From assembly GCA_029961685.1 (NCBI GenBank), contig JARWKL010000012.1, positions 11,687,955 to 11,751,954 of the forward strand: 64,000 bases of DNA. The letters are read 5' to 3'. The position numbers and the translations under genes were made by a program. A model generated the notes under the pieces. It did no database searches. It had not been told where the DNA came from and saw only the letters and a list, made by a program, of their open reading frames with translations. This DNA is from Aristolochia californica (lineage: Eukaryota; Streptophyta; Magnoliopsida; Piperales; Aristolochiaceae). Numbering within the stretch: position 1 is the first letter of the stretch; the number at the start of each line of letters is the position of its first letter. Shown piece after piece: positions 1 through 64,000 of this stretch.

Positions 1-51
1 TAGGGAATTTAAGCTCTTTTTAGTTTTTATGTCTCAGGTTTTGTAATCGTC

Positions 52-84
52 GAGAAAAGGGGGAGGCGGGGGTGTTTTTAACTG
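52..84. other. G-rich tract of the monomer (first example)
   Basis: Each unit has a purine-rich, strongly G-skewed stretch about 52-84 bases in, in an otherwise AT-rich sequence. Subtype A and C forms resemble gggaaaagggggaggcgggg; B forms have gggaaaacggggaggcgtgg. Runs of two to five G occur close together, so a two-layer G-quadruplex is possible. A three-layer one is doubtful because one run is only GG. The A/B, B/A and C/B hybrids at 15458, 7411 and 22089 switch subtype here. Confidence 0.7.
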
Positions 85-153
85 AGTGTTGACTCCCAAT
101 CCGTAAGTCATTTCTTAGAAAAATATAGCCCGTTACGGATGATAAATCACTTT

Positions 154-171
154 ACAATCATCTATGATTGT
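154..171. repeat. Conserved 8-bp dyad with 2-bp spacer (first example)
   Basis: The string acaatcatctatgattgt is an inverted repeat: arm acaatcat, spacer ct, arm atgattgt. It occurs at unit position 154-171 in most monomers of all three subtypes (for example 828-845, and in units starting at 1349, 2024, 4045 and 4719) even where the flanking bases differ between subtypes. It could be a binding site for a dimeric protein or a short cruciform-prone site; neither is shown by the sequence alone. Variants are the C/A deletion units, which lack the left arm, and C' heads, which carry an inserted T. Confidence 0.8.
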
Positions 172-3100
172 TAGGTAAGCTTTTTGTGAACGGACAAAAT
201 AATGGCTAGTTTGATTCTGGTAAATATCCCACCGCACGTTCATTGAGAATTTAATGAGCGTTTGTTATTCTCTTTAAAAGGTTTGGATCCATAGGTCATT
301 TGCATCTTTAACATGTTTCAAGCATGCATATCCATTTTTAAAACACATGTAGAAGAAATCTCTTTCTTGTAAAATTCCATGCAATTAGGGTTGAACAAGT
401 GTAATTTTTCAAACTTGGAAAACAAAACTTTTGTGTTCATTTGTTGTGTGTGAAAAAATTTTCTATACTTACATTTGTTATTGTTTTAATTTTTTTTCAC
501 ACATAAACTCTAAAATTTTCATTTTGTTGTGATCTATTTGCCTTTTTTGGTTTACGGGATGAAGGGAGAGCGAAAACTTAAAGTTTTGATTTAATAAAAA
601 GGTGTACATCTAAAATGGAGATTCACAATGCACAAATGTAGGGAGAGATAATTCCAAAGAGTGTTTGTGATTTTTAGGGATTGTAAGATCTTTTTAGTTT
701 TTATATCTCAGGTTTTGCAATCGTCGGGAAAACGAGGAGGCGTGGTATTTTTAACTGACAGTTGACTACCAATCCGTATGTCATTTCTTACAAAAATATA
801 GCCCGTTACTCATTAATAATCACATTACAATCATCTATGATTGTTAGGTCAACTTTTTGAAAACGGGCAAAATAACAGCTTGTTTGACTCGGATGTATAT
901 CCCACCGCATGTTCACTACAAAATTTAATGAGTGTTTGTTATTCTCATTAAAAGCTTTGGATCCATAGGTCATTTGCATCTCTAACATGTTTCAAGCATG
1001 CATATCCATTTTTAAAACACGTCTAGAAGAATTCTCTTTCTTGTATAATTTCAAGCAATTGGGGTTGAACTAGTGGAATTTCCCAAACTTGGATAACAAA
1101 AATTTTGAGTTCAATTGTGGTGTGTGAATAAATTTTCTTTACATACATTTTTTATTGTTTTAAATTTTTTCCATACATAAATTCTATAATTTTCATTTTG
1201 CTGTGATCTATTTGCCTTTTTTTGTTTACGGGATGAAGGGATAGAGAAAACTCAAAATTTAGATTTAAGAAAAAAGTGTACATCTAAAATGGAGATGCAC
1301 AGTGCACAAATGTAGAGAGAGATAATTCCAATGAGTGTCTGTAATTTTTAGGGAATTTAAGCTCTTTTTAGTTTTTATATCTCAGGTTTTGTAATCGACG
1401 GGAAAAGGGGGAGGCGGGCGTGTTTTTAACTGAGTGTTAACTCCCAATCCGTAAGTCATTTCTTACAAAAATATAGCCCGTTACGGATGATAAATCACTT
1501 TACAATCATCTATGATTGTTAGGTAAGCTTTTTGTGAACGGGCAAAATAATGGCTTGTTTGATTCTAGTAAATATCCCACTGCACATTCATTGAGAATTT
1601 AATGAGCGTTTGTTATTCTCTTTAAAAGCTTTGGATCCATAGGTCATTTGCATCTTTAACATGTTTCAAGCATGCATATCCATTCTTAAAACACGTGTAG
1701 AAGAAATCTCTTCCTTGTAAAATTCCATGCAATTAGGGTTGAACTAGTGGAATTTCTCAAACTTGGAAAACAAAACTTTTGTGTTCATTTGTGGTGTGTG
1801 AATAAATTTTCTTTACTTACATTTGTTATTGTTTTAATTTGTTTCCATACATAAACTCAAAAATTTTCGTTTTGTTGTGATCTATTTGCCTTTTTTTTGT
1901 TTACGGGATAAAGGGAGGGCAAAAACTCAAAGTTTTGATTTAAGAAAAAAGTGTACATAAAAAATGGAGACGCACAGTGCACAAATGTAGAGAGAGATAA
2001 TTCCAATGAGTGTCTGTAATTTTTTGGGAATTTAAGCTCTTTTTAGTTTTTATATCTCAGGTTTTGTAATCGTCGGGAAAAGGGGGAGGCAGGGGTGTTT
2101 TTAACTGAGTGTTGACTCCCAATCCGTAAGTCATTTCATAGAAAAATATAGCCCGTTACGGATGATAAATCACTTTACAATCATCTATGATTGTTAGGTC
2201 AGCTTTTTGTGAACGGGCAAAATAAAGGCTAGTTTGATTCTGGTAAATATCCCACCGCACGTTCTTTGAGAATTTAATGAGCTTTTGTTATTCTCTTTAA
2301 AAGCTTTGGATCCATAGGTCATTTGCATCTTTAACATGTTTCAAGCATGCTTATCCATTTTTAAAACACGAGTAGAAGAAATCTCTTTCTTGTAAAATTC
2401 CACGCAATTAGGGTTGAACAAGTGTAATTTTTCAAACTTGGAAAACAAAACTTTTGTGTTCATTTGTGATGTGTGAATAAAATTTCTATACTTACATTTG
2501 TTATTGTTTTTATTTTTTTTCACACATAAACTCTAAAATTTTCATTTTGTTGTGATCTATTTGCCTTTTTTGGTTTACGGGATGAAGGGAGAGCGAAAAC
2601 TCAAAGTTTTGATTTAATAAAAAAGTGTACATCTAAAATGGATATGCACAATGCACAAATGTAGTGTGAGATAATTCCAAAGAGTGTTTGTAATTTTCAG
2701 GGATTGCAAGATCTTTTTAGTTTTTATATCTCTGGTTTTGCAATCGTCGGGAAAACGGGGAGGGGTGGTATTTTTAACTGACTGTTGACTACCAATCCGT
2801 ATGTCATTTCTTACAAAAATATAGCCCGTTACTCATTAATAATCACATTACAATCATCTATGATTGTTAGGTCAACTTTTTGAAAACGAGCAAAATAAAA
2901 GCTGGTTTGACTCGGATAAATATCCCACCGCACGTTCACTACAGAATTTATTGAGTGTTTGTTATTCTCATTAAAAGCTTTGGATCCGTAGGTCATTTGC
3001 ATCTTTAACATGTTTCAAGCATGCATATCCATTTTTAAAACACGTCTAGTAGAATTCTCTTTCTTGTAAAATTTCAAGCAATTGGTGTTGAACTAGTGGA

Positions 3101-3371
3101 ATTTCCCAAAATTGGATAACAAAAATTTTGAGTTCAATTGTGGTGTTTGAATAAATTTTCTTTACAAAAATTTGTTATTGTTTTAAATTTTTTCCATACA
3201 TCAATTCTATAATTTTCATTTTGCTGTGATCTATTTGCCTTTTTTTGTTTACGGGATGAAGGGAGAGAGAAAACTCAAAATTTTGATTTAAGAAAAAAGT
3301 GTACATCTAAAATGGAGATGCACTGTGCACAAATGTAGAGAGAGATAATTCGAATGAGTGTCTATAATTTT

Positions 3372-5391
3372 TAGGGAATTTAAGCTCTTTTTAGTTTTTT
3401 TATCTCAGGTTTTGTAATCGTCGGGAAAAGGGGGAGGCGGGCGTGTTTTTAACTGAGTGTTAACTCCTAATCCGTAAGTCATTTCTTACAAAAATATAGC
3501 CCGTTACGGATGACAAATCACTTTACAATCATCTATGATTGTTAGGTAAGCTTTTTGTGAACGGGCAAAATAATGGCTAGTTTGATTCTTGTAAATATCC
3601 CACTGCACGTTCATTGAGAATTTAATGAGTGTTTGTTATTCTCTTTAAAAGCTATGGATCCATAGGTCATTTGCATCTTTAATATGTTTCAAGCATGCAT
3701 ATCCATTTTTAAAACACGTGTAGAAGAAATCTCTTTCTTGTAAAATTCCATGCAATTAGGGTTGAACTAGTGGAATTTCTCAAACTTGGAAAACCAAACT
3801 TTTGTGTTCATTTGTGGTGTGTGAATAAATTTTCTATATTTACATTTGTTATTGTTTTAATTTGTTTTCACACATAAACTCTAAAATTTTCATTTTGTTG
3901 TGATCTGTTTTCCTTTTTTGGTTTACGGGATGAAGGGAGAGCGAAAACTCGAAGTTTTGATTTAAGAAAAAGGTGTACATCTAAAATGGAGATGCACAAT
4001 GCACAAATGTAGGGAGAGATACTTCCAAAGAGTGTTTGTAATTTTTAGGGATTGTAATATCTTTTTAGTTTTTATATCTCAGGTTTTGCAATCGTCGGGA
4101 AAACGAGGTGGCGTGGTATTTTTTACTGACAGTTGACTCCCAATCCGTATGTCATTTCTTACAAAAATATAGCCCTTACTCAAGATAAATCACATTAGAA
4201 TCATCTATCATTTCTAGGTCAGCTTTTGGAAAACGGGCAAAATAATGGCTTGTTTGACTCGGGTAAATATCGCGCCGCACGTTCACTTCAGAATTTAATG
4301 AGTGTTTGTTATTCTCATTAAAAGCTTTGGATCCATAGGTCATTTGCATCTTTAACATGTTTCAAGCATGCATATCCATTTTTAAAACACGTCTAGAAGA
4401 ATTCTCTTTCTTGTAAAATTTCAAGCAATTTGGGTTGAACTAGTGAAATTTCCCAAACATGGATAACAAAAATTTTGAGTTCAATTGTGGTGTGTGAATA
4501 AATTTTCATTACTTATATTTGTTAATGTTTTTATTTTTTTCCATACATAAACTCTAAAATTTACATTTTATTGTGATCTATTTCCCTTTTTTTGTCTACG
4601 ACATGATGGGAGAACGAAAACTCAAAGTTTTGATTTAATAAAAAATTTTACATCTAAAATGGTGATGCAAAATGCACAAATGTAGACAGATATAATTCCG
4701 AAGAGTGTCAGTGATTTTTCAGGATGGTGAGCTCTTTTCAGTTTTTAGTTCTCAGGTCATGCAATCGTCGGGAAAAGGGGGAGGCGGGGGATTTTTAATT
4801 GAGTGTTAACTCCCAATCCGTAAGTCATTTCCTACAATAATATAGCCCATTACGAATGAAAAATCACTTTACAATCATCTATGATTGTTAGGTCAGCTTT
4901 TTGCAAACGGGCAAAATAATGGCTTGTTTGACTCGGGTAAATATCCCACCGCATGTTCACTAGAGATTTTAATGAGCGTATGTTGTTCTCTTTAAAAGCT
5001 TTGGATCCATAGGTCATTTGCATCTTTAACATGTTTCAAGCTTGCATATCCATTTTTAAAACACGTGTGGAACAAATCTCTTTCTTGTAAAATTCCAAGC
5101 TATTAGGGTTGAACTAGTGGAATTTCCAAACTTGGATAAAAAAATTTTTGTGTTAATTTTTGGTGTGTGAATAAATTTTCTTTACTTACATTTGTTATTG
5201 TTTTAAATTTTTTCCATACATAAACTCAAAAATTTTCATTTTGCAGTGATCTATTTGCCTTTTTTTGTTTACGGGATGAAGGGAGAGAGAAAACTCAAAG
5301 TTTTGATTGAAGAAAAAAGTGTAGATCTAAAATGGAGACGCACAATGCACAAATGTAGAGAGAGATAATTCCAATGAGTCTCTGTAATTTT
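3372..5391. repeat. Clean A-B-C trimer (higher-order repeat unit)
   Basis: Three successive units start near 3372 (A), 4045 (B) and 4719 (C), for a total of about 2.02 kb. B shows gggattgtaatatc, acttcagaatttaatgagtg, cacgtctagaagaattc, ttcaattgtggtg and gagagatataattcc. C shows caggatggtgagctc, gaatgaaaaatcac, ctagagattttaatgagcg, AAGCTTGC, gtgtggaacaaatc, ggagacgcacaatg and ccaatgagtc. Each unit's tail matches the head of the next type, which is the rule used to define the cycle. The sequence from 4489 onward is repeated after the N gap. Confidence 0.85.
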
Positions 5392-8300
5392 TAGGGAATT
5401 TAAGCTCTTTTTAGTTTTTATATCTCAGGTTTTGTAATCGTCGGGAAAAGGGGGAGGCAGGGGTGTTTTTAACTGAGTGTTAACTCCCAATCCATAAGTC
5501 ATTTCTTACAAAAATATAGCCCGTTATGGATGATAAATCACTTTTCAATCATCTATGATTGTTAGGTAAGCTTTTTGTGAACGGGCAAAATAATGCCTAG
5601 TTTGATTCTGGTAAATATCCCACCGCACGTTCATTGAGAATTTAATGAGCGTTTGTTGTTCTCTTTAAAAGCTTTGGATCCATAGGTCATTTGCATCTTG
5701 AACATGTTTCAAGCATGCATATCCATTTTTAAAACACGTGTAGAAGAAATCTCTTTCTTGTAAAATTCCATGCAATTAGGGTTGAACTAGTGGAATTTCT
5801 CAAACTTGGAAAACAAAACTTTTGTGTTCATTTTTGGTCTGTAAATAAATTTTCTATACTTACATTTGTTATTGTCTTAATTTTTTTTCACACATAAACT
5901 CTAAAATTTTCATTTTGTTGTGATCTATTTGCCTTTTTCTATTTATGAGATGAAGGGAGAGCGAAAACTCAAAGTTTTGATTTAAGAAAAAAGTGTACAT
6001 CTAAAATGGAGATGCACAATGCACAAATGTAGGGAGACATACTTCCAAAGAATGTTTATAATTTTTAGGAATTGTAAGATCTTTTTAGTTTTTATATCTC
6101 AGGTTTTACAATCGTCGGGAAAATGGGGAGGTATGGTATTTGTAACTGACTGTTGACTCCCAATCCGTATGTCATTTCTTACAAAAATATAGCCCGTTAC
6201 TCATGATAAATCACATTACAATCATCTATGATTGTTAGGTCAGCTTTTTGAAAACGGGCAAAATAATGGATTGTTTGACTTGGGTAAATATCCTGCCGCA
6301 CATTCACTTCAGAATTTAATGAGTGTTTGTTATTCTCATTAAAACCTTTGGATACATAGGTCATTTGCATCTTTAACATGTTTCAAGCATGCATGTCCAT
6401 TTTTAAAGCACGTCTAGAAGAATTCTCTTTCTTGTAAAATTTCAAGCTATTAGGGTTGAACTAGTGGAATTTTGCCAAACTTGGATAACAAAAATTTTGT
6501 GTTCAATTGTGGTGTGTGAATAACTTTTCATTACTTACATTTGTTAATGTTTTAATTTTTTTCCCATACACAACCTCTAAAATTTACATTTTTCTATGAT
6601 CTATTTACCTTTTTTTGTTTACGGCAGGAAGGGAGAACTAAAACTCAAAGTTTTGATTTAATAAAAAAATGTACATCTAAAACGGAGATGCACAATGCTG
6701 TAGAGAGATATAATTCCAAAGAGTGTCTGTAATTTTTCAGGATTGTGAGCTCTTTTTAGCTTTTAGTTCTCAGGTTTTGCAATCGTCGGGAAAAGGGGGA
6801 GGCGGGGGATTTTTAATTGAGTGTTGACTCCCAATCCGTAAGTCATTTCTTACCATAATATAGCCCGTTACGAATGAAAAATCACTTTAAAATCATCTAT
6901 GATTGTTAGGTCGGCTTTTTGCAAACGGGCAAAATAATGGCTTGTTTGACTCGGGCAAATATCCCACCGCACGTTCACTAGAGAATTTAATGAGAGTATG
7001 TTATTCTCTTTAAAAGGTTTGGATCCATAGGTTATTTGCATCTTTAACATGTTTCAAGCTTGCATATCTATTTTTAAAACACGTGTGGAACAAATCTCCT
7101 TCTTGTAAAATTCCAAGCTATTAGGGTTGAACGAGAGGAATTTCCCAAACTTGGAAAAATAAACTTTTGTGTTCATTTGTGGTGTGTGAAAAAATTTTCT
7201 ATACCTACATTTGTTATTGTTTTAATTTTTTTTCACACATAAACTCTAAAATTTTCAATTTGTAGTGATCTATTTGCCTTTTTTGGTTTACGGGATGAAG
7301 GGAGAGCGAAAACTTAAAGTTTTGATTTAATAAAAAGGTGTACATCTAAAATGGAGATGCACAATGCAAAAATGTAGGGAGAGATACTTCCGAAGAGTGT
7401 TAGTAATTTTTAGGAATTGTAAGATCTTTTTTAGTTTTTATATCTCTGGTTTTGCAATCGTCGGGAAAACGGAGAGGCGTGGTGTTTTTAACTGAGTGTT
7501 GACTCGCAATCCGTAAGTCATTTCTTACAAAAATATAGCCCGTTACGGATGATAAATCACTTTACAATCATCTATGATTGTTAGGTAAGCTTTTTGTGAA
7601 CGGGCAAAATAATGGCTAGTTTGATTCTGGTAAATATCCCACCGCACGTTCATTGAGAATTTAATGAGCGTTTGTTATTCTCTTTAAAAGCTTTGGATCC
7701 ATAGGTCATTTGCATCATTAACATGTTTCAAGCATGCATATCTATTTTTAAAACACGTGTAAAAGAAATCTTTTTCTTGTAAAATTCCATGCAATTAGGG
7801 TTGAACTAGTGGAATTTCTCAAACTTGGAAAATAAAACTTTGGTGTTCATTTGTGGATGTGAATAAATTTTCTATCCTTACATTTGTTATTGTTTTAATT
7901 TTTTTTCACACATAAACTCTAAAATTTTCATTTTGTTGTGATCTATTTGCCTTTTTTGGTTTACGGGATGAAGCGCGAGCGAAAACTCAATGTTTTGATT
8001 TAAGAAAAAAGTGTAAATCTAAAATGGAGATGCACAATGCACAATGTAAGGAGAGATAATTCCAAAGAGTGTTTGTAATTTTTTGGGATTGTAAGATCTT
8101 TTTAGTTTTTGTATCTCAGGTTTTGCAATTGTCGGGAAAACGGGAACGCGTGGTATTTTTAACTGACGGTTGACTCCCAATCCGTATGTCATTTCTTAAA
8201 AAAATATAGCCCATTACTCATGATAAATCACATTACAATCATCTATGATTGTTAGGTCAGCTTTTTGAAAACGGGCAAAATAATGGCTTGTTTGACTCGG

Positions 8301-9424
8301 GTAAATATCCCACCAAACGTTGACTTCAGAATTTAATGAGTGTTTGTTATTCTCATTAAAAGCTTTGGATCCATAGGTCATTTGCATCTTTAACTTGTTT
8401 CAAGCATGCATATCCATTTTTATAACACGTCTAGAAGAATTCTCATTCTTGTAAAATTTCAAGCTATTAGGGTTGAACTAGTGGAATTTCCCAAACTTGG
8501 ATAACAAAAATTTTGTGTTCATTTGTGGTGTGAAAATAAATTTTCATTACTTACATATGTTAATGTTTTAATTTTTCTCCATAGATAAACTCTATAATTT
8601 ACATTTAATTGAGATCTATTTACCTTTTTTTGTTTACAGCATGAAGGGAGAACGAAAACTCAAATTTTTGATTTAATAAAAAAGTGTACATCTAAAATGG
8701 AGATGCACAATGCTGTAGAGAGATATAATTCCAAAGAGTGTCTGTGAATTTTCAGGATTGTGAGCTCTTTTTAGTTTTTAGTTCTCAGGTTTTGCAATCG
8801 TCGGGAAAAGGGGGAGGTGGGGGATTTTTAATTGAGTGTTGACTCCCAATCCGTAAGTCATTTCTTACCATAATATAGCCCGTTACGAATGAAAAATCAC
8901 TTTACAATCATCTATGATTGTTAGGTCGGCTTTTTGCAAACGGGCAGAATAATGGCTTGTTTGACTTGGGCAAATATCCCACCGCACGTTCACTAGAGAA
9001 TTTAATGAGCGTATGTTATTCTCTTTAAAAGCTTTGGATCCATAGGTCATTTGCATCTTTAACATGTTTCAAGCTTGCATATCCATTTTTAAAACATGTG
9101 TGGAACAAATCTCCTTCTTGTAAAATTCCAAGCTATTAGGGTTGAACTAGAGGAATTTCCCAAACTTGGATAACAAAAGTTTTGTCTTAATTTTTGGTGT
9201 GTGAATAAATTTTATTTACTTACATTTGTTATTGTTTTAAATTTTTTCCATACAAAAACTCAAAAATTTTCATTTTGCTGTGATATATTTGCCTTTTTTT
9301 GTTTACGGGATGAAGGGAGAGAGAAAACTCAAAGTTTTGATTTAAAAAAAAGGTACACATCTAAAATGGAGACGCACAGTGCACAAATGTAGAGAGAGAT
9401 AATTCCAATGAGTGTCTGTAATTT
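5392..9424. repeat. A, B, C/A hybrid, B/A hybrid, B, C
   Basis: Units start near 5392 (A), 6066 (B), 6737 (C then A), 7411 (B then A), 8083 (B) and 8752 (C). The unit at 6737 has a C head and gtgtggaac but, from about 7160, an A tail (cacacataaactctaaaa, gagcgaaaactt). The next unit begins B-like (gaattgtaagatc, ggagaggcgtgg) and becomes A at about 7490 (ctgagtgttgactcgc, acggatgataaatc). The B units at 6066 and 8083 both read aatgctgtagagag, lacking the five bases ACAAA found in other B units. That marks them, with the unit at 12115, as close relatives. The GGATCC of the unit at 6066 is GGATAC. Confidence 0.8.
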
Positions 9425-11442
9425 TTAGGGAATTTAAGCTCTTTTTAGTTTTTATATCTCAGGTTTCTCAATCGTCGGGAAAAGGGGGAGGCGGGGTGTT
9501 TTTAACTGAGTGTTGACTCCCAATCCGTAAGTCATTTCTTACAAAAATATAGCCCGTTACGGAAGATAAATCACTTTACAATCATCTATGATTGTTAGGT
9601 AAGCTTTTTGTGAACGGGCAAAATAATGACTAGTTTGATTCTGGTAAATATCCCACCGCACGTTCATTGAGAATATAATGAGCGTTTGTTATTCTCTTTA
9701 AAAGCTTTGGATCCATAGGTCATTTGCATCTTTAACATGTTTCAAGCTTGCATATCCATTTTTAAAACACGTGTGGAACAAATCTCCTTCTTGTAAAATT
9801 CCAAGCTATTAGGGTTGAACTAGAGGAATTTCCCAAACTTGGATAACAAAAGTTTTGTGTTAATTTATGGTGTGTGAATAAATTTTATTTACTTACATTT
9901 TTTATTGTTTCAAATTTTTTCCATACATAAACTCAAAAATTTTCATTTTGCTGTGATATATTTGCCTTTTTTTGTTTACGGGATGAAGGGAGAGAGAAAA
10001 CTCAAAGTTTTGACTTAAGAAAAAGGTGCACATCTAAAATGGAGACGCACAGTGCACAAATGTAGAGAGAGATAATTCCAATGAGTGTCTGTAATTTTTA
10101 GGGAATTTAAGCTCATTTTAGTTTTTATATCTCAGGTTTCTCAATCGGCGGGAAAAGGGGGAGGCGGGGTGTTTTTAAGTGAGTGGTGACTCCCAATCCA
10201 TAAGTCATTTCTTACAAAAATATAGCCTGTTACGGATGATAAATCACTTTACAATCATCTATGATTGTTAGGTAAGCTTTTTGTGAACGGGCAAAATAAT
10301 GGCTAGTTTGATTCTGGTAAATATCCCACCACACGTTCATTGAGAATTTAATGGGCGTTTGTTATTCTCTTTAAAAGCTTTGGATCGATAGGTCATTTGC
10401 ATCTTGAACATGATTCAAGCATGCATATCCATTTTTAAAACACAGGTAGAAGAAATCTTTTTCTTGTAAAATTCCATGCAATTAGGGTTGAACTAGTGGA
10501 ATTTCTCAAACTTGGAAAACAAAACTTTGGTGTTCATTTGTGCTTGTGAATAAATTTTCTATACTTACATTTGTTATTGTTTTATTTTTTTTCACACATA
10601 AACTCTAAAATTTTCATTTTGTTGTGATCTATTTGCCTTTTTTGGTTTACGGGATGAAGGGCGAGCGAAAACTCAATGTTTTGATTTAAGAAAAAAGTTT
10701 AAATCTAAAATGGAGATGCACAATGCACAAATGTAGGGAGAGATAATTCCAAAGAGTGTTTGTAATTTTTTGGGATTGTAAGATCTTTTTAGTTTTTGTA
10801 TCTCAGGTTTTGCAATCGTCGGGAAAACGGGGAGGCGTGGTATTTTTAACTGACGGTTGACTCCCAATCCGTATGTCATTTCTTAAAAAAATATAGCCCA
10901 TTACTCATGATAAATCACATTACAATCATCTATGATTGTTAGGTCAGCTTTTTGAAAACGGGCAAAATAATGGCTTGTTTGACTCGGGTAAATATCCCGC
11001 CAAACGTTCACTTCAGAATTTAATGAGCGTTTGTTATTCTCATTAAAAGCTTTGGATCCATATGTCATTTGCATCTTTAACTTGTTTCAAGCATGCATAT
11101 CCATTTTTATAACACGTCTAGAAGAATTCTCTTTCTTGTAAAATTCCAAGCTATTAGGGTTGAACTAGAGGAATTTCCCAAACTTGGATAACAAAAGTTT
11201 TGTCTTAATTTTTGGTGTGTGAATAAATTTTATTTACTTACATTTGTTATTGTTTTAAATTTTTTCCGTACAAAAACTCAAAAATTTTCATTTTGCTGTG
11301 ATATATTTGCCTTTTTTTGTTTACGGGATGAAGGGAGAGAGAAAACTCAAAGTTTTGATTTAAAAAAAAGGTGCACATCTAAAATGGAGACGCACATTGC
11401 ACAAATGTAGAGAGAGATAATTCCAATGAGTGTCTGTAATTT
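9425..11442. repeat. A/C hybrid, A, B/C hybrid
   Basis: The unit at 9425 has an A head (acggaagataaatcac, cattgagaatataatgagcg), but after GGATCC it continues as C (AAGCTTGC, gtgtggaacaaatctcc). The switch lies within about 9709-9750. The unit at 10098 is A, with GGATCG in place of GGATCC. The unit at 10770 is B through cacgtctagaagaattc and then C from about 11140 (ccaagctattagg, gaactagagg). Each hybrid tail is followed by the subtype expected after that tail. Confidence 0.78.
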
Positions 11443-14400
11443 TTAGGGAATTTAAGCTCTTTTTAGGTTTTATATCTCAGGTTTCTCAATCGTCGGGAAA
11501 AGGGGGAGGCGGGGTGTTTTTAACTGAGTGTTGACTCCCAATCCGTAAGTCATTTCTTACAAAAATATAGCCCGTTACGGATGATAAATCACTTTACAAT
11601 CATCTATGATTGTTAGGTAAGCTTTTTGTTAACGGGCAAAATAATGGCTAGTTTGATTCTGGTAAATATCCCACCGCACGTTCATTGAGAATTTAATGAG
11701 CGTTTGTTATTCTCTTTAAAAGCTTTGGATCCATAGGTCATTTGCATCTTTAACATGTTTCAAGCATGCATATCCATTTTTAAAACACGTGTAGAAGAAA
11801 TCTCTTTCTTGTAAAATTCCATGCAATTAGGGTTGAACTAGTGGAATTTCTCAAACTTGGAAAACAAAACTTTGGTGTTCATTTGTGGTGTGTGAATAAA
11901 TTTTCTATACTTTCATTTGTTATTGTGTTAATTTTTTTTCACACATAAACTCTAAAATTTTCATTTTGTTGTAATCTATTTGCCTTTTTTGGTTTACGGG
12001 ATGAAGGGAGAGCGAAAAGTCAAAGTTTTTATTTAAGAAAAAAGTGTACATCTAAAATGGAGATGCACAATGCACATATGTAGGGAGAGATAATTCCAAA
12101 GAGTGTTTGTAATTTTTAGGGATTGTAAGATCTTTTTAGTTTTTGTATCTTAGGTTTTGCAATCGTCGGGAAAACGGGGAGGCGTGGTGTTTTTAACTGA
12201 CGGTTGACTCCGAATCCGTATGTCATTTCTTAAAAAAATATAGCCCGTTACTCATGATAAATCACATTACAATCATCTATGATTGTTCGGTCAGCTTTTT
12301 GAAAACGGACAAAATAATGGCTTGTTTGACTCGGGTAAATATCCCGCCATACGTTCACTTCAGAATTTATTGTGTTTGTTAGTCTCATTAAAAGCTTTGG
12401 ATCCATAGGTCATTTGAATCTTTAACATGTTTCAAGCATGCATATCCATTTTTAAAGCACGTCTAGAAGAATTCTCTTTCTTGTAAAATTTCATGCTATT
12501 AGGGTTGAACTAGTGGAATTTCGCAAACTTGGACAACAAAAATTTTGTGTTCAATTGTGGTGTGTGAATAAATTTTCATTACTTACATTTGTTAATGTTT
12601 TAATTTTTTTCCATACATCAACTGTAAAATTTACATTTTTTTGTTTATGGCATGAAGGGAGAACGAAAACTCAAAGTTTTGATTTAATAAAAAAGTGTAC
12701 ATCTAAAATGGAGATGCACAATGCTGTAGAGAGATATAATTCGAAAGAGTGTCTGTGATTATTCAGGATTGTGAGCTCTTTTCAGTTTTTAGTTCTCAGG
12801 TTTTGCAATCGTCGGGAAAAGGGGGAAGCGGGGATTTTTAATTGAGTGTTGACTCCCAATCCGTAAGTCATTTCTTACAATAATATAGCCCGTTACGAAT
12901 GAAAAATCACTTCACAATCATCTATGATTGTTAGGTCAGCTTTTTGCAAACGGGCAAAATAATGGCTTGTTTGACTCGGGAAAATATCGCACCGCACGTT
13001 CACTAGAGAATTTAATGAGCGTATGTTATTCTCTTTAAAAGCTTTGGATCCATAGGTCATTTGCATCTTTAACATGTTACAAGCTTGCATATCCATTTTT
13101 AAAACACGTGTGGAACAAATCTCCTTCTTGTAAAATTCCAAGCTATTAGGGTTGAACTAGAAGAATTTCCCAAACTTGGATAACAAAAGTTTTGTGTTAA
13201 TTTTTGGTGTGTGAATAAATTTTCTTTAATTACATTTGTTATTGTTTTAAATTTTTTCCACACATAAACTCAAAAATTTTCATTTTGCTGTGATCTATTT
13301 GCCTTTTTTTGTTTACGGGATGAAGGAAGAGGGAAAACTCAAAGTTTTGATTTATGAAAAAAGTGCACATCTAAAATGGAGACGCACAGTGCACAAATGT
13401 AGAGAGAGATAATTCCAATGAGTGTCTGTCATTTTTAGGGAATTTAAGCTCTTTTTAGTATTTATATCTCAGGTTTCTCAATCGTCGGGAAAACGGGAAG
13501 GCGGGGTGTTTTTAACTGAGTGTTGACTCCCAATCCGTAAGTTATTTCTTACAAAAATATAGCTCGTTACGGATGATCAATCACTTTACAATCATCTATG
13601 ATTGTTAGGTAAGCTTTTTGTGAACGAGGAAAATAATGGCTTGTTTGATTCTGGTAATTATCCCACCGCACTTTCATTGAGAATTTAATGAGCGTTTGTT
13701 ATTCTCTTTAAAAGCTTTGGATCCATAGGTCATTTGCATCTTTAACATGTTTCAAGCATGCATATCCATTTTTAAAACACGTGTAGAAGAAATTTCTTTC
13801 TTGTAAAATTCCATGCAATTACGGTTGAACTAGTGGAATTTCTCAAACCTGGAAAACAAAACTTTTGTGTTCATTTGTGGTGTGTGAATAAATTTTCTAT
13901 AATTACATTTGTTATTGTTTTAATTTTTTTTCACACATAAACTCTAAAATTTTCATTTTGTTGTGATCTATTTGCCTTTTTTGGTTTACGAGATGAAGGG
14001 AGAGTGAAAACTCAAAGTTTTGATTTAAGAAAAAAGTGTACATCTAAAATGGAGATGCACAATGCACAAATGTAGGGTGAGATAATTCCAAAGAGTGTTT
14101 GTAATTTTTAGGGATTGTAAGATCTTTTTAGTTTTTGTATCTCAGGTTTTGCAATCGTCAGGAAAACAGGGAGGCGTGGTATTTTTAACTGACTGTTGAC
14201 TCCCAACCCGTATGTCATTTCTTAGAAAAATATAGCCCGTTACTCATGATAAATCACATTACAATCATCTATGATTGTTAGGTCAGCTTTTTGAAAACGG
14301 GCAAAATAATGGCTTGTTTGACTCGGGTGAATATCCCGCCGCTCGTTCAATTCAGAATTTAATGAGTGTTTGTTATTCTCATTAAAAGCTTTGGATGCAT

Positions 14401-15457
14401 AGGTCATGTGCATCTTTAACATGTTTCATGCATGCATATCCATTTTTAAAACACGTCTAGAAGAATTCTCTTTCTTGTAAAATTTCAAGCTATAAAGGTT
14501 GAACCAGTGGAATTTCCCAAACTTGGATAACAAAAATTTTGTGTTCAATTGTGGTGTGTGAATACATTTTCATTACTTACATTTGTTAATGTTTTAATTT
14601 TTTTCCATACATAAACCCTAAAATTTACATTTTGTTGCGATCTATTTACCTTTTTTTGTTTACGGCATGAAGGGAGAACGAGAACTCAAAGTTTTTATTT
14701 ACTAAAAAAGTGTACATCTAAAATGGAGATGCACAATGCAAAAATGTAGAGAGATATAATTCCAAAGAGTGTCTGTGATTTTTCAGGATTTTTAGCTCTT
14801 TTCAGTTTTTAGTACTCAGGTTTTGCAATCGTCGGGAAAAGGGGGAGGCGGGGGATTTTTAATTGAGTGTTGACTCCCAATCCGTAAGTTATTTCTTACA
14901 ATAATATAGCCCATTAGGAATGAAAAATCACTTCACAATCATCTATGATTGTTAGGTAAGCTTTTTGCAAACGGGCAAAATAATGGCTTATTTGACTAGG
15001 GTAAATATCCCACCGCACGTCCACTAGAGAATTTAATGAGCGTATGTTATTCTCTTTAAAAGCTTTGGATCCATAGGTCATTATCATCTTTAACATGTTT
15101 CAAGCTTGCATATCCATTTTTAAAACACGTGTGGAACAAATCTCTTTCTTGTAAAATTCCAAGCTATTAGGGTTGAACTATTGGAATATCCCAAACTTGG
15201 ATAACAAAAGTTTTGTGTTAAGTTTTGGTATTTGAATAAATTTTCTTTACATACATTTGTTATTGTTTAAAATTTTTTCCATGCATAAACTCAAAAATTT
15301 TCATTTTGCTGTGATCTGTTTGCCTTTTTTTAATTACGGGATGAATGGAGAGAGAAAACTCAAAGTTTTGATTTAAGAAAAAAGTTTACATCTAAAATGG
15401 AGACGCACAGTGCAAAAATGTAGAGAGAGATATTTCCAATGAGTGTCTGTAATTTTT
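11443..15457. repeat. Two A-B-C trimers in a row
   Basis: Units start near 11443 (A), 12115 (B), 12762 (C), 13435 (A), 14109 (B) and 14783 (C). This is the longest stretch of unbroken trimer order in the window. The B at 12115 is short (spacing 647 bp): it lacks about 20 bases before tttttttgtttatggc near 12640 and also the ACAAA near 12722. The B at 14109 has GGATGC at the anchor site. Confidence 0.85.
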
Positions 15458-18400
15458 AGGGAATTTAAGCTTTTTTTAGTGTTTATATCTCAGGTTTTGC
15501 AATCGTCGGGAAAAGGGGGAGGCGTGGTATTTTTTACTGACTGTTGACTCTCAATCCGTATGTCATTACTTACAAAAACTATAGCCCGTTACTCATGATA
15601 AATTACATTACAATCATCTATGATTGTTAGGTCAGCTTTTTGAAAACGGGCAAAATAATGGCTTGTTTGACTCGGGTAAATATCCCGTCGAATGTTCACT
15701 TCAGAATTTAATGAGTGTTTGTTATTCTCATTAAAATATTTGGATCCATAGGTCATTTGCATCTTTAACATGTTTCAACCATGCATATCCATTTTTAAAA
15801 CACGTCTAGAAGAATTCTCTTTCTTGTAAAATTTCAAGCTATTCGGGTTGAACTAGTGGAATTTGCCAAACTTGGATAACAAAAATTTTGTGTTCAATTG
15901 TGGTGTGTGAATAAATTTTCATTACTTAAATTTGTTAATGTTTTAATTTTTTTTCATACATAAAATCTAAAATTTACATTTTTTTGTGATCTATTTACCT
16001 TTTTTTGTTTCGGCTTGAAGGGAGAACGAAAACTCAAATTATTGATTTAATAAAAAAGTGTACATCTAAAATGGAGATTCACATTGCACCAATGTAGAGA
16101 GATATAATTCCAAAGAGTGTCTGTGATTTTTCAGGATTGTGAGCTCCTTTCAGTTTTTTGTTCTCAGGTTTTGCAATCGTCGGGAAAAGGGGGAGGCGGG
16201 GGATTTTTAATTGAGTGTTGACTCCCAATCTGTAAGTCATTTCTTACAATAATATAGACCGTTACGAATGAAAAATCACTTTACAATCATCTATGATTGT
16301 TAGGTAAGCTTTTTGTAAACGGGCAAAATAATGGCTTGTTTGACTCGGGCAATTATCCCACCGCACGTTCACTAGAGAATTTAATGAGCGTATGTTATTC
16401 TCTTTAAAAGCATTGGATCCATAGGTCATTTGCATCTTTAACATGTTTCAAGCTTGCATATCCATTTTTAAAACATGTGTGGAACAAATCTCTTTCTTGT
16501 AAAATTCCAAGCTATTAGGGTTGAACTAGAGGAATTTCCCAAACTTGGATAACAAAAGTTTTGTGTTAATTTTTGGTGTGTGAATAAATTTTCTTTACTT
16601 ACATTTGTTATTGTTTTAAATTTTTTCAATACATAAACTCAAAAATTTTCATTTTCCTGTGATCTATTTGCCTTTTTTTGTTTACGGGATGAAGGGAGAG
16701 AGAAAACTCATAGTTTTGATTTAAGAAAAAAGTGCACATCTAAAATGGAAACGCACAGTGCACAAATGTAGAGAGAGATAATTCCAATGAGTGTCCGTAA
16801 TTTTTAGGGAATTTAAGCTCTTTTTAGTTTTTATATCTCAGGTTTCTCAATCGTCTGGAAAAGGGGGAGGCGGGGTGTTTTTAACTGAGTGTTGACTCCC
16901 AATCTGTAAGTCATTTCTTACAAAAATATAGCCCGTTATGGATGATAAATCACTTTACAATCATCTATGATTGTCAGGTAAGCTTTTTCTGAACGAGCAA
17001 AATATTGACTAGTTTGATTCTGGTAAATATCCCACCGCACGTTCATTGAGAATTTAATGAGTGTTTGTTATTCTCTTTAAAAGCTTTGGATCCTTAGGTC
17101 ATTTGCATCTTTAACATGTTTCAAGCATACATATCCATTTTTAAAACACATGTAGAAGAAATCTCTTTCTTGTAAAATTCCATGCAATTGGGGTTGAACT
17201 AGTGGAATTTCTAAAACTTGGAAAACAAAACTTTTGTGTTCATTTGTGGTGTGTGAATAAATTTTCTATACTTACATTTGTTATTATTTTAATTTTTTTT
17301 CGCACATAAACTCTAAAATTTTCATTTTGTAGTGATCTATTTGCCTTTTTTGGTTTATGGGATGAAGGGAGAGCGAAAACTCAAAGTTTTGATTTAAGAA
17401 AAAATTGTACATCTAAAATGGAGATGTACAATGAATGCACAAATGTGGGGAGAGATAATTCCAAAGAGTGTTTGTAATTTTTAGGGATTGTAAGATCTTT
17501 TTAGTTTATGTATCTCAGGTTTTGCAATCGTTGGGAAAAGGGGGAGGCGTGGTATTTTTAACTGATTGTTGACTCTACCGTATGTCATTTTTTAAAAAAA
17601 TATAGCCCGTTAGTCATGATAAATCGCATTAAAATCATCTATGATTGTTAGGTCAGCTTTTTGACAACTGGCAAAATTACGGCTTGTTTCACTCGGGTAA
17701 ATATCCCGCCGCTCATTCACTTCAGAATTTAATGAGTGTTTGTTATTCTCATTAAAAGCTTTGGATCCATAGGTCATGTGCATCTTTAACATGTTTCAAG
17801 CATGCATATCCATTTTTAAAACACGTCTAGAAGAATTCTCTTTCTTGTAAAATTTCAAGCTATTAGGGTTGAACTAGTGGAATTTGCCAAACTTGCATAA
17901 CAAAAATTTTGTGTTCAATTTTGGTGTGTGAATAAATTTTCATTACTTACATTTGTTAATGTTTTAATTTTTTTCCATACATAAACTCTAAAATTTACAT
18001 TTTGTTGCGATCTATTTACCTTTTTTTGTTTACGGCATGAAGGGAGAACGAAAACTCAAACTTTTGATTTACTAAAAAAGTGTACATCTAAAATGGAGAT
18101 GCACAATGCAAAAATGTAGAGACATATAATTCCAAAGAGTGTCTGTGATTTTTCAGGATTGTGAGATCTTTTCAGTTTTTAGTACTCAGGTTTTGCAATC
18201 GTCGGGAAAAGGGGGAGGCGGTGGATTTTTAATTGAGTGTTGACTCCCAATCCGTAAGTCATTTCTTACAATAATGTAGTCCGTTACAAATGAAAAATCA
18301 CTTTACAATCATCTATGATTGTTAGGTCAGCTTTTCGCAAACGGGCAAAATAATGGCTTCTTTGACCGGGTAAATATCCCACCGCACGTTCACTAGAGAA

Positions 18401-18763
18401 TTTAATGAGTGTATTTTATTCTCTTTAAAAGCTTTAGATCCATAGGTCATTTTCAACTTTAGCATGTTTCAAGCTTGCATATCAATTTTTAAAACATGTG
18501 TGGAACAAATCTCTTTCTTGTAAAATTCCGAGCTATTAGGGTTGTACTAGTGGAATTTCTCGAACTTGGATAACAAAAGTTTTGTGTTAATTTTTGGTGT
18601 GTGATTAAATTTTCATTTTGATGTGATCTATTTGCCTTATTTTGTTTACGGGATGAAGGGAGAGAGAAAACTCAAAGTTTTCATTTAAGAAAAAATTTAA
18701 TATCTAAAATGGAGACGCACAGTGTAAAAATTTAGAGAGATAATTCCAATGTGTCTGTAATTT
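15458..18763. repeat. A/B hybrid, C, then A-B-C trimer with a shortened C
   Basis: Units start near 15458 (A head, B from about 15530), 16131 (C), 16804 (A), 17479 (B) and 18152 (C). The first unit switches at the G-rich tract: the A opening gggaatttaagc is followed by ggaggcgtggtattttttac, which is B sequence. The C at 18152 is only about 612 bp long because of a 57-bp deletion near 18610. The two ends of that deletion share the eight bases AAATTTTC, which suggests slippage or short-homology deletion. Confidence 0.8.
18605..18620. other. 57-bp deletion junction with AAATTTTC homology
   Basis: The unit reads gtgattaaattttcattttg, while an intact C unit has about 57 more bases between the first and second AAATTTTC of its T-rich part. 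One copy of that 8-base string remains. The same junction is in the duplicated copy near 37467. Together with four more lost bases it explains the 612-bp spacing to the next GGATCC. Confidence 0.85.
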
Positions 18764-20220
18764 TTAGGGAATTTAAGCTCTTTTTAGTTTTTATATCTCA
18801 GGTTTTGCAATCGTCGGGAAAAGGGGGAGGCGGGGTGTTTTTAACTGAGTGTTGACTCCCAATCCGTAAGTCATTTCTTACAAAAATATAGCCCGTTACA
18901 GATGATAAATCACTTTACAATCACATATGATTGTTAGGTAAGCTTTTTGTGTACGGGCAAAATAATGGCTAGTTTGATTCTGGTAAATATCCCACCTCAC
19001 GTTCATTGAGAATTTAATGAGCGTTTGTTATTCTCTTTAAAAGCTTTGGATCCATAGGTCATTTGAATCTTTAACATGTTTCAAGCATGCATATCCATTT
19101 TTAAAACACGTGTAGAAGAAATCACTTTCTCTTAAAATTCCATGCAATTAGGGTTGAACTAGTGGAATTTCTCAAACTTGGAAAGCAAAACTTTTGTGTT
19201 CATTTGTGGTGTGTGAATAAATTTTCTATACTTACATTTTTTATTGTTTTAATTTTTTTTTCACACATAAACTCTAAAATTTTCATTTTATTTTGATCTA
19301 TTTGCCTTTTTTTTTTTACGGGATGAAGGGAGAACGAAAACACAAAGTTTTGATTTAAGAAAAAAGTGTACATCTAAAATGGAGATGCACAATGCGCGAA
19401 TGTAGGGAGAGATAATTCCCAAGAGTGTTTGTAATTTTTAGGGATTGTTAGATCTTTTTAGTTTATGTATCTCAGGTTTTGCAATCGTCGGGAAAAGGGG
19501 GAGGCGTGGTATTTTTAACTGACTGTTGACTCTACCGTAAGTCATTTCTTGAAAAAATATAGCCCGTTACTCATGATAAATCACATTACAATCATCTATG
19601 ATTGTTCAGTAAGCTTTTTGAAAACGGGCAAAATAACGGCTTGTTTGACTCGGGTAAATATCCCGCCGCTCGTTCACTTCAGAATTTAATGAGTGTTTGT
19701 CATTCTCATTAAATGCTTTGGATCCATAGGTCATTTGCATCTTTAACATGTTTCAAGCATGCATATCCATTTTTAAAACACGTCTAGAAGAATTCTCTTT
19801 CTTGTAAAATTTAAAGCTATTAGGGTTGAACTAGTAGAATTTCCCAAACTTGGATAACAAAAATTTTGTGCTCAATTGTGGTGTGTGAATAAATTTTCAT
19901 TACTTACATTTGTTAATGTTTTAATTTTTTTCCATACATAAACTCAAAAATTTACATTTTGTTGTGATCTATTTACCTTTTTTTGTTTTCGGCATGAAGG
20001 GAGAACGAAAACTCAAAGTTTTGATTTAATAAAAAGTGTACATCTAAAATGGAGATGCACAATGCACAAATGTAGAGAGATATAATTCCAAAGAGTGTCT
20101 GTGATTTTTCAGGATTGTGAGCTCTTTTCTGTTCTTAGTTCTCAGGTTTTGCAATCATCGGGAAAATGGGGAGGCGGGGGATTTTTAATTGAGTGTTGAC
20201 TCCCATCCGTAAGTCATTTC

Positions 20221-20226
20221 TTATCT
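20221..20226. other. Deletion junction, ~43-45 bp, left half of dyad lost
   Basis: The sequence reads catttcttatctatgattg where other units have about 43 more bases between 'ctta' and 'tctatgattg'. The lost part includes atatagcccgttac and the left arm of the inverted repeat. Sequence before the junction is C-type and sequence after it is A-type, so the deletion sits exactly at a subtype switch. The same junction is seen at about 45101 and, in the duplicated copy, at about 39078. Confidence 0.85.
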
Positions 20227-21470
20227 ATGATTGTTAGGTAAGCTTTTTGTGAACGGACAAAATAATTGCTAGTTTGATTCTGGTAAATATCCCACCGCAT
20301 GTTCATTGAGAATTTAATGAGCTTTTGTTATTCTCTTTAAAAGCTTTGGATCCATAGGTCATTTGTATCTTTAACATGCTTCAAGCATGCATATCCATTT
20401 TTGAAACACGGGTAGAAGAAATCTCTTTCTTGTAAAATTCCATGCAATTATGGTTGAATTAGTGGAATTTCTAAAACTTGGAAAACAAAACTTTTGTGTT
20501 CATTTGTGGTGTGTGAATAAATTTTCTATACTTACATTTGTTATTGTTTTAATTTTTTTTCACACATAAACTCTAAAATTTTCATTTTGTTGTGATCTAT
20601 TTGCCTTTTTTGGTTTACGGGATGAAGGGAGAGCGAAAACTCAAAGTTTTGATTTAAGAAAAAATTGTACATCTAAAATGGAGATGCAGAATGCACAAAT
20701 GTAGGGAGAGATAATTCCAAAGAGTGTTTGTAATTTTTAGGGATTGTAAGATCTTTTTAGTTTTTGTATCTCAGGTTTTCCAATCGTCGGGAAAACGGGG
20801 AGGTGTGGTATTTTTAACTGACTGTTGACTCCCAATCCGGCTATCATTTCTTACAAAAATATAGCCCATTACTCATGATAAATCACATTACAATCATCTA
20901 TGATTGTTAGGTCAGCTTTTTGAAAACGGGCAAAATAATGGCTTGTTTGACTCGGGTAAATATCCCGCCGCACGTTCACTTCAGAATTTAATGAGTGTTT
21001 TTTATTCTCTTTAAAAGCTTTGGATCCATAGGTCATTTGCATCTTTAAAATGTTTCAAACTTGCATATCCATTTTTAAAACACGTGTGGTACAAATCTCT
21101 TTCGTGTAAAATTCCAAGCAATTATGGTTGAACTAGTGGAATTTCCCAAACTTGGATAACAAAAGTTTTGTATTAATTTTTGGTATGTGAATAAATTTTA
21201 TTTACTTACATTTGTTATTTTTTTAAATTTTTTCCATAAATAAACTCAAAAAATTTCATTTTTACTGTGATCTATTTGCCTTTTTTTGTTTACGAGATGA
21301 TGGGAGAGAGAAAACACAAAGTTTTGATTTAAGAAAAAAGTGTACGTCTAAAATGGAGACGCACAATGCACAAATGTAGAGAGAGATAATTCCAATGAGT
21401 GTTTGTAACTTTTAGGGAATTTAAGCCCTTTTTAGTTTTTATATCTCAGGTTTTGCAATCGTCGGAAAAA

Positions 21471-21486
21471 CGGGGGGGGCGGGGTG
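21471..21486. other. Longest G run, eight G
   Basis: In the unit starting at 21414 the G-rich tract is cggggggggcggggtg, with eight consecutive G. Other units have at most about five. The same run appears in the duplicated copy near 40329. It could be local expansion by slippage or a consensus error in a homopolymer. Confidence 0.75.
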
Positions 21487-23244
21487 TTTTTAACTGAGTG
21501 TTGACTCCCAATCCGTAAGTCATTTCTTACAAAAATATAGCCCGTTACGGATGATAAATCACCTTACAATCAACTATGATTGTTAGGTCAGCTTTTTGAA
21601 AATGGGCAAAATAATGGCTTGTTTGACTCGGGTAAATATCCCGCCGCACGTTCACTTTAGAATTTAATGAGTGTTTGTTATTCTCATTAAAATCTTTGGA
21701 TCCATAGGTCATTTGCATCTTTAACATGTTTCAAGCATGCATATCCATTTTTAAAACACATCTAGAAGAATTCTCTTTCTTGTAAAATTTCAAGCTATTA
21801 GGGTTGAACTAGTGGAATTTCCCAAACTTGGATAACAAAAATTTTGTGCTCAATTGTGGTGTGTGAATAAATTTTCATTACATACATTTGTTAATGTTTT
21901 AATTTTTTTTCCTTACATAAACTCTAAAATTTACATTTTGTTGTGATCAATTTACCTTTTTTTGTTTTCGGCATGAACGGAGAACGAAAACTCAAAGTTT
22001 TGATTTAATAAAAAAGTGTAAATCTAAAATGGAGATGCACAATGCACAAATGTAGAGAGATATAATTCCAAAGAGTGTCTGTGATTTTTCAGGATTGTGA
22101 GCTCTTTTCGGTTTTTAGTTCTCAGGTTTTGCAATCGTCGGGAAAGCGGGGAGGCTTAGTATTTTTAACTGACTGTTCACTCCCAATCCGTATGTCATTC
22201 CTTACAAAAATATAGCCCGTTACTCATGATAAATCACATTACAATCATCTATGATTGTTAGGTCAACTTTTTGAAAACGGGGAAAATAATGGCTTGTTTG
22301 ACTCAGGTAAATATCCCGCCACTCGTTCACTTCAGAATTTAATGAGTGTTTGTTATTCTCATTAAAAGCTTTGGATTGATAGGTAATTTCCATCTTTAAC
22401 ATGTTTCAAGCATGCATATCCATTTTTAAAACACTTCTAGAAGAATTCTCTTTCTTGTAAAATTTCAAGCTATTAGGGTTGAACTAGTGGAATTTCCAAA
22501 ACTTGGATAACAAAAATTTTGTGTTCAATTGTGGTGTGTGAATAAATTTTCATTACTTGAATTTGTTAATGTTTTAATTTTTTTCCATACATAAACTCTA
22601 AAATTTACATTTTGTTTTGATCTATTTACCCTTTTTTGTTTACAGCATGAAGGGAGAACGAAAACTCAAAGTTTTGATTTAATAAAAAAGTGTACATCTA
22701 AAATGGAGATGCGCAATGCACAAACGTAGAGAGATATAATTCCAAAGAGTGTATGTGATTTTTCAGGATTGTGAGCTCTTTTCAGTTTTTAGTTCTTAGG
22801 TTTTGCAATCGTCGAGAAAAGGGGAAGGCGGGGGATTTTCAATTGAGTGTTGACTCCCAATCCGTAAGTCATTTCTTACAATAATATAACCCGTTACGAA
22901 TGAAAAATCACTTTACAATCATCTATGATTGTTAGGTCATTATTTTGAAAACGGGCAAAATAATGGCTTGTTTGACTCGAGTAAATATCTCACCGCACGT
23001 TCACTAGAGAATTTAATGAGCGTATGTTATTCTCTTTAAAAGCTTTGGATCTATAGGTCATTTGCATCTTTAACATGTTTCAAGCTTGCATATCCATTTT
23101 TAAAACATGTGTGGAACAAATCTCTTTCTTGTAAAATTCCAAGCTATTAGGGTTGAACTAGTGGAATTTCCCAAACTTGGATAACAAAAGTTTTGTGTTA
23201 ATTTTTGGTGTGCCAATAAATTTTCTTTACTTACATTTTTTATT

Positions 23245-23344
23245 NNNNNNNNNNNNNNNNNNNNNNNNNNNNNNNNNNNNNNNNNNNNNNNNNNNNNNNN
23301 NNNNNNNNNNNNNNNNNNNNNNNNNNNNNNNNNNNNNNNNNNNN
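23245..23344. other. Assembly gap, 100 N
   Basis: Exactly 100 N, the conventional placeholder for a scaffold join of unknown size. It interrupts a C monomer in its T-rich part on the left and resumes in the T-rich part of a B monomer on the right. The subtype cycle is therefore not continuous across it. The sequence directly to its right is a copy of 4489 onward. Confidence 0.99.
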
Positions 23345-26300
23345 GGTGTGTGAATAAATTTTCATTACTTATATTTGTTAATGTTTTTATTTTTTTCCAT
23401 ACATAAACTCTAAAATTTACATTTTATTGTGATCTATTTCCCTTTTTTTGTCTACGACATGATGGGAGAACGAAAACTCAAAGTTTTGATTTAATAAAAA
23501 ATTTTACATCTAAAATGGTGATGCAAAATGCACAAATGTAGACAGATATAATTCCGAAGAGTGTCAGTGATTTTTCAGGATGGTGAGCTCTTTTCAGTTT
23601 TTAGTTCTCAGGTCATGCAATCGTCGGGAAAAGGGGGAGGCGGGGGATTTTTAATTGAGTGTTAACTCCCAATCCGTAAGTCATTTCCTACAATAATATA
23701 GCCCATTACGAATGAAAAATCACTTTACAATCATCTATGATTGTTAGGTCAGCTTTTTGCAAACGGGCAAAATAATGGCTTGTTTGACTCGGGTAAATAT
23801 CCCACCGCATGTTCACTAGAGATTTTAATGAGCGTATGTTGTTCTCTTTAAAAGCTTTGGATCCATAGGTCATTTGCATCTTTAACATGTTTCAAGCTTG
23901 CATATCCATTTTTAAAACACGTGTGGAACAAATCTCTTTCTTGTAAAATTCCAAGCTATTAGGGTTGAACTAGTGGAATTTCCAAACTTGGATAAAAAAA
24001 TTTTTGTGTTAATTTTTGGTGTGTGAATAAATTTTCTTTACTTACATTTGTTATTGTTTTAAATTTTTTCCATACATAAACTCAAAAATTTTCATTTTGC
24101 AGTGATCTATTTGCCTTTTTTTGTTTACGGGATGAAGGGAGAGAGAAAACTCAAAGTTTTGATTGAAGAAAAAAGTGTAGATCTAAAATGGAGACGCACA
24201 ATGCACAAATGTAGAGAGAGATAATTCCAATGAGTCTCTGTAATTTTTAGGGAATTTAAGCTCTTTTTAGTTTTTATATCTCAGGTTTTGTAATCGTCGG
24301 GAAAAGGGGGAGGCAGGGGTGTTTTTAACTGAGTGTTAACTCCCAATCCATAAGTCATTTCTTACAAAAATATAGCCCGTTATGGATGATAAATCACTTT
24401 TCAATCATCTATGATTGTTAGGTAAGCTTTTTGTGAACGGGCAAAATAATGCCTAGTTTGATTCTGGTAAATATCCCACCGCACGTTCATTGAGAATTTA
24501 ATGAGCGTTTGTTGTTCTCTTTAAAAGCTTTGGATCCATAGGTCATTTGCATCTTGAACATGTTTCAAGCATGCATATCCATTTTTAAAACACGTGTAGA
24601 AGAAATCTCTTTCTTGTAAAATTCCATGCAATTAGGGTTGAACTAGTGGAATTTCTCAAACTTGGAAAACAAAACTTTTGTGTTCATTTTTGGTCTGTAA
24701 ATAAATTTTCTATACTTACATTTGTTATTGTCTTAATTTTTTTTCACACATAAACTCTAAAATTTTCATTTTGTTGTGATCTATTTGCCTTTTTCTATTT
24801 ATGAGATGAAGGGAGAGCGAAAACTCAAAGTTTTGATTTAAGAAAAAAGTGTACATCTAAAATGGAGATGCACAATGCACAAATGTAGGGAGACATACTT
24901 CCAAAGAATGTTTATAATTTTTAGGAATTGTAAGATCTTTTTAGTTTTTATATCTCAGGTTTTACAATCGTCGGGAAAATGGGGAGGTATGGTATTTGTA
25001 ACTGACTGTTGACTCCCAATCCGTATGTCATTTCTTACAAAAATATAGCCCGTTACTCATGATAAATCACATTACAATCATCTATGATTGTTAGGTCAGC
25101 TTTTTGAAAACGGGCAAAATAATGGATTGTTTGACTTGGGTAAATATCCTGCCGCACATTCACTTCAGAATTTAATGAGTGTTTGTTATTCTCATTAAAA
25201 CCTTTGGATACATAGGTCATTTGCATCTTTAACATGTTTCAAGCATGCATGTCCATTTTTAAAGCACGTCTAGAAGAATTCTCTTTCTTGTAAAATTTCA
25301 AGCTATTAGGGTTGAACTAGTGGAATTTTGCCAAACTTGGATAACAAAAATTTTGTGTTCAATTGTGGTGTGTGAATAACTTTTCATTACTTACATTTGT
25401 TAATGTTTTAATTTTTTTCCCATACATAAACTCTAAAATTTACATTTTTCTATGATCTATTTACCTTTTTTTGTTTACGGCAGGAAGGGAGAACTAAAAC
25501 TCAAAGTTTTGATTTAATAAAAAAATGTACATCTAAAACGGAGATGCACAATGCTGTAGAGAGATATAATTCCAAAGAGTGTCTGTAATTTTTCAGGATT
25601 GTGAGCTCTTTTTAGCTTTTAGTTCTCAGGTTTTGCAATCGTCGGGAAAAGGGGGAGGCGGGGGATTTTTAATTGAGTGTTGACTCCCAATCCGTAAGTC
25701 ATTTCTTACCATAATATAGCCCGTTACGAATGAAAAATCACTTTAAAATCATCTATGATTGTTAGGTCGGCTTTTTGCAAACGGGCAAAATAATGGCTTG
25801 TTTGACTCGGGCAAATATCCCACCGCACGTTCACTAGAGAATTTAATGAGAGTATGTTATTCTCTTTAAAAGGTTTGGATCCATAGGTTATTTGCATCTT
25901 TAACATGTTTCAAGCTTGCATATCTATTTTTAAAACACGTGTGGAACAAATCTCCTTCTTGTAAAATTCCAAGCTATTAGGGTTGAACGAGAGGAATTTC
26001 CCAAACTTGGAAAAATAAACTTTTGTGTTCATTTGTGGTGTGTGAAAAAATTTTCTATACCTACATTTGTTATTGTTTTAATTTTTTTTCACACATAAAC
26101 TCTAAAATTTTCAATTTGTAGTGATCTATTTGCCTTTTTTGGTTTACGGGATGAAGGGAGAGCGAAAACTTAAAGTTTTGATTTAATAAAAAGGTGTACA
26201 TCTAAAATGGAGATGCACAATGCAAAAATGTAGGGAGAGATACTTCCGAAGAGTGTTAGTAATTTTTAGGAATTGTAAGATCTTTTTTAGTTTTTATATC

Positions 26301-29300
26301 TCTGGTTTTGCAATCGTCGGGAAAACGGAGAGGCGTGGTGTTTTTAACTGAGTGTTGACTCGCAATCCGTAAGTCATTTCTTACAAAAATATAGCCCGTT
26401 ACGGATGATAAATCACTTTACAATCATCTATGATTGTTAGGTAAGCTTTTTGTGAACGGGCAAAATAATGGCTAGTTTGATTCTGGTAAATATCCCACCG
26501 CACGTTCATTGAGAATTTAATGAGCGTTTGTTATTCTCTTTAAAAGCTTTGGATCCATAGGTCATTTGCATCATTAACATGTTTCAAGCATGCATATCTA
26601 TTTTTAAAACACGTGTAAAAGAAATCTTTTTCTTGTAAAATTCCATGCAATTAGGGTTGAACTAGTGGAATTTCTCAAACTTGGAAAATAAAACTTTGGT
26701 GTTCATTTGTGGATGTGAATAAATTTTCTATCCTTACATTTGTTATTGTTTTAATTTTTTTTCACACATAAACTCTAAAATTTTCATTTTGTTGTGATCT
26801 ATTTGCCTTTTTTGGTTTACGGGATGAAGCGCGAGCGAAAACTCAATGTTTTGATTTAAGAAAAAAGTGTAAATCTAAAATGGAGATGCACAATGCACAA
26901 TGTAAGGAGAGATAATTCCAAAGAGTGTTTGTAATTTTTTGGGATTGTAAGATCTTTTTAGTTTTTGTATCTCAGGTTTTGCAATTGTCGGGAAAACGGG
27001 AACGCGTGGTATTTTTAACTGACGGTTGACTCCCAATCCGTATGTCATTTCTTAAAAAAATATAGCCCATTACTCATGATAAATCACATTACAATCATCT
27101 ATGATTGTTAGGTCAGCTTTTTGAAAACGGGCAAAATAATGGCTTGTTTGACTCGGGTAAATATCCCACCAAACGTTGACTTCAGAATTTAATGAGTGTT
27201 TGTTATTCTCATTAAAAGCTTTGGATCCATAGGTCATTTGCATCTTTAACTTGTTTCAAGCATGCATATCCATTTTTATAACACGTCTAGAAGAATTCTC
27301 ATTCTTGTAAAATTTCAAGCTATTAGGGTTGAACTAGTGGAATTTCCCAAACTTGGATAACAAAAATTTTGTGTTCATTTGTGGTGTGAAAATAAATTTT
27401 CATTACTTACATATGTTAATGTTTTAATTTTTCTCCATAGATAAACTCTATAATTTACATTTAATTGAGATCTATTTACCTTTTTTTGTTTACAGCATGA
27501 AGGGAGAACGAAAACTCAAATTTTTGATTTAATAAAAAAGTGTACATCTAAAATGGAGATGCACAATGCTGTAGAGAGATATAATTCCAAAGAGTGTCTG
27601 TGAATTTTCAGGATTGTGAGCTCTTTTTAGTTTTTAGTTCTCAGGTTTTGCAATCGTCGGGAAAAGGGGGAGGTGGGGGATTTTTAATTGAGTGTTGACT
27701 CCCAATCCGTAAGTCATTTCTTACCATAATATAGCCCGTTACGAATGAAAAATCACTTTACAATCATCTATGATTGTTAGGTCGGCTTTTTGCAAACGGG
27801 CAGAATAATGGCTTGTTTGACTTGGGCAAATATCCCACCGCACGTTCACTAGAGAATTTAATGAGCGTATGTTATTCTCTTTAAAAGCTTTGGATCCATA
27901 GGTCATTTGCATCTTTAACATGTTTCAAGCTTGCATATCCATTTTTAAAACATGTGTGGAACAAATCTCCTTCTTGTAAAATTCCAAGCTATTAGGGTTG
28001 AACTAGAGGAATTTCCCAAACTTGGATAACAAAAGTTTTGTCTTAATTTTTGGTGTGTGAATAAATTTTATTTACTTACATTTGTTATTGTTTTAAATTT
28101 TTTCCATACAAAAACTCAAAAATTTTCATTTTGCTGTGATATATTTGCCTTTTTTTGTTTACGGGATGAAGGGAGAGAGAAAACTCAAAGTTTTGATTTA
28201 AAAAAAAGGTACACATCTAAAATGGAGACGCACAGTGCACAAATGTAGAGAGAGATAATTCCAATGAGTGTCTGTAATTTTTAGGGAATTTAAGCTCTTT
28301 TTAGTTTTTATATCTCAGGTTTCTCAATCATCGGGAAAAGGGGGAGGCGGGGTGTTTTTAACTGAGTGTTGACTCCCAATCCGTAAGTCATTTCTTACAA
28401 AAATATAGCCCGTTACGGAAGATAAATCACTTTACAATCATCTATGATTGTTAGGTAAGCTTTTTGTGAACGGGCAAAATAATGACTAGTTTGATTCTGG
28501 TAAATATCCCACCGCACGTTCATTGAGAATATAATGAGCGTTTGTTATTCTCTTTAAAAGCTTTGGATCCATAGGTCATTTGCATCTTTAACATGTTTCA
28601 AGCTTGCATATCCATTTTTAAAACACGTGTGGAACAAATCTCCTTCTTGTAAAATTCCAAGCTATTAGGGTTGAACTAGAGGAATTTCCCAAACTTGGAT
28701 AACAAAAGTTTTGTGTTAATTTATGGTGTGTGAATAAATTTTATTTACTTACATTTTTTATTGTTTCAAATTTTTTCCATACATAAACTCAAAAATTTTC
28801 ATTTTGCTGTGATATATTTGCCTTTTTTTGTTTACGGGATGAAGGGAGAGAGAAAACTCAAAGTTTTGACTTAAGAAAAAGGTGCACATCTAAAATGGAG
28901 ACGCACAGTGCACAAATGTAGAGAGAGATAATTCCAATGAGTGTCTGTAATTTTTAGGGAATTTAAGCTCATTTTAGTTTTTATATCTCAGGTTTCTCAA
29001 TCGGCGGGAAAAGGGGGAGGCGGGGTGTTTTTAAGTGAGTGGTGACTCCCAATCCATAAGTCATTTCTTACAAAAATATAGCCTGTTACGGATGATAAAT
29101 CACTTTACAATCATCTATGATTGTTAGGTAAGCTTTTTGTGAACAGGCAAAATAATGGCTAGTTTGATTCTGGTAAATATCCCACCACACGTTCATTGAG
29201 AATTTAATGGGCGTTTGTTATTCTCTTTAAAAGCTTTGGATCGATAGGTCATTTGCATCTTGAACATGATTCAAGCATGCATATCCATTTTTAAAACACA

Positions 29301-32300
29301 GGTAGAAGAAATCTTTTTCTTGTAAAATTCCATGCAATTAGGGTTGAACTAGTGGAATTTCTCAAACTTGGAAAACAAAACTTTGGTGTTCATTTGTGCT
29401 TGTGAATAAATTTTCTATACTTACATTTGTTATTGTTTTATTTTTTTTTCACACATAAACTCTAAAATTTTCATTTTGTTGTGATCTATTTGCCTTTTTT
29501 GGTTTACGGGATGAAGGGCGAGCGAAAACTCAATGTTTTGATTTAAGAAAAAAGTTTAAATCTAAAATGGAGATGCACAATGCACAAATGTAGGGAGAGA
29601 TAATTCCAAAGAGTGTTTGTAATTTTTTGGGATTGTAAGATCTTTTTAGTTTTTGTATCTCAGGTTTTGCAATCGTCGGGAAAACGGGGAGGCGTGGTAT
29701 TTTTAACTGACGGTTGACTCCCAATCCGTATGTCATTTCTTAAAAAAATATAGCCCATTACTCATGATAAATCACATTACAATCATCTATGATTGTTAGG
29801 TCAGCTTTTTGAAAACGGGCAAAATAATGGCTTGTTTGACTCGGGTAAATATCCCGCCAAACGTTCACTTCAGAATTTAATGAGCGTTTGTTATTCTCAT
29901 TAAAAGCTTTGGATCCATATGTCATTTGCATCTTTAACTTGTTTCAAGCATGCATATCCATTTTTATAACACGTCTAGAAGAATTCTCTTTCTTGTAAAA
30001 TTCCAAGCTATTAGGGTTGAACTAGAGGAATTTCCCAAACTTGGATAACAAAAGTTTTGTCTTAATTTTTGGTGTGTGAATAAATTTTATTTACTTACAT
30101 TTGTTATTGTTTTAAATTTTTTCCGTACAAAAACTCAAAAATTTTCATTTTGCTGTGATATATTTGCCTTTTTTTGTTTACGGGATGAAGGGAGAGAGAA
30201 AACTCAAAGTTTTGATTTAAAAAAAAGGTGCACATCTAAAATGGAGACGCACATTGCACAAATGTAGAGAGAGATAATTCCAATGAGTGTCTGTAATTTT
30301 TAGGGAATTTAAGCTCTTTTTAGGTTTTATATCTCAGGTTTCTCAATCGTCGGGAAAAGGGGGAGGCGGGGTGTTTTTAACTGAGTGTTGACTCCCAATC
30401 CGTAAGTCATTTCTTACAAAAATATAGCCCGTTACGGATGATAAATCACTTTACAATCATCTATGATTGTTAGGTAAGCTTTTTGTTAACGGGCAAAATA
30501 ATGGCTAGTTTGATTCTGGTAAATATCCCACCGCACGTTCATTGAGAATTTAATGAGCGTTTGTTATTCTCTTTAAAAGCTTTGGATCCATAGGTCATTT
30601 GCATCTTTAACATGTTTCAAGCATGCATATCCATTTTTAAAACACGTGTAGAAGAAATCTCTTTCTTGTAAAATTCCATGCAATTAGGGTTGAACTAGTG
30701 GAATTTCTCAAACTTGGAAAACAAAACTTTGGTGTTCATTTGTGGTGTGTGAATAAATTTTCTATACTTTCATTTGTTATTGTGTTAATTTTTTTTCACA
30801 CATAAACTCTAAAATTTTCATTTTGTTGTAATCTATTTGCCTTTTTTGGTTTACGGGATGAAGGGAGAGCGAAAAGTCAAAGTTTTTATTTAAGAAAAAA
30901 GTGTACATCTAAAATGGAGATGCACAATGCACATATGTAGGGAGAGATAATTCCAAAGAGTGTTTGTAATTTTTAGGGATTGTAAGATCTTTTTAGTTTT
31001 TGTATCTTAGGTTTTGCAATCGTCGGGAAAACGGGGAGGCGTGGTGTTTTTAACTGACGGTTGACTCCGAATCCGTATGTCATTTCTTAAAAAAATATAG
31101 CCCGTTACTCATGATAAATCACATTACAATCATCTATGATTGTTCGGTCAGCTTTTTGAAAACGGACAAAATAATGGCTTGTTTGACTCGGGTAAATATC
31201 CCGCCATACGTTCACTTCAGAATTTATTGTGTTTGTTAGTCTCATTAAAAGCTTTGGATCCATAGGTCATTTGAATCTTTAACATGTTTCAAGCATGCAT
31301 ATCCATTTTTAAAGCACGTCTAGAAGAATTCTCTTTCTTGTAAAATTTCATGCTATTAGGGTTGAACTAGTGGAATTTCGCAAACTTGGACAACAAAAAT
31401 TTTGTGTTCAATTGTGGTGTGTGAATAAATTTTCATTACTTACATTTGTTAATGTTTTAATTTTTTTCCATACATCAACTGTAAAATTTACATTTTTTTG
31501 TTTATGGCATGAAGGGAGAACGAAAACTCAAAGTTTTGATTTAATAAAAAAGTGTACATCTAAAATGGAGATGCACAATGCTGTAGAGAGATATAATTCG
31601 AAAGAGTGTCTGTGATTATTCAGGATTGTGAGCTCTTTTCAGTTTTTAGTTCTCAGGTTTTGCAATCGTCGGGAAAAGGGGGAAGCGGGGATTTTTAATT
31701 GAGTGTTGACTCCCAATCCGTAAGTCATTTCTTACAATAATATAGCCCGTTACGAATGAAAAATCACTTCACAATCATCTATGATTGTTAGGTCAGCTTT
31801 TTGCAAACGGGCAAAATAATGGCTTGTTTGACTCGGGAAAATATCGCACCGCACGTTCACTAGAGAATTTAATGAGCGTATGTTATTCTCTTTAAAAGCT
31901 TTGGATCCATAGGTCATTTGCATCTTTAACATGTTACAAGCTTGCATATCCATTTTTAAAACACGTGTGGAACAAATCTCCTTCTTGTAAAATTCCAAGC
32001 TATTAGGGTTGAACTAGAAGAATTTCCCAAACTTGGATAACAAAAGTTTTGTGTTAATTTTTGGTGTGTGAATAAATTTTCTTTACTTACATTTGTTATT
32101 GTTTTAAATTTTTTCCACACATAAACTCAAAAATTTTCATTTTGCTGTGATCTATTTGCCTTTTTTTGTTTACGGGATGAAGGAAGAGGGAAAACTCAAA
32201 GTTTTGATTTATGAAAAAAGTGCACATCTAAAATGGAGACGCACAGTGCACAAATGTAGAGAGAGATAATTCCAATGAGTGTCTGTCATTTTTAGGGAAT

Positions 32301-35300
32301 TTAAGCTCTTTTTAGTATTTATATCTCAGGTTTCTCAATCGTCGGGAAAACGGGAAGGCGGGGTGTTTTTAACTGAGTGTTGACTCCCAATCCGTAAGTT
32401 ATTTCTTACAAAAATATAGCTCGTTACGGATGATCAATCACTTTACAATCATCTATGATTGTTAGGTAAGCTTTTTGTGAACGAGGAAAATAATGGCTTG
32501 TTTGATTCTGGTAATTATCCCACCGCACTTTCATTGAGAATTTAATGAGCGTTTGTTATTCTCTTTAAAAGCTTTGGATCCATAGGTCATTTGCATCTTT
32601 AACATGTTTCAAGCATGCATATCCATTTTTAAAACACGTGTAGAAGAAATTTCTTTCTTGTAAAATTCCATGCAATTACGGTTGAACTAGTGGAATTTCT
32701 CAAACCTGGAAAACAAAACTTTTGTGTTCATTTGTGGTGTGTGAATAAATTTTCTATAATTACATTTGTTATTGTTTTAATTTTTTTTCACACATAAACT
32801 CTAAAATTTTCATTTTGTTGTGATCTATTTGCCTTTTTTGGTTTACGAGATGAAGGGAGAGTGAAAACTCAAAGTTTTGATTTAAGAAAAAAGTGTACAT
32901 CTAAAATGGAGATGCACAATGCACAAATGTAGGGTGAGATAATTCCAAAGAGTGTTTGTAATTTTTAGGGATTGTAAGATCTTTTTAGTTTTTGTATCTC
33001 AGGTTTTGCAATCGTCAGGAAAACAGGGAGGCGTGGTATTTTTAACTGACTGTTGACTCCCAACCCGTATGTCATTTCTTAGAAAAATATAGCCCGTTAC
33101 TCATGATAAATCACATTACAATCATCTATGATTGTTAGGTCAGCTTTTTGAAAACGGGCAAAATAATGGCTTGTTTGACTCGGGTGAATATCCCGCCGCT
33201 CGTTCAATTCAGAATTTAATGAGTGTTTGTTATTCTCATTAAAAGCTTTGGATGCATAGGTCATGTGCATCTTTAACATGTTTCATGCATGCATATCCAT
33301 TTTTAAAACACGTCTAGAAGAATTCTCTTTCTTGTAAAATTTCAAGCTATAAAGGTTGAACCAGTGGAATTTCCCAAACTTGGATAACAAAAATTTTGTG
33401 TTCAATTGTGGTGTGTGAATACATTTTCATTACTTACATTTGTTAATGTTTTAATTTTTTTCCATACATAAACCCTAAAATTTACATTTTGTTGCGATCT
33501 ATTTACCTTTTTTTGTTTACGGCATGAAGGGAGAACGAGAACTCAAAGTTTTTATTTACTAAAAAAGTGTACATCTAAAATGGAGATGCACAATGCAAAA
33601 ATGTAGAGAGATATAATTCCAAAGAGTGTCTGTGATTTTTCAGGATTTTTAGCTCTTTTCAGTTTTTAGTACTCAGGTTTTGCAATCGTCGGGAAAAGGG
33701 GGAGGCGGGGGATTTTTAATTGAGTGTTGACTCCCAATCCGTAAGTTATTTCTTACAATAATATAGCCCATTAGGAATGAAAAATCACTTCACAATCATC
33801 TATGATTGTTAGGTAAGCTTTTTGCAAACGGGCAAAATAATGGCTTATTTGACTAGGGTAAATATCCCACCGCACGTCCACTAGAGAATTTAATGAGCGT
33901 ATGTTATTCTCTTTAAAAGCTTTGGATCCATAGGTCATTATCATCTTTAACATGTTTCAAGCTTGCATATCCATTTTTAAAACACGTGTGGAACAAATCT
34001 CTTTCTTGTAAAATTCCAAGCTATTAGGGTTGAACTATTGGAATATCCCAAACTTGGATAACAAAAGTTTTGTGTTAAGTTTTGGTATTTGAATAAATTT
34101 TCTTTACATACATTTGTTATTGTTTAAAATTTTTTCCATGCATAAACTCAAAAATTTTCATTTTGCTGTGATCTGTTTGCCTTTTTTTAATTACGGGATG
34201 AATGGAGAGAGAAAACTCAAAGTTTTGATTTAAGAAAAAAGTTTACATCTAAAATGGAGACGCACAGTGCAAAAATGTAGAGAGAGATATTTCCAATGAG
34301 TGTCTGTAATTTTTAGGGAATTTAAGCTTTTTTTAGTGTTTATATCTCAGGTTTTGCAATCGTCGGGAAAAGGGGGAGGCGTGGTATTTTTTACTGACTG
34401 TTGACTCTCAATCCGTATGTCATTACTTACAAAAACTATAGCCCGTTACTCATGATAAATTACATTACAATCATCTATGATTGTTAGGTCAGCTTTTTGA
34501 AAACGGGCAAAATAATGGCTTGTTTGACTCGGGTAAATATCCCGTCGAATGTTCACTTCAGAATTTAATGAGTGTTTGTTATTCTCATTAAAATATTTGG
34601 ATCCATAGGTCATTTGCATCTTTAACATGTTTCAACCATGCATATCCATTTTTAAAACACGTCTAGAAGAATTCTCTTTCTTGTAAAATTTCAAGCTATT
34701 CGGGTTGAACTAGTGGAATTTGCCAAACTTGGATAACAAAAATTTTGTGTTCAATTGTGGTGTGTGAATAAATTTTCATTACTTAAATTTGTTAATGTTT
34801 TAATTTTTTTTCATACATAAAATCTAAAATTTACATTTTTTTGTGATCTATTTACCTTTTTTTGTTTCGGCTTGAAGGGAGAACGAAAACTCAAATTATT
34901 GATTTAATAAAAAAGTGTACATCTAAAATGGAGATTCACATTGCACCAATGTAGAGAGATATAATTCCAAAGAGTGTCTGTGATTTTTCAGGATTGTGAG
35001 CTCCTTTCAGTTTTTTGTTCTCAGGTTTTGCAATCGTCGGGAAAAGGGGGAGGCGGGGGATTTTTAATTGAGTGTTGACTCCCAATCTGTAAGTCATTTC
35101 TTACAATAATATAGACCGTTACGAATGAAAAATCACTTTACAATCATCTATGATTGTTAGGTAAGCTTTTTGTAAACGGGCAAAATAATGGCTTGTTTGA
35201 CTCGGGCAATTATCCCACCGCACGTTCACTAGAGAATTTAATGAGCGTATGTTATTCTCTTTAAAAGCATTGGATCCATAGGTCATTTGCATCTTTAACA

Positions 35301-38300
35301 TGTTTCAAGCTTGCATATCCATTTTTAAAACATGTGTGGAACAAATCTCTTTCTTGTAAAATTCCAAGCTATTAGGGTTGAACTAGAGGAATTTCCCAAA
35401 CTTGGATAACAAAAGTTTTGTGTTAATTTTTGGTGTGTGAATAAATTTTCTTTACTTACATTTGTTATTGTTTTAAATTTTTTCAATACATAAACTCAAA
35501 AATTTTCATTTTCCTGTGATCTATTTGCCTTTTTTTGTTTACGGGATGAAGGGAGAGAGAAAACTCATAGTTTTGATTTAAGAAAAAAGTGCACATCTAA
35601 AATGGAAACGCACAGTGCACAAATGTAGAGAGAGATAATTCCAATGAGTGTCCGTAATTTTTAGGGAATTTAAGCTCTTTTTAGTTTTTATATCTCAGGT
35701 TTCTCAATCGTCTGGAAAAGGGGGAGGCGGGGTGTTTTTAACTGAGTGTTGACTCCCAATCTGTAAGTCATTTCTTACAAAAATATAGCCCGTTATGGAT
35801 GATAAATCACTTTACAATCATCTATGATTGTCAGGTAAGCTTTTTCTGAACGAGCAAAATATTGACTAGTTTGATTCTGGTAAATATCCCACCGCACGTT
35901 CATTGAGAATTTAATGAGTGTTTGTTATTCTCTTTAAAAGCTTTGGATCCTTAGGTCATTTGCATCTTTAACATGTTTCAAGCATACATATCCATTTTTA
36001 AAACACATGTAGAAGAAATCTCTTTCTTGTAAAATTCCATGCAATTGGGGTTGAACTAGTGGAATTTCTAAAACTTGGAAAACAAAACTTTTGTGTTCAT
36101 TTGTGGTGTGTGAATAAATTTTCTATACTTACATTTGTTATTATTTTAATTTTTTTTCGCACATAAACTCTAAAATTTTCATTTTGTAGTGATCTATTTG
36201 CCTTTTTTGGTTTATGGGATGAAGGGAGAGCGAAAACTCAAAGTTTTGATTTAAGAAAAAATTGTACATCTAAAATGGAGATGTACAATGAATGCACAAA
36301 TGTGGGGAGAGATAATTCCAAAGAGTGTTTGTAATTTTTAGGGATTGTAAGATCTTTTTAGTTTATGTATCTCAGGTTTTGCAATCGTTGGGAAAAGGGG
36401 GAGGCGTGGTATTTTTAACTGATTGTTGACTCTACCGTATGTCATTTTTTAAAAAAATATAGCCCGTTAGTCATGATAAATCGCATTAAAATCATCTATG
36501 ATTGTTAGGTCAGCTTTTTGACAACTGGCAAAATTACGGCTTGTTTCACTCGGGTAAATATCCCGCCGCTCATTCACTTCAGAATTTAATGAGTGTTTGT
36601 TATTCTCATTAAAAGCTTTGGATCCATAGGTCATGTGCATCTTTAACATGTTTCAAGCATGCATATCCATTTTTAAAACACGTCTAGAAGAATTCTCTTT
36701 CTTGTAAAATTTCAAGCTATTAGGGTTGAACTAGTGGAATTTGCCAAACTTGCATAACAAAAATTTTGTGTTCAATTTTGGTGTGTGAATAAATTTTCAT
36801 TACTTACATTTGTTAATGTTTTAATTTTTTTCCATACATAAACTCTAAAATTTACATTTTGTTGCGATCTATTTACCTTTTTTTGTTTACGGCATGAAGG
36901 GAGAACGAAAACTCAAACTTTTGATTTACTAAAAAAGTGTACATCTAAAATGGAGATGCACAATGCAAAAATGTAGAGACATATAATTCCAAAGAGTGTC
37001 TGTGATTTTTCAGGATTGTGAGATCTTTTCAGTTTTTAGTACTCAGGTTTTGCAATCGTCGGGAAAAGGGGGAGGCGGTGGATTTTTAATTGAGTGTTGA
37101 CTCCCAATCCGTAAGTCATTTCTTACAATAATGTAGTCCGTTACAAATGAAAAATCACTTTACAATCATCTATGATTGTTAGGTCAGCTTTTCGCAAACG
37201 GGCAAAATAATGGCTTCTTTGACCGGGTAAATATCCCACCGCACGTTCACTAGAGAATTTAATGAGTGTATTTTATTCTCTTTAAAAGCTTTAGATCCAT
37301 AGGTCATTTTCAACTTTAGCATGTTTCAAGCTTGCATATCAATTTTTAAAACATGTGTGGAACAAATCTCTTTCTTGTAAAATTCCGAGCTATTAGGGTT
37401 GTACTAGTGGAATTTCTCGAACTTGGATAACAAAAGTTTTGTGTTAATTTTTGGTGTGTGATTAAATTTTCATTTTGATGTGATCTATTTGCCTTATTTT
37501 GTTTACGGGATGAAGGGAGAGAGAAAACTCAAAGTTTTCATTTAAGAAAAAATTTAATATCTAAAATGGAGACGCACAGTGTAAAAATTTAGAGAGATAA
37601 TTCCAATGTGTCTGTAATTTTTAGGGAATTTAAGCTCTTTTTAGTTTTTATATCTCAGGTTTTGCAATCGTCGGGAAAAGGGGGAGGCGGGGTGTTTTTA
37701 ACTGAGTGTTGACTCCCAATCCGTAAGTCATTTCTTACAAAAATATAGCCCGTTACAGATGATAAATCACTTTACAATCACATATGATTGTTAGGTAAGC
37801 TTTTTGTGTACGGGCAAAATAATGGCTAGTTTGATTCTGGTAAATATCCCACCTCACGTTCATTGAGAATTTAATGAGCGTTTGTTATTCTCTTTAAAAG
37901 CTTTGGATCCATAGGTCATTTGAATCTTTAACATGTTTCAAGCATGCATATCCATTTTTAAAACACGTGTAGAAGAAATCACTTTCTCTTAAAATTCCAT
38001 GCAATTAGGGTTGAACTAGTGGAATTTCTCAAACTTGGAAAGCAAAACTTTTGTGTTCATTTGTGGTGTGTGAATAAATTTTCTATACTTACATTTTTTA
38101 TTGTTTTAATTTTTTTTTCACACATAAACTCTAAAATTTTCATTTTATTTTGATCTATTTGCCTTTTTTTTTTTACGGGATGAAGGGAGAACGAAAACAC
38201 AAAGTTTTGATTTAAGAAAAAAGTGTACATCTAAAATGGAGATGCACAATGCGCGAATGTAGGGAGAGATAATTCCCAAGAGTGTTTGTAATTTTTAGGG

Positions 38301-41300
38301 ATTGTTAGATCTTTTTAGTTTATGTATCTCAGGTTTTGCAATCGTCGGGAAAAGGGGGAGGCGTGGTATTTTTAACTGACTGTTGACTCTACCGTAAGTC
38401 ATTTCTTGAAAAAATATAGCCCGTTACTCATGATAAATCACATTACAATCATCTATGATTGTTCAGTAAGCTTTTTGAAAACGGGCAAAATAACGGCTTG
38501 TTTGACTCGGGTAAATATCCCGCCGCTCGTTCACTTCAGAATTTAATGAGTGTTTGTCATTCTCATTAAATGCTTTGGATCCATAGGTCATTTGCATCTT
38601 TAACATGTTTCAAGCATGCATATCCATTTTTAAAACACGTCTAGAAGAATTCTCTTTCTTGTAAAATTTAAAGCTATTAGGGTTGAACTAGTAGAATTTC
38701 CCAAACTTGGATAACAAAAATTTTGTGCTCAATTGTGGTGTGTGAATAAATTTTCATTACTTACATTTGTTAATGTTTTAATTTTTTTCCATACATAAAC
38801 TCAAAAATTTACATTTTGTTGTGATCTATTTACCTTTTTTTGTTTTCGGCATGAAGGGAGAACGAAAACTCAAAGTTTTGATTTAATAAAAAGTGTACAT
38901 CTAAAATGGAGATGCACAATGCACAAATGTAGAGAGATATAATTCCAAAGAGTGTCTGTGATTTTTCAGGATTGTGAGCTCTTTTCTGTTCTTAGTTCTC
39001 AGGTTTTGCAATCATCGGGAAAATGGGGAGGCGGGGGATTTTTAATTGAGTGTTGACTCCCATCCGTAAGTCATTTCTTATCTATGATTGTTAGGTAAGC
39101 TTTTTGTGAACGGACAAAATAATTGCTAGTTTGATTCTGGTAAATATCCCACCGCATGTTCATTGAGAATTTAATGAGCTTTTGTTATTCTCTTTAAAAG
39201 CTTTGGATCCATAGGTCATTTGTATCTTTAACATGCTTCAAGCATGCATATCCATTTTTGAAACACGGGTAGAAGAAATCTCTTTCTTGTAAAATTCCAT
39301 GCAATTATGGTTGAATTAGTGGAATTTCTAAAACTTGGAAAACAAAACTTTTGTGTTCATTTGTGGTGTGTGAATAAATTTTCTATACTTACATTTGTTA
39401 TTGTTTTAATTTTTTTTCACACATAAACTCTAAAATTTTCATTTTGTTGTGATCTATTTGCCTTTTTTGGTTTACGGGATGAAGGGAGAGCGAAAACTCA
39501 AAGTTTTGATTTAAGAAAAAATTGTACATCTAAAATGGAGATGCAGAATGCACAAATGTAGGGAGAGATAATTCCAAAGAGTGTTTGTAATTTTTAGGGA
39601 TTGTAAGATCTTTTTAGTTTTTGTATCTCAGGTTTTCCAATCGTCGGGAAAACGGGGAGGTGTGGTATTTTTAACTGACTGTTGACTCCCAATCCGGCTA
39701 TCATTTCTTACAAAAATATAGCCCATTACTCATGATAAATCACATTACAATCATCTATGATTGTTAGGTCAGCTTTTTGAAAACGGGCAAAATAATGGCT
39801 TGTTTGACTCGGGTAAATATCCCGCCGCACGTTCACTTCAGAATTTAATGAGTGTTTTTTATTCTCTTTAAAAGCTTTGGATCCATAGGTCATTTGCATC
39901 TTTAAAATGTTTCAAACTTGCATATCCATTTTTAAAACACGTGTGGTACAAATCTCTTTCGTGTAAAATTCCAAGCAATTATGGTTGAACTAGTGGAATT
40001 TCCCAAACTTGGATAACAAAAGTTTTGTATTAATTTTTGGTATGTGAATAAATTTTATTTACTTACATTTGTTATTTTTTTAAATTTTTTCCATAAATAA
40101 ACTCAAAAAATTTCATTTTTACTGTGATCTATTTGCCTTTTTTTGTTTACGAGATGATGGGAGAGAGAAAACACAAAGTTTTGATTTAAGAAAAAAGTGT
40201 ACGTCTAAAATGGAGACGCACAATGCACAAATGTAGAGAGAGATAATTCCAATGAGTGTTTGTAACTTTTAGGGAATTTAAGCCCTTTTTAGTTTTTATA
40301 TCTCAGGTTTTGCAATCGTCGGAAAAACGGGGGGGGCGGGGTGTTTTTAACTGAGTGTTGACTCCCAATCCGTAAGTCATTTCTTACAAAAATATAGCCC
40401 GTTACGGATGATAAATCACCTTACAATCAACTATGATTGTTAGGTCAGCTTTTTGAAAATGGGCAAAATAATGGCTTGTTTGACTCGGGTAAATATCCCG
40501 CCGCACGTTCACTTTAGAATTTAATGAGTGTTTGTTATTCTCATTAAAATCTTTGGATCCATAGGTCATTTGCATCTTTAACATGTTTCAAGCATGCATA
40601 TCCATTTTTAAAACACATCTAGAAGAATTCTCTTTCTTGTAAAATTTCAAGCTATTAGGGTTGAACTAGTGGAATTTCCCAAACTTGGATAACAAAAATT
40701 TTGTGCTCAATTGTGGTGTGTGAATAAATTTTCATTACATACATTTGTTAATGTTTTAATTTTTTTTCCTTACATAAACTCTAAAATTTACATTTTGTTG
40801 TGATCAATTTACCTTTTTTTGTTTTCGGCATGAACGGAGAACGAAAACTCAAAGTTTTGATTTAATAAAAAAGTGTAAATCTAAAATGGAGATGCACAAT
40901 GCACAAATGTAGAGAGATATAATTCCAAAGAGTGTCTGTGATTTTTCAGGATTGTGAGCTCTTTTCGGTTTTTAGTTCTCAGGTTTTGCAATCGTCGGGA
41001 AAGCGGGGAGGCTTAGTATTTTTAACTGACTGTTCACTCCCAATCCGTATGTCATTCCTTACAAAAATATAGCCCGTTACTCATGATAAATCACATTACA
41101 ATCATCTATGATTGTTAGGTCAACTTTTTGAAAACGGGGAAAATAATGGCTTGTTTGACTCAGGTAAATATCCCGCCACTCGTTCACTTCAGAATTTAAT
41201 GAGTGTTTGTTATTCTCATTAAAAGCTTTGGATTGATAGGTAATTTCCATCTTTAACATGTTTCAAGCATGCATATCCATTTTTAAAACACTTCTAGAAG

Positions 41301-42101
41301 AATTCTCTTTCTTGTAAAATTTCAAGCTATTAGGGTTGAACTAGTGGAATTTCCAAAACTTGGATAACAAAAATTTTGTGTTCAATTGTGGTGTGTGAAT
41401 AAATTTTCATTACTTGAATTTGTTAATGTTTTAATTTTTTTCCATACATAAACTCTAAAATTTACATTTTGTTTTGATCTATTTACCCTTTTTTGTTTAC
41501 AGCATGAAGGGAGAACGAAAACTCAAAGTTTTGATTTAATAAAAAAGTGTACATCTAAAATGGAGATGCGCAATGCACAAACGTAGAGAGATATAATTCC
41601 AAAGAGTGTATGTGATTTTTCAGGATTGTGAGCTCTTTTCAGTTTTTAGTTCTTAGGTTTTGCAATCGTCGAGAAAAGGGGAAGGCGGGGGATTTTCAAT
41701 TGAGTGTTGACTCCCAATCCGTAAGTCATTTCTTACAATAATATAACCCGTTACGAATGAAAAATCACTTTACAATCATCTATGATTGTTAGGTCATTAT
41801 TTTGAAAACGGGCAAAATAATGGCTTGTTTGACTCGAGTAAATATCTCACCGCACGTTCACTAGAGAATTTAATGAGCGTATGTTATTCTCTTTAAAAGC
41901 TTTGGATCTATAGGTCATTTGCATCTTTAACATGTTTCAAGCTTGCATATCCATTTTTAAAACATGTGTGGAACAAATCTCTTTCTTGTAAAATTCCAAG
42001 CTATTAGGGTTGAACTAGTGGAATTTCCCAAACTTGGATAACAAAAGTTTTGTGTTAATTTTTGGTGTGCCAATAAATTTTCTTTACTTACATTTTTTAT
42101 T
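23345..42101. repeat. Right copy of ~18.76 kb near-identical duplication
   Basis: The copy starts with the first base after the N gap, inside a B monomer, and ends at 42101, the counterpart of the last base before the gap. Beyond 42101 the sequence runs on without interruption through the rest of the same C monomer. All subtype, hybrid and deletion assignments given for 4489-23244 apply here at +18856 or +18857. Counterparts include the C/A deletion unit near 38967, the 57-bp deletion near 37467 and the run of eight G near 40329. Because the duplicated ends abut the gap on both sides, I think this is more likely one locus assembled twice than a biological duplication. Confidence 0.93.
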
Positions 42102-45100
42102 GTTTTAAAATTTTTCCATACATAAACTCAAAAATTTTCATTTTGCTGTGATCTATTTTGTTTTTTTTTTTGTTTAAGGGATGAAGGGAGAGAGAAAACT
42201 CAAAGATTTGATTTAAGAAAAAAGTGTACATCTAAAATGGAGACGTACAGTGCAAAAATGTAGAGAGAGATAATTCCAATGAGTGTCTGTAATTTTTAGG
42301 GAAGTTAAGTTCTTTTAATTTTTATATCTCAGGTTTTGCAATCGTCGGGAAAAGGGGGAGGCGGGGTGTTTTTAACTGAGTGTTGACTCCATATCCATAA
42401 GTCATTTCTTACAAAAATATAGCCCGTTACGGATGATAAATCACTTTACAATCATCTATGATTGTTAGGTCAGCTCTTTGAAAACGGGCAAAATAATGGC
42501 TTGTTTGACTCAGGTAAATATCTCACCGCACGTTCACTTCAGAATTTAATGAGTTATTGTTATTCTCAATAAAAGCTTTGGATCCATAGGTCATTTGCAT
42601 CTTTAATATGTTTCAAGCATGCATTTCCATTTTTAAACACGTCTAGAAGAATTCTCTTTCTTGTAAAATTTCAAGCTATTAGGGTTGAACTAGTGGAATT
42701 TGCCAAACTTGGATAACAAAAATTTTGTGTTCAATTGTGGTGTATGAATAAATTTTAATTACTTACATTTGTTAATTTTTTAATTTTATTCCATACATAA
42801 ACTCTAAAATTTACATTTTGTTATGATCTATTTACCTTTTTTTGTTTACGGCATGAAGGGAGAACGAAAACTCAAAGTTTTGATTTAATAAAAAGTTGTA
42901 CATCTAGAATCGAGATGCACAATGCACAAATGTAAAGAGATATAATTCCAAAGAGTGCCTGTGATTTTTCAGGATTGTGAGCTCTTTTCAGTTTTTAGTT
43001 CTCAGGTTTTGCAATCGTCGGGAAAAGGGGGAGGCGGGGGATTTTTAATTGAGTGTTGAATCCCAATCAGTAAGTCATTTCTTACAATAATATAGCCCGT
43101 TACGAATGAAAAATCACTTTACAATCATCTATGATTGTTAGGTCAGCTTTTTGCAAACGGGCAAAATAATGGCTTGTTTGGCTCGGGTAAATATCCCACC
43201 GCACGTCTATTAGAGAATTTAATGAGCGTATGTTATTCTCTTTAAAATCTTTGGATCCATAGGTCATTTGCATCTTTAACATGTTTCAAAGCTTGCATAT
43301 CCATTTTAAAACACGTGTGGAACAAATCTCTTTCTTGTAAAATTCCAAGCTATTAGCGTTGAACTAGTGGAACTTCCCAAACTTGGAGAACAAAAGTTTT
43401 GTGTTAATTTTTGGTGTGTGAATAAATTTTCTTTACTTACATTTGTTGTTGTTTTAAATTTTTTCCATACATAAACTCAAAAATTTTTATTTTGCTGTGA
43501 TCTATTTGCCTTTTTTTGTTTACGGGATGAAGGGAGAGAGAAAACTCAAAGTTTTGATTTGAGAAAAAAGTGTACATCTAAAATGGAGACGCACAGTGCA
43601 CAAATGTAGAGAGAGATAATTCCAATGAGTGTCTGTAATTTTTAGGGCATTTAAGCTCTTTTTAGCTTTTAAATCTCAAGTTTTGTAATCGTCAGGAAAA
43701 GGGGGAGACGGGGTGTTTTTAACTGAGTGTTGACTCCAGATCCGTAAGTCACTTCTTATAAAAATATAGCCCATCACGGATGATAAATCACTTTACAATC
43801 ATCTATGATTGTTAGATAAGCTTTTTGTGAACGGGCAAAATAATGGCTAGTTTGATTCAGGTAAATATCCCACCGCACGTTCATTGAGAATTTAATGAGC
43901 GTTTGTTATTCTCTTTCAAAACTTTGAATCCATAGGTCATTTGCATCTTTAACATGTTTCAAACATGCATATCCATTTTTAAAACACGTGTAGAAGAAAT
44001 CTCTTTCTTGTAAAATTCCATGCAATTAGGGTTGAACTAGTGGAATTTCCCAAACTCTGAAAACAAAACTTTTGTGTTCATTTGTGGTGTGTGAATACAT
44101 TTTCTATACTTACATTTGTTATTGTTTTAATTTTTTTTCACACATAAACTCTAAAATTTTCATTTTGTTGTGATCTATTCGCCTTTTTTGGTTTACGGGA
44201 TGAAGGGAGAGCGAAAACTCAAAGTTTTGATTTAAGCAAAAAATGTACATCTAAAATGGAGATGCACAATGCACAAATGTAGGGAGAGATAATTCCAAAG
44301 AGTGTTTGTAATTTTTAGGGATTGTAAGATCTTTTTAGTTTTTGTATCTCAGGTTTTGCAATCGTCGGGAAAACGGGGCGGTGTGGTATTTTTAACTGAC
44401 TGTTGACTCCCAATCCGTAAGTCATTTCTTAGAAAAATATAGCCCGTTATGGATGATAAATCACATTACAATCATCTATGATTGTTAGGTCAGCTTTTTG
44501 AAAACGGGCAAAATATTGGCTTGTTTGACTTAGGTAAATATCCCGCCGCACGTTCACTTCAGAATTTAATGAGTGTTTGTTATTCTCATTAAAAGCTTTG
44601 GATCGATAGGTCATTTGCATCTTTAACATGTTTCAAGCATGCATATCCATTTTTAAAACACGTCTAGAAGAATTCTCTTTCTTGTAAAATTTCAAGCTAT
44701 TAGGGTTGAACTAGTGGAATTTCCCAAACTTGGATAACAAAAAATTTGTTTTCAATTGTGGTGTGTGAATAAATTTTCATTACTAACATTTGTTAATGTT
44801 TTTATTTTTTTCCATACATTAACTCTAAAATTTACATTTTTTTGTGATCTATTTACCTTTTTTTGTTTACGGCATGAAGGGAGAATGAAAACTCAAAGTT
44901 TTGATTTAATAAAAAAGTGTACATCTAAAATGGAGATGCACAATGCACAAATGTAGAGAGATATAATTCCAAAGAGTGTCTGTGATTTTTCAGGAATGTG
45001 AGCTCTTTTCAGTTTTTACTCAGGTTTTGCCATCGTCGGAAAAAGGCGGAGGCGGGGAATTTTTAATTGAGTGTTGACTCCCAATCCGTAAGTCATTTCT

Positions 45101-46287
45101 TATCTATGATTGTTAGGTAAGCTTTTTGTGAACGTGCAAAATAATGGCTAGTTTGATTCTGGTAAATATCCCACCGCACGTTCATTGAGAATTTAATGAG
45201 CTTTGATATTCTCTTTAAAAGCTTTGGATCCATAGGTCATTTGCATGTTTACCATGGTTCAAGCATGCATATCCATTTTTAAAACACGTGTAGATGAAAT
45301 CTTTTTCTTGTAAAATTCCATGCAATTAGGGTTTAACTAGTGGATTTTCTCAAAATTGGAAAACAAAACATTTTTGTTCATTTGTGGTGTGTGAATAAAT
45401 TTTTTATATTTACATTTGTTATTGTTTTAATTTTTTTTCACACATAAACTCTAAAATTTTCATTTTGTTGTGATCTATCTGCCTTTTTTGGTTTACGGGA
45501 TGAAGGGATAGCGAAAACTCAAAGTTTTGATTTAAGAAAAAAGTACACATCTAAAATGGAGATGCACAATGCACAAATGTGGGAGAGATAATTTCAAAGA
45601 GTGTTTGTAATTTTTAGGGATTGTAAGATCTTTTTAGTTTTTGTATCTTAGGTTTTGCAATTGTCGGGAAAACGGGGAGGCATGGTATTTTTAACTAACT
45701 GTTGACTCCCAATCCGTATGTCATTTCTTAAAAAAATATAGCTCGTTACTCATGATAAATCACTTTACAATCATCTATGATTGTTAGGTAAGCTTTTTGC
45801 AAACGGGCAAAATAATGGCTTGTTTGACTCGGGCAAATATCCCACCGCACGTTCACTAGAGAATTTAATGAGCGTATGTTATTCTCTTTAAAAGCTTTGG
45901 ATCCATAGGTCATTTGCATCTTTAACATGTTTCAAGCTTGCATATCCATTTTTAAAACACGTGTGGAACAAATCTCTTTCTTGTAAAATTCCAAGCTATT
46001 AGGGTTGAACTAGAGGAATTTCCCAAACTTGGATAACAAAAGTTTTGTGCTAATTTTTGGTCTGTGAATAAATTTTCTTTACTTACATTTGTTATTGTTT
46101 TAAATTTTTTCCATACATAAACTCAAAAATTTTCATTTTGCTGTGATCTATTTGCCTTTTTTTGTTTACGGGATGAAGGGAGAGAGAAAACTCAAAGTTT
46201 TGATTTAAGAAAGAAGTGCACATCTAAAATGGAGACGCACAGTGCACAAATGTAGAGAGAGATAATTCCAATGAGTGTCTGTAATTT
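42102..46287. repeat. Continuation of A-B-C array right of the duplication
   Basis: After the tail of a C unit, units start near 42296 (A/B hybrid), 42969 (C), 43642 (A), 44316 (B), about 44989 (C/A with deletion) and 45615 (B/C hybrid). The A/B unit switches at about 42465, near the same unit position as the A/B unit at 21414. The C/A unit carries the same dyad-removing deletion as the one at 20110. The B/C unit switches at about 45765, between B's actcatgataaatcac and C's ctttacaatcatc. The array here therefore resembles 20.1-23.2 kb in the order of its hybrids, though it differs in sequence. Confidence 0.8.
45098..45106. other. Second occurrence of the dyad-removing deletion
   Basis: The string catttcttatctatgattg recurs here, with the same join as near 20223. 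C-type sequence lies to its left (aatttttaattgagtg) and A-type to its right (ggtaagctttttgtgaacg). Surrounding bases differ from the unit at 20110 at many positions, so this is an older shared deletion that has diverged and not part of the recent 18.76-kb duplication. Confidence 0.85.
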
Positions 46288-46755
46288 TTAGGGAATTTAA
46301 GCTCTTTTTAGTTTTTATATCTCAGGTTTCTCAATCGTCAGGAAAAGGGGGACGCGGGGTCTTTTTAACTGAGTGTTGACTCCCAATCCGTAAGTCATTT
46401 CTTACAAAAATATAGCCCGTTAGGGATGATAAATCACTTTAAAATCATCTATGATTGATAGGTAAGCTTTTTGTGAACGGGCAAAATAGTGGCTAGTTTG
46501 ATTCTGGTAAATATCCCACCGCACATTCAATGAGAATTTAATGAGCGTTTGTTATTCTCTTTAAAAGCTTTGGATCCATAGCTCATTTTCATCTTTAACA
46601 TGTTTCAAGCATGTCTATTTGACTTTTTTTGTTTACGGGATGAAGGGAGAGCGAAAACTCAAAGTATTGATTTAAGAAAAAAGTGAACATCTAAAATGGA
46701 GAAGCACAATGCACAAATGTAGGAAGAGATAATTCAAAAGAGTGTTTGTAATTTT
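46288..46755. repeat. Truncated A monomer (468 bp) at a domain boundary
   Basis: The A head and GGATCC (46572) are present. Then caagcatg at 46606-46613 is followed directly by tctatttgactttttttg, skipping about 205 bases that normally carry the acacgtgtagaag, agggttgaactagtgg and cacacataaactc blocks. The tail (gagcgaaaactcaaag, gcacaatgcacaaatg) is A-type. The next GGATCC is only 468 bp away. This is the largest deletion in the window, and subtype composition changes immediately to its right. Confidence 0.88.
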
Positions 46756-47296
46756 TAGGGATTGTAAGATCTTTTCAGTTTTTATATCTCAGGTTTTGCA
46801 ATCATCGGGAAATGGGGGAGCCGGGGTATTTTTAACTGACTGTTGACTCCCAATCCGTATGTCATTTCTTATAAAAATATAGCCCGTTAGTCATGATAAA
46901 TCACATTACAATCATCTATGATTGTTAGGTCAGCTTTTTGGAAACGGGCAAAATAATGGCTTGTTTGACTCGGGTAAATATCCCGCCGCACGTTCACTGG
47001 AGAATTTGATCAGTGTTTTTTATTCTCATTAAAAGCTTTGGATCCATAAATCATTTTCATCTTTAACATGTTTCAAGCATGCATATCCATTCTTAAAACA
47101 CGTGTAGAAGAAATCTCTTTCTTGTAAAATTTCAAGTTATTAGGGTTGAAGTAGTGGAATTTCCCAATCTTGGATAACAAAACATTTGTTTTCATTGGTG
47201 GATTGCAAAAAAAATTTCTTTACTTATATTTTTTATTTTTAAAATTTTTTCCATACATAAACTCTAATATTTTCAGTTTGTCGTCATCAATTTGCC

Positions 47297-47309
47297 TTTT
47301 TTTTTTTTT
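47297..47309. repeat. T13 tract typical of D tails
   Basis: A run of thirteen T precedes aacggtatgaag. Corresponding runs are 14 T at 48614-48627 and 15 T at 59400-59414, with similar long runs near 50634, 61420 and 62757. Subtypes A-C usually have five to eight T here, followed by g and ttt. The long run goes together with the D signature gtcatcaattt or gttatcaattt just upstream. Confidence 0.8.
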
Positions 47310-47583
47310 AACGGTATGAAGGGGGAGCGAAAACTCAAAATTTTGATTTAAGAAAAAAGTTTACATCTAAAATGGAGATGCACAATGCACAAATTTAGAA
47401 AGAGATAATTCCAAAGAGTGTCTGTAATTTTTAGGGATTGTAAGCTCTTTTTAGTTTTTATATCTCATGTTTTGCAATCGTCGGGAAAAGGGGGAGGCGG
47501 GGGATTTTTAACTGAGTGTTGACTCCCTATCCATAAGTCATTTCTGACAAAAATATAGCCCGTTACACATGATAAATCACTTT

Positions 47584-47602
47584 ACAATTCATCTATGATT
47601 GT
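47584..47602. repeat. Dyad variant with inserted T (C' heads)
   Basis: Here the dyad reads acaattcatctatgattgt, with one T inserted in the left arm. The same form is seen near 48902, 50923, 54971, 59691, 61690, 63046 and 63715, always with the upstream string cacatgataaatc and only in the right-hand domain. At 63046 and 63715 the centre is also changed to catcaatgattg. It marks the C' lineage and leaves only a shorter perfect inverted repeat. Confidence 0.8.
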
Positions 47603-48307
47603 TAGGTCAGCTTTTTGCAAACGGGCAAAATAATGGCTTGTTTGACTCGGGTAAATATCCCACCGCACGTTCACTAGAGAATTTAATGAGCGTATGTTAT
47701 TCTCTTTAAAAGCTTTGGATCCATAGGTCATTTGCATCTTTAACATGTTTCAAGCTTGCATATCCATTTTTAAAACACGTGTAGAAGAAATCTCTTTCTT
47801 GTAAAATTCCCAGCTATTAGGGTTGAACTAGTGGAATTTCCCAAACTTGGATAACAAAAGTTTTATGTTCATTTTTGGAGTGTGAATAAATTTTCTTTAC
47901 TTACATTTGTAATTGTTTTAAATTTTTTCCATACATAAACTCTAAAATTTTTATTTTGCTGTGATCTATTTGCCTTTTTTTGTTTACGGGATGAAGGGAG
48001 AGCGAAAACTCAAAGTTTCGATTTAAGAAAAAAGTGTACTTCCAAAATGGAGGTGCTCAACGCAAAAATGTAGACAGAGATAATTCCAAAGTGTCTCTGT
48101 AATTTTTAGGGAATTTGAGCTCTTTTTAGTTTTTATATCTCAGGTTTTGCAATGGTCGGGAAAACAGGGAGGCGGGGTGTTTTTAACTGAGTGTTGACTC
48201 CCAATCCATAATCATTTCTTACAAAAATATAGCCCGTTACTTATGATAAATCACATTACAATCATCTATGATTGTTAGGTCAGCTTTTTGCAAACGGGCA
48301 AAATAAT

Positions 48308-48320
48308 GGCTTGTGCACTA
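48308..48320. other. ~31-bp deletion in an A/D unit
   Basis: The sequence ggcttgtgcactagagaa lacks the roughly 31 bases (tttgactcgggtaaatatcc and following) that separate ggcttg from cactagagaa in other units. Spacing to the previous GGATCC is 644 bp. It is found in one unit only. Confidence 0.8.
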
Positions 48321-51300
48321 GAGAATTTAATGAGTGTTTTTTATTCTCATTAAAACCTTTGGATCCATAAGTCATTTGCATGTTTAACATGTTTCAAGCA
48401 TGCATATCCATTTTTAAAACACGTGTAGAAGAATTCTCTTTCTTGTAAAATTTCAAGCTATGAAGGTTGAACTAGTGGAATTTCCCAATCTTGGATAACA
48501 AAACTTTGGTTTTGTGGTTTGCGAATAAATTTTCCTTACTTAAATTTTTTATTTTTTAAAATTTTTTCCATACATAAACTCTAATATTTTCAGTTTGTCG
48601 TCATCAATTTACCTTTTTTTTTTTTTTACAGTATGAAGAGGGAGCGAAAACTCAAAATTTTGATTTAAGAAAAAAGATTACATCTAAAATGGAGATGCAC
48701 AATGCACAAATTTAGAAAGAGATAATTCCAAAGAGTGTCTGTAATTTTTAGGGATTGTAAGCACTTTTTTGTTTTTATATCTCAGGTTTTGCAATCGTCG
48801 GGAAAAGGGGCAGGCGGGGGATTTTTAACTGAGTGTTGACTCCCCATCCATAAGTCATTTCTTACAAAAATATAGCCCGTTACACATGATAAATCACTTT
48901 ACAATTCATCTATGATTGTTAGGTCAGCTTTTTGCAAATGGGCAAAATAATGGCTAGTTTGACTCGGGTTAATATCCCACCGCACGTTCACTAGAGAATT
49001 TAATGAGCGTATGTTATTCTCTTTAAAAGCTTTGGATCCATAGGTCATTTGCATCTTTAACATTTTTCAAGCTTGCATATCCATTTTTAAAACACGTGTA
49101 GAGGAAATCTCTTTCTTGTAAAATTCCAAGCTATTAGGGTTGAACTAGTGGAATTTCCCAAACTTGGATAACAAAAGTTTTGTGTTCATTTTTGGAGTGT
49201 GAATAAATTTTATTTACTTACATTTGTTATTTTTTAAAATTTTTTCCATACATAAACTCTAAAATTTTTATTTTGCTGTGATCTATTTTCCTTTTTTATT
49301 TTACGGGATGACGGGAGAGAGAAAACTCAAAGTTTTGATTTAAGAAAAAAGTGTCCAATTAAAATTGAGACGCACAGTGCACAAATGTAGAGAATTCCAA
49401 AGAGTGTTAGTAATTTTTAGGGAATTTGAGCTCTTTTTAGTTTTTATATCTCAGGTTTTGCAATCGTCGGGAAAAGCGGGGGGCGGGGTGTTTTTAACTG
49501 AGTGTTGACTCGCAATCCGTAAGTCATTTCTTACAAAAATATAGCCCATTGGGGATGATAAATCACTTTACAATCATCTTTGATTGTTAGGTAAGCTTTT
49601 TATAAACGGGCTAAATAATGGCTTGTTTGACTCTGGTAAATATCCCACCGCACGTTCATTGAGAATTTAATGAGCGTTTGTTATTCTCTTTAAAAGCTTT
49701 GGATCCATAGGTCATTTGCATCTTTAACATGTTTCAAGCATGCATAACCATTTTTAAAACACGTGTAGAAGAAATATTTTTCTTGTAAAATTCCATGTAA
49801 TTAAGTTTGAACTAGTGGAATTTCCCAAACTTGGAAAACAAAACTTTAGTGTTCATTTGTGGTGTGTGAAAATTTTTTCCATACTTACATTTGTTTTTGT
49901 TTTAATTTTTTTTCACACATAAACTCTAAAATTTTGGTTTTGTTATGATCTATGTGCCTTTTTTTTGTTTACGGGATGAAGGGAGAGCGAAAACTCAAAG
50001 TTTTGATTTTAAGAAAAAAGTGAACATCTAAAATGGAGATGCACAATGCACAAATGTAGGAAGAGATAATTCCAAAGAGTGTTTGTAATTTTTAGGGATT
50101 GTAAGATCTTTTCAGTTTTTATATCTCAGGTTTTGTAATTGTCGGGAAATAGGGGAGCCGGTGTATTTTTAACTGACTGTTGACTCCCAATCCGTATGTC
50201 ATTTCTTACAAAAATATAGCCCATTACTCATGATAAATCACATTACAATCATCTATGATTGTTTGGTCAGCTTTTTGCAAACGGGGGAAATAATGGCTTG
50301 TTTGACTCGGGTAAATATCCCGCTGCACGTTCACTAGAGAATTTAATGAGTGTTTTTTATTCTCATTAAAAGCTTTGGATCCATAAGTCATTTGCATCTT
50401 TAACTTGTTTCAAGCATGCATATCCATTTTTAAAACACGTGTAGAAGAATTCCCTTTCTTGTAAAATTTCAAGCTATTAGGGTTGAACTAGTGGAATTTC
50501 CCAATCTTGGATAACAAAACTTTTGTTTTCATTTGTGGTTTGCGAATAAATTTTCTTTACGTGCATTTTTTATTTTTTAAAAATTTTTCCATACAAAAAC
50601 TCTAATATTTTCAGTTTGTCGTCATCAATTTGCCTTTTTTTTTTTTTTTACGGTATGAAGGGGGAGCGAAAACTCAAAATTTTGATTTAAGAAAAAAGTT
50701 TACATCTAAAATGGAGATGCACAACGCACAAATTTGGAAAGAGATAATTCCAAAGAGTGTCTGTAATTTTTAGGGATTGTACGCTCTTTTTAGTTTTTAT
50801 ATCTCATGTTTTGCAATCGTCGGGAAAAGGGGGAGGCGGGGGATTTTTAACTGAGTGTTGACTCCCAATCCATAAGTCATTTCTGACAAAAATATAGCCT
50901 GTTACACATGATAAATCACTTTACAATTCATCTATGATTGTTAGGTCAGCTTTTTGCAAACGGTCAAAATAATGGCTTGTTTGACTCGGGTAAATATCCC
51001 ACCGCACGTTCACTAGAGAATTTAATGAGCGTATGTTATTCTCTTTAAAAGTTTTGGATCCATAGGTCATTTGCATCTTTAACATGTTTCAAGCATGCAT
51101 ATCCATTTTTAAAACACGTGTAGAAGAAATCACTTTCTTGTAAAATTCCTTGCAATTAGGGTGTAACTAGTGGAACTTCCCAAACATGGAAACAAAACTT
51201 TTGTGTTCATTTGTGGTGTATGAATAAATTTTCTATATTTACATTTGTTATTGTTTTAATTTTTTTTCACACATAAACTCTAAAATTATCATTTTGTTGT

Positions 51301-52043
51301 GTTCTATTTGCCTTTTTTATTTACGTGGTGAAGGGAGAGCGAAAACTCAAAGTTTTGATTTAAGAAAAAAATGTCCATCTAAAATGGAGATGCACATTGC
51401 ACAAATGTAGGGAGAGATAATTCCAAAGAGTGTTTGTAATTTTTAGGGATTGTAAGATCTTTTTAGTTTTTATATCTCAGGTTTTGCAATCGTCAAGAAA
51501 AGGGGGAGGCTGGGTATTTTTAACTGACTGTTGACTCCCAATCCGTATGTCATTTCTTACAAAAATATAGCTCGTTACTCGTGATAAATCACATTACATT
51601 CATCTATGATTGTTAGGTCAGCTTTTTGCAAACGGACAAAATAATGGCTTGTTTGACTCGGGTAAATATCCCGCCGCACGTTCACTAGAGAATTTAATGA
51701 GTGTTTGTTAATCTCATTAAAAGCTTTGGATCCAATGGTCATTTGCATCTTTAACATGTTTCAAGCATGCATATCTATTTCTAAAACATGTGTAGAAGAA
51801 TTCTCTTTCCTGAAATATTTCAAGCAATTAGGGTTGAACTAGTGGAATTTCCAAAACTTGGATAACAAAAATTTTGTGTTCATTTGTGGTGTGTGAATAG
51901 ATTTTCATTACTTACATTTGTTATTGTTTTAATTTTTTTTTTACACATAAACTCTAAAATTTACATTTTGTTGTGATCTATTTTCCTTTTTTTGTTTACG
52001 GCATGAAGGGAGAACGAAAACTCAATGTTTTGTTTTAAGAAAA

Positions 52044-52080
52044 ATGTGTACGTCTAAAATGGTGTACATCTAAAATGGAG
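52044..52080. repeat. Local 16-bp tandem duplication inside a monomer
   Basis: The string tgtacgtctaaaatgg is followed at once by tgtacatctaaaatgg, a direct repeat of 16 bases with one difference. Other units have a single copy. It makes this monomer the longest in the window, with a GGATCC spacing of about 701 bp. This is a small slippage duplication that has not visibly spread. Confidence 0.85.
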
Positions 52081-53129
52081 ATGCACAATGCACAAATGAA
52101 AAGAGATATAATTCCAAAGAGTGTCTATGATTTTTAAGGATTGTGAGCTCTTTTCAGTTTTTAGTTCTCAGGTTTTGCAATCGTCGGGAAAAGGCGGAGG
52201 CGGGGGATTTTTAATTGAGTGTTGACTCCCAATCCGTAAGTCATTTCTTAGAATAATATAGCTCGTTACGAATGAAAAATCACTTTACAATCATCTATGA
52301 TTGTTAGGTCAGCTTTTTCCGAACGGGCAAAATGATGGCATGTTTGACTCGGGTAAATATCCCGCCGCACGTTCACTTTAGAATTTAATGAGCATTTGTT
52401 ATTCTCAATAAAAGCTTAGGATCCATAGGTCATTTGCATCTTTAACATGTTTCAAGCATGCATATTAATTTTTTAAACAACGTGTAGAAGAAATCTCTTT
52501 CTTGTAAAATTATAAGCTATTAGGGTTGAACTAGTGGAATTTCCCAATCTTGGATAACAAAATTTTGTCTTCATTTGTTGTGTGTGAATAAATTCTTATT
52601 ACTTACATTAGTTATTGTTTTAATTTTTTTCCATACATAAACTCTAAAATTTTCATTTTGTTGTGATCTATTTACCTTTTTTTGTTTACAGCATGAAGGG
52701 AGAACGAAAAATCAACGTTTTGATTTAAGAAAAAAGTGTACATCTAAAATGGAGATGCACAATGCACAAATGTAGAGAGATTTATTTCCAAAGAGTGTTT
52801 GTGATTTTTAAGGATTGTAATCTCTTTTCAGCTTATAGTTCTCAGGTTTTGCAATCGTCGGGAAAAGGGGGAGGCAGGGGATTTTTAATTGAGTGTTGAC
52901 TCCCAATCCGTAAGTCATTTCTTACAATAATATAGCCTGTTACGAATGAAAAATCACTTTACAATCATCTATAATTGGTAGGTCAGCTTTTTACAAAGGG
53001 GCAAAGTAATGGCTTGTTTGACTCGGGTAAATATCCCACCGCACATTCACTTAAGAATTTAATGAGTGTTTGTTATTCTCATTAAAAGCTTTGGATCCAT
53101 AGGTCATTTTCATCTTTATCATGTTTCAA

Positions 53130-53146
53130 GCATGCATAAAACACAT
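53130..53146. other. ~11-bp deletion after the GGATCC block
   Basis: The sequence catgcataaaacacatatag lacks the tatccatttt-type bases that other units have between catgca and aaaacac. It is a single-unit variant and contributes to the short 665-bp spacing here. Confidence 0.75.
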
Positions 53147-53473
53147 ATAGAAGAAATCCCTTTTTTTTAAAAATTTCAAGCTATTGGTGTTGAACTATTT
53201 GAATTTCCCAAACTTGGATAACAAAAGTTTTGTGTTAATTTTTGGTGTGTGAATAAATTTTCTTTACAAACATTTTTTATTGTTTTAAATTTTTTCCATA
53301 CATAAACTCTAAAATTTTCATTTTGCTGTGATCTATTTGCCTTTTTTTGTTTACGGGATGAAGGGAGAGAGAAAACTCAAAGTTTTGATTTAAGAAATAA
53401 GTGTACTTTTAAAATGGAGACGCTCTGTGCACAAATGTAGAGAGAGATAATTCCAAAGAGTGTCTATAATTTT

Positions 53474-56400
53474 TAGGGAATTTGAGCTCTTTTTAGTTTT
53501 TATATCTCAGGATTTGCAATCGTCGGGAAAAGGGGGAGGCGGGGGTGTTTTTAACTTAGTGTTGACTCCCAATCCGAAAGTCATTTCTTACAAAAATATA
53601 GCCCATTATGGATGATAAATCCCTTTACAATCATCGATGATTGTTAGGTAAGCTTTTTGTAAACGGGCAAAATAATGGCTTGTTTGACTCTGGTAAATAT
53701 CCCACCGCACGTTCATTGAGAATTTAATGAGCGTTTGTTATTCTCTTTAAAATCTTTGGATCCATAGGTCATTTGCATCTTTAACATGTTTCAAGCATGC
53801 ATATCCATTTTTAAAACACATGTAGAAGAAATCTCTTTCTTGTAAAATTCCATGCAATTAGGGTTGAACTAGTGGAATTTCCCAAACTATGAAAACAAAA
53901 CTTTTGTGTTCATTTGAGGTGTGTGAAAAAATTTTCTATACTTACATTTGTTATTGTTTTAATTTTTTTCACACATAAACTCTAAAATTTTCATTTTGTT
54001 GTGATCTATTAGCCTTTTTTTGTTTACGGGATGAAGGGAGAGCGAAAACTCAAAGTTTTGATTTAAGAAAAAAGTGTATATCTAAAATGTAGATGCACAA
54101 TGCTCAAATGTAGGGAGAGATAATTCCAAAGAGTGTTTGTAATTTTTAGCGATTGTAAGATCTTTTTAGTTTTTGTATCTCAGGTTTTGTAATCGTCGGG
54201 AAAAGGGGCAGGCGGGGTATTTTTAACTGACTGTTGACTCCCAATCCGTATGTCATTTCTTAAAAAAATATAGCCCGTTACTCATGATAAATCACTTTAC
54301 AATCATTTATGATTGTTAGGTCAGCTTTTTGCAAACGGGCAAAATAATGGCTTGTTTGACTTGGGTAAATATCCCGCCACTCGTTCACTAGAGAATTTAA
54401 TGAGTGTTTGTTATTCTCATTAAAAGCTTTGGATCCATAGGTCATTTGCATCTTTAACATGTTTCAAGCATGCATATCCATTTTTAAAACACGTGTAGAA
54501 GAATTATCTTTCTTGTAAAATTTCAAGCTATTAAGGTTGAACTAGTGGAATTTTCCAAACTTGGATAACAAAAATTTTGTGTTCATTTGTGGTGTGTGAA
54601 TAAATTTTCATTACTTACATTTGTTATTGTTTTAATTTTTTTCCATACATACACTCTAAAATTTATTTTTGTTGTGATCTATTTACATTTTTTTGTTTAC
54701 GGCTGAAGGGAGAATGAAAACTCAAAGTTTTGAATTAAGAAAAAAGTGTACATCTAAAATGGAGATGCACATTGCACAAATGTAGATAGATATAATTCCA
54801 AAGAGTGTCTGTAATTTTTATTGATTGTAAGCTCTTTTTAGTTTTCATATCTCAGGTTTTGCAATCGTCGGGAAAAGGTGGAGGCGGGAGATTTTTAACT
54901 GAGTGCTGACTCCCTACCCATAAGTAATTTCTTAAAAAAACATAGCCCGTTACACATGATAAATCATTTTACAATTCATCTATGATTGTTAGGTCAGTTT
55001 TTTGCAACCGGCAAATTAATGGCTTGTTTGACTTGGGTAAATATCCCACCGCATGTTCACTAGATAATTTAATGAGCGTATGTTATTCGCTTTGAAAGCT
55101 TTGGATCCATAGGTCATTTGCATCTTTAACATGTTTCAAGCTTGCATATTCATTTTTAAAACACGTGAAGAAGAAATCTCTTTCTTGTAAAATACCAAGC
55201 TATTAGGGTTGAACTAGGGGAATTTCCCAAACTTGGATAACAAAAGTTTTGTGTTAATTTTTTGTGTGTGAATAAATTTTATTTACTTACATTTGTTATT
55301 TTTTAAAATTTTTCCCATTCATAAACTCTAAAATTTTCATTTTGCTGTGATCTATTTGCCTTTATTTGTTTACGAGATGAAGGGAGAGAGAAAACTAAAA
55401 GTTTTTTTTTAAGAAAAAAGTGTAGATTTAAAATGGAGACGCATAGTGCAAAAATGTAGAGAGAGATTATTCCAAAGAGTGTTTGTAATTTTTAGGGAAT
55501 TTAAGCTCTTTTTAGTTTTTATATCTCAAGTTTTGCAATTGTCGGGAAAAGGGGGCGGCGGGGTGTTTTTAACTGAGTGTTGACTCCCAATCCGTAAGTC
55601 ATTTCTTACAAAAATATAGCCCATTACGGATGATAAATCACTTTATAATCATCTATGATTGTTAGGTAAGCTTTTTGTAAACGAGCAAAATAATGGCTTT
55701 TTTGACTCTGGTAAATATCCCACCGCACGTTCATTGAGAATTTAATGAGCGTTTGTTATTATCTTTAAAAGCTTTGGATCCATAGGTCATTTGCATCTTT
55801 AACATGTTTCAAGCATACATATCCATTTTTTAAAACACGTGTTGAAAAAACTCTTTCTTGTAAAATAGCATGCAATTACGGTTGGACTAATGGAATTTCC
55901 CAAACTTGGAAAACAAAACTTTTGTGTTCATTTGTGATGTGTGAATAAAATTTCTATACTTACATTTGTTATTGTTTTAATTTTTTTTCTCTCATAAACT
56001 CTAAAATTTTCATTTTGTTGTGATCTATTTGCCTTTTTTTATTTAAGGGGTGAAGGGAGAGCGAAAACTAAAAGTTTTGATTTAAGAAAAAAGTTTCCAT
56101 CTAAAATGGAGATGCACAAGGCACAAATGTAGGCAGAGATAATTCCAAAGAGTGCTTGTAATTTTTAGGGATTGTAAGATCTTTTTAGTTTTTATATCTC
56201 AGGTTTTGCAATCGTCGGGAAAAGGGGGAGGTTGGGTATTTTTAATTGACTGTTGACTCCCAATCCGTATGTCATTTCCTACAAAAATATAGCCCGTTAC
56301 TCATGATAAATCACATTACAATCATCTATGATTGTTAGGTTAGTTTTTTGCAAACGGGCAAAATAATGGCTTGTTTGACTCGGGTAAATATCCCGCCGCA

Positions 56401-58184
56401 CGTTCACTAAAGAATTTAATGAGTGTTTGTTATTCTCATTAAAAGTTTTGGTTCCAAAGGTCATTTGCATCTTTAACATGTTTCAAGCATGCATATCCAT
56501 TTTTAAAACACGTGTAGAAGAATTCTCTTTCTTGTAAAATTTCAAGCTATTAGTGTTGAACTAGTGGAATTTCCCAAACTTGCATAAATAAAATTTTGTG
56601 TTCATTTGTGGTGTTTGAATAAATTTTCATTACTTACATTTGTTAATGTTTTAATTTTTTTCCATAGATAAACTCTAAAATATACATTTTGTTGTGAACT
56701 ATTTACCTTTTTTTGTTGACGGCATGAACGGAGAACGAAAACTCAAAGTTTTGATTTAATAAAAAAGTGTACATCTAAAATGGAGATGCACAATGCACAA
56801 ATGTATAGAGATATAATTCCAAAGAGTGTCAGTGATTTTTAATGATTGTGAGCTCTTTTCAGTTTTAGTTCTCAGGTTTTGCAATCGTCGGGAAAAGGGG
56901 GTGGCGGGGAATTTTTAATTGAGTGTTGACTCCCAATCCGTAAGTCATTTCTTACAATAATATAGCCCGTTATGAAAGGAAAATCAGTTTACAATCATCT
57001 ATGGTTGTTACGTCAGCTTTTTGCAAACGGGCAAAATAATGGCTTGTTTGACTCGTGTAAATATCCTGCCGCACGTTCACTAGAGAATTTAATGAGCGTA
57101 TGTTATTCTCTTTAAAAGCTTTGGATCCATAGGACATTTGCATCTTTAACATGTTTCAAGCTTGCATATGCATTTTTCAAACACATGTAGAAGAAATCTC
57201 GTTCTTGTAAAATTCCAAGCTATTAGGGTTGAACTAGTGGAATTTCCCAAACTTGGATAATAAAAGTTTTGTGTTCATTTTTGGTGTGTGAATAAATTTT
57301 CTTTACTTACATTTGTTATTGTTTTAAATTTTTTCCATGGATAAACACTAAAATTTTCATTTTACTGTGATCTATTTGCCTTTTTTGTTTTACGGGATGA
57401 AGGGAGAGAGAAAACTCAAAGTTTTGATTTAAGAAAAAAGTGTACGATTAAAATGGAGACGCACAGTACACAAATGTAATGAGAGATAATTCTAAAGAGT
57501 TTTTTTAATTTTTAGGGAATTTAAGCTCTTTTTAGGTTTTGCATATCAGGTATTGCAATCGTCGGGAAAAGGGGGAGGCGGGGTGTTTTTAACTGAGTGT
57601 TGACTCCAAATCCGTAAGTCACTTCTTACAAAGATATAGCCCATTACGGATGATAAATCACTTTACACTCATCTATGATTGTTAGGCAAGCTTTTTTTAA
57701 ACGGGCAAAATAATGGCTTGTTTGACTCTGGTAAATATCCCACCGCACGTTCATTTAGAATTTAATGAGTGTTTGTTATTCTCTTTAAAAGCTTTGGATC
57801 CATAGGTCATTTGCATCTTTAACATGTTTCAAGCATGCATATCCATTATTAAAACACGTGTAGAAGAAATCTCTTTCTTGTAAAATTCCATGCAATTAGG
57901 GTTGAACTCGTGGAATTTCGAAAACATGGACAACAAAACTTTTGTATTCATTTGTGGTGTGTGAATAAATTTTTTATACTTACATTTGCTATTGTTTTAA
58001 TTTTTTTTCACACATAAACTCTAAAATTTTCATTTTGTTGCGATCAATTTGCCTTTTTTTGTTTACGTGATGAAGAGAGAGCGAAAACTCAAAGTTTTGA
58101 TTTAAGAAAAAAGTGTACATCTAAAAAGGAGGTGCACAATGCACAAATGTAGGGAGAGATAATTCCAAAGAGTGTTTGTAATTT
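53474..58184. repeat. Diverged domain, part 2: A-B'-C' trimers
   Basis: Units start near 53474 (A), 54147 (B'), 54819 (C'), 55492 (A), 56166 (B'), 56839 (C') and 57512 (A). B' has the B head and GAATTC but acacgtgtagaagaattc in place of acacgtctagaagaattc, so TCTAGA is absent. C' keeps AAGCTTGC but has gtagaagaaatc or gaagaagaaatc in place of gtggaacaaatc. The trimer order is the same as in the left domain, so the A-B-C cycle predates the divergence of the two domains. Confidence 0.72.
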
Positions 58185-61100
58185 TTAGGGATTGTGAGCT
58201 CTTTTCAGTTTTTAGTTCTCAGGTTTGGCAATCGTCGGGAAAAGGGGGAGGCGGGGGATTTTTAATTGAGTGTTGACTCCCAATCTGTAAGTCATTTCTT
58301 ACAATAATATAGCCCGTTACGAATGAAAAATCACTTTAAATCATCTATGATTGTTAGGTCAGCTTTTGGCAAACGGGTAAAATAATGGCATGTTTGACTC
58401 GGGTAAATATCCCGCCGCACGTTCACTAGAAAATTTAATGAGTGTTTGTTATTCTCATTAAAAGCTTTGGATCCATAGGTCATTTGCATCTTTAGCATGT
58501 TTCAAGCATGCATATCTATTTTTAAAACATGTGTAGAAGAATTCTCTTTCTTGAAAAATTTCAAGCCATTAGGGTTGAACTAGTGGAATTTCCCAAACTT
58601 GGATAACACAAATTTAGTGTTCATTTGTGGTGTGTGAATAAATTTTCTTTACTTACATTTGTTATTGTTTTAATTTTTTTTTTACACATAAACTCTTAAA
58701 TTTACATTTTGTTGTGATCTATTTACCTTTTTTTGTTTACGGCATGAAGGGAGAACGAAAACTCAATGTTTTGATTTAAGAAAAAAGTGTACATCTAAAA
58801 TGGAGATGCACAATGTACAAATGTAGAGAGATATAATTCCAAAGAGTTTCTATGATTTTTAATGATTGTGAGCTCTTTTCAGTTTTTAGTTCTCAGGTTT
58901 TGCAATCGTCGGGTAAGGGGGATGCGGGGGATTTTTAATTGAGTGTTGACTCCCAATCCGTAAGTCATTTCTTACAATAATATAGCCCATTAAGAATGAA
59001 AAATCACTTTACAATCATCTATGATTTTTAGGTCAGTTTTTTGCAAACGGGCAAAATAATGGCTTGTTTGGCTCGGGTAAATATCCCACCGCACGTTCAC
59101 TTAAGAATTTAATGAGCGTTTGTTATTCTCATTAAAAGCTTTGGATCCAAAGGTCATTTGCATCTTTAACATGTTTCAAGCATGCATATCCATTTTTAAA
59201 ACACGTGTAGAAGAAATCTCTTTCATGTAAAATTCCAAGCTATTGGGGTTGAACAAGTGGAATTTCCCAATCTTGGATAACAAAACTTTTGTGTTCATTT
59301 GTGGTTTGTCATTAAATTTTCTTTAATTATATTTTTTATTTTTTTAATTTTATCCATGCATAAACTCTAAAATTTTCATTTTGTTGTCATCAATTTGCCT
59401 TTTTTTTTTTTTTTACGATACTTAGGGGGAGCGAAAACTCAAAATTTTGATTTAAGAAAAAACTGTACATCTAAAATGGAGATGCACAATGCATGAATTT
59501 AGAAAGAGATAATTCCAAAGAGTGTCTATAATTTTTAAGGATTTTAAGCGCTTTTTAGTTTTTATATCTCAGGTTTTGCAATCGTCGGGAAAAGGGGGAG
59601 GCGGGGGATTTTTAACTGAGTGTTGACGCCCTATCCATAAGTAATTTCTTACAAAAATATAGTCCGTTACACATGATAAATCACTTTACAATTCATCTAT
59701 GATTGTTAGGTCAGCTTTTTGCAATCGGGAAAAATAATGGCTTGTTTGACTCGGATAAATATCCCGCCGCACGTTCACTAGAGAATTTAATGAGCGTATG
59801 TTATTCTCTTAAAAAGCTTTTGATCCATAGGTCATTTGCATCTTTAACATGTTTCAAGCTTGCATATCCATTTTTAAAACTCGTGTAGAAGAAATCTCTT
59901 TCTTGTAAAATTCTAAGCTATTAGGGTGGATCTAGTGGAATTTCCCAAACTTGGATAACAAAAGTTTTGTGTTAATTTTATGTGTAAGTAAATTTTCTTT
60001 ACTTACTTTTGTTATTGTTTTAAATTTTTTCCAGACATAAACTCTAAAATTTTCAATTTGCTGTGATCTATTTGCCTTTTTTTGTTTACGGAATGAAGGG
60101 AGAGCGAAAACTCAAAGTTTTGATTTAAGAAAAAAGTGTACATCTAAAATGGAGATGCACAATGCACAAATGTAGGGAGAGATAATTCCAAAGAGTTTTT
60201 GTAATTTTTAGGGATTGTAAGATCTTTTTAGTTTTAATATCTCAGGTTTTGCAATTGTCGGGAAAAGGGGGAGGCGGGGTATTTTTAACTGAGTGTTGAC
60301 TCCCAATCAGTAAGTCATTTGTTACAAAAATATAGACTGTTACGGATGGTAAATCACTTTACAAACATCTATGATTGTTAAGTAAGCTTTTTGTAAACGG
60401 GCAAAATAATGGCATGTTTGACTCTGGTAAATATTCTACCGCACGTTCATTGAGAATTTAATGAGCGTTTGTTATTCTCTTTAAAAGCTTTGGATCCATA
60501 GGCCATTTGCATCTTGAACATATTTCAAGCTTGCATATCCATTTTTAAAACACGTGTAGAAGAAATCTCTGTCGTAAAATTCCATGCCATTAGGGTTGAA
60601 CTAGTGGAATTTCCCTAACTTGGAAAACAAAACTTTTGTGTTCATTGGTGGTGTGCGAATAAATTTTCTACACTTACATTTGTTATTGTTTTAATTTTTT
60701 TTCACACATAAACTCTAAAATTTTCATTTTGTTGTGATCTATTTGCCTTTTTTTGTTTACGGGATGAAGGGAGAGCGAAAACTCGAAGTTTTGATTTAAG
60801 AAAAAGTGTACATCTAAAATGGAGACGCACAATGCACAAATTTAGGGAGAGATAATTCCAAAGAGTGTTTGTAATTTTTAAGGATTGTAAGATCTTTTTA
60901 GTTTTTATATCTCATGTTTTGCAATCTTGGGAAAAGGGAGAGGTGGGGTATTTTTAACTGACTGTTGACTCCCAATCCGTATGTCATTTCTTACAAAAAT
61001 ATAGCCCGTTACTCATGATAAATCACATTACAATCATCTATGATTGTTCGGTCAGCTTTTTGCAAACGGGCAAAATAATGGCTTGTTTGAATCGGGTAAA

Positions 61101-64000
61101 TATCCCGCCGCACGATCACTTCTGAATTTAATGAGTGTTTGTTATTCTCATTAAAAGCATTGGATCCATAGGTCATTTGCATCTTTAACATGTTTCAAGC
61201 AAGCATATCCATTTTTAAAACACGTGAAGAAGAAATCTCTTTCTTGTAAAATTCCAAGCTATTAGGGTTGAACTAGTGGAATTTCCCAATCTTGGATAAC
61301 AAAACTTTTGTGTTCATTTGTGGTTTGAGAATAAATTTTCTTTACTTATATTTTTAAATTTTTTAAATTTTTTCCTTTCATAAACTCTAAAATATTCATT
61401 TTGTTGTTATCAATTTGCTTTTTTTTTTTTTACAGTATGTAGGAGGAGCGAAAACTCAAAATTTTGATTGATGAAAAAAGTGTACATCTAAGATGGAGAT
61501 GCACAATACACGAATTTAGAAAGAGATAATTCCAAACACTGTCAGTAATTTTTAGGGATTCTAAGCTCTTTTTAGTTTTTATACCTCAAGTTTTGCAATC
61601 GTCGGGGGATTTTTAACTGAGTGTTGACTCCCTATCCATAAGTCATTTCTTACAAAAATATAGCCAGTTACACATGATAAATCCCTTTACAATTCATCTA
61701 TGATTATTAGGTCAACCTTTTTCAAACGGGCAAAATAATGGCTTGTTTGACTCGGGTAAATATCCCACCGCACGTTCACTAGAGAATTTAATGAGCGTAT
61801 GTTATTCTCTTTAAAAGCTTTGGATCCATAGGTCATTTGCATCTTTAACATATTTCAAGCATGCATATCCATTTTTAAAACACGTGTAGAAGAATTCTCT
61901 TTCTTGTAAAATTTCAAGCTATTAGGGTTGAACTAGTGGAATTTCCCAAACTTGGATAACAAAAATTTTGTGTTCATTTGTGGTGTGTGAATAAATTTTC
62001 ATTATTTAAATTTCTTATTGTTTTAATTTTTTTACGTACATGAACTCTAAAATTTACATTTTGTTGTGATCTATTTACCTTTTTTTATTTACGGCATAAA
62101 GGGAGAACGAAAACTCAAAGTTTTGATTTAAGGAAAAAGTGCACATCTAAAATGGAGATGCATAATGCACAAATGTAGAGAGATATAATTCCAATGAGTG
62201 TCTGTGATTTTTATGGATTGAGAGCACTTTGCAGTTTTTAATTCTCAGGTTTTGCAATCGTCGGGGAAAGGGGAAGGCGGGGGATTTTTAATTGAGTGTT
62301 GACTCCCAATCCGTAAGTCATTTCTTACAATAATAATGCCCGTTACGAATGAAAAATCACTTTACAATCATCTATGATTGTTAGGTCAGCTTTTTTTGCA
62401 AACGGGCAAAATAATGGCTTGTTTGGCTCGGGTAAATATCCCGCCACACGTTCCCTTAAGAATTTAATGAGCGTTTGTTATTCTCATTATAAAAGATTTG
62501 GATCCATAGGTCATTTGCATCTTTAACATGTTTCAAGCATGCATATCCATTTTTAAAACACGTGTAGAACAAATCTCTTTCTTGTAAAATTCCAAGCTAT
62601 TAGGATTCAACTAGTGGAATTTCCCAATCTTGGATAACAAAACTTTTGTGTTCATTTGTGGTTTGTGAATAAATTTTCTTTACTTATATTTTTCATTTTT
62701 TTTATTTTTTCCATACATAAACTCTAAAATTTTGATTTTGTTGTTATCAATTTGCCTTTTTTTTTTTTTACGGTATGAAGCGGGAGTGAAAACTCAAAAT
62801 TTTGATTTAAGATAAAAGTGTACATCTAAAATGGTGTTGCACAATGCACAAATTTAGAAAGAGATAAATCCAAAGAGTGTCTGTAATTTTTAGGGATTGT
62901 AAGTTCTTTTTAGTTTTTATATCTCAGGTTTTGGAATCGTCGGGAAAAGGGGGAGGCAAGGGATTTTTAACTGAGTGTTGACTCCCTATCCATAAGTCAT
63001 TCTTAGAAAAATATAGCCCGTTACACATGATAAATCACTTTACAATTCATCAATGATTGTTAGGTCAGCTTTTTTCAAACGGGCAAAATAATGGCTTGTT
63101 TGACTCGGGTAAATATCCCACCGCACGTTCACTAGAGAATTTAATGAGCGTATGTTATTCTCTTTAAAAGCTTTGGATCCATAGGTCATTTGCATCTTTA
63201 ACATGTTTCAAGCATGCATATCCATTTTTAAAACACGCGTACAAGAATTCTCTTTCTTGTAAAATTTCAAGTTATTAGGGTTGAACTACTGGAATTTCCC
63301 AAACTTGGATAACAAAAATTTTGTGTTCCTTTGTGGTGTGTGAATAAATTTTCATTACTTACATTTGTTATTGTCTTAATTTTTTTCCATAGATAAACTC
63401 TAAAATTTACATTTTCTTGTGATCAATTTGCCTTTTTTTGTTTACGGCATGAAGGGAGAACAAAAAATCAAAGTTTTTATTTAAAAAAAAAGTTTACATA
63501 TAAAATGGAGATGCATCATGCACAAATATAGAGAGGTATAATTTCAAAGAGTGTCTATGATTTTTAAGGATTGTGAGCTCTTTTCAGTTTTTAGTTCTCA
63601 GGTTTTGCAATCGTCGGGAAAAGGGGGAGTGGGAGATTTTTAATTGAGTGTTGACTCCCTATCCATAAGTCATTTCTTAAAAAAATATAGCCCGTTACAC
63701 ATGATAAATCACTTTACAATTCATCAATGATTGTTAGGTCAGCTTTTTGGAAACGGGCAAAATAATGGCTTGTTTGACTCGGGTAAATATCCCACCGCAC
63801 GTTCACTAGAGAATTTAATGAGCATATGTTATTCTCTTTAAAAGCTTTGGATCCATAGGTTATTTTCATCTTTAACATGTTTCAAGCATTAATATCCATT
63901 TTTAAAACACGTGTAGAAGAATTCTCTTTCTTGTAAAATTTCAGGCTTTTATGGTTGAACTAGTGGAATTTCCCAAACTTGGATAAAAAAAATTTTGTGC
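58185..64000. repeat. Diverged domain, part 3: C-headed hybrids with B' and D tails
   Basis: Units start near 58185 (C head from its first bases, B' tail), 58859 (C head, D tail), 59537 (C' head, A tail), 60208 (B to A), 60878 (B head, D tail), about 61553 (C' head, B' tail), 62216 (C head, D tail), 62891 (C' head, B' tail) and 63565 (C to C' head, B' tail, cut by the window end). From 61.5 kb pure A, B or C units are absent, and the pattern approaches a two-monomer repeat of a C'/B' unit followed by a C-headed unit. The unit at 58185 follows an A tail directly, so the B step is almost fully skipped there. Confidence 0.6.
61597..61612. other. G-rich tract lost by ~16-bp deletion
   Basis: The sequence reads aatcgtcgggggattttt, where neighbouring units have aatcgtcgggaaaagggggaggcggggg before attttt. 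The missing bases lie between two G runs, as expected for slippage between short G repeats. The rest of the unit is intact. It is the only unit I saw with the tract almost completely removed. Confidence 0.8.

Follow-up and report, generated by a model that had tools for sequence, protein, structure and literature searches.

Near-identical sequences on both sides of an assembly gap in a satellite array of Aristolochia californica are almost certainly a false duplication

Results

The window, which is the whole stretch of 64,000 nucleotides that was analysed, lies at positions 11,687,955-11,751,954 of contig JARWKL010000012.1 (here C24) in the Aristolochia californica assembly of 659,574,684 bases and 521 contigs. 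It consists entirely of one satellite array, in which monomers of about 674 bp follow each other head to tail and give hits from end to end. Tandem Repeats Finder reported a period of 673 over positions 1-63999, the constant head-to-tail period that marks an array of such monomers. The window contains neither an open frame of at least 120 amino acid residues from stop to stop nor a tRNA, and Rfam gave no match at the gathering score. A published name for the ~674-bp satellite was not identified in the literature searched, and PMC2543021 was rejected as a source because the matching part of its text refers to a 1,674-bp size marker. The window holds a single run of N of exactly 100 letters, and this is also the sole gap in C24:11,637,955-11,801,954. 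The gap, the sequences next to it and the differences between them are listed in Table 1.

Table 1. Parts of the window and differences between the left and the right copy (positions of differences are given as left/right)
Feature	Position	Strand	Remarks
Flank left of the overlap, contig ending at the gap	1..4488	+	~674-bp satellite monomers; outside the duplicate
Left copy of the 18.76-kb overlap	4489..23244	+	abuts the gap; 28 monomers and 38 bp
100-N gap	23245..23344	.	C24:11711199-11711298
Right copy of the overlap	23345..42101	+	begins at the gap
Flank right of the overlap	42102..64000	+	satellite array continues
Substitution	6571/25427	+	C/T; left-copy base in 0/66 other monomers
Substitution	6574/25430	+	C/A; left-copy base in 0/66 other monomers
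Substitution	9474/28330	+	G/A; right-copy A in 2/66 other monomers; CpG to CpA
Substitution	10289/29145	+	G/A; right-copy A in 0/66 other monomers; CpG to CpA
Indel in a T run	10593/29449	+	-/T; right copy one T longer
Substitution	13229/32086	+	A/C; left A in 2/66, right C in 58/66 other monomers

The background identity within the array was determined from 95 aligned monomers. Of these, 67 lie outside the left copy and form 2,211 pairs with identities of 0.853-0.969 and a mean of 0.891. Right of the gap a weak periodicity of three monomers was observed, with a mean identity of 0.904 at lag 3 versus 0.881-0.900 for all other lags up to 12. Transitions were counted at sites whose most frequent base accounts for at least 80% and affected 103 of 1,541 cells in CpG, 37 of 804 in CHG and 239 of 10,452 at other C/G positions. 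The raised CpG and CHG values are as expected for a methylated plant satellite. With its head-to-tail monomers of ~674 bp, their identity of ~89% and these transitions, the array resembles long-monomer satellite arrays in general.

The earlier note had described 18.76 kb repeated on either side of a 100-N gap, with about six differences seen by eye. Alignment of the 18,756 bp before the gap with the 18,757 bp after it confirmed this and showed exactly six differences, five substitutions and one indel of a single T in a T run. As had also been stated, the left copy stops and the right copy starts exactly at the gap: to the base, the match ends on the last letter before the N run and opens on the first letter after it. 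The two copies are 99.97% identical over 28 successive monomers in the same order, and this pair is unmatched elsewhere in the sequence compared. Among the 60 longest self-matches listed for the window, the next-best off-diagonal block of at least 15 kb had an identity of 91.3%. Given this block and the monomer background, the identity of the pair is far beyond chance, and an origin by homogenisation was rejected on the same background.

A genome search with window positions 18700-21000, in which 34 of 18,332 candidates were scored, listed two places with 100% identity, which are the two copies in the window. The next best among the candidates scored reached 97% and were found at C24:11,340,653 and in contig C491. 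A corresponding search with positions 42102-45000 scored 4 of 28,676 candidates, left the window's own place unlisted and is thus uninformative on copy number. The register of the monomers was also followed across the gap. It changes from consensus position 38 to position 1 at the gap, so a literal gap of 100 bp would not fit. If the two contig ends overlap, the register is explained without any gap.

Compared with the 66 other aligned monomers, the rare base is in the left copy at 6571, 6574 and 13229 and in the right copy at 28330 and 29145. The substitutions at 6571 and 6574 are only 3 bp apart. Both substitutions private to the right copy, and hence two of the five, are changes from CpG to CpA. 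The chance of at least two such changes among five is about 0.0015 for random changes and 0.045 if changes follow the spectrum observed in the array itself, where the numbers are small and the comparison was made post hoc. The CpG to CpA pair looks more like real mutations than like random read errors, and it is more readily explained by two haplotypes, or by real copies, than by a pure consensus error. It is plausible that some of the six differences are real mutations and hence derive from two haplotypes, and the indel in the T run may be an error. All six differences crowd into the first half of the copy, a weak effect with a probability of 0.03, or of 0.06 when the two neighbouring substitutions are counted as one.

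A second gap of 100 N was found at C24:11,259,872-11,259,971, which is 451,227 bp upstream of the gap in the window. The C24 sequence covered by the analysis amounts to 264,000 bases in three stretches and three 5.3-kb loci elsewhere (L005-L007). Between the two gaps it includes 11,259,972-11,277,000, 11,310,001-11,370,000 and 11,637,955-11,711,198, and the remaining C24:11,277,001-11,310,000 and 11,370,001-11,637,954 (about 301 kb) may contain more gaps. The two gaps found are the only N runs in the C24 sequence covered, and a dovetail is present at both. At the upstream gap C24:11,245,191-11,259,871 equals 11,259,972-11,274,652 over 14,681 bp with no difference. In this respect the two overlaps are unlike each other, since the one in the window shows 6 differences in 18,757 bp.

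The upstream overlap is also crossed by the separate contig C491 (109,241 bp), of which 50,241 bp were compared (1-40000, 92551-93550 and 100001-109241). When reversed, C491 matches C24:11,243,681-11,245,190 in the left flank over 1,510 bp without a difference and then continues without a break into the sequence that starts after the upstream gap. All 9,241 bases of its end piece equal the sequence upstream of that gap. The reversed segment 92551-93550 spans the far end of the overlap. The first 500 of its bases are identical to the end of the upstream sequence, and over its full 1,000 bases a single mismatch separates it from the downstream sequence. C491:1-40000 aligned to C24:11,327,703-11,367,693 with 7 substitutions and 3 indels. 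The coordinates of the two contigs stay in step across the part in between, as C491:40000 to 100703 and C24:11,327,703 to 11,267,000 are both 60,703 apart. C491 therefore crosses the upstream overlap with one copy, and a path with a single copy exists there in the same assembly. Unless C491 derives from a haplotype that is different in this respect, the duplicate at the upstream gap is false. The 10 differences in 40,000 bases also show that the assembly holds near-identical sequence twice. The rate of 6 differences in 18,757 bases for the window pair did not differ from the 10 in 47,029 C491 bases compared (Fisher p 0.42). One further C491 mismatch turned up after the latter count.

Near-identical blocks were sought in 264 kb of sequence, made up of two C24 stretches (164 kb and 60 kb) and one of C491 (40 kb). 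At an identity of 97% or more and a length above 700 bp, the matches were the window pair, C491 versus C24 and a match of 1,058 bp at 98.3-98.4%. Beyond the window pair and C491, no other block of at least 97% and more than 5 kb was found in these 264 kb. The 1,058-bp match connects window positions 48313-49369 with C24:11,348,659-11,349,715 (98.3%), about 390 kb apart, and with the C491 counterpart. Short recent copies are thus present at widely separated places in the array. A 14.4-kb stretch right of the window aligns with itself at 95% when shifted by about 4,040 bp. Block duplications have therefore occurred in this region, but the divergence in this case is far greater than in the window pair.

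The position of both relevant ends at the gap had been taken as an argument against a tandem duplication. Simulated true duplications gave the same picture, so the argument does not hold by itself. The dovetail was reproduced with three of four gap placements, and the exception was a gap that did not reach the junction. When a duplication of period U loses M bases to a gap across its junction, the match that can still be seen has a length of U-M, and the gap bounds it on either side. The geometry alone was thus ruled out as proof of an artefact.

Discussion

Homotype false duplications are treated in PMC8081667, of which Rhie is reportedly the first author. In the part that deals with them, these duplications are described at contig boundaries, often with the length of a corrected read, and after scaffolding they appear as a tandem duplication whose copies are separated by a gap. 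The contig ends described here resemble this type, since they dovetail and were scaffolded into a tandem duplication with a gap. At both gaps the copies end at contig boundaries with the suffix of one equal to the prefix of the next (18,757 and 14,681 bp), and 100 N stand between them. Our case differs from the type, as that part of the paper presents it, in lying in a satellite array and in having five substitutions that are maybe haplotype differences. According to the relevant part of PMC9516828, one sign of a false duplication is that the two members of a pair lie on one scaffold with a gap between them. Heterotype false duplications, as treated in these parts of PMC8081667 and PMC9516828, are similar to our case in the near-identical copies on one scaffold, the intervening gap, the low level of differences and the extra near-identical contig, here C491. 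There the type is tied to divergent haplotypes, whereas the divergence here is 0.03%.

We conclude with high confidence that the duplicate in the window is an assembly artefact of the documented kind, whether one haplotype or two contributed to it. It is almost certainly not a real feature. The earlier note had suggested an unmerged contig overlap or haplotypes placed in series, and this is supported by the second dovetail and the single-copy path in C491. Since the same array, the 100-N spacer and the dovetail recur at both gaps, a common cause is by far the likeliest explanation in the window, to which the cause shown at the upstream gap is probably transferable by analogy. The case would best be classed as a homotype false duplication at a contig boundary that may include a few haplotype differences.

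The duplicate most probably formed as follows. The assembly would have broken inside the ~674-bp satellite array and left two contig ends with a common stretch, perhaps as long as one read. These contigs would then have been ordered by the scaffolder, which inserted the 100-N spacer and left the overlap unmerged. One locus would thus be assembled twice, and the true local sequence would be a single copy. The six differences would be a few heterozygous sites, consensus errors or both.

It is possible, though rather doubtful, that two haplotypes were placed in series, with one parental copy before the gap and the other after it. This would still be an artefact, it is included in the high confidence given above, and all that sets it apart from a pure overlap of contig ends is where the six differences come from. 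Private bases are present in both copies (three substitutions left, two right), and the CpG to CpA changes of the right copy are in line with such an origin. C491 differs from the chromosome at a similarly low rate in the parts compared, and its match runs about 107.7 kb past the upstream gap, which is probably too long for a read overlap. However, overlaps of 14.7 and 18.8 kb would fit contig ends that overlap at the scale of reads, and the upstream overlap has no difference at all.

We hold it to be very improbable that the array underwent a true, recent tandem duplication of 18.76 kb or more (at least 28 monomers) with the gap across its junction. In its favour, satellite arrays grow by unequal exchange, the simulated duplications yield the same dovetail when the gap covers the junction, and the 14.4-kb self-match and the distant 1,058-bp match show that block duplications and short recent copies have arisen here. 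Against it, the same signature occurs at the upstream gap, where C491 has a single copy, and the 264 kb compared contain no other near-identical block of more than 5 kb. A true tandem duplication is marked by contiguous assembled sequence across its junction, and the sole junction between the copies in the window is the 100-N gap. To stay in register, the missing sequence would have to be about 636 bp plus multiples of 674 instead of the 100 shown, although the 100 N are probably a placeholder. If the duplication were real, it would directly document a large unequal exchange in an array that is otherwise old, with ~89% identity. That two distinct loci of the array became near-identical by homogenisation and were then misjoined is extremely improbable. 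The ends of satellite contigs are sequences that a scaffolder can misjoin, but distinct monomers in the window do not exceed the range of 0.853-0.969, and the best other comparable block among those listed reached 91.3%.

Under the best explanation, an assembly artefact, the window is overlong by 18,757 bp and 100 N, in agreement with the earlier estimate that the array is overstated by about 18.86 kb. The excess at the upstream gap, outside the window, amounts to 14,681 bp and 100 N, and C491 adds one more count of the region there. This is an ordinary, documented assembly error of local importance. Analyses of copy number, homogenisation or recent duplication in this array would count 18,757 bp twice here and 14,681 bp twice at the upstream gap, and the gaps of the assembly need to be checked for dovetails before its satellites are studied.

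Repeats at the assembly level

The two flanks of another 100-N gap on C24, the chromosome that carries the window, were found to be the same sequence (table). The pair is a second unmerged contig overlap. A longer region of C24 seems to be repeated by C491, a separate 109-kb contig of the same assembly, and given the near-identity of the 50,241 bases compared, C491 is probably a retained haplotig or an alternative path. One G run is longer by nine G in C491 than in its C24 counterpart, a change suggestive of either slippage or an error in the consensus.

Features of the satellite array and its assembly (C24 positions unless stated)
Feature	Position	Counterpart	Extent and match
Overlap at gap	11245191-11259871	11259972-11274652	14,681 bp, 0 differences
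Region seemingly repeated by C491	11243681-11367703	C491	near-identity over 50,241 bases compared
G run	C491:24261	11343442
Distant copy	window 48313-49369	11348659-11349715	1,058 bp, 98.3%, ~390 kb apart
Self-match	11752838-11771198		14.4 kb, 95%, offset ~4,040 bp (six monomers)
Non-satellite insert	11679895-11680781		~0.9 kb
Orientation flip	11787721/11787722		plus to minus

Organisation of the array

The distant copy has an identity well above that usually observed between monomers. The self-match may represent an older block duplication or a higher-order repeat. Within the array the monomer orientation flips at 11787721/11787722, and the array is interrupted by an insert with internal short repeats, possibly a mobile-element fragment.

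When window 18700-21000 was searched against the genome, C24 accounted for 67 of the 69 matches listed, all between 6.8 and 13.5 Mb, and C491 for the other 2; from these matches, with 34 of 18,332 candidates scored, the satellite is perhaps chromosome-specific. Among the monomers of window 1-64000, transitions were in excess at CpG and CHG sites, as expected under plant-type methylation.
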